From Mariannaea sp. PMI_226 (lineage: Eukaryota > Ascomycota > Sordariomycetes > Hypocreales > Nectriaceae), in the NCBI GenBank assembly GCA_024336345.1, contig JANFOG010000013.1:372001-436000 (forward strand): a DNA stretch of 64,000 nt, written 5' to 3'. Shown here in pieces: positions 1 through 64,000 of this stretch (position 1 is the first letter of the stretch; each line of letters opens with the position of its first letter). The notes under the pieces were generated by a model. The model was not told where the DNA came from, did not search any database, and worked only from the letters and a program-made list of their open reading frames with translations. The translations under genes and the position numbers were made by a program.

Positions 1-2506
1 CATCTTCGAGCTCCTTCTCCCAAATCTTAGTCCAGAGCGGTTTTTCTTGAGCCATGTATTCCTCCATCTTCATCAACTCCTTCGTAAGCAGCGTGATATC
101 CTTGGCCACAGTCTCCAGTTGTCGAGGCAAGGGGCGGACGCCACGATGCACGACATCCTTTCGAAGATCCTCAATGAGATCTTGCAAGTCGTCCACTTTA
201 CCGACAAGTCGGTCGGAATCGGCATTGAGCTGCTTTCGTCCGCCACTAACGTAAGCGTAGCCAGCATCCCCTTCAAGATCAGGGATGGTAGCTTTGGCTG
301 CAAGAGTCTTGACACTGGCAGCTTTGTTGCGGATGGTGGACATGGAATCCTGAATCTCAGCCTGGAACTTGGAATATGTCTGTCGGATAACGGCGAGATC
401 ACGGCGGAGGCTCTGGAGCTCGCCGATGTGACCGGCGTTCAACTTTCGACCGGGACTAGGGAGCGCCTTGGAGCCGTCAGGCGTAGGAGTGGCAGCCGGC
501 GCCAGCGCCATTCGTGCCATCTCGTTAGCTGCCTCTTGTTGACGCTCGGATACGCGCTGGATTGCAACCCCTTGGTCGTCGACCGTTTGCTTGACATCAC
601 GAACAATCTTGGTAAGAGAGGCAATTCCGTCATCAAAGTGACGCTTGACCTCATCCAAGGCCTCCACGTTGAGCACCAAAACAGTCCGGTCCTGGACATC
701 GGCGAGATCCTCCAGTTCGTGCCGCACGCCGGAAACAGGATCCTGGATGTAAATTTCGGGTAGATCCGCACCGTTCTGTTGCGTGTTCCACGAGAACTTT
801 TCGATAAACGCAAGTTGCAATCGACCAATTGAGAGCTCGTCTCGTCCCTCTGGCAAGAAAAATTTCTTCACCTTGGATTTGTACTGGAGGAACAACGTGA
901 GGTCCTTGGTAGGGGTCGGAGGGGGTGAGTCTTGAAAGTACGAGGCTTCTTCCCCTCCTTTGGGTGGTGGAGTAGGGGGGAGCTCCTGTGCTTGCTTAGC
1001 TTTGACGATCGGGGTTTCTTGCTTGACTTCCTCATCATCTTGATCAAAAATAGGATCAGTTGGAGGGCCGTTGAGAGTTGCCCGGGGGTTGAAGTTCTCA
1101 TCTTGCTTTTTGGCAGCCGGGGGGTTGGCTGCAGGCAACTCGGCTGGCGCAGGCTCCTCAGCGACGCGACTTGGTATTCTGACAGGAGATGCTTCCGCGG
1201 CAGCGGCGTTGGCGGCAGCGGATCGCAATGACTGGGTCGAAGTATTACGATTATGTCGCAGGCTCTCTCGAGTCTGCACAGCGCGCAATGATTCCCTAGC
1301 TTCCTTTCTCCCTCTGTTTGGCACAGGCGAATTTTGAGGGGGAAGCAGAGGTACTCCATTTGCTCCCCCTAAATGCTTGGATATTTGATATTGCGAGTAT
1401 CGTCGAGAAGCCCTTCGTTCCAGATCGCCTCCCTTCTGCAGCGCAGCCAGGGCGCTTGATGTATTGTCTGGTGGAGGTGGGGGCGGCGGGGGGAATGAAT
1501 CGATATTCAGCTCTGTCGACGGGACAGAGGGCATTGTGCTGTCGTTATCGGGATAAGGTGGTACTACCGGCATGCTCTGCATCGTATTGCTGGAAAGACT
1601 TGACTGCTCTGAGCCGACGGAAGCGCGAGACTGGTCACGCTCTCCCTTGAATCGACGGCTCGGGGATTGGTTCACTCCTGTAGGCGCATTGGCTGTAGGC
1701 TCAGTCGACTGTGAGGGGGGCTGGAAGCCATTCTCCAAACCCTCCTCCAGCATGTTAGTCAACCCACTGGTTCCGCTCCCAACGGTGCTGACGCTGGTGG
1801 TCCTGTCGGGGGCGGAGCTATCACGCTCTCGGGCCTGCCTCTGACGTAGCCTTTGTTGCTTGCGCTTCAGCCCATGGAGGAGATTGATGATAATGTCTCG
1901 TATTCTAGGCAAATATCGCTCCAGGCTCTCAGAGCTCGCTTCCTGACTCAAGGTGGCCTCGAGGATATGCCGCAAAAGATCGGGGACATTGCCCAGGTCA
2001 GAGGTGTCGACGTTGATGGCAGTAAAGGCTCGGCACGCCATATTGAACTCATAGCCTAGTCGCACATAGACATCAGAAACTTGGGCATCGGTAGCCTGGC
2101 CTCGAGACCACTGCGTCAAGGTCTCAAGGAGCTGTTTTGTTGCAACAAGGAGGTGGGTGACGCTCTTCTCGATCTGGGATAAAGGCATATTGGCGCCACT
2201 ACCGGAACCCTGCGACAGAGAAGAAGATGATCAGCAAACATGTCCAAGTGAGGCGTAGAGAGACATATCATGATTCAGATCAAGGGGGATAAACTTCCCA
2301 CCCAAGCAACTCACCTCGCGATTCGCTCTTCGAGAGCCTGAAGATTGGCCGGACCTGCTGGAGGCTGTGGAAGAGCGCGCCTGTATTCCGACGGCCGGCG
2401 AAATGGAGCGGACTGGCACATTGGGGGGTGGTCCAGGCTCGGCGCCAGGCGACCGACGGTGGACGTAAGAACGCTGTGATGCTGATTGCTGCATTGTAGA
2501 TGGCAT
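1..2506 (-). CDS. BUD6: Bud6/Aip3 actin-interacting polarity protein (3' end outside window)
   Basis: Polarisome component expected to bind actin and stimulate formin nucleation at sites of polarised growth. Exon 1 is 2315-2506, starting at the ATG at 2504-2506; the intron at 2210-2314 has GTGAGT and CAG borders and phase 0; exon 2 runs from 2209 off the left edge. The N-terminus is Ser/Pro/Arg-rich, the middle is low-complexity with a poly-Pro stretch, and the conserved AIP3 region contains FLQYKSKVKKFFLPEG, LSIGRLQLAFIEKFSWN and EIYIQDPVSGVRHELEDL, followed by a predicted coiled coil. These motifs are characteristic of fungal Bud6. About 790 residues are visible and the C-terminus is missing. 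The long plus-strand frames over this gene are antisense shadows. Confidence 0.88.
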
Positions 2507-2914
2507 AAAGGGCCTTCAGTCGTCCTCCAGGCTGCGTGCGATGTGCGTTGCGACAGGTCTAGACAGAAGGATGAGGGAAGGGAAAGAGAGAGAGAAAAAA
2601 AAAGGACGTGTCTCGGACAGGGCTAGGTTCAATGGTCAGGATTTGGAAAATGCTGTGGCGGGGTGAGGTTCATGGTCGAACGAGCGATAAAAAAGGCGTC
2701 AAGGGATGAAGTCGACGGCGACGGGTGGTGATAGAACAGGGCGCTGGACAGTCGAGGAAGCAGCGTGAGAAGGGAGGACTGAGCACTTTGGCGACGTGCA
2801 CGATGGTGGTGTTGATGATGGTGGAGATGTTGATATGGGAAACTTGAGGAGGCCAGTTCCGGGGCTGTGATGTGGTGGGCGTGAGTGTGGGTGTGTGGGT
2901 GGTTGTGCAATACC

Positions 2915-2942
2915 TTAGGTAGGTACCTAGGTAGGTACCTGG
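2915..2942. repeat. Palindromic TAGGTACCTA direct repeat
   Basis: Two tandem copies of a TAGGTAGGTACC unit lie in the bud6 upstream region. Each unit contains the GGTACC palindrome and they are joined by CTAGG. A related GGTAGGTACC occurs again near 20380 and a TAGGTA near 48346. Their function is unknown. Confidence 0.6.
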
Positions 2943-4748
2943 GCACGTAAGGGAGGTAGGTAGTGACTCCGGTACGTAATGCGAAGCAGGTTGCATACCC
3001 TGTAGCTGCTTGCCCTCTGCGAGCGGTTCCCTTATTCCAACGCTGGGGCTCACGTCTGGTTGGCTGATGCGACGTGAGATGGGGATGTGCAGGTTTATTA
3101 TTAGATTGGGCGGGCTCCCAAGACGCACACACATTGGCCTCAAGAGCAAGTTGAGCTGAGCTGAGCTGAGTTAAGCTAACTGGAGTACGCAGTGGAAGAC
3201 TGCGCCAATGAATGGCCCCATGATAATTATTGAGTCTGGATGCATTTGGTTCTGCTGGTCAGTCCCCGTGAGTGCCTGTGTCCACACGTGCCCATGATCG
3301 CATGTGCATTCATTCTTGAGGACTGGTTGGAAGGGAGGGAGGGGCATTAGCAGCTATAATTCCCCTCTTTTCTTCCTTTTTTTTTTTTCCTTTTGCAAAC
3401 CTTCTTAGGTTTTATTTAAACAACGTCGTGATGTTTTCTCGGGTCATATTTTGCATGTTCACTTTTCATCTTTTCTATCCAACTGGACAGCCTCATCACT
3501 CTCTCTCTCTCCATCGTAGATTTTGCTTCTTGCTTCATCATTCCAAACAATTATACAATAGTACGAGGCGGGACTGTGTTCACTTCGGGTGCGTGCACTG
3601 TATCCACAAGGATCTACCGAGTATTCTCTCTGTGTGTCGGCGAGGAAACCAGGGTTTCTGACCTACTGTAAAATCAAGGCTTTTGGCATGACAACCAAGG
3701 GAGGGGGTTCGTTACTCAGAAACCATGGGTCAATGATCAAAACATCGATGTCTTCTCCCCGCTAAGCTTAGCTAATAAGTTAGGGATTGCAATTCTGTGA
3801 TTGATTTATCTTTCACTCATGATATATGTACACTTGCAATGAGCACGGGAACATGCAACTGCATTCAACATGCTCTAACTAATTAGATGGTGGCCTAGGA
3901 ATGTCTTGGTCCCCCAAACAGAGCCCAGCGATGTGGCGCGCACGGGCACGGCGCTCTTAGTTTCCGTGCCGGCGATACACACAAGGGTAACGTTGATCCA
4001 TCACATTGTGTCGGTTGGGCCGACTCACCTTGCTACCCTGAAGGAAGTGGCGTCACAAAGCTCGAATCGAACACCAAAGTTAGATGTATCATAGGGCATT
4101 GACCATTCAGGTTGGCCATTCAGGATGATGAGAGTTAGTGTCATGTATCTTCCCGCTTGGTCTACTTGGCTGCAATACCCTTCAACACCCTTGATCACTT
4201 TAGTGCATCTCGTTCTCGTCTAACTTAATTCACTGGGGCAGTAGGTAGCAAAATCTCCCAGCGCTAACTAGCTGCTCTGTTGGGTCATTGAGTCCATAAC
4301 TTCCACACCGTAAGTGGCGTTGAAAGACGTTACCTCCACTTGCAACATGCCATGCGCACTAGGGTCTCCTCGGGAAGAGGCACAAAGGCACCCTGGTCCC
4401 GAACTCGAATAGAAGAACTGTATTAGGGAGCTTTCACCTGCTCCCTGATAACTTATTGGCGGATCTAGTCGTAGAGGGAACTTCCCTAGAGGGCTCGCAT
4501 AGTAGGGCGCATCCTGAGCTCCACTTCCCCCCACCATTAGCAGCCAACCGAATGCGCTGAGAGCTCCTGTTTTTTCGCATTCCTCGTTCTCGTTCATCGA
4601 AACTGACGGCGTCTGAGTGCCGGTCTTACCGACGAGGCTTTGTTAGAGAGCTCTAAGCCCCAGACTCCAACAATTGATGCCTACGTAGTCGCAATTAATG
4701 CACGAGACATTAGCATTGCGTAGGAGGAAACCTCTTTATTTCGAGAGA

Positions 4749-4755
4749 TATAAGA
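4749..4755 (+). promoter_or_regulatory. Possible TATA element of the FAD monooxygenase
   Basis: TATAAGA lies about 165 bp upstream of the ATG at 4916, followed by a pyrimidine/A-rich leader. It is a positional inference only. Confidence 0.3.
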
Positions 4756-4915
4756 GTCGGAGGATCCCTCCCAACTGGAGGACATGACTGACACAACAAC
4801 CATAAGCAATCATCCAGTATTCTCCTTGACATACAAACATTGATCAATAATTACTTTCTATTATCACAACCCCTTTCACACAAACTCAAGAACTCCTTCG
4901 TACTATACTTTTGCA

Positions 4916-6238
4916 ATGACTAGTCGAAAAATTGCCATTATTGGCGCTGGGCCTGCTGGTAAGTCCTGATCATCCACCTTGGGCAAAGAAGACAACAGCA
5001 TTGACAAGATACTGACGCCTTCAGGCTGCGCACTCGCTAGGCTGCTTCACCTAGGAGGCACCGACGTCACAGTTTTTGAGGGAGAATCTTCACCAAACTT
5101 CCGCTCACAAGGCGGAACCCTCGACTTACACACCTTGACGGGTCTCGCATGCCTCAAGGAAGCTGGACTCTGGGACGAATTTCTCAAGTATGCGCGATAC
5201 GATGGCCAGTACCTTGCTATCGTTGACAAGGACCTGAAGCACCTCCTCGTCCGTGAGGCAGATAGCAAAGTTGCTGCCAGCGTCGAGGAGCGCCCCGAGA
5301 TTGATCGCTCCCAGCTTCGCGAAATCCTCTCCAACTCCCTTCCTGAGGGCATGATCAAATGGGGCCACCACCTCAAGAGCATCGAAGGCCGCAAGCTTGT
5401 ATTTGAGCATACTACTGTGGATGGGTTTGATCTCATCGTTGGCGCAGATGGGGCCTGGAGCAAGGTGCGCAAGGAAATCGACCCAGCCCTGGTTCCCGAA
5501 TTTGCCGGCATTGGAATGCATGATCTCGAGATTCTCGAGCCCGAGAAGAACGCCCCTGAAGTCCTAAAGCTCATCAACCGGGGCAGTGTCTTTGCTAGCT
5601 GGGAAGGAGTCCGCATGTCGATTCAGCAGATGGGGGATGGCAGCATCAGCATCTACGCAACCAATCTCAACAAGGACCCAGAGTGGATGAAGCCTGAAAG
5701 ATGCAGTTACAATGCATATGACCTTAAAGAAACGATTCCCGCACTCCTGGACACCGTCTACGCAGACTGGGACCCGTTGCTACGACAGGCTTTGGAAAAG
5801 GCCAATGGAAGATGTAATCCTCGATCAATGTACATGCTGCCTGTTGGCACAACCTGGACACACAAACAAGGGCTTACCCTCATTGGCGATGCTGCACATC
5901 TTATGACGCCATACGCAGGAGAAGGTGTCAATCAAGCCCTTGACGATGCCATGATCTTGGCAAAGGCGATCAATGGCGCGGCTTCCAAGGACGATGAAGA
6001 ATTCGACAAGGCGATTGTAGCTTTTGAGAAGGCGATGCAGAAGCGCGTTACAAAAGTTCAGGAGCTCACATACGGGCTCATGCAGGATTGGTTCTTTACT
6101 CCTGGAGCGCCACAGACCGTCATGGCCAAGACCATGTCTCGCCATGTGAGACATAGAGTCCCATGGGTGTTGGGACCGCTGGCTACGGCGGGCGTATACA
6201 GCTATTACTTCTGGAAGGGAATTATGGCTCGAACTTGA
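4916..6238 (+). CDS. FAD-dependent monooxygenase, TetX/salicylate hydroxylase-like
   Basis: Predicted class A flavoprotein monooxygenase that hydroxylates a small, probably aromatic or polycyclic, substrate with NAD(P)H and O2. Exon 1 is 4916-4958, the intron 4959-5024 (GTAAGT to CAG), exon 2 5025-6238; 418 residues. The Rossmann fingerprint GAGPAG is at residues 10-15, QGGTLDLH follows as in TetX-type enzymes, the DG motif (GADGAW) is near 156-157 and the FAD-binding GDAAHLMTPYAGEG is near 302-315. The C-terminus ends in a short hydrophobic segment (GVYSYYFWKG). The substrate is unknown and no biosynthetic partner is adjacent, so it may be a stand-alone detoxification enzyme. The spliced intron is needed to join the FAD fingerprint to the rest of the protein. 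Confidence 0.85.
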
Positions 6239-6670
6239 ATGTGCAACATGAATAGAGGAGAATAGAGAGGGAGAAGAAGAAGGAATTGTAATATATAGAC
6301 ACCACGGATATCTCTTCACTGATAATTGGGAGGATTTGAGCAAAGCGATGCACAGCTTGGAGTTTTGGGATTGATAGATGAATTTTCGCTACAACTCTAC
6401 TTAAAAATTATATATATTCTACTCACTAATATATGTCACTCACTATCGTGGCTGTTCCCAAAACGTGATACCCGAGACGACCCCGCGTGACCGGGGAGTC
6501 CCTGGTGATCCACTGTTCCTGACTTTGGTCATATTTCCCCTTCGGAAAATAACCTAACTTGTGCTTCAAGTTTTCCCTCTCATCAGCCTCTCCGTTTTGT
6601 GCATGGGCATATGGGCGTGCGGAGACTAGCGACGACGTAGAATTTTGCCACGCATTTGCGAAATGACACT

Positions 6671-8400
6671 ATGGACAGCTCTCAGGCGCCGTTGATTTCG
6701 AACGCGCAACATCCCGAGGAGGAGGAGCTTGAGTATGACGTCGATGCCGAGTCCTCCCCAGGCCTCGAAAGTGGCAGAAAGACTTCGGATGTTGGGCCCA
6801 GCGCCTTTGTTCTCGTCTTGACCTTGGCGGCTGGCATCAGCGGCTTGCTATTTGGATGTAGGAAACACACTTCTATTTTAAAATCTCGTCCCCCATCTCC
6901 TTGTCCCTTGGCTGATAATGAATATTGCTTCGTTCTAGATGATACGGGCGTCGTCTCTGCCACACTTGTCTCTATAGGGACATCCCTCTCGAATCGCAAT
7001 TTGACCTCGATAGACAAGTCCATCATCACATCCGCGACATCTTTGTTTGCCTTATTCATTTCGCCCTTTTCGTCTGTTCTCGCCGATCGCTATGGCCGCA
7101 AGCGCGTTATCTTATTTGCCGATTTGCTCTTCACTACAGGCGCATTGATACAAGCATGGAGCTCGACTGTTGCTGGAATGGTTTTGGGACGATGCATCAT
7201 TGGCGCGGGCGTAGGAGCGGCGAGCTTTGTCGTGCCGTTGTACATTTCTGAGGTGGCGCCGGCGTCGCATAGAGGAAAACTGGTCACGGCGAATTCAATG
7301 TTCGTCACGGGAGGGCAGGTCGTGGCCTACATCGTTGGTTGGGCTTTTGCAACCTTCGGGTCCAAGGAGACGGGCTGGCGATGGATGGTCGGCCTGGGTG
7401 CTTTGCCGGCCGTCATTCAGGCCGTCATGATCATCTTCATGCCTGAGACACCGCGTTGGCTTGTCAAGGTTGGTCGAAATGATGAGGCCAAGACTGTGAT
7501 TCAAAAAGCCAGCGGTGATGCATCAGTTCACCACGCAGAAATGCTCATCAGGGAAATTGAGATGGAAGCCCGTGAGGAGTATGAAGCGCAACGACTACGT
7601 GAGCACCAGACATCCAGTCGCTTGAAATGGTTGGGCAATTGGCACAGTCTGATTAGCGTGGGAAAACATCGTCGTGCTTTGGCTATTGCTTGTTTGCTTC
7701 AGGGCTTTCAGCAGCTTTGCGGTTTCGTGAGTTCTAGTAACTGACTAACATGTCATCGGGCAATCACTAACGAACAATTGGACAGAATTCGCTAATGTAC
7801 TTTTCTGCTACGATCTTTACGATTGTTGGGTTCGACAATCCGACTCTCACATCTATGGTGGTCGCAGTCACCAACTTTTTATTCACATTGGCTGCTTTGG
7901 TTCTGATTGACCGAATCGGCCGAAGGAGGATCCTACTATATTCAATCCCCTTTATGATTGTAGGATTGCTGCTCTCGGCATACGGGTTCTCGTTTCTATC
8001 CATTGGAAAGTTGTCAGATACCAGCAAAGATGAGTCTCCTTCTGAGAACACAGGCCATGGATTCGCAGGTGTCACAGTGCTGATGAGCATCATGGTGTAC
8101 GTGGCGTCGTATGCCATCGGCATGGGCAACGTGCCATGGATGCAAAGCGAGCTGTTTCCCCTGGCGGTGCGGTCGCTGGGAAGTGGCGTATCGACAGCAA
8201 CGAACTGGGGAGCCAACTTCATTGTGGGATTGACATTTCTGCCGATGATGGACTTGCTGACGCCATCGTGGACATTCGTCCTCTATGCTGGAGTATGTGT
8301 AGTTGGATATTGGTTGATCTGGAGCATCTATCCAGAGACAAACGGCTTGAGCTTAGAAGAGGTTACAACATTGCTAGAGACGGGTTGGGGCGTTCGGTGA
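6671..8400 (+). CDS. MFS sugar/myo-inositol transporter (ITR-like)
   Basis: Predicted plasma-membrane proton symporter of the sugar porter family. Exons 6671-6857, 6939-7726 and 7786-8400; introns 6858-6938 and 7727-7785; 529 residues. The first splice restores GYDTGVVSATLVSIG, the segment typical of fungal myo-inositol transporters; the second joins LLQGFQQLCGF to NSLMYFSATIF. Sugar porter signatures are visible: DRYGRKR after TM2, PETPRWLVK after TM6, DRIGRRR after TM8 and PETNGLSLEE at the C-terminus. The first intron is 81 nt and in frame, so an unspliced reading stays open. The start is the ATG at 6671; an upstream ATG at 6663 is out of frame. Substrate assignment to inositol is by resemblance. 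Confidence 0.87.
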
Positions 8401-10968
8401 ATGGATCTGGATCCTCGTTTGTGATAGAATTATTTTCAGTTTTGATAGACGATGGAAGTGCAATGCATGTAGGGCCGGATTAGACTTCTCAAAGCAGAAG
8501 ACCACCCCCTCTTTTCCGCGCCCGCTATTGGGGGTATTTCTGTGACTCAATGCTGGAGAATCCTGAAAACTTTTCAAGTATGTTTAAAAAAAATATTGAA
8601 ACAATACCAATTCTCAGGATCTCATTATATCAATGTGGCCCTGTCAAGGTTATCAACGGCAATCTACGGCAAGCAGATGTCATAGTGTTTTTTTTGCAGG
8701 GTCCGTCGCAAAAACGTGATGGCTGCTTATGTAACTGATTGGGGAGGAGAGTGGAGTGGCTGGTGGCCAGATTAATTATCTAGTGCCTGGTGCTGACGGC
8801 CCCACCACCGCCTTCGCGTCTCTCGCTCCTTTCGCCGATGCCGAACGCAAATTACATCATCGCGCAGCTCAGGAGTCGTTGGGCTGAGAGGGGAAAGTAA
8901 GTTTCGGCGTCTTAACCCCGTGGAAGTTCTAGTCTACCTTGTCATATTTGCCCTAGGGCCGGGGAGTTTGACCTGGAGTAATTGTTGAGAGAGAAAAAAA
9001 ACAAAACAGTATGTATGAAACTACACTACAGTAGAACGAGAACGAGAACGAGGGCGAATAACCACGGCCTGTTCCCTGCACGTTCTGTCCACCCATTATT
9101 TGCAAGGGTATACGGATATACAACCTTAAGCATGCAAGTTTGGATGCCATGTAGCTACTTATGAGCTTGTTGACGACATAGACAAGTAATAGAGTCTCTT
9201 TGAGTCGTTTTCATAACAGATTTCAGCCGGTCATTATTCTCGCTGAATCTTTCGTCTAATAGGTATGAAAGAAATGTAAAGTACAAAAAAAAGATATCAC
9301 ATTCTTCTCGAATGCACAAGAGGACGGGTAGAAACGCTCAGGCTCGAAGGCTTTTTGTAGTCTATCCCCTCTCGGAAGGAAGGAATTGACAATTCCTGAG
9401 CTTCTGACTGCATGCATGGAGGAACATGGCTAAAGTGTTCCGCCAAAGTTACTTGATCCTTTGATAAGGCTCACTCGCGAGTCGCGCCGTATCTCTGCAA
9501 GGGTTCTTACTGGTACGCCTTCCTTCTATCCTGGACCGCCCAAAAGTATCCATCTGCTTAGCATCACCGGAGTTAAAGAACAGTCTATTTGACTGACAAA
9601 TGGTCGAAGGAAAATAGACGCGAGGCCGAAGTCGAATTGCCATAGGCAGACATGGAAATTCCATGGAAAGTCTGAGACTACCACCCAACGAGGTACCCAC
9701 TGGCTATGCAATTCTATCCATTACGGTGCCGTAGCGGTACCGAAAACGGCTGCCCGAAGGGCTACGGCAGTGTGGAGTCCGACCGGCTTTTGGGATTGAC
9801 GTGTGCTCCACCCAGCTGCGGCGTGAGATTTTTTTTTTAATCTCTTATGTAGTGCTCCCGTATTTTGGCATTGCGTTATCACCCAATTTACTTGAGTAGC
9901 TCGACTGAACTAGATTTCCAATCGTCATCCCATACTACTAGGTATATAGCTTTGCCACTTGCAGGGATACAATGGTAGTTTTTGGGTAGTCCTTTTGTTG
10001 ATAGCGTTCCTCTGGCAAGTTCCATAGTCATGGTAACCCGGCATCTTCTCTGGACCTTGGGATGTTTGAGTCGATTCGTGAACAGCGAATCCGTGCAGGC
10101 TATGCCATGCCCGGACCTCCCTGCAGTTCCAGACACCTGCAGTCACTTACCCCTCTTCTTCATTGTTCTTATTTTTCGTAATTGAGGTTCAGATAACCAA
10201 CCCCTGCTCCCTGCTCATGTGTACCTTGGGGTAATTATCGCACAGTGACAACAGACAAGGTTAGAGAATGTCATCTTGAGCTCGGCGAAAAGAAAGAAAG
10301 AAAAAAAAATACTAAATTAAGTCCAGACCCCTGCATGACCATACGTAAATCCAAAACCATTCCTACTTGCAAGCGGGCTTCCTTTCAGATTTCTTCGGTC
10401 TCGGCCAGTTCAGTATGTTTCTAGCGCCATCGGATTCCCGTGGCGAGTGGGCATTTTTCCCACCTGCACCGAATAAGTGGAGAGAGGGCCCCCCATACCC
10501 GGGACAAGCTGCCGGCTTCAGAGCTTTCCCATCCCCCAGCAGGGCGAGGATAGCGTCATTACTGTGGGTACATTACCTTGCTGGGCTGTCATATTCCGTC
10601 CCAGGGTTTTGCGCGCGCCAGGCGCCCCGACGAGCTAACTGGGAACATCGGGAACTTCGCTGGCCGTTAAGCTACTTATAAGTATGCATGTTACTTTGCG
10701 TGGTCTGCATACTTTAGTACAGCTTCAGCCTCCCACCCTCTTCTCATGACTCTCCAGCTTCTTCATCCTCTTTAAACCTCCTGTGTGCCCAATTGTTAAT
10801 ATTCCTCTTCCTGTCAAGTCGATACTTAGATATAACTTTCATCCTTGCGCCACCACTTTACTCCCATCCCACATCGACTCACACACACTTCACCAACTTC
10901 CACCTGGAGCACCTAGAACCACTACTGCAAAACGGAGAAAAAAAACTCTCAATTGAGCTCCATCCACA
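8401..10968. other. Gene-poor interval
   Basis: Holds the 3' region of the sugar transporter, a (GAACGA)3 microsatellite near 9034-9050, a 9-bp inverted repeat (9727-9735 with 9761-9769), and the promoter and CT/AC-rich leader of the downstream MFS gene (about 10690-10968). Small frames at 9.4-9.7 and 10.4-10.7 kb have no recognisable domain. Confidence 0.5.
9727..9769. repeat. Inverted repeat with 9-bp arms
   Basis: TGCCGTAGC at 9727-9735 is perfectly complementary to GCTACGGCA at 9761-9769, leaving a 25-nt loop. It lies in non-coding sequence and could fold as a hairpin. Function unknown; 9-bp matches can arise by chance. Confidence 0.4.
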
Positions 10969-12926
10969 ATGCCTATGGACATTGTAGATCAAGAGCTCTT
11001 TGATGCTGAGCAAGATGCTGCCTCACCCCAGCGCTATCATCGGCGTGCCAGTGACGAGATTGAGCGAGTAGCGACTGCTTCATCCTCATCCTCCGCCATC
11101 ACCTCTGCTCGCGAGGATGCAAACTTCAACACTATGAGCCGCCTACCCACCCAGGCCGACCTAGAACGACATCCTACAGAAATCAGTCGAATAGCCACCC
11201 ATCGCAGCCAACACGTTGGTACCGTTGGTGGGGGTGCCTACTCGCGCACATCAAGCAGGGCCTCAAAACGCCCTCTGCCTGCCTTTGGTGCAGGAAAACC
11301 CTACCCCCCTCCGTTGCCTGAGCAAGAGGAATATGTAGTCGAGTTTGACGGGCCTGATGACCCCTTACACTCGCAGAACTGGCCCATGAGGAAGAAGGTT
11401 ACTATCGCAAGCATTCTGGCTTACACCACTGTGACTTCCACATTCACCTCGTCCATCTTCTCCGCCGCAACCTCGCATGTCGCTGCTCAATTCCACGTTG
11501 GGCTTGAGGTGGGACTTCTGGGAACGACTCTCTACGTTCTCGGCTTTGCCGTTGGTCCCACTCTCTGGGCGCCTCTCTCCGAGTTGAAGGGCCGTCGCTT
11601 GCCCGTCGTCATCGCAATGTTTGGCTTTTCCATCTTCTCCATCGGAAGCGCTACTGGAAAGGACATTCAGACCGTATTAATTTGCCGATTCTTCGCTGGT
11701 TTCTTTGCTGCTTGCCCGCTTGCCGTCGTCGCCGCAATCTTCTCCGACATGTTCGACAACCGGAGTCGAGGAACTGCCATCGCCGTCTTCTCTGTGACTG
11801 TCTTCACTGGACCTCTTCTCGCCCCTTTCATTGGTGGCTTCATCGTCACGTCTCACCTTGGCTGGCGGTGGACCGAGTACATTTCTTCCTTTATGGGTTT
11901 CAGCGCCTTTGTTCTCGACCTCTTCTTCCTCAAGGAGACATATCCACCTGTTATTCTAATCGAGAAGGCGGCCGAATTGCGCCGACGTACCAAGAACTGG
12001 GGTATCCATGCCAAACAGGAGGAAATCGAAGTTGACTTCCGGGAACTCGTAACCAAGAACTTTTCGCGACCTCTGCGTCTCTTGTTCACCGAGCCCATCA
12101 TTTTGGCGATTACCATATACATGAGTTTCATCTACGGTCTGCTTTACCTTTTCCTGACCGCTTACTCCCTGGTCTTTGTTGGCGTCCACGGCTTCACCCC
12201 CGGTGTTGCCGGCCTCACATTCTTCGGCATGATTTTGGGCGAGCTCATTGCAGGTCTCGCTGTGATTCTCCAACAACCTTGGTATCTCCGAAAACTGGCT
12301 GCCAACAATGGAATTCCGGTCCCCGAATGGCGATTGCCTAGTATTATGGTCGGTGGCATTGCCTTTGCCATTGGCATTTTCTGGTTTGGATGGTACGTTC
12401 AATACAGCATATCTGGAATTCTCTCGCTCTGATACTAATGTACATTGACTCTAGGACCGGATATCACAAGGATATTCTTTGGGTCGCCCCTACCCTCAGC
12501 GGTCTTTTCACTGGATTCGGTCTCATGTCCATCTTCCTCCAGTGTCTCAACTACATTGTCGACTCGTACCTCATGTTCGCTGCCTCCGCAATCGCTGGCA
12601 ACACATTGCTCCGATCCACTTGCGGTGCGGTATTCCCCTTGTTTGCTCGACAAATGTTCGACGGCATGGGTATCCAGTGGGCTTCCACACTTCTCGGCTG
12701 CGTCGCTCTCGCCCTTGTGCCGATTCCCTTCATCTTCTATAAGTACGGCGCCAAGCTCCGACAGAGAAGCGCCTATGCTCCCACTGCTCCTCCCGCCGCC
12801 CCCCGTCAGCCATCAAATACCTCTTCAGATGAGGAGGAGAAGGAAGACTTGAACGACACCGCGCTGAGAGCCGTGCGGTCGCGAAGGGATAGTGTCGCCG
12901 AGCGTGCAAACAAGGAATCTGCTTGA
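10969..12926 (+). CDS. DHA1-family MFS transporter (polyamine/multidrug type)
   Basis: Predicted proton antiporter exporting polyamines or drugs (TPO/FLR-like). Exon 1 is 10969-12392, the intron 12393-12454 (GTACGT to TAG, with ACTAATG as a possible branch site), exon 2 12455-12926; 631 residues. A hydrophilic N-terminal tail of about 140 residues ends in EFDGPDDPLHSQNWPMRKK, a boundary seen in fungal DHA1 proteins. Twelve hydrophobic spans follow, with LSELKGRRLPVV after TM2 and SRGTAIAVFSVTVFTGPLLAPFIGGF over TM4-5 in short overlapping motifs. The C-terminal tail is acidic and Ser-rich. The splice restores FWFGW-TGYHKDILW. The CT/AC-rich leader suggests a well-transcribed gene. Confidence 0.88.
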
Positions 12927-14679
12927 GCGCTCAAAATGCTGTGCGCACAACTCTTTACGCATTAAGGTCTATTTTTTGTATGTTGGAGCTAGGACTGTGC
13001 TCTGCTCTTTGGTGGGTAACACAAAGTAGGAATATGCTGCATATAGGGAACAATTCATGACTTGCATACGGGAAAAAAGCTCCATCGACGATGGGGTCAG
13101 GGAAAGCCTTGTGTCTAGATGGATGGATATAGACATGATTATGAGCTGGCATCTTATAATTTGGAGGACGATACAGTGATCTGAGGAACAAACAGAAAGT
13201 CATCGGTGTATGACACCAGATAATGTAATGAGCTACGTATATGAAATATTAAAAAGTACATACACGCCGCGTGAACACTCTTGTTGTGAACAATTCTGTT
13301 GTTGCGCTGAGAGCAGTCGGTGCAACTCATGTATATGAACCCCCAAACCTGATACCCTGGACTGATTTGACCACTTTGGGTAGACAGACTTGTGTCCCAT
13401 GATGGGGGCTAGTGCAAATTGAGAATTGAATTGATTTATTCTAAGATATGCCTTGTCGCACTTTACGATTGATTTGGGAGAGCACATTCGGCTATTTTGT
13501 CTCTGGCAATGTGCCAATGGGCTCAAGTTTGTCTGTTCTGGTAACAAGCTATTAAGGGAGACTAGCCTTGTGGTAAAACGGGCAATTTATATCTACAGTA
13601 TCGACTGCGTATAAAAAATAGATATATATGTAGGCGGACTTCAAGAAGCCAATATAGAATAAATCAGAGCGAAAGACTAGGCAGCAAAATAATATCGGTC
13701 GGCAAATGCCTCTTCAATACCTATCATGCTGTACTCTGTGATATTGGTGGTAACTTCTTGACAAATGTCGCTTACGATGGAATGCGAGATGCTGTGCCAA
13801 TTTTCTTTGCGTGTGTGTATACGACAGCGCCCAGACTTGATTGGGCGGTGGCGGCGTATTACTGAAGAATAGCACCCCTATGCGTGTAATTCGATAGAAA
13901 AAAGTGGTCAGGTTCCCTTTTCCCTCTCACGCCAACTACCAGTGCTAGTATTTGAGAGATGCATTTATCCTGATGGGCGAGAACCCATGTACGAAAAACA
14001 CTAAGCAGTTGAGATCACTACAAATGTCATTTACCTGTTCGGCCATCCTTTTCGGGAAACGCTATTAGTGTCCTAGCTAAGAGAACCCCGCCAATTCCAA
14101 TCATGCCAACTCGCGCCCCATCATTTTGTCATCGTCGCTCTAAAAGGGTCATTGCAACGTGAAATTGGCTGAGGATCGGCCTTTTTCGATGCAAACCAAC
14201 TCGACCCTAGCCAATAACGTTAGATGGAGGGCTAGGCAGTCTATGTTATTATTTAAGCTATGTTCCTACCCCGCTTGATGGTGGCGCAGCCTTACCTTCG
14301 TATGTGTTGTAAATGAAAAGGCGTATGACTGCCCACTGTGAACCAATTGTTTTATGGATTGACACAGGGTGTCGAAACATCCGGGATCTATTCATAGTTA
14401 CCTGTGGATTGTAGCCTTTCCCGTCTTGTTAGGTGGTTTCTGAGCTTCATATCAAAGTTGCTCCGTGGATTACCAATTCCTACAGTACATGACAGACAAG
14501 GGCCAAGGGCTCTGAACACTCCGCCGCTTCTCGGGTTCGCTAGCCGATGAAACTGATATATATCAGGCCAGCCACTTTGCGAGTGGGAGGAATGACAAGT
14601 TCCCAGGGGCAATCATATCATTTATTTTATCTCTGAGCTCTCTTTATTCATTGACTACTCTACCTCCTGAACAAACAAA
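12927..14679. other. Gene-poor interval
   Basis: AT-leaning sequence containing the 3' region of the MFS gene and the promoter of the GFA gene. Several short frames lack any family signature. No RNA gene or repeat was recognised. Confidence 0.45.
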
Positions 14680-15287
14680 ATGAGCAACAACGAGAAGCCT
14701 TCGCAAACCTACGAAGCTGGGTGTCACTGTGGCTTTATCAGCCTCTCTGTGACGCTCTCTCCACCGCTGCCGGAATACAAGGTCCTGAACTGCAACTGCT
14801 CCATCTGTATCCGTGGAGGCTACCTCCTTGTTTGTAAGAAATGAACAGATACTGATGATGCGGGGATATACAATTAATTACTCACGCATATATACATACA
14901 GATCCGCCATATGAGGATGTGATCTGGCATTACGGCTCGGATACTCGAGTGTCTCGTTATGCGTTCAACACAAAAACCCGAGATCACATGTTCTGCCCCA
15001 AGTGCGGCGCAAGCATTGGGATCGACTTTCGAGAGCAAGATCCGAAGAGATACGGAATTAGTGTAAGCCCACCCATGTGTTAAAGAAAAAACAGGTGACA
15101 AATGCTACGTTATTTGGGCTCACTCATGGCGGTCAAATAGGTCCGACAATTCAATGATGTGGATTTGGATGCCTTCCAGTACAAGAAATTTGATGGAGTC
15201 AACATTATGGAACCAGCTGGCAATCTTTCTGGCAAACAAGTCAATAGTGAGACCGGAGAAGAAATCCCTTCTAGCACCTCGACTTAG
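14680..15287 (+). CDS. GFA/CENP-V-type zinc-binding protein
   Basis: Small member of the glutathione-dependent formaldehyde-activating (GFA)/CENP-V fold family; most fungal members have no known substrate. Exons 14680-14833, 14902-15062 and 15141-15287, introns of 68 and 78 nt, 153 residues. Zinc ligands are evident: CHCG near residue 19, CNCSIC near 43-48 and CPKCG in exon 2. The splice joins YLLVY to PPYEDVIWHYGS, the usual position after the second Cys pair, and ends the domain at RYGISV-RQFNDVD. No exon exceeds 60 codons, so the gene is easily missed by frame scanning. It stands alone between long non-coding stretches. Confidence 0.85.
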
Positions 15288-16076
15288 TTTTCCTCGATAT
15301 GGGAAATGTGGTGGTGTGGTGGTGTGGTAAGATGTGGCCATGAATGGGTTTAGTCTCGAGCTGGTCAAAACCCTGGCCGTCGAGGAGGAGAATGAAGTGT
15401 GGTGATCGGCACACGGTGCCAAGTTATGGACAGCCAAGGAAGGATGGTCAGCATGAAATGAAGCCATCCACGCATTCCAAGGATGAACGTGGGAGATCAG
15501 TGCGGGACGACATCATCGGTGGGGGGGCACAAGGGCTCAATTCGTGGACGGGTTGAAGAGCGCACGCTTTATTGTGTGTTTACCAGCGAACAGCTTGAGC
15601 AGATGAAATCCAATCAATTCCATTCATACAGTGCAGTACTTGCATTCCATTTCATGGCCACTTGGATAGTTGAATCCGTGACATCATGACTAGCAGTGTG
15701 AGATAAGTCCCATCAACCATCAGTGAGTGTGCCGAGATGCGGGCGCTGAAGATTAAGGTAGGCGATCGGTTAGTGAGCTTCCCGCTGAAAAGTGTCGCCC
15801 CGGGTGTCACTACGCGCCCCCCGGAAGCGGTCATGGCTGCTGATCGTACCCGCCAATGTTTTAGCGTAGCCTTCTAGTTTCTTGCTCAGAAGCCGGGATT
15901 ATCGACGTCATCGACATGGAAGCTGGGTTTGCTGCCGACAGCTTACAACCAGCAGCTTGTCAATATTTCTCTGCCCCGTCTCCCCTTCTGGTATATTTTT
16001 GATCATCACTCATCTTCTTTTCATTTTTTTTTCGTTGCTCGCCAAATATAGCTCATTGAATGTGGGCTTCAACGCC
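15288..16076. other. Intergenic interval upstream of tricalbin gene
   Basis: Contains a GTGGT-rich microsatellite near 15309-15328 and the probable leader of the tricalbin gene, including a T-run near 16024-16032. No gene recognised. Confidence 0.45.
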
Positions 16077-19000
16077 ATGAACGTCGACGAAACCGTTGTG
16101 CCCTCGGGCCAGCACTATAGCGGTCGCCATCGTGTACCCAACATCCAACAATTTGTGCAGCAACTGGATAAGGAAAAGAAAGAACGGGATGCTAATATTG
16201 ACGCTCAACTGAAGGCAAACAAGAAGTCGCCGGGTGAGGCAAAGGATCACACCAACGACCCAGTTATAAAAAAGGATTACCGCCAAGCTCGTGACCCAGT
16301 AACAGGAAAGGACGTGTATATCAGAGATGCTGATCTCGACTTCGAGGAAGCTGTAGATAATCCCAAGGTATGAATTTCAGATATAGATGAGCACGGATGA
16401 GTACGGGGTGTACGAGACAAGACTGGACTAACACCGCGATGTAGTTGTCCGTTCCAAATGAGAACCTTGGGAAGCCAGCAACCATTGCCACTTCGTCAAA
16501 GCAAAAGGGTGAAGAGTATCGTTATGCCCAGGATGTCACCGCTCCTCCCGACCCGGTCCAAGAGGGCGCAACCTCAGATGTGCCCATTCGAAGTGAGAAA
16601 ACGTCGATTCTGTTCTACAAGACACCCTCAGTCAGCTATGAGCCCATGTTTTCGATCCTCGAGCAGCGCGCCAACGTCCTCTGCGTTGGCATCTTTGTCG
16701 CTGTTGTTTTCCTTGGCAGAATATTTGGTGGCCATCTTCTTGGGCTTATACCTTTAGCCTTTTGTGTTTCTTCTGGCGTCTATCTCTGGGCCAAAGATCT
16801 TATCCGACAAGGCAGGGATCTAGAATGGGCCAGCGAGCAGGAACGGGGTGAGACGGCGACCACCAACCTGATCCCGGAATCAGTAGAGTGGATGAATACC
16901 ATGTTGGGGATTCTTTGGGGCCTTGCAAACCCCGAAATGTTTGCTGCCGTCGCTGACACGTGAGTATAGTGAGAGATAGACCCTCATCATTGTGCCCGGC
17001 GCTAACATGAAAGATAGACTTGAAGATGTGATGGCTGCATCAGTACCTGGCATCATTGAGAATGTTCGGGTGGCCGATATATCTCAGGGAAACAACCCCA
17101 TTCGTATCCTCAATATGCGCGCCTTGCCTGATTCTCATGTCCAAGATATCAAAGATGAATTGCATCGACAGAATGAGAAGAATACAGACCCGGAAGAGCT
17201 GGCAGCCAATGAACAGGCCGGCTCTTTTTACAACCTCGAGGTCTCAGTCGCTTACCATGCGAAGCCTTCAGGACAAGACATAGCATCCAAGGCGCGCAAT
17301 ATGGGAATGCAACTTGTCTTCTACCTCGGCATCAAGGGTCTCTTTGGTGTTCCTCTACCTATCTGGGTTGAGTTGATTGGATTAGTTGCTACGGCTCGAG
17401 TTAGGCTGCAGTTGACTCCCGACCCCCCTTTTCTCAAGACAATGACCTTTACCCTCATGGGCCGTCCCAAGGTCCAAGCCGGCTGCACACCAATGATTGA
17501 GAAAGGCGTAAACATCCTCAACCTCCCTCTTATCTCCAACTTTGTGAACTGGGCCATTGGCACTGCTGCTTCCATGTATGTCGCGCCGAAGAGTATGACC
17601 CTGGACTTGAGTAAGATGCTCCAAGGTGACGACATCAAGAAGGAGACGGAGGCTCTGGGTATTTTGTTCATCCGGATTCATAAGGCTGTTGGACTGAGCA
17701 AGCAGGACCAACGCGGTAGTAAGGGTGGTGGCTCTGACCCGTACATCACAATCAGCTGGAGCAAGTTCTCGAAACCACAGTTCTGCACCCGTGTGATTCA
17801 AGATGACTTGAACCCTGTGTTTGAAGAGAGCTGCGGACTCTTAGTTACCCCTGACCTTCTGAAGGCTGACGAACAGCTGTCTGTTGAGCTTTGGGATAGC
17901 GATCGCTCTTCTGCAGACGATGTTGTCGGAAAGATTGAACTCAGCATTCAAAAGCTCATTCAGCACCCAGGAAAAATGTTCCCGCAAGTTTCTAAACTGA
18001 AAGGCGTTAAGGCTGACAGCGAAATGCCGGGTGAATTATACTGGGAGGTTGGCTTCTTTGGCAAGACTCAGTTCCGCAAGGCCCTTCGCACCGATGGCAG
18101 AGACATCAACCTTCCCAAGGAACTTAGCGACAAGCCCGAACTCCAAGAAGAGAAGGGCGTTGTTGAATCTAAGGAGGAGGACGCAGTCATTCACACTCCT
18201 CCAGATCCTCTCTGGCCGTCTGGTGTTCTCAGCATCGTTGTGCACCAGATTGTGGGACTAGAGATGGCTAACATCAAGGGATCTAACGGCAAGCGTAAGG
18301 GCCGAGAGTATGAGCCTGCTCGACCCGAGGCTGGTCCTGTGAAAGAAGAGCAGTCCAAGACGCTGCCAAGCTCGTACTGTACCATTATCCTCAACGATGA
18401 CCTTGTGTACAAGACCAGAACAAAGGTTGTTTCCTCTCAACCCATTTTCAATGCGGGTACTGAGAGGTTTATCCGAGACTGGCGATCGTGTATTGTGACC
18501 GTCGCTGTTCGAGATTCTCGCAACCGTCAACACGACCCAATCATCGGTGTTGTACCTTTGAAGTTGAGCAACATCCTACAAACCAGCAGCGAATCTACGA
18601 GATGGTACCCTCTGGATGGCGGTATTGGCTTCGGAAGAATCCGTATCTCTCTCCTCTTCCGATCCTGCGAACTTCGACTACCACCTCCTCAGCTCGGTTG
18701 GGATATTGGCACCTTCGAGTTCCTGTCTGAAGCTATCACTACATCTGGCTACGCCCCGACAGAGAAGGTCAGGATCCGACTACGCACTGGAGGCTCATCT
18801 GCCGATATCCAGAAAGCTGCTTCAGCTCGTGAGGGTGATGGAATGAGAATTGATATTCGCAAGCAGAACGGAGACCAGCAGCTTCGCCTTCCCGTTCGAC
18901 ATCGCTACTCGTCACCCGTCTTCGTTGAGATCTACCCGTCCGGCAAGCGCAGCCCTGATGCGTACGCTACTTTCTGGCTATTGGAGTTGGTTGATGGCGA

Positions 19001-19814
19001 GGAAAAGGATTTCGACATACCCATCTGGAAGTGTAACAACTCAATGAGGCTGTCGCAGAATTACATTACGGAAGAGAACTACCGAACTATCCCAGACATT
19101 GATATCCAAGAAGTCGGTCGACTTCGATTCCGTGGTCGCTTCTCGGCCGGAACTGATACCGATCACATCAAATTCGTGAGCTCTAATGATACCCGCGAGA
19201 CGATTGAGACTTGGGAGGCCTGCTATGCTGAGGGCGTTCGGCAGCAAGAAGTTCATGCTGAAGTTCCCGAGCTGATCCAGAAATTGCACGACGAGTCTCT
19301 CACCCAGGGACGCGATGTTCTTGCCCAAGCAGATGAGAAGGAGAAGGCCAAATGGCTAGCCAAAGATGGTACCGACTGGAGCGGAGCCTTTGGCAAGAAT
19401 CCTGCAGATTTAATGGCCAAGCGAGATAGTCAGCCTTCGGACGAGAATGAAGAGTATGATGAATTTGACGAAGATGACGACGATGACGACGATCCAGACC
19501 TCGGGATTCACGATGGTGAGACTGACCCATCAAGTCCATCAGAGCACCGTGCGTCTATGGAAAGTCATGGAACTTCTGCCACAAACGGATCTCTCGCCAG
19601 CAACGGCAGCGCCAGCAGCAAGAACCCACTTAAGAAGTACAGAAGCTATCGAGAGCGCAGTCGGGATCTTCACCGCAAGCATCGTGGATTGATGCAGTGG
19701 CGACCTATGCGCAACGTGCAGTTTGCTAAGGACGAGGCCATGTTTGGACTGCGCAAGGTGAGGACGATGGGTGCTTTGGAAGGAAGAAAGCCGGATGTCG
19801 AGACGGAGGTTTAA
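16077..19814 (+). CDS. Tricalbin-like SMP and C2-domain membrane-contact protein
   Basis: Predicted ER-anchored tether and lipid-transfer protein at ER-plasma membrane contacts. Exons 16077-16367, 16445-16959 and 17018-19814; introns 77 and 58 nt; 1200 residues. A soluble N-terminus of about 170 residues is followed by a hydrophobic hairpin near 173-220 (IFVAVVFLGRIFGG, LIPLAFCVSSGVYLW). An SMP lipid-binding domain spans about 248-470. C2 domains begin near 482 (ILFIRIHKAVGLS; GSDPYITISW) and near 670 (LSIVVHQIVGLEMA), the latter interrupted by a charged insert. An acidic Asp-rich run lies near 1077-1099 and the C-terminus is basic. The start is the only ATG in a good position in this frame. 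The SMP plus C2 order is diagnostic of tricalbins/E-Syts. Confidence 0.9.
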
Positions 19815-20573
19815 AAGTGTCCAGGTTGTACCGAATTACCTTGTTTCCTGACGGCGAAAGGGTCAAGATTGTACACATTGTTTGTATTCTGCTGTTTTGG
19901 AGGCTTGTTTGCCAGGCGTTGTGTGTATTTTATTTGCTATGTACGGATGATATGAATGGGAATGATGGGATTATCGAGTGTTGATGATTAACTAGTTTGA
20001 TAATGACGTTTGATTAAAAGTTCAAGTCGGTCCTCCTCTTCTTGCCTGATGTATATGTGTTGGGAGGCAGGAATACTGTCACGCCCGCAATAACTTGTAA
20101 TCGGGGGCTATTAGATTGCTAGGTCGCATCGCGATTCTGTTGTTTCAAAGTTGAGCAAAGGAGTTGCGTTTAGACCCAAGAGCTTCGAAGAAATTCATAA
20201 ATGACGGCAATGAAGATACAAGATGTTTGAAGAATCATTACAAGCAGAATATACGCGATTTTGCGTCGTCTCAATAACTGTTTGTATTGATAAGTTATCA
20301 CTACTTGCGCTGTCGGATGTAGCGAGGACCGTCGCTTAATCTTCGGCTATTACTCAAGGCGATTGATACTGGAATAAGGTAGGTACCACTAATTAACTAC
20401 AGACTACCAACTTCTCCTAATGCTTGGACACCCAATGAACTCATCTCTTGGTTATTAAACAACCATAACTTGCTATATTCAATACGGGAGGAAACAAAGC
20501 TTGCTATGTAGGCAGGAAAACCACAACACCTTTCTTCAGCGCAACAGGATTTCTCATCAGCGCGCCACAAAGG
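19815..20573. other. Intergenic interval
   Basis: The 3' region of the tricalbin gene and the upstream region of the zinc-finger gene, with a GGTAGGTACC near 20380. No gene recognised. Confidence 0.45.
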
Positions 20574-21689
20574 ATGGAACCGAACAGCCTCATGGGCCCC
20601 ATTCAAGGCGCTACACCCAGGAAAATATTCCAACCAGCCCATTTGACTCGATACGACTCCGCCACAGGAAGCATCAGCTCTGAAGACCCATTAGCACGCT
20701 CAGAGCCCTCAACGAGGGGCCAAAGTCCAGTCAGAACGACCCAGCGGTCCCGGCCAGTCACGCCAAACTCAGCACCCAGGTCTGCAGCCTCGAGAATCGC
20801 GGTCCTTCTCAGCGCAAGTAAGAGGGACAGCCATGACTCTTTTGAGATCCAAGATAAGCATCAAGGATCGCTTTTCCCTGTTATTTTAGGTTCAAATTCC
20901 GCTCCGCCCGCAGGGCGAGAGGGACTCGAACTCCCAGCGGGGGGCCCGTCTCTGGGCTCCCTCGCGTCGGCGTATAACAACAGCCCAGTTGCTCAATCGC
21001 GCGTGTCACCATCAGGCACCTACCGCGGCCGGGGCAGACCCAAGGGATGGAGACCAGGGAAGCCTTTCAATTCAACAAAAGTAATACCCGTCACCGCTGC
21101 AGCATCTCGCCAGATGAGACAGGTCAAACCAATACCTCCACCCAACGGATATCCCAAACGTAGAGGACGGCCACCCAAGCCTCCATCGCCACAACCTAGG
21201 GAAATTTACTGCAAATCCAGAGCCCCCTTTCTTGTGTTTTTGTGCGAGTGGCAGGGCTGTAAAGCTGAGCTGCACAACCTGGACACGCTTCGGCGTCACG
21301 TATACATTGTCCACGGCCAGGACACCACCTGCCTCTGGGCAAATTGTGCACATGCGGAAGCACCTCTAAATCTGTATAGTGACAGACTTTTCAAGGCACA
21401 CATGGAAGAGGCGCACCTGGTGCCGTTTGCATGGCATGTGGGCGACGGGCCAAGCAACACCAGCGGAACGAAAACGGAGCGAGGAACTGCCGAGGAAGAT
21501 AACTTGCCAGACTACCTCAAGGATGAGAATGGGAACCAAGTGACGCCCTCCGTGAGGGACCAGCGTGTGGAGGACTTTGCGACTTGGAAGCTGAACCGGC
21601 GGCGACTCAAGGAGCTGCTGATACGGAGGGATGAAAACCTCCAGAGTGCCGAGTCAGATGTAGCGATGGAGAGTGAGAAGACTCAGTGA
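20574..21689 (+). CDS. C2H2 zinc-finger protein with two AT-hooks
   Basis: Putative nuclear DNA-binding protein, 371 residues if unspliced. Two AT-hook cores are visible: RGRGRPKGW near residue 152 and RRGRPPKPP near 195. A C2H2-type finger follows near 224-248 (CEWQGC, then DTLRRHVYIVH) and a second degenerate Cys/His unit (CLWANC, FKAHMEEAH). A GTAAGA...TTTTAG stretch at 20818-20889 is exactly 72 nt and in frame; if spliced, the product is 347 residues and joins LLSAS to SNSAPPAGRE. The N-terminus is Ser/Pro-rich and likely disordered. No target can be inferred. The start is the ATG at 20574, the first in this frame. Confidence 0.75.
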   Translation: MEPNSLMGPIQGATPRKIFQPAHLTRYDSATGSISSEDPLARSEPSTRGQSPVRTTQRSRPVTPNSAPRSAASRIAVLLSASKRDSHDSFEIQDKHQGSLFPVILGSNSAPPAGREGLELPAGGPSLGSLASAYNNSPVAQSRVSPSGTYRGRGRPKGWRPGKPFNSTKVIPVTAAASRQMRQVKPIPPPNGYPKRRGRPPKPPSPQPREIYCKSRAPFLVFLCEWQGCKAELHNLDTLRRHVYIVHGQDTTCLWANCAHAEAPLNLYSDRLFKAHMEEAHLVPFAWHVGDGPSNTSGTKTERGTAEEDNLPDYLKDENGNQVTPSVRDQRVEDFATWKLNRRRLKELLIRRDENLQSAESDVAMESEKTQ

Positions 21690-22242
21690 GAAGTTGCGGG
21701 TTCGAAGCCACCTCTCCATTACCTCATAGGAGGACAGGAGGAGGACGTCATTCTACTTTTTGCTTTTATTTCTGTTGATTAAAGGGCGTAAAAGGAGTTT
21801 GAGCGTCATTCAAAATCGTGTACAGAAGTGTGCTTGCCAGCCAGCGTTATTGATCAGTGTTGTCTTCCGTGAATGACACAAGTTAGGTAGTTTAGAAACC
21901 AAGTTAAGGAGCTTCCGGCTGCCGCCACCATCATTGCTTTGACCCGCATAGGCGAATATCTCCTCTGGTATGTTACAGGGACAATAATAACCAATACCGC
22001 CAAGGCATAGGCACCTGCACCTTGTCCCCTTCATAATTAACTACCTGATCCTTTTACTCAGAAGACGAGAATGGCTTTCAAAACAATTTTGGTCAGAGAC
22101 GACCTTTATTTTGCTCAACCACCCTTGCTGCCGGCGCTGCGATAGACGGCATGATACAAGTAACAAAGCTCTGGGAACAAACTATCATATTTCTTATTGG
22201 AAACAGCCAACTGAATGCTAAATTCGCTATCTAGTTGAATAA
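21690..22242. other. Intergenic interval between convergent genes
   Basis: Separates the zinc-finger gene from the 3' end of the first NLR-like gene. No coding or RNA signal recognised. Confidence 0.45.
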
Positions 22243-25200
22243 CTAGTGGTAGACATAGAAAACCAGTTTGTCGAATAATTGAGAGTCTTTCTCGATCTCT
22301 GGTGCCCAGTCTTTGCCTATGATTTGGGTCAAATACTTCCAGGCACTGCTCAACAACTTTTCCGCCTCTACATCCTCATTCATGGCCGTCTTTACAAGAG
22401 ACAAGTAGAAAAGTGATCGTGTCTTTTCCCTAGTTGCCATGAATGATTTTTCAAATATGGAAATAGCATGCTCCAATGCCCCAGCAGCTCCTTCGCAGTC
22501 ACCGTCTTCGTAAAGCAGGACACCAATTTTGTGTAGCGATACCGCCGTGACAAAGTGCTCACCACACAATTGCTGACGGATGCGGAGAGCACGGGCGTGA
22601 AATTCAAACCCTTGAGCCCTTGCTTTGGCACCTTCAGGTTCCCTCTTCTGTGCTAGGGCTAGGTATGAGTTGCCGATTCCATATAAGAACAAGGCACCGC
22701 GTTGAGTGTTCTCAACGATCAGCCCGTCAGCAAACTCGTCGCCATACTCGAACTGCAACTCAAGGGCTTCTTCAGGTTTACCCCGCTCAGTGTACAGTCT
22801 CGACAGGTTGTGTGCTATATGTACTCGCCAATCCTTGTAGGCCTTCTTGTCGGCAATATTCTTAGCAACAGATAAGCCCTCTTTAAACAACTCCTCGGCA
22901 CGTTCAAGCTCGCCGAGCCCTGTACATGCACAGCCCCAATCTGATAGAGACGTAGCTAACAGCCAAGTGTATTCTCCCTTGGAATCCGGCTGTTTTTGCT
23001 CCTCTTCATAGCGCGCGCGGTATATATCAACAACTTGGGAGAACCAGCCAGCCGATTCTGGTAGTTGATCGCACTCCATACACACGCAGCCGTAGGCAGT
23101 CATCAGCTTGGCAAAAAAAGGGTCCTTATCGCCATTTTGGGCACAGATCGATCGTGCAGTCTCGAGTAAGGGAAATGCGAACTCTGACATGCGTCGTTCG
23201 AATAAATACCATGATGCATAAAAGAAGAGTCTTACGAAGCCAGTTGGGGGTTTCAAGTACGGTGCATCGCGACATCTTGCCTCGAGTTCAAGAACGTGTG
23301 GGAGATAGAGTGCGCATGTGGGCCAGAATGCATTCATACGGAAGACATTGTCTTCGTTCACTTTCCAGGCCGCGAGCACAATGGCTAGCGCATCTTCAAG
23401 AAGTTGAGCTTGATCCTCTTCACTGAGTTGATGGAAGACTGTTTCCTGAACTAGTCGATGAATGGTCAGACTTCGAGCCTTGGCGGCGCCGTAACCAGTA
23501 ACAGCGCCAGTTTCGGCTTTGATGACCAAGCCACGGGATATGAGCTCTTTGACAGCAGTGTGATACGGGAGGCCGCTGTTGAGGAACCTTAATGCAGATC
23601 TGCCATTCACCTTGGATCCCTCCCAAAGGAGGGATTCAGGAACACCGTCAGGGTCGAAGCAAGACATTAGCCGCAGAAGCTTGAGCGCATTCATGCCAAG
23701 TTTGAGGATGGAGACTTTCCACACTGTTGCAAGAGAATACTCATAGAAGAGATTCACAGACGACGTCTCCAATTCGGAGATACTCTGGTTGGATTGATGG
23801 GCAGAATGGTAGAGCTCCTGGAATTCTTCGAGGGTGCAGTCGCACTCCAGGATGAAGCTAGAGACTTGAACAATAGCGAGAGGAAGATAGCCTGCTCATA
23901 TATCAGCAGACCTTTGATGATGCTAAGAGTTGGGAAGAAAATACCTAATTGCTTGATAATATCGGAAACGCGTTCTTTGTTGTGAGTGCCGACGGCGTGG
24001 TGATCCGACCCACGAGAGGTCAAGAGGGTGATGAACAATGTTTCCCCCTCATCCGGAGTCAAAGGTGAGATTCGCATTCCAGAGTCTGCAACATGTGTAG
24101 CTGCCGGGTTTCGACTGGTGATGATTATGGCTCCCCTATTTCCAGGTGGCCAAAACGGCCTCAGAGCCTGGAGATCGTCTGCGTTGTCAAACACGAGCAG
24201 CCAATCGACATCACACTCGCTCAACCATGTTTTCAAAACAGTAGTTACTGCGTCGGCGTCTTTTTGAGAACCCTCAGGCTCTAAATGAAGGCGTTTAGCT
24301 GCGACAGTATACGACTCTGCGAGCTTTTGCTGTGTGTCAGATTGCATCCACAGCACGACGGGATACTCATCCAGGTGGTCATGGATGTACTTTAGCGCAA
24401 TCTGGGTCTTGCCCACTCCACCGAGGCCAGATATGGCAAAAGACGACCTCTGCTTTCGTGAAACGACTAGGTGGGCTTTCATTTTGTCCAGAATCTCCTG
24501 CCGACCATGGAACAGTGGGTTCGCTGAGTAAGGTATCATGTGGCATGGGATGGCTGCTTTGGATTCTACCTGAGACTGAAGCTTCAGCTGGTCAAGAATC
24601 TCTTTGATCTCGACGTGGCGTTTATTCTGAACAATGAGATTGGCAGCTTCGATTTCTTTCTCCACGACCTTCTTCTGGTCTTCAATTTCCTGGAATGCTT
24701 TGAGCAGAGCTGTTGGTGCTGGTTCCACGAGTTTATGCGTCCCTTAGTTTGTTAGCATTCCAACTCGACTGTCTTCAGGAGCTGGGGTTTTGGTACATGA
24801 AGATGAAGATTTTATTCTGTCTAAGGCAGCCAGAAGGAAGGCAATAACTTTCGAGTAGAACTTAATCATGCTAGCCTCCACGTCCCCCATCTCTGCGAAA
24901 ACGACTTCGTAGGTCCTAAAGTGTGGGACGGCGGACGCAATATTTCGTATCGCTTGATCGAAGATGTTTCTTGTTTCGGAACTGACATTGCTTCGCTTGT
25001 CGCTCACGTCAGCTATATGTAGGGAATGAAATTATAAAAGTGTCAAGCATACGGACCTCGTTGAGAAGGTAAACTCCAACCCAGATAGTAGTTGATACTT
25101 CAGGGAACGATGTTGTGAAGATTGTTAAAACTTTGGTGAGACTTTTGATCTTCGCAATACTCTCTGGGGACACAGCCGGTTTCGAAATTTGGTTCTTGCC

Positions 25201-25356
25201 CGCTTTTCCGGGGGAGGGTTTTGACAAGGATTCAATGATCTTCTCAAGGTCGTTGGATTTCTGCTTGAGAAAGAATTCTTTGTCCTCAGCACTGAGCTTT
25301 TGTTGATAATCTGACACGGCCTGGTGCCAGAGCTTGTCATGAGGGGTGGCTGCCAT
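22243..25356 (-). CDS. NLR-like STAND protein 1 (helical N-term, NB-ARC, TPR)
   Basis: Predicted signal-transducing NTPase of the fungal NLR type, possibly involved in non-self recognition. Exons in reading order: 25356-25053, 25012-24797, 24718-23945, 23891-22243; 980 residues. The N-terminal ~170 residues are helical and resemble Goodbye/DUF7708-type STAND effector regions (LWHQAVSDYQQKL; FRTYEVVFAE). The Walker A motif GLGGVGKT is at 271-278 and Walker B WLLVFDNADD near 346-355, followed by IIITSRN. Splicing at 23945/23891 restores LGYLPLAIVQVSSFILE, the GLPLA region. The C-terminal half holds TPR-like helices (ELERAEELFKEGLSVA; CEGAAGALEHAISIFEKS). The first intron is only 40 nt. Its partner at 44.4-48.0 kb has the same domain order and strand. 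Confidence 0.82.
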
Positions 25357-26326
25357 CGCAAATATGAGATGTGAGTCAAACCCGTCAATCTCGGACTATA
25401 CCCTGTGGACGAAATTTTGTTAGTCAATATATTGGACCACACGGAGCAACAATATCGAGTGTTAAAAATGGACTGCAAGTCCTTACCTAGATCCGATTAT
25501 CGCTCTTCATTGCGTGACATGTGGGTGATCATGCCAAACGCGGGGCCACAAGAAAAAGCTGCCAACTTGAAACCAGACATCTATGATGGAGCAACAAGAA
25601 CTACATGAGCTATGAAATTTGGGATGCCCAAGCGTGCTTAGTTTCACAAGTCTAAGACACTTGCTAGTGACGGAACTGAATTGGGACCTATCTACCCACC
25701 TTACTTCAGTACGTGTACTTACGAGAAAGTAAAGCACGGTAATCTGTACTTGTACGCTACATCTACGAAGCGGTTGATTTCAGCACGGCTATGCAGCTGG
25801 AAAAAAGCAAAGGGAGACTCCTGGAGAGGCGTGTCACTGGCTGGATAGTTGGGGTTTTTATACATGGATGTAGAGCATCATCCATATCCAACCCCCTTTC
25901 ATGCAGTGAGCCCATGCACCAAATGATCCCCGAGCGTCTTCCTGTATGTAACTAAAGGCAATGGGAGGTCAGTGTATCTAGCTAGGAGGCATATACATCG
26001 GTCGATGCACCGAGGTTTGCGGATGTTTCACGGCTGCTGGCCCACATCCGACGTATTACAGAGCTTGATCATAGACCGGTCAAGACTAGTCACACCGACC
26101 CAAGAGCAGAACACTAATGTGACAATACTATCCATTTATCTATTGGGTGATGTTGTTGTTGTTGTTTAGCCGAGCCTGATTTTTGTTGCACTTTATGACG
26201 TGATCCAGCGGCAAAGTGCAATGCAACCTGTAACTTACTGTGTGATTATCGTATGACTGCTTGCTTTGTCAGGTCCTACTCGGCTAGCTACCTAGATAAG
26301 CCAGCAAGTTAAGGTAGTAGTAGTAT
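25357..26326. other. Intergenic interval
   Basis: Upstream region of NLR-like gene 1 and 3' region of the first S12 hydrolase. No gene, repeat or RNA recognised. Confidence 0.45.
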
Positions 26327-27997
26327 CTACTTAGAATGGCCAACTTTGTGAAAGTGCAAAGGTGGTAGCCCAACCTGCATGGCCCAAGCAACACTGACCA
26401 CTGCGCCAGACTCTTCTTCACGTTCAAAGTCCAGCACGAATTGATCCCACTGGAACCAATCAATAAATTCCCGCAATATCAGCTCCTCGCGAGAGGCCGG
26501 CAAGAATCCTAGCTTGTTCCCAGCGAAGTATCTCAGATCATGATGCTGCGAAGCAACGTCGTTGACAATCATCCGTAGAACTCCGCTATCATCCTGCTTG
26601 ATGTCCAACGTCATCTTCAGCCCTGGATTTTCGAACCTGCCCACATAATCCCCCAGATCGACAGCAGGCGACCCCTCTTTCTTCTCCGCTTCCTGCCGGT
26701 AGAATTCAAACTCCGTCACCAGCCGATCATACCGTTCATACTCCACCTTGGCCCTATCTCGCGACGCCTCTGCAAAGTCAACTTGCGGCTGAAGATCGAA
26801 CATGGCCTGAGTGATTGCTTGCGCCGACCAATCAGTTCCATCGCCCAGCCCGTATGAGTTACCCAGCACAACTATGGCTGACTCTGTCTCGGGGAAAATG
26901 TATATTGCTGTGAGATATCCTGATTGGCCACCATTGTGATACAGAATCAGGCGTGGCTGCGAAGCCTGGCCGATGACGTGTTCCCGCTGGGGGCCGTTGA
27001 GGGAAATCATACCCAGCTCTGTGGATGGAATCGTGGCACGGGCAAAGCCAAGGCCGTAGGTATTTTCTCCAATAGAGGATTTGGTGATATTCGTCTTGTG
27101 GGACACGATCGTAGAGACTTGCTTCAGTGGTGAACTGGACTCATTGTGCATGGCATCCAGAAGAGCCTTAGCCCATTTCATCATGTCTGACACACAAGAC
27201 CAGACACCTCCGGCGGATCCCATGAGGGTGTCATCGGCAGCGACGTCAACTGGCTTTTGCTGGTGCAGAGAGTAGTCATCAAAAACAACATGAGGTTCTG
27301 CACAATTTTGATCGGGTAGGGCAGCGCGATTTGTTCGTGTCCTGCGCATGTCAAGTGGCTCAAGGATCCTCTCTTTCAAAAATTCATACCATGGACGGCC
27401 TGCTTGCTTTTCGATGAGTTTTCCTGCGACGGCGAACATGTAGTTATTGTAGTGATAGCCACTTCGAAGATCATGGATTGGAGGAAGGTGGCTGACAATG
27501 TCCAGTAGGTCCTTGATGTCGGCAACGTAATCGCACTCGACACCTAACCAGGTGAGATCTAGATGTGCCAGCCCGGTATTATGCGAAAGTGCATCCTGGA
27601 CTGTAGCCCTCTCTCCAATGACGGGGTCGACATGGTTTCTGAAGGGGATGTATGTCTTCAATGGTTCAGTCCAGCTCAACTTTCCCTCTTCAACAAGGAT
27701 ACCACAACAACATGCCGTGAACCCCTTTGAGAGAGAGCACAAAAGGTACATGGTATTGGAGTCGACAGGCTCTTGTGATTTTATATCACGCACACCACTA
27801 CTCCGGGTATAAATGACCTCACCATAGTGAAGAACCCCAATGTTGATTGAAGCCGTTCGCGTGTTGTCCTGGATTTGGTCCAAGATGGGAGATAAAGCGT
27901 CAATCCTAATGAAAGGTCAATTATCTTGAAAATGTGAACTCCTTTCATTAAGTGCTTACCTCGAACGCACCGCTTCAATGGATAAGTCCACAGCCAT
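26327..27997 (-). CDS. S12 beta-lactamase-fold serine hydrolase, copy 1
   Basis: Member of the beta-lactamase/DD-peptidase fold (MEROPS S12-like) found in fungal secondary metabolism as esterases, amidases or acyl transferases. Exon 1 is 27997-27960, the intron 27959-27906 (GTAAGC to TAG, phase 2 inside an Arg codon), exon 2 27905-26327; 538 residues. The nucleophile motif SLSK is at residues 70-73, a YNN motif lies in HYNNYMFAVAG, and the third motif HNG is in YHNGGQSGY, so the catalytic set looks intact. A C-terminal beta-rich domain begins near YVGRFENPG. No signal peptide is seen. It is divergent from the CmcJ-like gene A with a 654-bp shared promoter. Its substrate is unknown. Confidence 0.85.
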
Positions 27998-28651
27998 GTT
28001 GGACCTATTCAACTGTTGATATTTGCTGATGATTGATGAATTGGGACCACGATATTGAAGGCTGGGGACGAAGAGAAACACAATGCGATCGAAAGATGGC
28101 TAGTTGCAAGGGGACTGAAGAAGGACAGGATCAACCATGCACTCTGACGTGGCCAAGTCAGGATTTAATTCGGGTCACACAAACTTGGCTGCACGTTGAC
28201 AGCTAGCTTTCTTACGCAGAGCCGCTAGGGTAACATATTCTTCCTTATGGTACGGTAGCAAAATTACCAGGGCAAGGCACCTTAGGCAGGGTAGTTGCAT
28301 CAAAATAAGGGCACTGCTTTATGTAGCCCATTGCAACGAAGGGTCATTCCATGAAGAGTGGTACCCAAGCCAAGCCAAGCCATTGCCACCCCAGAAGCCG
28401 CGTTCGGATGCATGCGCACATCGAATATGCTATGAATCCACGTGCACCTTGGTAAAGGGAGAGGGAGAAGTGACAAGATGATGATGCGAAAGCCATGTTG
28501 GCCACACCCTTGATGGTCTCTCGACTACGGTTAAAAAAAAAGGGGACTAGACGACTGGTTATTAAAAGGGAAGAAGAGGACATCTATTAGTGCAAACCCT
28601 TCTTTCTTCACGAACTTGGGTTGGATGACAAACTTAGTCCTCCTCTTTACC
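27998..28651. promoter_or_regulatory. Shared promoter of S12 copy 1 and CmcJ-like A
   Basis: A 654-bp gap between two divergent start codons. It contains a (CCAAG)3 run at 28364-28379 and an A-run near 28533-28540. A bidirectional role is inferred from gene orientation only. Confidence 0.4.
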
Positions 28652-29685
28652 ATGGCATCTCCTCAGAGCGTAGAGGCTAATATAGCCTACATGAAGCCAG
28701 ACGATGATCTCTTTCGCAGAGAAAAGCCCTATGTTTCACTTGTTCCTTTTCTCAGCAGCAACGCTCAATTCACCAATACATGCATTGAGGAACATCTAAT
28801 GAAGATTGAAAACGTTCGCGGGAGAGAGTCTGAGTTCAATCTCGATAAGAATGGATTCGCTTACGTCTCATATACATCCAAGGAGCGGCCAACTCATGAT
28901 ATCAAGAGCCCAGACCACCCATATATGCACGAGATGGCTAAGTTTCTGAAAGGGTACTTGGGAGCGAAAGAGGTGACTGTATACGATGGAAGTGTGAGTT
29001 TCATTCAGGAGCCGATCAACCTCTATCCATGAACCTGGCGCTAATGGTGGCTAGACTCGGAGAATTGGTGACCCCAATTTTCTGCAAGCGTCATTGTACG
29101 CTCATGTTGGTTTGTATATGCCTCCATCGGTTGACAGCGAGCTCTGAGTGCTAAACGGGCGCGCAAGATCATACCATAGTCAATTGTCGGTGGAGAGTCG
29201 AGCAACTTATGGCAGAGAAGAAGAGGGAGATGCCAAGGCGTTGGCAGCTCGTCAAGTAAGATCGCAATTTCATGATTCCACTTGGGGTGCATACTGACTC
29301 TATCACTGAAGCATATGGGCCCCAATCAAAGGGCCCATCCAAGGTTCCCCGTTAGCTGTGTGTGATTACCAATCTGTCGACAGAGAGGACCTCGTTGCGG
29401 TTGACTCTGTCTTCCCACATCACGTCATGGAGGTCTATCACGTGAAGCATAACCCATCCCATCGATGGTACTATATGGAAGAACAAGATGTGGACGATAT
29501 CCTAATCTTCAAAACATGGGATAGTGAGGAAGAGAAGGAAAGCTGTAGGCTGAGTACTGTCTCGCTACGCATTTTATAATATACTGATAAGATGACTAGG
29601 CTGTGTTCACACGGCTATCATGCCGAACCCGGATGACAAGGTAATGCGGGAGAGTATTGAAATACGACTCATTGTGGAATACTAG
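28652..29685 (+). CDS. CmcJ/NvfI-family Fe(II)/2-oxoglutarate oxidoreductase, copy A
   Basis: Predicted non-heme iron oxygenase of the family containing CmcJ (cephamycin 7-alpha-methoxylation) and NvfI. Exons 28652-28993, 29055-29109, 29168-29255, 29312-29544 and 29600-29685; introns 55-61 nt with phases 0, 1, 2, 1; 267 residues. The spliced frame gives DIRG-like VRGRESEFNLDKNGF, the iron ligands HVD (H131, D133), NIWAPIKGP, SPLAVCDYQSV and EVYHVKHNPSHRWYY, then the distal His in VHTAIM (H243) and the 2OG-type Arg in SIEIR (R262). Every intron is required, because each exon alone ends in a frame break. The first ATG in good context is 28652; an in-frame ATG at 28625 would add nine residues. 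The PWxxW gene A lies 206 bp downstream, convergent. Confidence 0.84.
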
Positions 29686-29891
29686 TAGGCAGACTTTCAA
29701 TACATTAACTTTTACCGCTTCCCATCTGTAGACTATCGTAGGTTGTCTTGCAACTTAAATTTTAGTTTCGAGGAAGAAAAGTTGGCATCATCAATCTCTG
29801 TTCATTCAGCTACTTTTCATATTTGAAAGACTAAAAGACTAAAATGATAGATTTCCAACAAGAATGAGATTAAATCAGGGTATGGCTCAAC

Positions 29892-30170
29892 TCAAGATCC
29901 TGTCATATGACGAAAGTTGTCCACGCCAAATTCAACACTCCACCTGCACCATGGCTTGTCAAACGGCTCGCCCTCAGTTGGCTGCCATGCAACCCATGGG
30001 CGATTGTTTCCAGCTTCATGTTCCATGGCAAGAAACTTCTTCCAGGGCTGCTCACGGTCGTCAACCTCAGTTGGCTGAGGCTTCGATGTTTGCTTGTTTG
30101 GCGCTTCAGTACGATCGTTGTTAGATGCCCCCAACACCTGAGGCTTGAGATCGTTGCGGTTTGCAGACAT
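29892..30170 (-). CDS. Small Trp-rich protein with three PWxxW/F motifs, copy A
   Basis: Unrecognised 92-residue protein, single exon, starting MSANRNDLKPQVLG. The N-terminal 40 residues are polar and look disordered. The second half carries three spaced motifs: EQPWKKF, NRPWVAW and DKPWCRW, separated by 12-13 mostly acidic residues. The same three motifs, with the same leading residue (Q, R, K) and spacing, occur in the protein at 39.6-40.0 kb, so this short frame is conserved and very probably a real gene. No signal peptide, Cys framework or dibasic cleavage pattern is seen. It sits between a CmcJ-like oxygenase and an aldo-keto reductase. It could be a precursor peptide, a substrate carrier or a small structural protein. 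Confidence 0.7.
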   Translation of the reverse strand: MSANRNDLKPQVLGASNNDRTEAPNKQTSKPQPTEVDDREQPWKKFLAMEHEAGNNRPWVAWQPTEGEPFDKPWCRWSVEFGVDNFRHMTGS

Positions 30171-30954
30171 AATGCGTTTCTGCTGGTTGATTAGTTAAAT
30201 CAAGTTGACCTATGTCATCTTGGAGTGTGGATTTGGCAACCAACTTTTGTTTATAGACACTAGCTTGAGAGTGAAATGGACCCTTTGTGTGAGGACTGAT
30301 ACGAAGCGAGGAGGTTTGTTACGGAAAAGTAAGCCTTGAGAAGCGACTGTTGGGGGTGTGCTTATTATATTAAGCCTCCGCCTAATTGCATTTCTTGACA
30401 CGCGTCATGACAGTCGTTGGTAACCCCGTCAGCCAAAACAATCATATTCTGGACTATCCCCCCCCCTCTCCCCGAGATAGGAGAATTCGTACATACAGAC
30501 GAAAGTGCTGTTTCTTGACAAAGAGGTAGGTCGTGAAACCAAGTTGGTTGGCCTCTGCATCTAGCTGATCATACGAGTCTCCACACACGGAGCAACTCGT
30601 GACCGTAGTAAGTTACTCTGTGGACAGCGAATCGTATCTTAGGGCGGGCTATACTTGTGTTATCCAAGAGAGTCTTTTCCATTGAATGGTCCACCCCAGA
30701 ATTAATCCTGTAAGGTGTTGTCTATCCAGCACAATGCCACTGCCACCATGTTATAGCTTGTGTTACACTCTATAAAAGCGTGGACAATTTTTCCAAGATG
30801 AAGCGCACAAATAGTCCAACCGCACATTCGCAAAACTGCTTACGGCGTGATAAGATGTCAACAGCCCGTCTATATTCGCCTTGATACGTCAGTCACAGTT
30901 GCTCTGCTACCACACGGGTTTTGGATAGCTTGCTTCCAAGAAGAATGCCCCAAT
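30171..30954. promoter_or_regulatory. Shared promoter of PWxxW gene A and aldo-keto reductase A
   Basis: A 784-bp gap between divergent start codons, including a C-rich run near 30459-30475 and a TATA box at 30771-30777 for the reductase. Co-regulation is inferred from orientation. Confidence 0.4.
30771..30777 (+). promoter_or_regulatory. TATA box of aldo-keto reductase A
   Basis: TATAAAA about 180 bp upstream of the ATG at 30955. It matches the consensus but its role is inferred from position. Confidence 0.4.
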
Positions 30955-31878
30955 ATGACGCCTCTGAAGCCGATCCTGATCGTGGGCCAAACGCCCATCC
31001 CTCACTTCATCTACGGTACGGGATGGAAAGCGGAAAACACGACGGATAGTGTCTCGGCAGCCCTTCAAGCAGGATTCCGTGCCATTGACACAGCGCCACA
31101 GCCACAAAATTACGACGAGACGCTCGTTGGCAAAGCAATAACAAACTGGCTTGCCACATCGCCCATGGCGCCTGAATCTGAGAGACGTATCTTTCTACAG
31201 TCCAAGTTTACCAACCCATCCGGATACGGAGATTGGGTCAAACCCTTCGAAGACCAGGACCCGCCATCGATACAAGTGCAGAAAAGCCTCGACCAGAGCT
31301 TGACACGCCTGGGTCGTGGGGGCATGGGTCAGCTGCCCCTTGATGCCTTGCTACTACATTCCCCGCTTGCTACAATTGAAGAGACCATGGTTTATTGGCG
31401 GGCCATGGAGTCTCATGTACCTCACAGAGTCACGTATCTCGGTATTTGCAACGTCTCACTGCCTACCTTTACTCAGCTCTATGCATCCGCCACCATCAAA
31501 CCTGTCATTGTGCAGAATGATTTCCGTCCAGCACACGGGTTCGATGTGGAGCTGCTGCAATTCTGCCAGAAGCGGTCTGTCGTCTACCAAGCTTATGCGG
31601 TGTTGAAGGGTAACATGGCACTTTTGAAGTCACCACTTGTTGGGTGGCTGGCTCAAGAGAAGGGAATTACCGAGCCAGAGGCATTGTATTGTCTAGTATT
31701 GTCCTGCTGGGATGGTCAATTATGTATTCTTAACGGTACGAGATCTGAAGATGCAATGAAGAAGGATCTTGAACTTCTGAAAAAGGTTGGAAGATTGGAT
31801 AAGTATATTATTGATGGATTCTGGGAGATGATGGCGGCCACAGAGGATATTGACTGGTCGTCGGGCAAATCGGCCTGA
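30955..31878 (+). CDS. Aldo-keto reductase, copy A
   Basis: NAD(P)H-dependent carbonyl reductase of the aldo-keto reductase fold, 307 residues, single exon. The catalytic tetrad is visible as D45 (FRAIDTA), Y53 (QNYDE), K84 (LQSKFT) and H135 (ALLLHSP). The family strand-helix pattern continues (YLGICNVSLPTFTQLY; KPVIVQNDFRP; VYQAYAVLKGN), including the cofactor-binding region near LNGTRSEDAM. The start chosen is the ATG at 30955; the frame is open further upstream but without an in-frame ATG. The closest relative in this window is the copy at 43.3-44.2 kb, which differs throughout, so the duplication is old. Substrate unknown. Confidence 0.86.
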   Translation: MTPLKPILIVGQTPIPHFIYGTGWKAENTTDSVSAALQAGFRAIDTAPQPQNYDETLVGKAITNWLATSPMAPESERRIFLQSKFTNPSGYGDWVKPFEDQDPPSIQVQKSLDQSLTRLGRGGMGQLPLDALLLHSPLATIEETMVYWRAMESHVPHRVTYLGICNVSLPTFTQLYASATIKPVIVQNDFRPAHGFDVELLQFCQKRSVVYQAYAVLKGNMALLKSPLVGWLAQEKGITEPEALYCLVLSCWDGQLCILNGTRSEDAMKKDLELLKKVGRLDKYIIDGFWEMMAATEDIDWSSGKSA

Positions 31879-31922
31879 GTCTCTGTTTGGCTGCGATATG
31901 GAGCATAAATGACAGCAACTAG

Positions 31923-31943
31923 CTCTCTCTCTCTCTCTCTCTC
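31923..31943. repeat. (CT)n microsatellite
   Basis: Perfect CT dinucleotide run of about 21 bp just after the aldo-keto reductase A stop codon. Confidence 0.85.
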
Positions 31944-31984
31944 AGTGGCATTCGATTATGGCGACGAGTAATCTCTAGACTGAC

Positions 31985-32960
31985 TTAGGTTTGTGTCCAG
32001 CCAGCGCGACCCAAACACACGGTGCAAAGACCCGTCAGAGCGGTCACCAAGGGGATCAATTGTCCCGCTGATAAAACAAAATTGACGTTTTTAACCTGAT
32101 TCCACGCCAGAAACAGTTCAATCATGGCGGCGAACAATGAAAATGAAACAATTTGTGTCAACAGCAAAAACCACATCTTTCTTCCTCGCTGAACTGTTAT
32201 CCTAGGCGACGTACTAGTAGCCAGAAGCCAAGTTTTGATATCTAGACGATTGACCCATACTCCAAGGACCATATAGAATATTCGGACGGAGTTTACGACG
32301 AAGACGACGATCGACAAGCCTTGGCTTAGTTTGCGAAACCAACCATGAATAGAGGTGGAACTGAAGAAGAACACGCGCCAGTTGCAGGACGCAAGCATCT
32401 GTTGGGGGATGAAATCAAGATTTCCCGTCTTTAGCTGATCTGTTCACCCAAAGGTATGGTCATGGTTTTCTGAACACTTACAAGTATATTTTGGCCGCTA
32501 TACCAAAACCATACCCCGAGAATGCTGTAGGAGAGAAGTAATAGAGATCTTAGAAGCTCAGCGAGCTTTGTCGACCCAAAACCTCTCGACTTTTTCTCAA
32601 CCATCGTCTCCATCATGATGGCGAATCCTGCACCGACGCCGAAGACTGTCATCAGATACACTTCACCAGCGTTGGTAGTGTGGGCCGCAATTTTATAAAC
32701 TGTTGCAACCAGGAGTGAAAATTGGAAGATACAGTTCACCGCGAGAGAATCTATCTGAGTGCGTTGTACACCTTGATGTTACTCAAGAAACCTTTCTTTA
32801 CACAAGAGGCATCGGGTATCATAATTTTGGGTCTACTTACTGTCATATCCGGCGATCTGTGAAACGCAACGATGGTTGTGAGCCATGATATATAAGATCC
32901 AGTTCTGACGCCCAAGCCATAAAGGTCTGCATCACCATGAGATTGGCATTCTGGTGACAT
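31985..32960 (-). CDS. Multi-span membrane protein of unknown function
   Basis: Predicted fungal integral membrane protein. Exons in reading order: 32960-32841, 32754-32482, 32398-31985; introns 86 and 83 nt with phase 0; 268 residues. The N-terminus has the motif HGDADLYGLGVRTGSYISW, common at the start of a large family of uncharacterised fungal membrane proteins, and about six hydrophobic spans follow (FQFSLLVATVYKIAA, VYLMTVFGVGAGFAIMM, LLLLSYSILGVWFWY, LSIVVFVVNSVRIFYMVL, MWFLLLTQIVSFSLFAAM, LIPLVTALTGLCTVCL). A longer start at 33014 is possible in the same frame. No function can be assigned. It lies inside the duplicated cassette region but only one copy is seen. Confidence 0.7.
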
Positions 32961-33312
32961 AGCAAGTCTCCTCGTGAGGGCTGTAGTTCGGAAGTGAATG
33001 AAAGTTGATGCCATCGAATAAAACAGGGCCCTCAAGGGAAATGGAGAGCAAAGGATCAATCAGAATCAGAATATGCCAAATGGAGGCTCGCAAAGCGGAT
33101 TGGCTCGCTTAAAGGCATGGTGATATGAAAAGTCTTTCCTGGGGAAAATATGAGCACCAAGGGGAGTTCTCCAGTGAGACTGGCTTCGGGCCCAGTCCCT
33201 GCGTACTATTTCTCAGGAGTCAGGTAGCGAAATGCCATTCATCTTTCAGCCCAGCTGACAAGGATATACCCATTAACAAACCAGTCAGCTTCCTCTAAGG
33301 CGTGGACTGCAT
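32961..33312. other. Intergenic interval
   Basis: A 352-bp gap between the membrane protein gene and S12 copy 2, containing the membrane protein promoter. Nothing else recognised. Confidence 0.45.
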
Positions 33313-34935
33313 CTAACGAGACCCCTCCTCCAGTACGAAGATACCAGGCGCCTCAAGTTCAGCATCGTATTTCCACTGCAGCGACTTGGCACCACTCCTC
33401 TCAGCTCCGCAATCAAATCCTACCTCATACGAAGCCCATGGTCGCGTCTGGAATCGCCCCTGCTTTGCCGTCTCGTTATGAGGCGCGTTCCAGACCCATG
33501 AGTCGTCATGATAATGTCGCAACTTGTACGTCTCACTTTCCATGCTCTGAAATCTCATGTAAAGGCCTCCATCGTCGTCATGAACTGTGATGTCAATATG
33601 GAAGCTCTTAATATCGTTCCAGTACCGGCCGGTGTAAGCCTTAAGCTCCAGAGGTTTAGTATCTTTCTTGCGTCTTTCCTCCAGTGCAGCCTCAATCTTA
33701 GCAGCTAGCATCGTGCCGCTCTTTGCCGCTGTGGTGGCCAACGCCTCAAAATCAATACCTCGAGCGTCAGCCTCGGACAGCGTGTGGATTACAAGCTGAG
33801 AAATCCAATCACAGGGGTCACATATTCCCGTTGAATTTTGTAGCGCGATGACAGCCGTCTCTGTCTCGGGTAGCAAATACACGGCTGAAGTGGCTCCCTG
33901 CATGCTTCCGCCATGATACACCGCCACGCGGGATGGTGCGCCTTGGCCGACAAGTGGCATGGCCGGAACGAGATATTTGTTGTAGTTAAACGCACCAAGA
34001 GGTGCAGGTAGTTCTGCACGACCCCAACCAAGAGCGTAAGATTGCTCTCGAAGGGATATCATGGTGAGTTGGTTATGTGGTCGAAGGATCCGCAGAAGCT
34101 GTTTGAATGGTGATCCTGGTGTCGACGTAGCTTTGCGGGCAAATTGATCGTTTGCCGCGTGTATAAAATTGCGGTAAAATTTGGTAAGATCGTTTGTGCA
34201 ACTCCGCACACTCCCGGCTGGTCCCATCAAGGTTTTGTCGGAAATGGTTGGAATAGGTACTTCAGAAGGTGAGGCATCGTCAAGGGCGAAATACGCCTTA
34301 GCAGCATTGGTGTTATCCGGAATGTCTGAGGTAGACGTTCGAGACATTCCAAGTGGCTCAAACAGCTTCTCCTTGAGGTTTTCACCTAGACCCTTGCCCG
34401 ATAACTTCACGATGGCGCGACCAACCAACTCGTACCCAAAATTATTGTAGAGATAGTCGGTTCGAAAGTCTCGAACCGGAGGCTGCGATGTCCAGGTTCG
34501 AACACCCACAGACTGGGAAAGGAGAATGTTTCCGGCTCGTTGTAGCCAGAGGCCGTCAAGGCGAGCAATTCCAGACCGATGCGATAGGAGGTCCACGACG
34601 GTTATTTGAGAACCACGTCCATCCCACGTACCTTCAAGCTCAGGCAAGATGGATGCGATACGAGTGGTCCATTCAAGTTTCCCTTCTTCCACGAAAATTC
34701 CTACCAAAGCCGTAACCATGGCTTTGGTCAGGGACCCAATAAAGTAGGTGGTGTCTCCATCAGGGGCTTGCTGCGTGTTGACATCTCGAAAACCGAAGTG
34801 CTTAGAGTAGGCTACTTCCCCACGTATCAGAACTGAGAGCGAGAGCCCGGGGGCTCCGCCAACCTCACAAATGTGGGAAAATTGCGACTCTAGGGCCGTA
34901 ATGGCGGCCATGTTGGTATTGCGTTGGGTTTCCAT
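33313..34935 (-). CDS. S12 beta-lactamase-fold serine hydrolase, copy 2
   Basis: Paralogue of the genes at 26.3 and 40.4 kb, 540 residues, single exon from the ATG at 34935 (a second ATG eight codons later is possible). The nucleophile motif SLTK is at 68-71, YNN lies in DYLYNNFGYELVG, and the third motif is HGG in VYHGGSMQG. A C-terminal beta-rich domain starts near YTGRYWNDIKSF. Unlike copies 1 and 3 it lacks the phase-2 intron near the N-terminus, so the intron was lost or the first exon differs. The frame is open upstream of 34935 through a hydrophobic stretch, but no ATG lies in that part. It is divergent from the pseudokinase gene with a 557-bp gap. Confidence 0.85.
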   Translation of the reverse strand: METQRNTNMAAITALESQFSHICEVGGAPGLSLSVLIRGEVAYSKHFGFRDVNTQQAPDGDTTYFIGSLTKAMVTALVGIFVEEGKLEWTTRIASILPELEGTWDGRGSQITVVDLLSHRSGIARLDGLWLQRAGNILLSQSVGVRTWTSQPPVRDFRTDYLYNNFGYELVGRAIVKLSGKGLGENLKEKLFEPLGMSRTSTSDIPDNTNAAKAYFALDDASPSEVPIPTISDKTLMGPAGSVRSCTNDLTKFYRNFIHAANDQFARKATSTPGSPFKQLLRILRPHNQLTMISLREQSYALGWGRAELPAPLGAFNYNKYLVPAMPLVGQGAPSRVAVYHGGSMQGATSAVYLLPETETAVIALQNSTGICDPCDWISQLVIHTLSEADARGIDFEALATTAAKSGTMLAAKIEAALEERRKKDTKPLELKAYTGRYWNDIKSFHIDITVHDDDGGLYMRFQSMESETYKLRHYHDDSWVWNAPHNETAKQGRFQTRPWASYEVGFDCGAERSGAKSLQWKYDAELEAPGIFVLEEGSR

Positions 34936-35492
34936 TGCGAGGGATAGTAGTACGATGAATACGTGTGTGAGGAGAAATGAAAGACTGTTGAATTCATCAG
35001 CTTGGAACACGGTTGGGTGATGAATAATATGTGCCAACCTGAAGAGTGTCGGTGAAGGTACGGTACTTCAGGCCCAACACGTACGTCGAAGACCCCTCTT
35101 GATTATGTCCCTAGGCACTGCATGCAGCCAGCCACAGCGAATGTGCAATAACTCTTGTGAATGTAACTTTGAGGTTCCAACCCAGTCAGCACCGGTGAAC
35201 AACTGAACACACCAAGCACGGTAAATGCCGTACCGCGTTCCAGATCCACATGCCCGGCCAGTAAAGAGATGGGTGATACTTGACGGCGGCAACTGGAAAG
35301 CTTTGTATCACTCAACTGGAGTCACGAGGTCAAATTTTAATGGTGTGTACTACGTGTAATGGGAGATAAGTCTCAGAGATACAATACCCTAGAAAGTAAG
35401 CTGAAAAAAAGAGTGGATTTGAAGTTCAGCGCAGTACTTCAACCTGTCGACTGCCCTATAATTTTACGGACTCACCGCCACTTCTCTATAAG
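34936..35492. promoter_or_regulatory. Shared promoter of S12 copy 2 and pseudokinase gene
   Basis: A 557-bp gap between divergent start codons. A TATAAG lies only a few bases before the pseudokinase ATG, too close for a usual TATA box. No other signal recognised. Confidence 0.35.
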
Positions 35493-36938
35493 ATGTTGGA
35501 CAGCTTATACAGCCCCGAGTTGCCATTAACATGGGACATAGAGGGTATTGCCGACGATGGATCGAACGGTCTCTTGCTCGTTCCACAAAGCGGAAACAAA
35601 CGGACTTATCCTCCCTATCATCTTATATGTGTTATAGATAATGATCCTTCCTCTCAAGCCTTATGGAAGCTGTCGACAAGCTGTGGCCAAAGCGGCCAAA
35701 GGCAAGAGTACCAGAACGTTCTGGACAGCATCACCGCACGACTTGATGCATGGAGTAGCTCAAAGAAACAACGGCCGTTGCTCAGATGCATCACTATAGG
35801 GTCGCGAATCCATATTCCCCACATGCCGACTGAAAACGAGAACGACGCCATATGGATTGCCCCTAATATTGCGTTGAAAGAACGATACCTGACCATCGAT
35901 CGTTTGATGCAGCTGTGGTCACCTCTGTCACTGAACTTCCCGCCAAGCCTGGATTTTGAGGAATTACAGACTGTGAAACGACTCCATGATACAGTATCGA
36001 TTGTTCTTCTACCAAGCGGAGAGAAGGCTATTTTCAAAGGGGTAGTCGCTGTCGCATCTCGCATGTACCACGAGCTTCGGGAACTCCTACGAATACCCTG
36101 TCATCCAAATGTAATGGCAAAGCCCACATTCCTAGCAACGAGGACCGCTGGAAGCAGCCAAGATCCCATTTGCGGGTTTATTCTAGACTACCACCCCGGT
36201 GGCACGCTACTTGACAAAATACTTCGCTCGTCAGAACAAAACCCTATCACTCTCAAAGACAAGATGAAGTGGATTTGGCAAATAATCATAGCCCTAGAGC
36301 ACATTCATAGGGCCGGGAGCTTCTATCCAGAATTGAGGCCTGAAAACATAGTATTTTCCAAGAACGGTGATATCGTTCTGGTGGACTTCGAACAATTTGG
36401 GTCTCCTTCCCGATGGACTCATCCACTTGTTGGCAAGGCCGTGGACCTGGAAAACAACCTTGGATGGGAAAACAGCCCGATAAATCCTGTTTGCATGCCA
36501 AATAGTATTTTCTATTCAAACCCGCCTGCCGGATACCTAGAATCGTTTTCCAATGCTTCCGAATTGCTGCGGCAGACGTTTGAGAACTACAGTTTAGCCA
36601 AAGTCATGTGGTGCATCTTTGAAGAACAGACCAACATGACCACAAGACTCGATGGAGGGGATACTCAACTGGGAAGCAACAACGCATCATTCTTGTTCCC
36701 ACAATTTAGTAAAACTCCGGACAGAATACGATATTGGATCTGGCTCTGTACACGGTCGAGCCCAGAATGGGGAGGCATGGCCTGTAAGTGCCATTTGAAG
36801 CAGCCAGACGTTTGTGAGCTAGTTCGCGCGGGACTTCAGACGAGTGGACTTGCTCATCTAAGTATCAAGGATTCCCAAGACTATTTTGAGACTGCAATGA
36901 AAGATGAGCTCCACGGTGAAGAAATGGAGTTTCTTTAG
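35493..36938 (+). CDS. Protein kinase-like protein with degenerate catalytic motifs (pseudokinase)
   Basis: 481 residues, single exon. The N-terminal ~160 residues have no recognised domain. The remainder follows the kinase fold: a possible VAIK-type Lys in AIFK (K182), a helix with HELRELL, LDYHPGGTLLDKIL, and a catalytic loop region IHRAGSFYPELRPENIVF. There HRD is replaced by Y278-P279-E280, while the PEN part is kept (residues 283-285). DFG is replaced by DFE (298-300, VDFEQFG). Loss of the catalytic Asp suggests little or no phosphotransfer, so a scaffold or sensor role is more likely. Such proteins are common in Pezizomycotina accessory regions. It sits between S12 copy 2 and CmcJ-like B. 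Confidence 0.75.
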   Translation: MLDSLYSPELPLTWDIEGIADDGSNGLLLVPQSGNKRTYPPYHLICVIDNDPSSQALWKLSTSCGQSGQRQEYQNVLDSITARLDAWSSSKKQRPLLRCITIGSRIHIPHMPTENENDAIWIAPNIALKERYLTIDRLMQLWSPLSLNFPPSLDFEELQTVKRLHDTVSIVLLPSGEKAIFKGVVAVASRMYHELRELLRIPCHPNVMAKPTFLATRTAGSSQDPICGFILDYHPGGTLLDKILRSSEQNPITLKDKMKWIWQIIIALEHIHRAGSFYPELRPENIVFSKNGDIVLVDFEQFGSPSRWTHPLVGKAVDLENNLGWENSPINPVCMPNSIFYSNPPAGYLESFSNASELLRQTFENYSLAKVMWCIFEEQTNMTTRLDGGDTQLGSNNASFLFPQFSKTPDRIRYWIWLCTRSSPEWGGMACKCHLKQPDVCELVRAGLQTSGLAHLSIKDSQDYFETAMKDELHGEEMEFL

Positions 36939-37425
36939 CGTTGTTTACCCAACAATCTGTCTATCTGAACTCCATGTGTCTATTGTCATGTCACACGCTC
37001 ACTAAGAGCATTACTTTGCAATTGTAGCCATTCTAGAAGGGATCATATTTGGACAATTGCCGAGGCCGGTAGGACATCGCCCCCCTACCATGAGCTAATC
37101 ATTACGGCTCAGAACATTCAATCTACTTTTTCTTCTCTCATTTCTTATTTTGTGGATACAGATGTGCGTGATCTCATATGATAGCTTGTATTAATTCGGA
37201 TTTCTTTTTTAGACCTTAAACAACTCCGAAACTCTGTATTCGATAATGATTTCTCTATAGTTCTAAATTTATGCAGCATTACCACTTAACTAGTACGTAC
37301 CTAGGTTGGCTGACATGCTCCTCACGGGCTTTGACTATAAACACCTGTTACTCCCATTCCCTTTCTTTCTCTCTTCCTCACTTTTTCTTCGTTCTTCTCC
37401 ATCTTTCTTCTATATTGTTACAATC
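36939..37425. other. Upstream region of CmcJ-like B
   Basis: A 487-bp gap with a TATA box at 37336-37341 followed by a strongly pyrimidine-rich leader (about 37345-37410). An in-frame ATG at 37314 lies before the TATA box and is not taken as the start. Confidence 0.45.
37336..37341 (+). promoter_or_regulatory. TATA box of CmcJ-like B
   Basis: TATAAA 90 bp before the ATG at 37426, with a CT-rich tract between them. A typical arrangement for filamentous fungi; positional inference. Confidence 0.45.
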
Positions 37426-38623
37426 ATGGCATCTCTTCTTACTTCATTTCTATCGTGGCTTCGAGGAGACACTCAGACCACTATAGATTTATCCAATCAA
37501 GTTCCCTTCCTGAAGCGCCAAGCAAATCTGGAGTTCCTCGATGACTCCCACCCAAAATACAAGACCGAGAAGCCTTACTACTCCAATGTCCCATTTACAA
37601 AGAAAGATGCCCCCAATACCAACGTCATCTCTAGAACGCAACGTTTAACCCTCTGTGATATCAGAGGCCATGAGGACCTGTTCGACCTTGATATTCAAGG
37701 ATTTGAACTCGTAAAGCGTCAGTGGGACTTTGACCAATGGCAAGATGGCCAAAAGGTTGTTCAAGAAGTATATCCTCAAGTCTCCGAGCTGCTCAAGAAG
37801 CGGCTCGGAGAAGATGTGAGGGTAGTTGTCTTTGACCATACGGTCTGGTCCCCTATTTCTCAATAAACTAATAACCTTCCTGTAAAGACGAACCCACAAA
37901 TTAACACTTAAATTTCTAGCTCCGTAGAAGCAAAGCTGCTAGTGGAGGCGTGGAGACTTCCAAAGAGCAATCTGATGACAATTTCGCCCCTCCTAGCCGA
38001 GTGGCTCACGTTGGTAGGTCGATGGCCACAATATTTTATCATTTTACATATAAACCTTACAGTCGAGATAGATCAAACATACAAGGCGACTGTCGAGCAG
38101 ATCAAACTCGATTTCAAAAAGGAAGCTGATACGATCCTCCAAGGCCGCTTTCGCATTGTCAAGTTCGTTCGCCTTTGGTTCACTTCTCCAACTCCCTTGA
38201 ACTAGGAGCTAATAGGATCATGCTCATAGTATCTGGCATCCCATACAGGGTCCTGTGAAGCAACACCCATTCGTGCTCTGCGACTACAGATCATGCAAAA
38301 CCGATTACAGTCCTTGTGACCTGGTGTACCCACACACTGTCACTGAGATTATGGTGTTCAAAAACTCGCCCTCCCAGAATTGGTACTTTATTGACCAGCA
38401 AACCGAAGACGAGGCCTGGGTCTTCAAAATTGTGGACTCGCAGAGCCTCATTGACCCCGACGTGGCCGAATGTGAGCACGTCACTAAAGTGAATTACTCC
38501 CGCTAATATGAGCTGATTATGACGTTTTTAGTTTCGGCACACACATCCTTCTTTGACGAGAATGAGGCTCTTGCGGGTTGCAAGCGGGAGAGCGTGGAGT
38601 TTCGTGCTTACATCTTCGGCTGA
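37426..38623 (+). CDS. CmcJ/NvfI-family Fe(II)/2-oxoglutarate oxidoreductase, copy B
   Basis: Paralogue of copy A with a longer N-terminus. Exons 37426-37842, 37920-38013, 38072-38162, 38230-38471 and 38532-38623; introns 58-77 nt with phases 0, 1, 2, 1, identical to copy A; 311 residues. Family marks: DIRGHEDLFDLDIQGFE, VVFDHT-LRRSK, iron ligands HVD (H169, D171), IVNIWHPIQGP, FVLCDYRSC, FKNSPSQNWYFI, distal His in FRHTSF (H285) and Arg in SVEFR (R306). One donor is the weaker GTCTGG but gives the only in-phase continuation. The chosen start has the same leading residues (MAS) as copy A. Exon 2 carries a longer Ser/Gly-rich insert before the HVD motif than copy A. Confidence 0.84.
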
Positions 38624-39557
38624 GCCCATTATCATCGACCACTCACGGACAAACGGCTGGGCGGATAAGTCAAGGTATTACTTGTTGCACTGAAAATTTG
38701 AGGGGCTCCCAAAGTGGGGAAATATGCTTTTAATTGGATAATGTATGTCGACTTGTTGCACATTTCGCTATGGACTTGAGCCATCTCATCATCCCACTCA
38801 TCTAAAGAGTGAAAGTTATTTTTGCCACGTCTCTCAATTTGGCTCAAGGAAATCCCTGTCGCATTTGGAAATGTAACCTACCGAGCCACATTGATTCTGA
38901 AATCCCTGCAGACGAAAAACAGGGTGGGCGGCGTCAATGGACAGCTTCCATCAAACAGAACGGCTAGAAACCCGTCTTACGGATAACTGAGTGTGGTATG
39001 GGCTACTGGAAGCCAATGGCCATTGCAGCTCTACTGCATGCGTATGAGTCAAATGACCACCTTAATGTAAACCTGAAGAGAAGAAGGGGAAAGATATTCA
39101 GCCGGCTAGTATTCGCCAACTTGTGTGTCTGACGTGTTGTAATCGAATGTAAACGTGGTTCTACGGCACATGTCCGAAATTCACCCTCTTGGATTACCTC
39201 TTTTCCCCACTCTCCTTACCTATTCTTTGTCGCTGTGGAGGTGTATCCGAGAACCGATAGCCTAGAGTATGGATTCTTTGAAGGTAAACATATCATTAAG
39301 AGCTCCAACACCCGAACAGAGCCGCAAACAACCAACAAATGAAGTGCCTCATTTCACTAGGGTCTCCTAAATACTAGGATATTATTGAGCTGAAGAAAAT
39401 CTTTCGGAAACTGATAAAGAGTGGCAAGTCAGCTTTCCGTGTGATCACTTTGTGGCAACATTTCCAAGCTCTTCTTTAATCTTTACTAACAAGAATATAT
39501 TTTATGGGATAAAGTTGTGATGAGCATAGTCTCATTTCAAAGCTCAAAGTATTCCCA
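38624..39557. other. Interval between CmcJ-like B and PWxxW gene B
   Basis: A 934-bp gap without a recognisable gene. It holds the 3' region of the oxygenase and presumably the promoter of the small Trp-rich protein. Confidence 0.45.
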
Positions 39558-40031
39558 ATGTCTTCCATGTATCTGCTCTATGTTAGTTTTGTGATCGTCG
39601 CACTCAGGTCTGCACCCTCCCTCCCTTTTGAGTTTCTCCAGTTCCTAATCTATAGCTAACTCATCATCTATAAACGCAGCACTTTAGTTATTAGTGTCGC
39701 TCGCAAGGATCCTGCAAGTGCTCGCGAGACTGGAATAATCACGATCCCTGACAAGCCTCAAGTTGAAGTGCCCGAGATTACGGCTGGCCCCGAAAAGAAC
39801 CAGCCCTGGAGGGAGTGGCTCCAGGCCGAGCTGGCGACCAAGGGTGACCCTGACACGACCCGACCGTGGCTTAACTGGAAGCCTAATATGGAGGACCCGA
39901 GTGACAAGCCATGGCTCTACTGGAACCAGAGGAAGATGCGCAATGGTGGCGCTGGGGCTTACGAAGATGCCACTGGGCCTACAACAGAAATGATGGGCAC
40001 TTATCCCGTGGTTAATCACGCTAGAGTTTAA
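39558..40031 (+). CDS. Small Trp-rich protein with three PWxxW/F motifs, copy B
   Basis: Paralogue of the protein at 29.9-30.2 kb. The conserved part is in one exon ending at 40031 and carries NQPWREW, TRPWLNW and DKPWLYW, separated by 14 and 11 residues, with shared flanks (PWxxWL..E; P....P.DKPW). The 5' end needs splicing: the best fit is an 11-nt exon 39558-39568 (MSS plus two bases), an intron 39569-39694 (GTATCT to TAG) and an exon from 39695, giving 115 residues; acceptors at 39679 or a donor near 39608 are also in phase. The N-terminus is therefore uncertain, but MS- agrees with copy A. The C-terminal tail is Gly/Thr-rich. Unknown function. Confidence 0.62.
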
Positions 40032-40363
40032 GAGGCTTGCCAACAACAGTTCGTGGGCTTCGTATAAAGTCAGCTTTAGTTGGTGGAGAGAGAGGAGCTG
40101 CGGACTCATGATGCACATTTTTTTGGTGGAAGATATTCTTGTTATTTGAATTACCAATATTGCTTTACGTTGAAAATAGCCTATTTTAGGATGGGAATGG
40201 CAATGAAATTCTTACTTGCATGACTTCTTTAGGATTAAGGATATAATATTGATAACCAAGCCTACTGCTTGATACGAAATTACTCGACAAGTGACATTCG
40301 ATTGGCTGTGTGTTGTCGAGTTACGACTATAAGATCGGATTCCGACCTTTGAAATATGAACCT
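40032..40363. other. Intergenic interval between convergent genes
   Basis: A 332-bp 3'-3' gap between the PWxxW gene B and S12 copy 3. Nothing recognised. Confidence 0.45.
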
Positions 40364-42295
40364 CTACTGACGGAGGAATTCCTGAGGCTCAATGCGGCTG
40401 TCACCATCAAGTGACCACCTAATTTTGACAAATTTGTCGCTCTCCAAGTGATCAAACTCGATGATCCAAGATTTCCAGAATAGGAGATACATGGAGTACC
40501 CATTCTCGATGCAATCATCTCGGGTTTGTTGCAGGAAGGTCCACGAGTTTGCGTGGTAGTGGTACATATCAAACACTTGCTCCTCAATGCCATTGATGCG
40601 GAGACGCAGAGGGTTCAAAGAATCTCCTGTGAGCGTGATACTGAGAGTCATGGCAAGACCTTCGTTACAGTAGTTTCCAGCGTATTTCGCCAAGGGCTCC
40701 GGAGATGTTCCGGCACGGCGATGCTTCTTCCACTCTGTGACAACAGTGTCCCAGCGACCTTTGGCGTTGGAGACAACGTTCTTGGCCACCTCATCAAAGT
40801 CCACCACAGGCTTCAGATTAAACAGGGTCTGCGTCAACAGTTGGGCGATGATGTTGGTGGGGTCTCCGTTGATTTGGAACGAGTTGGTAAGAACAACAAT
40901 GGAGCAGTCATCATCTGGAAAGGTCCAGTACGCAGAAAGGAAGCCACCCAGTTCCCCAGTGTGACCGATGACCAGCCGATCTCCAGAGTCCTTACCGATG
41001 GAGTAGTGTCGGTCATTGACGTCAGGGTTTGTAACAACGTTCATTTCCGTAGTTGGGAGGTGCAAGTTGAAGAGTCCAAGCGCGTACTGCTGGTTGCTGT
41101 CACCGGAGAGGGGGAAGTATGGTGTTTGCGCAGTGGCCATGGAGATGGCAAGATCACTTTCACAGTGTACTCGCCGCCTATGATGGTAGATGTTCTTCAC
41201 CCACTTTGCCAAACCAGAGAGAAAATGAGTTATAACCGTGAGACAGCCTGGCTCTGGCTCTGCCGTGACTAGCTGTGCCTGGTTCCTATAGTGGTGTCTA
41301 GAAGGGTTCGCTTGTCTCCAGGATTGCATGAGCGCCTTGGACCAGAGCAACAAATCATCCACACATGATCGGACGGACCCTGAACTGTCGAATGCAATTC
41401 CATTATTCAAACGAGGAAGACCTACGGACTTGGACGGTTTGTCGTCAAAAACCAAATACGGCAAGGCGTGGTTGCCATCAGTTGGAAGGTCCGTATATGT
41501 TCTCTTCATGCCAATTTTATCAAAAATTTCTTTCTGAACAAACTGGCCATAAGAAGTCTTCGACTCCTGCGCAATCAGGGTCCCCGCAAGGGCATACATC
41601 CAATTACTGTACATCCACTCAGTCTTGAAGTTGGCCTCGCGTGGGAGGTGATTGACAACCTGAACAATGTCCTCGTGCTTGACGAAAACATGACCGTCCT
41701 TGCCCAAGACTTCAAATGGCATAGTGGAAAGACCAGCGCAATGAGAAAGCATGTCCCGGATGGTCATCTGCTCGGCCACTACCGGGTTTCCCTTGGTTTT
41801 CAGGGAGGGAATCTTGGACGAGACGGGGGCATCCAGGTCGACGACGCCGCGCTGGGCGAGGAGACTCAGTGCGGTTCCAGTGAATCCCTTGGTGCATGAT
41901 CCGATAGAATACACCGTTTGTGAATTGGGGACAAGGCCAATTTCCTCGTTTGCTAGCCCGAATCCCTTGACCCAAAGCTTCTCTCCCTTGTAGTTGACAC
42001 CAATTGACAGCGAGGGAGCCTTGAATATTTTTCTGATTTCTTCAATGAGACCGGCAATACCCTCAAGCCTAGGCCAACCAAAAAAAAAACCAAACCGTTA
42101 GCTCAATCCATTCATTATTGGTTAATAAGTGCAAGGGTGGTGTCCGACTGTTCTGTCCGCTCTAAGAACGTAGCATCCCAACATACAGGTGGAGATGTCA
42201 TCAAATAAGATAATGCAAACCAACCTTTTCAAAGCAGCAACACGGCCATTGTCGCCGTGGCGAAACCCATTATTGAAATTGCCGTACTTTTCCAT
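40364..42295 (-). CDS. S12 beta-lactamase-fold serine hydrolase, copy 3
   Basis: Third S12 paralogue, 591 residues. Exon 1 is 42295-42225, the intron 42224-42069 (156 nt, GTTGGT to TAG, phase 2 within an Arg codon as in copy 1), exon 2 42068-40364. The nucleophile motif SCTK is at 81-84, YSN lies in EWMYSNWMYALAG, and HTG in VIGHTGELGG. It has an extra basic/aromatic insert of about 45 residues (around KWVKNIYHHRRRVH) relative to copies 1 and 2; no intron with good borders removes it. The C-terminal beta domain starts near YAGNYCNEGLAMTL. It is divergent from aldo-keto reductase B with a 999-bp shared upstream region. Confidence 0.85.
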
Positions 42296-42692
42296 AATAC
42301 ATTGGGTTGAACTGTTCAGTCTTTTTTTCTTGTTGCAGGACCCTAATTTGTGTAGATGAGAATGTCGGGCGCTAGCGCTCTTACAAATGTGGAGGCAGGG
42401 CGATGGGGAGGGACAGGCCGGACGGGCAAGAAAAGTCCAGAGAAAAAAAGGCAGTGCATGTGGGCGCCCAGGAGTCCCCGAGTTTCGACATCTTTGAGGC
42501 TCTGCGGCTCTGCGGCTCTGTGAAGGGGAGAGGTTCGGACTCCCTGCGGAGCCTGCTTGCTTGCTTGCCTGGCATGGGTTACGTGGGATTGCTGCGTAGC
42601 CGACCGAGCAGTGAGACAGGCATGCATGACAAGATGGGTACCGTACCTCTGGGCAATCAAAGCAACAAAGGGATCATGAGAGGCCCAACCCT

Positions 42693-42731
42693 CCAACCAA
42701 CCACCAACCACCAACCACCAACCACCACCTC
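42693..42731. repeat. CCAACCA-type tandem repeat
   Basis: About five degenerate 7-bp units (CCAACCA/CCACCAA) in the shared upstream region of S12 copy 3 and aldo-keto reductase B. Confidence 0.75.
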
Positions 42732-43130
42732 CCAACTCCCAACAGGGTGGTACAACATAAGTTTTTAGTGCTTTGAGCCGGTGGTATTGAAAGTGGGCCA
42801 CTAAACGGGAACTCTTATAGTGCCCGTCGGGAGCTTGACGTGCTTCATTTGCTCGGTATGGGCCAACTTGACCGAACAGTTGACGTCAGGGGCCCTGTTG
42901 GTTGCATACACACCCCACGCTAAACTGCGTAATAACTGTGTCAAAGGGCAGCATCTTTTGGTTGTTGGTGATTCATATCAAAGTATTCTCCCATATCCCG
43001 TGCGCAGCATCAAGGATTTCAAGCCACGTAGCCACTGAGGTGCGAGGCACCTTATTAGTTGCATCGTCTTGCGTATTTCGTATCCTGCCGAGACAACACA
43101 AACTTTTTGTTTGGCCGGTGCCGGGGGAGA

Positions 43131-43154
43131 GGGGGGGGGGGGGGGGGGGGGGGG
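43131..43154 (+). repeat. Poly-G homopolymer (24 bp)
   Basis: Uninterrupted run of 24 G, preceded by GGGGGAGA. Capable of G-quadruplex formation; its exact length is also a likely sequencing uncertainty. Confidence 0.8.
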
Positions 43155-43294
43155 AATGGAGAGTATGCGGTTATTAACCCCGCCTATAGGACAGACATAC
43201 AGACAGCCTGCTCTCTCATATGCCACCTCGGGTTTCTTTTTCCCGTCCTTGGATCGCGTGTTCTGACGGCCTCAAAGTGTGCAGAGTCTCAGCC

Positions 43295-44206
43295 ATGGAC
43301 CGTGCCAATTTCCACCCCATTCAGCCCTCCCTCACCCCCGGCGGCTCTGCCATCCCTCCCTTGCTTTACGGAACCGCTGAAAAGACGGATCCCTTGCTGA
43401 TCTTCTCAGCCCTCAAGACTGGCTATCGAGGACTAGACTGCGCCTGCCAGCCTCACTTCTACTACGAAGACGTAGTTGGCCAAGCAATCGCATTGGCTCT
43501 GTCGCCCGTGTCTTCAGGGGGCCTGGGCCTGCGCCGAAGCGACATGTTCATCCAGACAAAATTCACCACGCCGGCCGGTCACACTCACAGGCCTGACTTG
43601 GCGCCCTACGCTCACGAGGATCCGCCAGCGGCCAAGGTTCGAAAGAGCCTGAAAATGAGCCTGGCCAAGTTGGGGGTCGATTACGTGGATGCCCTGCTTC
43701 TCCACGGGCCAATGCCAACCTTAGTCCAGACACTGGATATTTGGCTTGCAATGGAATCGTGCATTGGTGACAGAGTGCGTAACATAGGCGTGTCCAATTT
43801 TTCCCTGGAACAACTTATGCACATTTATCGTCATGCGACCATCAAGCCAGCCATTGTGCAAAATAGGTTCTGGCCTCAGAATCACTTTGATTCTGACGTC
43901 AGGGCCTTTTGCGCCGACAATAGAATGGTGTACCAAGCCTTCTGGATCCTCACGGGGAATCCACAGCTCCTCGACACTAACATTGTTGGTTGGTTAGCTG
44001 ACAAAACAGGGACATCAAGGGAGGACGCACTGTACACTCTTGTTTTATCGCTTGGCAAAGACGGGTCTGGCATTTCTGTTTTGAACGGTACGAAAAATTT
44101 GCAGAGGATGCAAGGCAGTCTTGAAGCTATACACAAGGTAGGGGTAGTGCCAGATATGGTCAAGCGAGGGTTTTTGGAACAATTGAATTTGGAAAAGAGC
44201 AGTTGA
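43295..44206 (+). CDS. Aldo-keto reductase, copy B
   Basis: Paralogue of the reductase at 31 kb, 303 residues, single exon from the ATG in CCATGG context at 43295. The tetrad is D48 (YRGLDCA), Y56 (HFYYED), K89 (IQTKFT) and H137 (ALLLHGP). Other aligned segments include NIGVSNFSLEQLMHIY, KPAIVQNRFWP and VYQAFWILTGNPQLL, and GISVLNGTKNLQRM near the cofactor end, each matching copy A with changes. It follows the fold without truncation. Together with S12 copy 3 it forms the right end of the second cassette. Its stop codon is 177 bp from the convergent NLR-like gene 2. Confidence 0.86.
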   Translation: MDRANFHPIQPSLTPGGSAIPPLLYGTAEKTDPLLIFSALKTGYRGLDCACQPHFYYEDVVGQAIALALSPVSSGGLGLRRSDMFIQTKFTTPAGHTHRPDLAPYAHEDPPAAKVRKSLKMSLAKLGVDYVDALLLHGPMPTLVQTLDIWLAMESCIGDRVRNIGVSNFSLEQLMHIYRHATIKPAIVQNRFWPQNHFDSDVRAFCADNRMVYQAFWILTGNPQLLDTNIVGWLADKTGTSREDALYTLVLSLGKDGSGISVLNGTKNLQRMQGSLEAIHKVGVVPDMVKRGFLEQLNLEKSS

Positions 44207-44383
44207 ACGTATGATCGTCAAGACAGGCCCCTTTATTCAGGAAATTAAATACAGGCCGAGAAGAGGAAAAGAAAAAGAAACGCCGATAAAGGCGTATTTT
44301 GGATGACCCAAGCAGTACTGTACAACGCGCGACAAAGCCAAAAAAAAAAAAAAGCCTGAATGAGGCTGAAAAACGGCAAAAGC

Positions 44384-47300
44384 TCAATCATCAGAAAGAA
44401 GCGCCTCATACTTATCCAATTCATCTGCGACTTCTCTGCAAGAAATCTGCTTGCCAGTAATATCCTGGTATAATACTGAGGCTTTGCGATATGTCTCATT
44501 GGCATCTTGCACCTTGCCGAGTTGTGTGTAGGTTCGACCCAGCCAGTAGAAGCTGCAGGCAAGCTTGTTCTGGGAGAGAAGACTGGAATTACGAAAGATT
44601 TTTCTTGCGTCTTTGAACAAGACCCTTTTTCCCAAGAAGAAGGGGAAATTTTTAGCTCGCTGAAATGAAAGAGTAGCAAAGGGATTCATTTTTTCAACTT
44701 ACTCTGCTTCCTCAAATTTCCCGGCCCGGAACTTGAAGACCCCAAATCTCAGGCTCGCCATGCCCGTATCCAACGAATCGCCCACTCCGTCCTTTAATAT
44801 CTGGAGCGATTGTGAAAAATGAAGTTCGGCCTCTGCCATGCGCCCCAGCGTCTCCTCGACTTCCGCGAGCGAGCACAGCCAGACCCCCTGCCGGGGCATC
44901 ATCTCTTGGCTGTCCTTGTAGATATTCATCTCATCAACGCATTTGCGAAAGTACTCAGCCGCCTCGTCAATTTGACCTTGTAAGCGGCATAGTTTACCCA
45001 AGTTGTGGAAGGAAAGAGCAAGAAGAAAGCCAGCGCAGTCCTCTCGGCGATTTTTCTTGATAGCGAGAGCCTTCTTGTGAAACTGAGCTGCTCTTTCAAA
45101 CTGGCCCATCTGTTTCGCCGCAATGCCTAAGTTGCTGTAGGCGTTGGCCAGCTGGATGTCAATATGTAGAGGAGGCTTCAAACCTAAGTCAAGGTAGTCA
45201 ATCCGCAGATTCTCATCTCTAATTGAGAGGGCTGTCTCAAGGGCCTGGACGGCGTTCTCTTTCTTGTCCTCGGACCGAAGATAGATGCAACCGAGCAATG
45301 TATAGGGCTGTGCACGGAGACAATCGTGCGGTTCAAGAGCTTTTTCTGCAATCTTAATGGATGCGTGGGCAAGACGCTCCGAGTCTGGGAAGCGACCTCT
45401 CGCCCACAAGTAGACGCCGCAGTCGCAAAATAATTCAGTCAGAAGGACGAGACTTCTGTTATCAGCTTCACCTTGGACCTGCTCTTCCCCATTGTACACT
45501 TCTAAAAGATTAAGAACGTGCTTCGTGAATGTTTCGCAGGCCGGCCAATTGGGTATTGGCTCGCCGAGAGGAGATTGTCGAGGATAGGCGTGATGCAAAA
45601 CCAGAGCCGCCCCGAACAGCGCTGTCCGTAGAGCTTCCGCATTTTCATTTAGCAGTTCACGGCGGGCACTCTTTTGCACCTCCCGATGAATGGAAAGCGA
45701 CGCCTCCTAATCGATATATGTGAGTATTTTAATGCGGCGAGGTAGAGGATGTCATGAGGCATACGAACCTGAGGGTTGTATTTCATGAGAAACTGGTCAG
45801 TCAAACTTGATCTGGTTTTATTGTAGCTGCTAAAATCAGTAACTGCCCTTTACTTCTGTTTCCCTTTTTCCCAGGGAATGCTTCACTCTACCTGAGCCTG
45901 TCATGAGATCTATGCAACACTTGCAACGACGGCGGCAGCGACAGGTTGGACAAGGGCGTTTCTATCCGAAACAGGGTGTTCGGTATTGAATCGGGAGCGA
46001 AGAATACTGCAATCCTTAGTAGAGTTCGGGCCTCGTCTGACAATTTCGCAAAAGACATCGCCCAAACCGTTTCCAACGTGTGCTGGTACTGCTGGTGATC
46101 TAGACTCGTGGTGCTTCCAGCGAGGATGCGATTGTAGGTGCCGTTCTTGTATAGCTCTAAGAACTCACGCACGGGAATGTGATGAATGCAAATGTATCCT
46201 GCCATCTGGGCAAGTGCCAAAGGCAGCCCGCATAACATTCGTGCTACTTCTTCAACATGTTCCTGGTCTGCATCTGACACTTTCCGTTGAAGAATCAGCC
46301 GGATCATGGCAGCACCTTGCTCATCGCTGAGTGAGTCGACGACGCATACCTCCTCGATTAAATCCCCTGCAAGCATTCGGTTACGGCTGGTAATGAGAAC
46401 AGATCCCCTGGCTGAGTTGGGCCAATACTTGCGTAGCAGCGTTTCGCTCTCCACGTTGTCGAAGACGAGAAGCCATGTGTAATCTATCTCATGTTAGCTC
46501 TGTCATGGTCCATAGCCTGAAGTGCAGTGTGCAGTCTGCGAAAGGGTAAAACATACTGCAGTCTCTTAGCCAGTTCATCACATTCGTCCTGATGGTTGTT
46601 GGATCTCCCCCATCTGGAAGACTCAGTCGTTGGGCGAATTGAAGGAAGTGGCCTTCAATTCCCGGTTCTGTATCTGCGACAGCCCAGAGGACAATGTCGT
46701 AATCATCCCAGTGGCTGTAGACAAACTTAGCTGCGAGCTGGGTTTTCCCTGAGCCTCCGAGTCCGTGCAGGAGAAATGTCTTCAACCTAGGGAGGCCCGG
46801 CGAGCTGTGTGCACTTGGGAGTAGATGATTCTCAATTCTTTTCATAATGTCAGGTCTCTGGAGGAAAAGCTGGTTTTCTGGAGCATTGATGACGTGGCAT
46901 GGGATTTTCACACTTTCCGGTGTTCGTTCTTTCCTCCAGTCGTGTGTTTCTTTTGCGTGATGTAGGCCAACTTCCTCCACAAAATCCCGCCTCGACTCCT
47001 CGATTCGTCTTTGGAGCTCCTTGAATTTTTGATCCATAGGATCCCAGCTTACTCTTATTGCGTTCACTAAGAGGCTATTAGATGAGATTTCTTGTGGCTC
47101 GGGGTACATGACAACACGTAGAGAATAGCTTTCTGATGTGGTACAGACCTATTGAGCGTCGGCCTAAAAACTTGGAGACGGCAGCGCAAAACTCCACACA
47201 GCATACGCAAATATCTCCCAAACACGTCTTAATTCTTTCTGTTGGGTATATTTCGCTGTAGATTTGGAACCTTGGTAGAATCTTGGACAGGGTAGTAACA

Positions 47301-47983
47301 GACCCCAAGATAGTGTCGACTAGATTAGTGAAGCGTTGAGCAATCTAACATCAAAGTGTTACTTTAATAAAGGGCCACAAGGGGACAGCGTGTATCCGTT
47401 CGGGGTCAAAAAGAACGGCATACCATCAATAAAATAAGGAAGCTTCCCCAAACAATTTGGGCTATAGAATCAAAAGCTTGCATCATGGCCGAAATGCCTT
47501 TTACGAATTGGTCGATGGTGTACAAAGCGTTTCCAAATTGTTCAAGTTTCGGTGCCAGCTTCCTGGCCTCAAAGGCTCCTCTAACATGAGAAATCATCAT
47601 TTCGCAGTCCGAAACCTTGTAGCTTTGCGATTGTCGAAGGTGTTCATCGTCGACGACGGTTCGTATCCGTGCAAGGAGGGCATCTTGGTCGCTAAGGTTG
47701 ACCTGAAACGCCGAAAGCTCTTGTTAGTCGAAACTTTGCCTTGTGGGTAGACTGTGGGATTTGTCACCTTTTCCGACGGGCTTTCAGAGGATGCGTCGGT
47801 AGGTTTGGATGAGATTTGAGTGAGATTAGTGGAAGGGTCATTATTGTCGTCTAAATCGACCTTCCAACATGCTAAGCATGATAGGCACGATTTCATGGCC
47901 AGTATTCCAGCAAAATATTTGATTGATTCTTGATTCTTACGATAGCAACGATAGCACATGGAATAAAAAAACATGGTGGTCAT
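44384..47983 (-). CDS. NLR-like STAND protein 2 (helical N-term, NB-ARC, TPR)
   Basis: Same architecture and strand as the NLR-like gene at 22-25 kb. Eight exons in reading order: 47983-47768, 47702-47424, 47344-47118, 47074-46557, 46483-45892, 45847-45769, 45706-44703, 44603-44384; 1044 residues, all phases consistent. The helical N-terminus includes LPRFQIYSEIYPTERIK. Walker A GLGGSGKT is at 345-352, then YTWLLVFDNVE and VLITSRN, then GLPLALAQMAGYI. Exons 7-8 encode TPRs (AYSNLGIAAKQMGQFERAAQ; LSFHNLGKLCRLQGQIDEAA; YWLGRTYTQLGKVQDANETY). Two introns are only 43-44 nt. The first exon is least certain: an ATG at 47896 would remove 29 residues. Intron 5 uses a less usual AAG acceptor. Confidence 0.75.
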
Positions 47984-50814
47984 TGAAGTAGCAGAGCCGC
48001 AACACCAACCAATGCATTAAAACCACATAGCAGGATTTCGTACATGTCACCCTTCCTACCTATTTTTCACTGCCGCACTGGAGCATTGGAGCATCCCCTC
48101 AGTCTCCGCTTACAACTTCCACGTCAGGCCTCAATTTCAAGCCATATTTTCAATGTGGAAGGCAGGGAGAAAGGGGGAAGAGGTGTGCTTGGTACCGCCG
48201 CAGGGCATCTTCGACACCAGCCAATTAGCAGTTGAAGTTGAAAAAAAATGACGGCCTGATTAATAAATGACGCAGCTGTCGCTGTGAGCCCACATGATAA
48301 AGCAATCTTCATTTCCAAGTCCCACTGCAGGTACCTGGGTTGGTAGGTAATAAACGGAGATTCCGAACATGTTGTTTTCTAGTCAATCACTCGTTTACTA
48401 CACTGTAATACTTGCTGTTAATATTGGCTGTAACATTCACAGCTGGCCTGAACTTGATTGAAGAAGAAAAAACTGGGGAAGGAGGAGAGCCAGAACCGTC
48501 AAGCTGGGTGGATTGATTGCTCCAACATCGATTCGCTGGCCCAGAGCGACGGCAGCTCACTCAAAGGCGCAAGCGTCCCAACGTGGTATTAAATGGGGTA
48601 AAAATGCCTGTAGTATGGCTGAAATTGCAGTTGCGATACAGTTAGGAGGGTGAACCTGGGCTCAGTATGGTAAGATGAAGAAGTCCAAGGATAAAGCGGG
48701 CGACGACGGGTGAAATAGGGGGACTCTTGTACTTTGTAAGTCAGAGGATTGGTGGAGTGCTTGTTGCCTTTTCTGCCTCGGCGATTAGCAAAACTGGACA
48801 GATGTTGGCAAAAAACAAAGAAAAGCTTGCAATATAAAAATGCACACAGTAATTTTCAACCACTGAATTGGACAGCCTTGTTGGGCATCGATGCATTCCG
48901 ACAATGAATGCTGGCCGGTTGACTATCGTACCTAATACTACTGAGACAATTGACAATTAGCTTATCCGAAGAATAATGCTTTTAGCAATTATCAGAAGTA
49001 ATCGCAGTGTTAATAAGATAAAAAATTTCCTTGAAGTCGATTGGATCCTTACGAGATAGGTAATTCGTGTTCCCGTTTCGGCTTGAACAACGGGGTTTTG
49101 AACTCGTACATGAGAAGTTACACCGCCCATCGAGTCCCGAGTAACTGCACCTAGCTATTAATCTCGGAATCCTATTCGTTCTTAGTTCTATATGACTCAA
49201 CGGCAAGGTCCCTTAATATGTATCTCAAGACGGATACCAGAGTCAATGGCTCCCGCTAGTTTAACGGGACAATGTTGCATTGGTCCTCTGTTCCGCCAAG
49301 CGGAGATTTTCTTGTCATTTAACACCCGGATGTCACTAAGTGTAGCAGCATCTTGGATGAAGCTAAGGCTGAACAAGGAAATTTTGGAGTTATTGAGTCT
49401 TTTGACCCGAGTTTTGACCCGCGTTCTGCGGTTCAAATTGAGGTCCCACAATCTGAGGTTTCTGAACTAGGCCTGTCCTTGAGTACCCCATAACGGAGAC
49501 TGGCGCAATTCAGTAGCGGCTTGGAATATCTCCGCAACCACGAGGATCGCCACGCCCATGGGGGGACGTGCTCAACCGTTTGAACTCGCCTTTTTTTTTT
49601 TCTTACATATTGGTAGCAAATGCCGTTTCAAGCTGGGTTCCAACTAGCTCCAGTGACAACGACCAGTTTGTGGCTTGCTGATGGACCGTGAACGATTGAT
49701 GACCCGGCTGATGGAAGTGCTGGCCCTCCATTATGATTCTTATAAATCAACCAACACTATGGCGACACTAACTCCCACAATTGTCGCAAGGAGTGCAGCC
49801 AATTAGGTTGACGGGATTCGCCAGAGATTATTCAGCGTCAGGATGGGGACCAGGTTTGAAGGGTGCACGCCCAACACACGCCTTATAAAACCCCCATACG
49901 CCTTGTAGAAGACATGACATGACCATTACTGTGGCGTCCGCTACTGGTTGCTGTCCAATCTGGTGCTAGCGACGACCGCGCAAGCTCTCCAAGTCAATTA
50001 TGTGGACCCCGCACACCAGTAGTGACAGCTAATCCGCCAGCTACCGCTAATCCGCATGAGCAGTCACCACTAATCCGCGCGCCCTTCATTAACATAGGGC
50101 CTAATAATGACCGCGACCGTCAGCCCTGAGGCTCCGGCACCGGGGCAAACAAGCGAAAGGGAAGAGTAGGATTCATAGAGTCATATGGAACGGTCATCAT
50201 ATCGTACTAGCAGCCTTGTTTTGGGGGTTTCTAACTCTTTGCGACTATCAAATCTCCATCTCCGCGGTCCCCCTCTCCTGGCATCCGGGCCCGAAGTCGC
50301 TCTATCTCCCTTCCTGGTACTTGGCTAGCCTTGGCGGAGTCAGCTGCTCGCGCTTCACGGCTCCCGTCGACGAATAGAAGTCAAGCAGCGCCTCTCCGCC
50401 AAGTGAAGACATGTCGGCATCATCTTCCGGACTCGACACCTCGATTTCACCCACTTCTACAATTCTCCAGAGGGCCCTGTCTCCATTACCAAGCCATTCT
50501 GTCATTGCCAAGTTAGTGCGTGGCGTCGGCTTTCTCTTCGTGGGGAAAAAACGACAATGGTGAGGTAAGAATCTGAGTCAACTTCAGGGAGTCAAGGATC
50601 GAAACCTATCGATTGAACCAACTTCAGAATAAAAACTATTTGATCCTGCAAATTCCTCGCTGAGAAACAGCATCATCGTCATGAGTTTCCAGACAGCGAG
50701 GCAAAGGATCACAGCAGTCTAAGCATCCATACATATCTCCCTACCTACCTGGTTCAAATCTATCTTTCTCCGCGAAAACCGTCCTGGTCCATCAACACCA
50801 ACTGCAACATCGGT
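47984..50814. other. Longest gene-poor interval (2.8 kb)
   Basis: Contains the promoter of NLR-like gene 2 and the far upstream region of the arrestin-fold gene. Three 17-bp direct repeats lie at 50021-50078. Short frames at 48.7-49.5 kb have no family signature. A pyrimidine-rich T-run is at 49592-49602. No RNA gene recognised. Confidence 0.5.
50021..50078. repeat. Three 17-bp direct repeats ending in CTAATCCGC
   Basis: AGTGACAGCTAATCCGC (50021-50037), AGCTACCGCTAATCCGC (50039-50055) and AGTCACCACTAATCCGC (50062-50078). The last seven bases are invariant after a variable base, and spacing is 18 and 23 bp. They lie about 740-790 bp before the arrestin-fold start and may be a clustered binding site. 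Confidence 0.65.
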
Positions 50815-52353
50815 ATGAAGACTCTTGACGAAACATCCTACCGACTCTGGCGCGACTCCGGGTCGGATCCTTCTCTTCAGAGCACTATCTGGCCCGACTT
50901 GACTGATAAGACATCTATCCTATCGTCCATTACCCAACTTATCCTTCCAGGAAACGCCGCCATGTCACTCAAACTCCACAATCACTACAACTCCAAGGTC
51001 TACTCTACTCGATCGCATGTATCAGGAGAGTTAATCATAGGGCCACCTTCCGACGTCTCGTTCAGCCATGTTTTTATTATACTTGTTGGCGCTACGAAGA
51101 CGTGGGCGGACGCTGCACAGGGCCAGCAAACGGCAGCTCACAATTTCCTAAAGCTTGAGATGCCGATCGACGAGTCGATTTTTCCTAGCCCAAGAGTTTT
51201 CAAGGCTGGTAGTACCTACAAGATCCCTTTCAACTTTGTCATTCCCGACCACCTGACGTTGAGCGTTTGTCGTCACAAGAATGTATCCGACGACGTTGCC
51301 CCGCAACACCTTCGCCCACCGCCTTCTATGGGCTCTTGGGAGAAGGACGATCTATCGCCGGAAATGACTCGCGTGGAGTATTCAGTTATCGCCATAATAT
51401 ATGGTGAGCCTGAGACTGGATCTAAGCCAACGGTTTTGATGAGAACAACTTATCGCATCAACGTCCTCCCGACCTCGGTAGAGGATCCTCCGTTGAATAT
51501 CACAGCGCGGGATCGGTGCTACGCTTTGACAAAATCTACCAACATCCGTAAACACTTCCTTGCAGTTAAGAGGGGACGCGTGACTGCAGAAGCCGCTCAG
51601 CCTGCCGCTATTCGAGTACAAGCAGATGGAATTACCTCAACGCCGGATGTCTCCGTCAACGTGAAACTCAACTTCGACCCCACTTCTCCTACCGATGTAC
51701 CACCGGAAGTGAGCCAAGTCTCTGCGAAACTACAAGCAACCACCTGGTTCACCCGAGTGCCGCTGGGCAACTTGCCAAACGTAGGGGCGAACCAAACCGC
51801 TATTACCGGTATCGCGCATCAGAGCTATTCTACTTCACTACCGCTGGAGATCTTGGAATCGAAAAAGAGCGAATGGGACGGACGGAAGCGATTCCCAGGA
51901 TTGCTGGCAGCTTTCCCAATGTCTGAAGGAAGGCGACAGTCTGAGAGCGTTGCATTCATTAGGAGACCCGATCGGGAGGTTGCTGAGCCACAGCCAAGGC
52001 GCGTCAGTGAAGGAGGTCTCCTAGCCAGCCAAACCAGTGCCGTGCAACTATCTCTTCGTATTCCAACTGAAAGGCGAATTCTCCTCCCAACCTTCCATAC
52101 TTGTCTGGCCTCGCGAACGTACACTCTTCACCTCAGTCTGGTCCTGGGTGATGCTAAGATCAGCCTGGCCATCCCAGTACAGGTTGTGGTAGAGTCACCC
52201 CCAGAGCACCTTCTAGCGCAGCCCAACCTGCCGACGTTCGAGGATGCTCTTGCTGCGCAGGAAGAAGCCGACGCCGATGAGCTGTTGCGACCACGTTTCA
52301 CAACGCCACCTGCGCCTAGGATGCAGGACACTGATGGACTACCGAGATACTGA
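50815..52353 (+). CDS. Arrestin-fold protein
   Basis: Predicted cytosolic adaptor of the fungal arrestin-like (ART/Bul-type) group, 512 residues, single exon. The N-terminal sandwich begins near residue 52 (LKLHNHYNSKVYSTRSHVSG, ELIIGPPSDVSF) and a characteristic beta strand set follows (YKIPFNFVIPDHL; RVEYSVIAIIYG). The second half contains further beta segments (VQLSLRIPTERRILLPTFH; YTLHLSLVLGD) and ends with an acidic helix after LPTFEDALAAQEE. No clear PPxY ubiquitin-ligase motif is seen, so coupling to a Nedd4-type ligase is not shown. Members regulate transporter endocytosis; whether this one does is inference. The start is the ATG at 50815, with an in-frame ATG at 50962 as alternative. 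Confidence 0.75.
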   Translation: MKTLDETSYRLWRDSGSDPSLQSTIWPDLTDKTSILSSITQLILPGNAAMSLKLHNHYNSKVYSTRSHVSGELIIGPPSDVSFSHVFIILVGATKTWADAAQGQQTAAHNFLKLEMPIDESIFPSPRVFKAGSTYKIPFNFVIPDHLTLSVCRHKNVSDDVAPQHLRPPPSMGSWEKDDLSPEMTRVEYSVIAIIYGEPETGSKPTVLMRTTYRINVLPTSVEDPPLNITARDRCYALTKSTNIRKHFLAVKRGRVTAEAAQPAAIRVQADGITSTPDVSVNVKLNFDPTSPTDVPPEVSQVSAKLQATTWFTRVPLGNLPNVGANQTAITGIAHQSYSTSLPLEILESKKSEWDGRKRFPGLLAAFPMSEGRRQSESVAFIRRPDREVAEPQPRRVSEGGLLASQTSAVQLSLRIPTERRILLPTFHTCLASRTYTLHLSLVLGDAKISLAIPVQVVVESPPEHLLAQPNLPTFEDALAAQEEADADELLRPRFTTPPAPRMQDTDGLPRY

Positions 52354-53445
52354 CAAAAACGAGGTATTATTTGATTTAATGGGAAAGTCGGAACATCTTG
52401 CAAACATGATGAGCATGCATTTTTATTCAATCGTTTCGAAATTGGGTAATTGTAGTTTCTAATTTGATACCATGGCAAGGCAGCACACAGAGCAATGACG
52501 GAGTATGTAGCTACGAACTGTTTTTATCGATATCAAAATAATTTCTGGAATTAAGAACATATGATATAAGATTGAGCCAGTTTGTATTGAGGGCCTGCCA
52601 GCAGCATTTATGATGCAGATGCTACTGTAGACGATATATCCTTACAATCCTGTCCTGAAATAGTCTAATGGCTAACGGTATGAAAGATTGGTCAAACATA
52701 CTACATAAAATAATAGAAGGCAAGCTGAAACCTGTGCTGTGTTATATGCACCAGAACAATGGTTAATGCTGAGATTAAGTATTGATTTAAGTGCCCTGAC
52801 TAGTAGGCTCTGAAAGGTATTAGAGGATAAAATTAGGCGGGAACTGGTCAGGTTGTTACAAATACTAGCTTGCTGCTTTGCCAAAGGTAATTCCTTGGGA
52901 ACAAGTTTTTGGTCTTATGGTTCCTCAGTATGGCCAATTTCCAATAGTACCATAGTACGGAGAAACCAACCTCGCTTACTACATGTCCAAGGCTCGCGTC
53001 CATTGTTGACTTTAGGGTGAGTATCTTAGGGATTTGGTGTCGAGGCCTGTAGTGATCCCTCACTTCCCCAGTCGCTGGATTTTTGCTTGTCAGCAATGGC
53101 TTGCGACTCCAATCTCGTACAAGCACGCGAGCAGAATAATTGGCAGCCATATGCCCTCGATAAAGTCATTTGTGTTATTGGTTTAAGAGAGGATGCTATA
53201 TTTAATTTGCGTGTACTTAGGTATTCCAGCATTTCTGACGGTTTCTCTTGCCGATGGCATGAGGCTGGAGTTGATCAAATAGATGCATATAGCAGCCTGA
53301 GTTTCAAACCTGTTTGTATAATATGAACATGGCTGAACATGGCTGAACATGGCACATCGGGCATAAAGAGTATTCGGATAGATAAGTCCTTAATCTAGTG
53401 CACAGTAAAGACTAGACTATTGAATTACCCAAACACTTCTATTAT
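52354..53445. other. AT-rich intergenic interval
   Basis: Noticeably AT-rich compared with flanking genes, with a short tandem repeat of GAACATGGCT units near 53325-53352. Frames here are short and interrupted; a decayed mobile element is possible but not supported by a motif. Confidence 0.4.
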
Positions 53446-54389
53446 TTAACCCCTCTCTACATCAAGTTCTATCGGCCCACGCTGCGTGCTCTCTCCAATT
53501 TCATGAATATGCCTCTCGGAGCTAACAACCGCATGTCCCTTTGCTTCCATTGTTATCCCAACACCCGGCAGCTCGGCCTTTTCTGTTGTGGTTTCTAGGG
53601 GTCTGCGACGCCGCCGTCGTACAAAATAGTACGTTATAACACCAGCAATAACCAGTGCTCCAGCACCTACACCGGCTCCAATACCAGCCTTGGCCCCTGT
53701 ACTGAGCTGGCTCTCGTGCGAAGATGGTGCCACATTGCTGGCGCTTGCGGTGGGCATTTGTGTGGTGGGTGCGGTGGTCGTGGTCGTGGCCGTGGTCGTG
53801 GCCTTGCTTGTGACCATGGTACTGGTCGTGGTACTGGTCGTGATACTGGCCGTGACTGGGCCGGTCGGCACCCCAGTCGCAGCGAAGCTCGTCGTCGCGA
53901 GACCCGAAACGCCCAGCGTCATACCACTATGGTAGTTAGAAGACAGGAGAAATGTCACACTGTTGACGCCGTCCGCATGATTGCCAGTCTGGAATAGATT
54001 AAACCAGCAGTAGTCGGAAGAGACACCGAACTTGACGTCGACGAGCACGCTACCAATCGAGTCGACGGTTCCGACATCAGAGACTAGACGTGAAGTCAAA
54101 AGAATGTAAGCAGCTTCACGCCTCATTTTCTTCCTGCAGTAGCAGCCGACATACCGACAAAGGTGGCGCCCTCTGATTCGGTTCCGTTGCGACAAAAGAG
54201 TGTTAGGCTTGCATTGCTGAGTCTTGACGTCCAGCTCGCGTTAATGGTCTCTCCGTCGTAGAAAATCAGGCCGTTGTCTGCTGGGTATGTGAACGTGCCA
54301 ACTTTATCAGCGAGAGCAAGTCTCGCCCACAGCTGGCATAGGAGGATCGATCTTAGTGGAAGGCTCCATCTGGCAAGATTCGTCTTCAT
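53446..54389 (-). CDS. Single-pass cell-surface protein with Ser/Thr-rich stalk
   Basis: Predicted type I membrane protein, 290 residues. Exon 1 is 54389-54155, the intron 54154-54084 (GTATGT to TAG, phase 1), exon 2 54083-53446. An N-terminal signal peptide (LRSILLCQLWARLALA) precedes an ectodomain of about 125 residues with Cys and N-glycosylation sequons (NAS, NGT). A Thr/Ser-rich stalk with TTTTTT runs comes next, then a Gly/Ala-rich transmembrane segment (GAGVGAGALVIAGVITYYF), a stop-transfer RRRRRR and an acidic cytosolic tail. The layout resembles fungal wall-stress sensors and related surface proteins, but no WSC domain is seen. The Thr-rich coding region is simple-sequence DNA and likely variable. 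Confidence 0.78.
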
Positions 54390-55163
54390 CTTGGACTCGC
54401 CCTGGTCGTGTTCGATTCTCGCTTTTTCAGCCTCAGAGCTTTTTCAGCCTCGGCGAGGCTGGCTAGGCCAGATGACAAGTAGTTTTCTGTGCACAGGTGT
54501 TTTGGTGCAAGTGGGTGAGCGTTACAGTCGGTGCTCGTGGCGCCCTTTCGTTCACCAACAGGAGCAGTTGGTACTCAAATACGATCAAAAGAAGCCAATG
54601 TAAAGGAAATTAAAAGAAAGGAAAAGTGACAAAAAGCAACAAGAGTTCGGAATCGCGGGTGGACGATCCACAGAAGCGCTTATGCAGTTTGAAGTGCTGA
54701 TGTGACACAGTTCATCTCATTCGAGACGTAGTAGCAGCCACATATGAAGCAGACATTCTTGCGCAGGAGGTTGAGCCTGTAGTTCTATTGACGTTGGGTA
54801 GTATTACTAGGTTGGTAAAGGAGGCCTAGAGCCCCCAAAAAAAGCTAAGAATAGGTAGTATCAGGGGTATGTTGCCATTTCTTGTGTTCAAGGACAAATT
54901 GTAGAGCTAGAGCGCTAATAACCGCCAGAGAAGATGTGGAAATTGAGGCGCACGAATAATTCTGCTACTATTGGTCAGTATATTGACACCACCAGGTTAC
55001 CGTAGCCGACTACATGTTCGTTCAAGGCTGGCTTCATTTCATTTTTATTGCCAGCCTGAATACCATGTCAGCAAGTGTCATCTAAGGTTATCAGTGTATG
55101 GTTGGATTCTAGAAGGGATTTTCTTTTTAAAAAAAAATCAAAGATCCCAATGTACTCTTCCTA
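54390..55163. other. Intergenic interval left of the transposon
   Basis: The promoter of the surface protein gene and flank of the Tc1-like element. The TA target duplication is at 55162-55163. No other gene recognised. Confidence 0.45.
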
Positions 55164-55190
55164 CAGTGAGGGGTCAAAAGTCTGTCAAAA
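55164..55190 (+). repeat. Left terminal inverted repeat of the Tc1-like element
   Basis: Begins CAGTGAGGGGTCAAAAG. It pairs with 56536-56562 with one mismatch at position 6 (A versus G). Confidence 0.9.
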
Positions 55191-55307
55191 GCCCACTTTT
55201 GCCACCCTGGCCAGCGACAACATACAGAAGAAAAATACATCTTTCTCTATAGAAAATACCATAATAAAGAAGGTATATACATTTTTAAAAACGTCAGAAG
55301 CCAGGGA

Positions 55308-56457
55308 TTAATATTTGGTATACCAACCCTTAGCTGCTTTACATGCTGCTACACGACGAGGGAGTGATCCTAGCAAAGCTCGTATTTTATCCTGTGGGAT
55401 AGCTGCCCAAGCCTTCTGCATACATTCTTTGAACTCTTCAATATCCAGCTTATTTTTATGTAAATTGGAGAGTCCGGGGAACATAGAATGAAGGTTTTCC
55501 TTCAACATTTTCCACACATGTTCAATAGGGTTAAGATCAGGGCTGTGAGGAGGCCAGTCAAGAAGAGAAATTGCCTTCTGGAGTAGGAACTCTTCTGTTA
55601 TAAAAGAACGGTGGATAGAAGCATTATCTTGCTGAAAATGACGGGTACCATCATAGATTGGAAGAAGACCTTCCTCTAGAGCCTGAATATAGCTTCTAGA
55701 ACTGAACCCTTTCCTCTTGGCAAGCTCATCTCTTGTCATGATCACCAGCTGGCTTTTCCCTTCCCACCAAATGGCTCCCCAAACCATTATTTTAATATCT
55801 GGCTTTACATGATTTTGTTTATTGACGAATTTTGGATCATAAGCCTCATGAGTAAATCGCCAAACCCAAGAATTAGGAGAAGAGCTTGAATTTTGGACTG
55901 TACACTCATCGGAGTATATAACCTAATATTATGGTTAGAGAGTGGACAAAGACCCCATCTTCAAATCAACATACCTCAAGCAATTCATCTTCCCTATTAG
56001 TCCAAGTTAGTGTCCATGAAAGCCGTTCTTTTGCTGCTTCTTTGGATATATGTACCCTTTTTTTAGATCTCCATTTGCGTATGTTTGCCTCATCAAGAGC
56101 GCGATCGATTGTCGAGGGGCTCACTGACAGCTGGAGCTCGTGAATAAGGTCTTTACGCTTCAGCTCGAAATTTTGACGGACCAATCGAATGATAGAACGT
56201 TTATCCCGTGGCGAAAGACTCCTAGGACGTCCAGTTCGAGGCGCTGATTTTAATGTCTCTGTTGCTTCGAACCGTTGAATAATGCGGGTGACAGCGCTTG
56301 GTGAAACGCGAAATTCTCGTGCGACAGCACTTTTTTTTGTGCCTGCATTTACAGCAGAAATAATAGCCGCCCGGGTCTCAGGATTGATTTCACCATTAGG
56401 CTGACGATTTCCCGTTATAATGGTACCAAAAGTTCGTTTTTCAGACGCCATTATCAT
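55308..56457 (-). CDS. Tc1-type transposase (DD34E)
   Basis: Catalyses excision and reinsertion of the element. Exon 1 is 56457-55975, the intron 55974-55923 (52 nt, GTATGT to TAG, phase 0), exon 2 55922-55308; 365 residues. A paired-like helix-turn-helix region occupies the first ~120 residues (SAVAREFRVSPSAVTRII; RTGRPRSLSPRDKRSI). The catalytic residues are D in VIYSDECTV, D in FQQDNASIH and E in LNPIEHVW, with 34 residues between the last two. Without splicing the gene looks broken; with it the frame is continuous and the protein is full length. A second start six bases downstream is possible. Confidence 0.88.
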
Positions 56458-56535
56458 GAGTTATGTTAATGTGAAGGTGGGAGGGGTGTCGCGGTGGAAT
56501 TAAAAAGTTGACGCGGGTCGCGACTAGTGCGCGTT

Positions 56536-56562
56536 TTTTGACAGACTTTTGACCCCCCACTG
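56536..56562 (-). repeat. Right terminal inverted repeat of the Tc1-like element
   Basis: Reverse complement begins CAGTGGGGGGTCAAAAG. It is followed by the TA duplication at 56563-56564. Confidence 0.9.
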
Positions 56563-56893
56563 TAGTACAGGAAACTTTGTAGGTGGCTCGGCTAGTGACT
56601 ACTAATGATGAGATCAGCATACCGGTGCTCAGATGTATCAGTCCATAACTTGGCAATTATTACGATCGTTTCTTTTTTTAAAAAAAAAAATTAATTCTTT
56701 ATTCTGTATCTTTTTTCAATGGAGCGGCAAACTAATGTAGTGTGGTCAAATAGACAGTGGACTGTTCATCACAACAAACACTAATATATCCATTTGCTGA
56801 ATTTATCAGGTGTCATATTAAAAACAAGAAGATGCAACAGAACAGTACTAAAATGTTGTCAAGAGCTCGGGTATATTGCATCTCAACTTAATT
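56563..56893. other. Interval between transposon and NLR-like gene 3
   Basis: AT-rich 331-bp stretch with an A/T homopolymer near 56671-56690. Contains the 3' region of NLR-like gene 3. Confidence 0.45.
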
Positions 56894-59800
56894 CTAACCA
56901 GACCACTCTTGTAAGATAGATACTGACGCCAATGTGCGAGGGTGCGTTGGGCCCAGGACCTGAAGCCTTGCCTCAACACAACTCTTCATCAACGCGAGGG
57001 CTTCATCATCTCGGCCTTGCATTTTCCACAAACTAGCTAAAACGTTCATGCTTTTTAGCGTTTCTGGGTGGTCAGGGCCTATTTTCTTCCTTCGCGTTTC
57101 GAGAACCTGCTCCATTAACTTCTCTGCCTTTTCTAACTGGTGTTGCCCTTCGTATGTCAATCCGAGACTAGCCATGCTGGATAGTGTTTGCAAATGATCA
57201 GCCCCTAGTTTTCTCTTGCTTGCTTCCATTGCCTGTACTCCTAGCTTTTCTGCCTCCTCGAACCGTTTCTGATTTCTGTATATTGATGCGAGGCTCATCA
57301 TGCTGTATATTGTGTCTGGATGATCAGGCCCTCGTGCTTTCGTGATTTCCGTTAGTAATGGTCCTTCTATCTCCTCTGCCTCGTCATATCGGCCTTGTTT
57401 TCTATATATTAATGCAAGATTGGCCATGCTGACCAACGTCTTTTGGTCACTGGGCCCTAGATTGCTCTTTCTCGCTTCCATTACCTGAAGTTGTAACTCT
57501 TCTGCCTCCTTCCATCGGCCTTGGCTTCTGTATATTGATGCAAGTTTGGACTTGATTGTCAGTGTCGATGGGTGGTCGTCCCCTAACAACTCCTCTTGTA
57601 TCTGCAATGCCTCTTTGCTGAGCTTCTCTGCGTCAATCCATTTTCCTTTGGTTTTAAGGTACACTGCGACACGATGGAGAAGCAATCCTCTTGCTTTGGC
57701 GTCATCCTCCGATTCTATCCCACTGAATTGAAGTACGGAGTTGGCATGTGAAAGATACTCAGCACATCTTGCCGGAATTTTGTATGTGCAAAGGGGATAC
57801 AGACGTGATACCGTCATAAGTGCTTCCCTGCCGCATTGACCAAGCGTGCCCCGACTCTCAAGCCACTTATGCGTCACCAACTGTACGAGGCGATGCATAT
57901 CAAAGCTTCCGCTTCTCACTTCCGTCACAAACGAGAAAGCCTTCAGGACGCCTTTCGCTTCTGTGAGCTCGATAGCACTACGCGAGCGGCCATCCTTTCC
58001 ATTCTTGCTCCAATGTGATATGAACTCTGTCGGGATATCTTGACGATCAAGCATACTCATAAAGGAGAGGAGCTCGCTAGCCAAGGTATGCTGCCGTTCT
58101 ATTTGCTGGAAGGAAAGAATCCAAGTTTGTGCCACTGGGTGAAGAGTCTCGGGGTCTCGTCCCACCGTCTCGAATTCCTTGCTGAGTAGCTGCACCATGT
58201 CTTTGGCGTTGCCGTTTAGTAATTCAAGGTATTCAGCGACTGATATTCCAGTCTCTTGAATGAACGCAGCGCTCTGAGCAAGTGCCAGCGGCAGATGCTC
58301 TAATCGAGAGGATAGGGTTGATAACTCGGTAGATGTTGACTTGGTACCTTCAAGTCTCGCACGAAGGAGCTGTTCTGACTCGTCATCATTCATGCGAAGC
58401 ACCTCAATCGGCTGCTTTCCTTTTGTTAACCGAATCCCCACCTGTTTATTCCGCGTTGTAAGCAGAATAGCCCCATGAGCACATTCAGGTAAGTAACGTC
58501 CCAGATTTCTCTCGTCTTCCGGCTCAACAGAGCTCACGGTAGTGTCCACCGGCCCACTAGAGAAGAAAGACAGATCATCTGCGTTATCAACAACTAGAAG
58601 CCACTGTCCGTGGTCCTTGTTCTCTAGCCAATCTTTGACTAACTGCAGAACGTCAATCTTAGATTCCGCATAGCCCGGGATCTGGTATGCTTGAGCGATA
58701 GACGCAAATGCTTGACGAAAGCGTGTGGCACTGCTAGCATGTACCCAGAAAATAGATATCGATGGGTAATTCTTTTGCAGCCAGAACACATACGCTATCG
58801 CAATCTGGGTTTTTCTATATAACTACCATGTCAGCATATTGGTGTAAACGAGAAAGTCGAGGAACCCTACCCAGTACCGCCTAGGCCGCACAGTGACATC
58901 CTTGCCTGAGAGGTGCCAACGGCCTGTTGTGTATGCCCCAGACGTTTCTTCAGTGTGTCAAGGATTTCTGACCGTCCTATGAAATCGGGATTACTGGTGT
59001 AGGGAACAAGGACTGATTTATGTTTAGCCATACTGATTGCCAGTTGCTTTTGGAGTCTTAACTCACATTTCACTGTTGAGGTTTGTTGGCTTTGACTATC
59101 CTGACTCGTGGTTGTCGATGGCACCCAATAGTCCAAGAAAGCCTTCGCGCATGATGCTGCAGTTGCTGCAGCATACCGCTGCCACGCTTTTGTCTTGTGG
59201 CTGTCGGCATAATCACAAGCGCCCTTCATGACTACGCAAGGGAAGACATCCCATACTCCCGCGCCTTCCATTTCGAATCCGATCACATTCTCCTGTCGTG
59301 CGATGCCATCGCGCTCTTCACCAGACTTCATGACTGTATCGCCAGTCGCCATCAAGCCGAAGTGAAGCTCTGGTTGTGGTATACCTTGGTCAAACCGACG
59401 GCGCGGGATCACCTGGCCATCGCACTTACACTCTGCACAGGTTTTCCCGTCGCTTAGATGACGATACTTCGAATCAAACAGCTTATCATTTGCAACACCT
59501 GGGTACTCTGCTTTTAACTCAGGCTCGTTCTGGAGTTTAGCCAGATGACCGGCCATCTTGCTTCTCAACATCTTTCGGCCTCGAAGACCCATAAGCTTTG
59601 CCAATAGCGTACGAATCTCTGCACTAGGTCTCCCTAATGATTCCAAAAGCGTGTCTTTACGTTTAAATCGTTCCGGAAGTTGTCGGCCGAGGTCGTATTG
59701 TATAATACCACTACTCACAATAACGTCGCCAAGAACGATCTCAGTTTCGGTCTCGGGTACAAAGGGTACCGCGCCACAAACGCCCACGACAAGAGCCAGC

Positions 59801-60069
59801 TTGATGTTGGGGAAGCTAATGCGGCAATTGGCTGCAACAACTGCAGAACTAGCCTTTCCCATACCTGGCATGTAAGCAAGCACGACATTGTGTCGGCCGA
59901 TGGACCCGGTAGAGTACGAGTTAGGATCGCCTGGCATTTTGCCGTAGCGGGAGCCGTCATCATCCCAATGCTGGTCAAAGAGAGTCTCGACGGCATCCGC
60001 TTCTGTTGTGAGAGCGCAGATGATGACAATCTCAAAGCCCAGTCGGTTGGTGGGGGATGGCGGCTCCAT
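56894..60069 (-). CDS. NLR-like STAND protein 3 (phosphorylase-like, NB-ARC, TPR repeats)
   Basis: Predicted fungal NLR with an N-terminal nucleoside phosphorylase (PNP_UDP)-like domain. Exons in reading order: 60069-59067, 59012-58871, 58814-56894; introns 54 and 56 nt; 1021 residues. Residues ~10-310 show IVIICALTTEADAVETLF, VGVCGAVPF and GFEMEGAGVWD with VVMKGACDYADSHK, typical of the family. Walker A GLGGTGKT is at 377-384 and WLLVVDNADD near 453-462, then ILLTTRN and HLPLALAQSAAFI. The C-terminus carries five exact 42-residue kinesin-light-chain-like TPR units plus a partial one. The 54-nt intron is in frame and removing it gives TVKF-LVPYTSNPDFIGR, the expected linker. The start is the ATG at 60069, as no ATG lies upstream in frame. 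Confidence 0.87.
56905..57606 (-). repeat. Tandem 126-bp (42-residue) TPR repeats in NLR-like gene 3
   Basis: Five consecutive units of exactly 42 codons, each starting LG/RG/IG-x-D/H-x-x-T-L, with cores such as LASIYRSQGRWKEAEEL and LALIYRKQGRYDEAEEI, followed by a partial sixth. Constant unit length suggests exchange among repeats. Confidence 0.8.
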
Positions 60070-60875
60070 AATTGCTCTAATAAGTGCAAGCACTGTTCAG
60101 CAAGGGGTGCGAGGCTCGGCGCCTCATTTGGGATGTAGAACAGGTAGAGAATTTGAGTACGAGAGCATGGGAGGGGTATTTCTTCAATCCAGCCTCGTGC
60201 GGCTGGGGTTATGTGTTCGGACATAAACAGCAAATCAAATCTCACGTTCGGTTTCACGTACATATCGGGTACGGTACTCTGAGTAAGAATCCCTGTCATC
60301 CAATGTTCGAACTTGCTTACGCTCAGGTTAATGGGCACATTGTGTAAGCTAAGTGGGTGAGCATGTCGTACTGCTCATGAAGCTTGGTGCTCTGATTTAG
60401 TCAAAGGATTATGTTGATATAAACTGAGTATTTCTTTTCTTTTCTTTTGTTTTATCCGTAGACCGCACCTAAGTCTTCGCTATTGGATACAAGTCAAATG
60501 ACCAGTCCCTTGCTCAAGGCTAGTATTTCAGTTCAGTCTGCTCATTCCTGGACAACCTTGATCGACTCTGGCCATATTGACTTCGTTGGATTCACGGCTT
60601 GACATAAGTTTGAGCGAATTCTTTGGGGAGGTGGTTGCGTTTACTGGCCACGCGATAACAAAGAGAAGCTCGCACGGAACTTGAAAACACAATTGAAAGA
60701 GGCTAGGTTGATTCAAAAGAAAAACATGGAAAAACGTGTTAAAGTCGCTCTTGTGTGACAGGTCGCCCAAAGAAAATGAATTTCGTACCTCACGATCTGG
60801 GATTGGTCGTGTCAAATCCAGATCAAATGGAGAGCAAAAAGAAAGGATAGCTAGTGGACTCAAACCACTCTATTT
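60070..60875. other. Upstream region of NLR-like gene 3
   Basis: No gene recognised. A TTTTC-rich tract lies near 60431-60453. Confidence 0.45.
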
Positions 60876-60963
60876 GGACGAACAGGGAATCGAACCCTGG
60901 ACCACTCCCAGATATTCAGACGAAACATGCTAAGGGAGTATTATACCACTAAACCATTCGCCC
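60876..60963 (-). tRNA. tRNA-Ala(AGC) with 17-nt intron
   Basis: Reads GGGCGAA at the 5' end paired with TTCGTCC at the 3' end. The third acceptor pair is G3:U70, the alanine identity element. The anticodon stem is CTCCC/GGGAG and the loop begins TTAGCA, giving anticodon AGC. A 17-nt intron (TGTTTCGTCTGAATATC) follows position 37, the canonical nuclear tRNA intron site. The T arm is CAGGG-TTCGATT-CCCTG with B-box GGTTCGATTCC. The D arm (GGTTTAGTGGTATAAT) is closer to that of glycine/glutamate tRNAs, which is slightly unusual. Confidence 0.88.
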
Positions 60964-61229
60964 GATTGGTGTTAGCTCATGTTATTATTCAGCCTCATTG
61001 AGCTTTCTCACAGCCTCGTTAGTGTTCAGATGGCAAGAATTGCCTCTCAGCTCTCCGATGCTTTCCAGCTTAATTATGAAAATGGGAAATGCTAAATTGG
61101 AGAAGCTTCTATTGAATAGGTACTAGGTATCTTGAGTCTCTCTCAACCCACTGTGGAGTTTCATTCATACTTCTTCTACTGAGCCGGACAGTCCGATGTT
61201 GATATCTATATATCACAATGAATATAGGT

Positions 61230-62397
61230 TTACAATGTAATTACCAACTTTCCAACCTGCTTCCCCTCCCATATATACTGAACAGCCTCATCTGCCTTCT
61301 CAAATGGCTGGACTGAATCAATAATGTCGTCAAAAGTCATTTGTGTGGCCGAGATGGCAGCGCAAAGATCATCTTGATCATGCTTAGAGCCAGCATCGAT
61401 TCCCCTTGAACTTGAGTTAGTCTTTTCTGTGCACGTATCAAGTCTCGGAGTCACAGTTTCCCCTTACCTCAGAATGATTCTGCGATCAATACTTAATGGA
61501 ATAAGCTCCTTCAAGTCTTCGTGGCCTTGGCCGCTGAGATACCCGACAATACTAACAATTCCTCCACGTCGAGTGCATCGCATACTTTTGACAATCGAAG
61601 AGGCACCTCCGACTTCAATAACAAGATCAACTCCGTCGCCATTGGTAAGTTTCAGCACATCCTCGTGCCAGTTTGGGTTTTTGGCATAGTTGACAGTGAA
61701 CAAGGGTGGGTTAGCGAATTGGTTGCTAATCCTCTTCAGTTTATCATCGCTTGAGGAGCTCAGGATAACCTTGAGACCTGCAGCTCGTGCGAGCTTGAGC
61801 GCGAACATACTAACACCGCCGGTGCCTTGGGAAATAGTTAGCCGGGGTGTCTGTTGACATAGTTGTGATGGAGCAGCACATACCCTGGATCAAGACAGTT
61901 TTGCCTATCTCGATACCCTTCAGCGCAGACCAAGCTGTGACCCCTGCGCAAGGAATAATACAGGCGTTGACCCAGTCAAGATGAACAGGGAGCTTAGATA
62001 ACTTGTCCTCATCGAAAACAATATAGTCTGCCAAGACTCCATCCTCGTCTGCCGCAAGCCAAGATCTCCCAGTCTCTCGACCGGTCAGGTTGGCAGTATC
62101 TACAATGGGAGCCACCCTATCGCCAATAGCCAAGTATTTTACCTTGTCGCCGACACCAACAACCTCGCCAGCGGCGTCATTGCAGAGGATGCCATGAGGG
62201 GTAACCGGCCAAGGATTGCCTCCGTTTGCGATATTGGCATCTCTGTAGTTCAGTGACACGGCATGAACCTTGACTAGGACAGCTGTTGGGAGAAGAGGTA
62301 GTGGTAAAGGTTCTGTTACGAGTTTGATCTTAGGCGTACCAGCCGCGTAGTCGTCAGTGCGACGGTAGGCTCGTCGTGAGGTAACTTGTGCAGACAT
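61230..62397 (-). CDS. Medium-chain dehydrogenase/quinone reductase-like oxidoreductase
   Basis: Predicted NAD(P)H-dependent medium-chain dehydrogenase of the quinone reductase/crotonyl reductase-like branch. Exons in reading order: 62397-61884, 61825-61468, 61404-61230; introns 58 and 63 nt; 348 residues. The GroES-like N-terminal half has VLVKVHAVSLNYRDANIANG and NDAAGEVVGVGDKV. The cofactor fold follows with GTGGVSMFALKLARAAG, restored by the first splice, and IEVGGASSIVKSM. Structural-zinc Cys clusters are absent, so it is likely zinc-independent. The C-terminus ends with QVGKLVITL, common in the family. It has no adjacent pathway partners; the substrate is unknown. Confidence 0.86.
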
Positions 62398-64000
62398 TTT
62401 TTGGTTTTGTTGATAAGTAAAGATATTTAATCAAAGCTCTTCAAGTTTCGAGAATAAGTGAAAGAAGCGATCTATCCAAGTTTGAAATTCAACTATCTTA
62501 TATATACATTGCCGGTAACTTTCCAATGCCAATCACATCCTAAACAAAACATCAAGTCTGTAGATCCAAAACTGATTTGTCAGAACCTCACTTCATCAGG
62601 TGATTACTGAAGTCGAGTCTCGTACTCAAATGTAGCGACACCTAATATGAGAGCACAAGAGGGTGTGCCCGGGATCGCCTTCCGAGATGATTGATGCGGC
62701 AGTTCCCAGGGGACAGCTTGCCTCATGGCATCCATGAAAATATAGGTAGTTGATAACTAAGTACCCATTGGATGCCCAAGAGCCCTGCACTTTGCCCTGG
62801 CACAGTAGGATGCTCGCCCCGCATCGCCTCCCGACGAACAGTGTTGTTCGACATCATACCCGCAAAATTGGCCTATGACAAACCAAAACGATGGTGCTCA
62901 AGAATACATCCGGCGCGAATAAAACGTCATAGAGCTGCATGCTATACAGAAATTAACTAACTAACTAACTGAACATGGTTGTGCTCTCATGCGTATTTCC
63001 GAAAGGAGAGGGTGGCTGCAATGGCAGCAGCTTACAAACTCGCAAACAAAAGGTGGGGTATTGTAACCAACCTCTCTGCCCACCATGCACTGCTTCTTAC
63101 ATAGCATATCCTGATTGCACGAATACAACCCCCGCCCCCCAATCAGGAAACACTGCTATTGTAATTCGACTTCAAATTGGAAGCCATTTAATTGGATTAC
63201 TACGCAGTCGTCGACTTCCGCTTATATTGTAACTGACCAGAGTTTCCGACTAGCAGGGATGGGAGGTTCGGATCGGGTTCCTCGGGACTCGAGACATACG
63301 CAAACTGATTCCCACCTGGTGATACATGTGCAACTAGATTGCCGCATCTGTATTTTTACTTGGATTTGAATTTAAAAGACCAAACACTTTTTGATGCGCG
63401 GTTTTTGCTACCTATAATTACTCCCTTGACACGTTCCAGCGTGTTCGAGATTAGAGCATGGACATCATCTCGACGTAGCAAATTAAGAGAACCAGTTGTA
63501 AGTGACTGTTTATTCTATTAGTATAACTTGAACAGATGCCGTTGGTGACGGCTTGTGGATCTCCAGCTATAGACCATCATCCAGAACAACATAGGTAGTA
63601 TGAGCACGACGCTAGAGGTATATCGTCTTAGATACAAAAATGAGAGAAAAAGTAGTTTCCCCGCCTTTTCTAAGTGCTAGGAGCTCCCAGCTCTTGAACA
63701 TTGCAACCCATCGCAATGGTTGATTGTTAAGCAGAGTGTAGCCAATGGTCACGTACTCGGCTTTCGCACCCGAGACACTGCTTCTATGTCGTGCATATAG
63801 TATGGTCTACCACATGCTAGCTTAGGTACTATCGGGTTGTTGTAGGGATTTTGGTCAAAATCCCGTCGGTCAAATCGTTGTTTTCTCCGATTGACAAATT
63901 GATTGATCCATCGGTTTAATATTCTCTCCAGTAATTTCTACGGTTATCTTGCCATTTCCCGTTAACTTCTTCACAATCTGTATATATCATAGAATCATAG
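62398..64000. other. Right-hand non-coding end of window
   Basis: Contains the promoter of the dehydrogenase and 1.6 kb without a recognisable gene. Short frames have no motif and no RNA gene was seen. An (ACTA)n-like run lies near 62954-62969. Confidence 0.45.

Follow-up and report, generated by a model that had tools for sequence, protein, structure and literature searches.

Paired sets of oxygenase, reductase, hydrolase and PWxxW-protein genes in Mariannaea sp. PMI_226, a candidate fungal small-molecule module in two versions

An 18-kb locus of Mariannaea sp. PMI_226 holds two diverged sets, A and B, of genes for S12 serine hydrolases, CmcJ/NvfI oxygenases, aldo-keto reductases (AKR) and a small protein with PWxxW motifs (PW). 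The reading we favor, with confidence that is about evenly balanced, is that the sets are two ancient versions of a conserved fungal small-molecule module with a dedicated non-catalytic PW partner.

We analyzed a 64,000-nt stretch of DNA (the window; GCA_024336345.1, contig JANFOG010000013.1, positions 372,001 to 436,000, forward strand) in which the locus occupies positions 26327..44206. All nine genes named there by the original prediction were confirmed, key motifs included, and its gene order and strands were correct. The repetition of the S12, CmcJ/NvfI, PWxxW and AKR families within 18 kb was also borne out, with profile scores confirming S12, CmcJ and AKR. The genes are as follows.

26327..27997, minus strand: S12-1, serine hydrolase of the beta-lactamase/esterase fold, on the set A side (PF00144, E 3.2e-52)
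28652..29685, plus strand: CmcJ-A, non-haem iron oxygenase, 266 aa in the five-exon model adopted (NF041278, 197 bits)
29892..30170, minus strand: PW-A, 92-aa PW-motif protein without a hydrophobic N-terminus (A2 in the family alignment)
30955..31878, plus strand: AKR-A, aldo-keto reductase, 307 aa (PF00248, E 2.8e-14; AKR-A clade)
31985..33059, minus strand: multi-exon membrane protein with three hydrophobic ORFs, possible member or bystander of the module
33313..34935, minus strand: S12-2, serine hydrolase (PF00144, E 1.7e-48; PF11954, E 1.3e-13)
35493..36938, plus strand: kinase-like protein, possible member or bystander of the module (PF00069, E 2.6e-9)
37426..38625, plus strand: CmcJ-B, non-haem iron oxygenase, 5 exons, 311 aa (NF041278, 183 bits)
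39558..40032 (exons 39558-39607 and 39680-40032), plus strand: PW-B, 133 aa, with a hydrophobic N-terminus
40364..42295 (exons 40364-42068 and 42225-42295), minus strand: S12-3, serine hydrolase (PF00144, E 7.5e-40)
43220..44206, plus strand: AKR-B, aldo-keto reductase (PF00248, E 5.1e-21; AKR-B clade)

S12-1, S12-2 and S12-3 score 178, 166 and 138 bits against PF00144 (cut-off 27), and their translations carry the SxxK nucleophile motif as SLSK, SLTK and SCTK, respectively, with YNN also present in S12-1. A short 5' exon of S12-1 at 27960-27997, identified by eye, is probable, the start of S12-2 at 34935 was picked by eye in a frame that extends to 35037, and 42225-42295 is the probable 5' exon of S12-3, one among many splice options. 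CmcJ-A and CmcJ-B share with the CmcJ/NvfI family a score above the curated NF041278 cut-off of 80 bits as well as the metal and arginine motifs: HVD and a distal HT, which we take to be the metal ligands, and a C-terminal RES(I/V)E(I/F)R (RESIEIR in CmcJ-A), presumably the arginine motif, all aligned with the two other copies from the genome. For the last intron of CmcJ-A, three donor sites are possible. The solved chains nearest to CmcJ-B are 7eus (E 4e-21) and NvfI, a distant relative (PDB 7de2, E 1e-15). AKR-A and AKR-B score 53.3 and 75.4 bits against PF00248 (cut-off 24), AKR-B comprising 328 aa from the start at 43220 or 303 aa from 43295. The first exon of PW-B, missed by the original prediction, encodes its hydrophobic N-terminus, and the 133-aa model is identical to the deposited BGZ63DRAFT_494438. 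The kinase-like protein reads YPELRPENI and DFE where the canonical kinase motifs HRDLKPEN and DFG are expected, and is probably inactive. The membrane protein, in a crude exon join, gave no Pfam or NCBIfam match. No transporter or regulator clearly belongs to the module.

Genome searches found two PW genes (PW-A and PW-B, with PW-B as sole query), four CmcJ/NvfI genes and three close AKR genes (E below 1e-40; six further matches were weak). Both PW genes, two of the four CmcJ genes and two of the three close AKR genes lie inside the 18 kb; under uniform random gene placement the joint chance of this clustering is ~1e-14, a rough figure. NB-ARC/TPR genes flank the locus on both sides, and to its right lie a Tc1-like transposase and a further TPR/DUF7779 frame. 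Such surroundings would suit the view that unrelated genes came together by chance where a region bounded by NB-ARC/TPR genes evolves fast, an explanation that we consider highly improbable, the families being rare in the genome and the same pairs recurring in other fungi. For PW, AKR and CmcJ-B it is largely refuted; it may still apply to the membrane protein, the kinase-like gene and part of the S12 genes.

Counterparts in sets A and B are 30-41% identical, paralogue pairs in the window overall (S12 included) are 23 to 41% identical, and AKR-A and AKR-B fall in separate clades of a tree rooted only at its midpoint. These low identities and separate clades rule out a recent tandem duplication. 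The "duplicated cassette" of the original prediction is thus real as a pairing of sets but not recent: judged by sequence comparison, sets A and B appear to be old, with relatives in different fungi, and Mariannaea keeps both adjacent. A third cassette was sought elsewhere in the genome and not seen, the other CmcJ, AKR and S12 copies being scattered. The nearest CmcJ-AKR pair outside the locus is ~84 kb apart on contig C21, and tblastn with the seven enzymes of the locus showed no mixed neighborhood within ~10 kb on either side of six other copies. The 9-mer TACCGTACC is present in three promoters serving S12 genes (28249, 35057 and 42639; expected 0.03) and occurs once in 163 kb of background. 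As a shared promoter motif it fails a control in which 152 of 300 random six-piece background sets held a 9-mer in at least three pieces, and it is a lead only.

Outside Mariannaea, PW and AKR genes occur on a common contig six times among the AKR matches listed (120 of 256, taking the one longest contig per 90% cluster), each time with matched subfamilies. The pairing with matched reductase subfamilies is found in Fusarium, Mariannaea and Arthrobotrys. Locus tags are one apart for a PW-A/AKR-A pair (ACHAP8_010387/010388) and two apart for each of two PW-B/AKR-B pairs (ACHAPT_005304/005302 and ACJ41O_008456/008454). Contigs of 318,960, 19,984 and 819,297 bases are among those that carry both PW and AKR. 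PW and AKR also share a contig in F. vanettenii (gene numbers 87271 and 105652) and Arthrobotrys (0200685 and 0204468), where the numbers differ too much to reflect position on contigs of that size and therefore give no PW-AKR distance. For eight linked pairs, including the two in the window, the correlation between PW and AKR distances is r 0.98, a value reached by 9 of 40,320 permutations and mostly due to the A/B split. In Neocosmospora mangrovei, P0008 is a fused gene model with CmcJ-B directly upstream of PW-B: its first 56 residues match the C-terminal part of CmcJ-B at 42 of 56 positions, and PW-B follows from its second exon. This single model indicates that CmcJ-B adjoins PW-B in one other fungus.

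The co-occurrence check proposed with the original prediction was applied to PW and AKR. Fifteen PW proteins have a longest contig of more than 10 kb; 7 of 15 (one being the window's own) share that contig with a listed AKR, but 8 of 15 have no AKR among the matches listed, including P0005, P0006 and P0012, whose contigs measure 27 to 49 kb. The claim of a set whose members travel together is supported for some of the families, by the PW-AKR contigs and the CmcJ-B/PW-B fusion. S12-3 is much closer to a lone paralogue at C9:181490-183019 (77% identity) than to S12-1 (28%) or S12-2 (23%). S12 linkage was observed in the Mariannaea locus only, and S12 would be a member of the module in other fungi by extension. 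In two other genomes PW-B and AKR-B are separated by a single unread gene, in the position that S12-3 takes in Mariannaea. Literature searches by topic and with PW and AKR-B locus tags, with subscription papers mostly outside their coverage, found nothing on this gene set; matches for PWxxW were endocytosis and virus papers only.

The original prediction that the window lacks a PKS, NRPS, terpene synthase or prenyltransferase held for the 30 larger window sequences scanned with Pfam. Genome matches to KS (46), Terpene_syn_C_2 (4), Trp_DMAT (DMATS; 2) and UstYa (10) included none on contig C5 (1.2 Mb), nor was AMP-binding found on C5 among the 14 of 108 candidates scored. NvfI acts in a meroterpenoid cluster that has a backbone enzyme, whereas none was found in the 18-kb locus.

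That these searches found no backbone enzyme on C5, together with the several hydrolases in the locus, would also suit a catabolic or detoxification cluster, in which S12 would open the lactone, lactam or ester bond in a compound from a plant or microbe and the AKR and oxygenase would complete its conversion. Farther left in the window are two MFS/sugar transporter genes and a FAD-binding frame, which fit such a role. We regard this explanation as rather doubtful: it leaves the PW protein without a role, and CmcJ/NvfI enzymes are known from biosynthesis. The Fusarium benzoxazolinone clusters FDB1 and FDB2 resemble sets A and B as two old paralogous clusters with a hydrolase and an AKR (the latter in FDB2; PMC10512309) and with separate fungal distributions, and their authors, in the part of the paper available, think of an ancient duplication (PMC4726666). 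They differ in being unlinked and in using a metallo-beta-lactamase, amidases, a transporter and a transcription factor (PMC4726666, PMC10512309), and the available part of PMC4726666 shows no PW, CmcJ or S12 there. Those FDB components were not found inside the Mariannaea set, and metallo-beta-lactamase and amidase genes are absent among the 30 Pfam-scanned window sequences.

The description of PW as a tiny protein outside known families is upheld: PW-A and PW-B match no Pfam or NCBIfam entry at E up to 0.1. No Pfam match exceeded the cut-off among seven family members scanned (P0016 gave one weak match below it), and NCBIfam matched neither of two. Pattern matches in bacterial or archaeal genomes (118) and viral contigs (11) were in no case upheld by tblastn, and solved structures gave weak matches only (E 0.029 or worse). 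AlphaFold models of both PW proteins are poor (pLDDT 68 and 59, pTM 0.37 and 0.25). Three PWxxW motifs are present in 16 of 23 members and two in 7 of 23. The step from the second to the third motif is always 15 residues (23 of 23), and the flanks differ from motif to motif. In A-type proteins, F or L closes the first motif in 6 of 6. Mean conservation of the motif region, N-part and C-part is 0.87, 0.66 and 0.84 in B-type and 0.78, 0.45 and 0.88 in A-type proteins. Four B-type members have a hydrophobic N-terminus, in the B type followed by basic residues, and Arthrobotrys P0014 has a signal-like one; the A-type members examined have no hydrophobic N-terminus.

Fungal secreted-precursor peptides include the dikaritins and KEX2-cut repeats, and PW is like them in being a small protein with repeated motifs, a hydrophobic N-terminus (B-type) and an oxygenase alongside. 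PW could accordingly be a ribosomal peptide precursor whose two or three tryptophan motifs are oxidized by CmcJ, reduced by AKR and released or cyclized by S12. In its favor, the searches found no backbone enzyme on C5, an oxygenase gene adjoins PW-B, and 10 of 23 members carry a KR site. We think this unlikely, since the motif region and C-terminus are conserved with no variable core seen, KR is missing in 13 of 23 members (both Mariannaea proteins included), and the A-type members examined have no hydrophobic N-terminus. Neither of the dikaritin hallmarks, a nearby UstYa gene (the contig has none) and a signal with repeated cores between KR sites, was found. The motif-specific flanks also count against a precursor, and the fixed 15-residue spacing is easier to reconcile with a structured partner than with a precursor built of repeats. 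Mariannaea elegans has been screened for known-peptide precursors and none came to light, according to the part of PMC9258550 available; the available part of a review (PMC8902786) has no bearing on the gene set.

The Mariannaea clathrin heavy chain keeps the letters at F27, Q152, I154 and I170, which we take to be the W-box positions (I170 aligned, the others read against the animal sequence). PW shares with W-box ligands such as amphiphysin and SNX9 the consensus PWxxW (available parts of PMC5182127 and PMC7480105), and PW might tie the module to clathrin-coated membranes through its two or three motifs, with the hydrophobic N-terminus and basic residues of the B type as a further membrane feature. 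This is very unlikely in our judgment: five residues are a short match for a putative binding site, unlike a free linear motif PW is conserved beyond PWxxW, in its flanks, C-terminus and fixed 15-residue step, and in the A type F or L closes the first motif. A broader proposal, which we hold only tentatively, is that PW proteins form a new class of accessory proteins in fungal metabolism, small adaptors, sometimes membrane-anchored, whose PW-15-PW unit docks the CmcJ oxygenase and, by way of it, the reductase and hydrolases, or ties the module to clathrin-coated membranes, in a complete small-molecule pathway that has no classical backbone enzyme and comes in two co-diverged versions.

For the module with a dedicated PW partner, we infer that a CmcJ/NvfI oxygenase, an AKR and at least one S12 hydrolase or acyl-transferase would act sequentially on a small molecule. 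This molecule would come from primary metabolism, from a different locus or from the environment rather than from an in-cluster PKS, NRPS or terpene synthase. PW would bind one enzyme or tie them together, making contact via a tryptophan unit of fixed length, and the B form may also be held at the membrane by its N-terminal helix. In TlxI/TlxJ there is an earlier case of a fungal iron oxygenase that requires an accessory protein; as described in the available part of PMC12141560, TlxI is itself an oxygenase relative, whereas PW is an unrelated small protein.

That the small protein keeps its reductase in related fungi points to a small-molecule pathway that has a helper protein of its own. Because programs for finding fungal gene clusters search for backbone enzymes, they would be expected to miss this module. 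The PW protein and the matched reductase subfamilies provide a handle for finding such pathways, and would allow a direct test of small proteins as dedicated partners, or substrates, of fungal iron oxygenases.

The window covers bases 372001-436000 of contig C5 in the 42.2-Mb assembly. The original prediction placed two sets of the same four gene families within 18 kb of it (26327..44206), and its gene calls were borne out, with the families supported by profile scores and motifs (CmcJ and S12). From left to right, the genes are:

1st, - strand: S12-1, serine hydrolase
2nd, + strand: CmcJ-A, CmcJ/NvfI iron oxygenase
3rd, - strand: PW-A, small PWxxW-motif protein
4th, + strand: AKR-A, aldo-keto reductase
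5th, - strand: membrane protein, candidate member of the set
6th, - strand: S12-2, serine hydrolase
7th, 35493-36938, + strand: kinase-like protein, candidate member of the set
8th, + strand: CmcJ-B, iron oxygenase
9th, + strand: PW-B, PWxxW-motif protein
10th, - strand: S12-3, serine hydrolase
11th, + strand: AKR-B, aldo-keto reductase

CmcJ-A and CmcJ-B each comprise five exons; once spliced, they reach 197 and 183 bits with the NF041278 profile, whose cut-off is 80. Both retain HVD, a distal His and RES(I/V)E(I/F)R, motifs with ligand roles. The three S12 proteins score 178, 166 and 138 bits against PF00144 (cut-off 27) and carry the SxxK-type motifs SLSK, SLTK and SCTK. PW-A is a 92-residue protein without a hydrophobic stretch. 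PW-B has 133 residues because a first exon encodes a hydrophobic N-terminus, and its sequence is identical to a deposited Mariannaea sp. PMI_226 protein. The kinase-like protein, which adjoins S12-2, has altered HRD and DFG motifs; its best NCBIfam match, an anti-phage defence kinase model, is weak (E 7e-8, 31 bits, cut-off 460).

The 18 kb holds both PW genes found in the genome search, two of the four CmcJ genes and two of the three close AKRs (those with E below 1e-40; beyond these the search gave six weak matches). The S12 family is larger, with 20 matched pieces at ~15 loci genome-wide, three of them at the module. Recent duplication of the sets is ruled out by the low identity between the paralogues: 30% for CmcJ-A/B, 41% for AKR-A/B, and 33% (S12-1/2), 28% (S12-1/3) and 23% (S12-2/3) among the hydrolases. 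A paralogue 77% identical to S12-3 lies on contig C9, with no other member of the set beside it. S12-3 also carries a 41-residue in-frame stretch (about 41168-41290) that is missing from the C9 paralogue and that no canonical intron fits by eye. The 9-mer TACCGTACC lies upstream of all three S12 genes (28249, 35057 and 42639) and occurs once in 163 kb of background; as a shared promoter motif it failed the control with random sets.

The claim that polyketide synthase, terpene synthase and prenyltransferase genes are absent held on the scale of the contig for the profiles KS, Terpene_syn_C_2 and Trp_DMAT, which have no match on C5. UstYa likewise gave no match on C5, and the result for AMP-binding on C5 is less certain, with 14 of 108 candidates scored.

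NB-ARC/DUF7779/TPR (NLR-like) genes, both on the minus strand, border the module on the left (22246-24743) and right (44702-46493). Left of the former lies an open frame of 406 residues with no Pfam match (20469-21686). Further left of the module, 4970-12429 contains MFS/sugar transporter frames and a frame resembling a FAD-binding monooxygenase, none showing a sign of module membership. A Tc1/mariner-like transposase (DDE_3, HTH_Tnp_Tc3_2) is split over two open frames at 55311-56460; beyond it, 56897-60096 holds one TPR/DUF7779 frame and one of the phosphorylase superfamily (PF01048).

Twenty-two PW proteins came from two protein searches, and adding PW-A brought the motif counts to 23 members. 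Every member with a named organism comes from Ascomycota. Two subfamilies are visible in the alignment. The A-type, ending in FGVDNxRxM, comprises PW-A, Fusarium lateritium ACHAP8_010387, a F. graminearum protein and three more; the B-type, ending in EMMGTYP, includes PW-B (P0001), F. lateritium ACHAPT_005304 and proteins of F. nematophilum, F. vanettenii and Neocosmospora mangrovei. Intermediate forms are P0014 of Arthrobotrys entomopaga, which is B-like, and P0011, P0012, P0013 and P0016. Conservation centres on the motif region and the C-terminal end. In 23/23 members the third motif follows the second at a step of exactly 15 residues; between motifs one and two the step ranges from 15 to 25 (P0015 has the second and third motifs only). 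In a peptide precursor, a less favoured reading of PW, a variable core or repeats that can replace one another would be expected; these proteins have motif-specific flanks and a fixed 15-residue unit. These two features and the conserved C-termini would suit a protein whose fold forms against a partner. In the AlphaFold models of PW-A and PW-B, both poor, helices begin with motifs one and three.

A hydrophobic 19-mer (Kyte-Doolittle 2.5 to 2.7) opens P0001 to P0004 and is followed by RK, RR or GRR. With basic residues in this position, the PW part of these proteins would, by the positive-inside rule for membrane topology, face the cytosol. The remaining B-type records (P0005, P0006, P0008, P0009 and P0010) have different annotated N-termini or are partial.

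A search with an AKR-A/AKR-B alignment gave 256 matches, of which 120 were listed, with one longest contig per cluster. A tree built from the top 70 puts AKR-A and AKR-B in separate clades (100/97, nine rows including the long-branched P0090, and 100/99, 29 rows, respectively). Co-location was read from equal size of the longest contig in the PW and AKR lists. Among the matches listed, PW and AKR share at least six contigs outside Mariannaea:

PW-A/AKR-A: ACHAP8_010387/010388, contig of 156,780 bases
PW-A/AKR-A: contig of 19,984 bases
PW-B/AKR-B: ACHAPT_005304/005302, contig of 771,754 bases
PW-B/AKR-B: ACJ41O_008456/008454, contig of 6,343,404 bases
PW-B/AKR-B: F. vanettenii, contig of 318,960 bases
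B-like PW with an AKR branching at the base of the AKR-B clade: Arthrobotrys, contig of 819,297 bases

None of these six pairs an A-type with a B-type. Ordered locus tags put PW and AKR 1, 2 and 2 apart in three pairs; gene numbers for F. vanettenii and Arthrobotrys are not positional, and linkage there means a common contig only. By their tag numbers, the two B pairs with ordered tags each have one gene between PW-B and AKR-B; in Mariannaea S12-3 occupies that place. PW and AKR distances correlate (r 0.98 over eight linked pairs, counting the two in the window; 9 of 40,320 permutations as high), and the A/B split accounts for most of this correlation.

The predicted co-occurrence of PW with AKR genes is borne out in part: among the matches listed, at least 7 of the 15 PW proteins on contigs >10 kb, including P0001, have an AKR match, and for eight none is listed (P0005, P0006, P0008, P0009, P0010, P0012, P0016 and P0019). 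The other seven PW proteins, on contigs under 6 kb, are outside this count. With one contig shown per cluster, some of the eight may still be linked; F. graminearum and F. falciforme, for example, have a PW and an AKR of fitting type, yet on contigs of differing size. The strongest cases against universal linkage are P0005, P0006 and P0012, whose contigs run to 27-49 kb.

Linkage to CmcJ is indicated in one case outside Mariannaea. The first 56 residues of P0008 (N. mangrovei Neosp_013022) match the C-terminal part of CmcJ-B at 42/56 positions, after which the protein continues as PW-B from its second exon. P0008 would most simply be a gene model merging two same-strand neighbours, which would put CmcJ-B directly upstream of PW-B, as in Mariannaea.

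The Mariannaea clathrin heavy chain retains the letters of the W-box pocket (I170 by alignment; F27, Q152 and I154 as read against the animal sequence). The consensus of clathrin W-box ligands is likewise PWxxW (PMC5182127, PMC7480105), and as a minor option PW may be such a ligand. The nearest precedent found for two paralogous clusters of such kind is the benzoxazolinone pair FDB1/FDB2 of Fusarium (PMC4726666), which resembles the PW module in its paralogy and differs in its enzymes. TlxI/TlxJ (PMC12141560) is a precedent for a fungal iron oxygenase with a non-catalytic partner. We favour a small-molecule module in which PW would be a dedicated non-catalytic partner, and CmcJ, AKR and S12 would carry out three catalytic steps: an oxygenation, a reduction, and a hydrolysis or acyl transfer.
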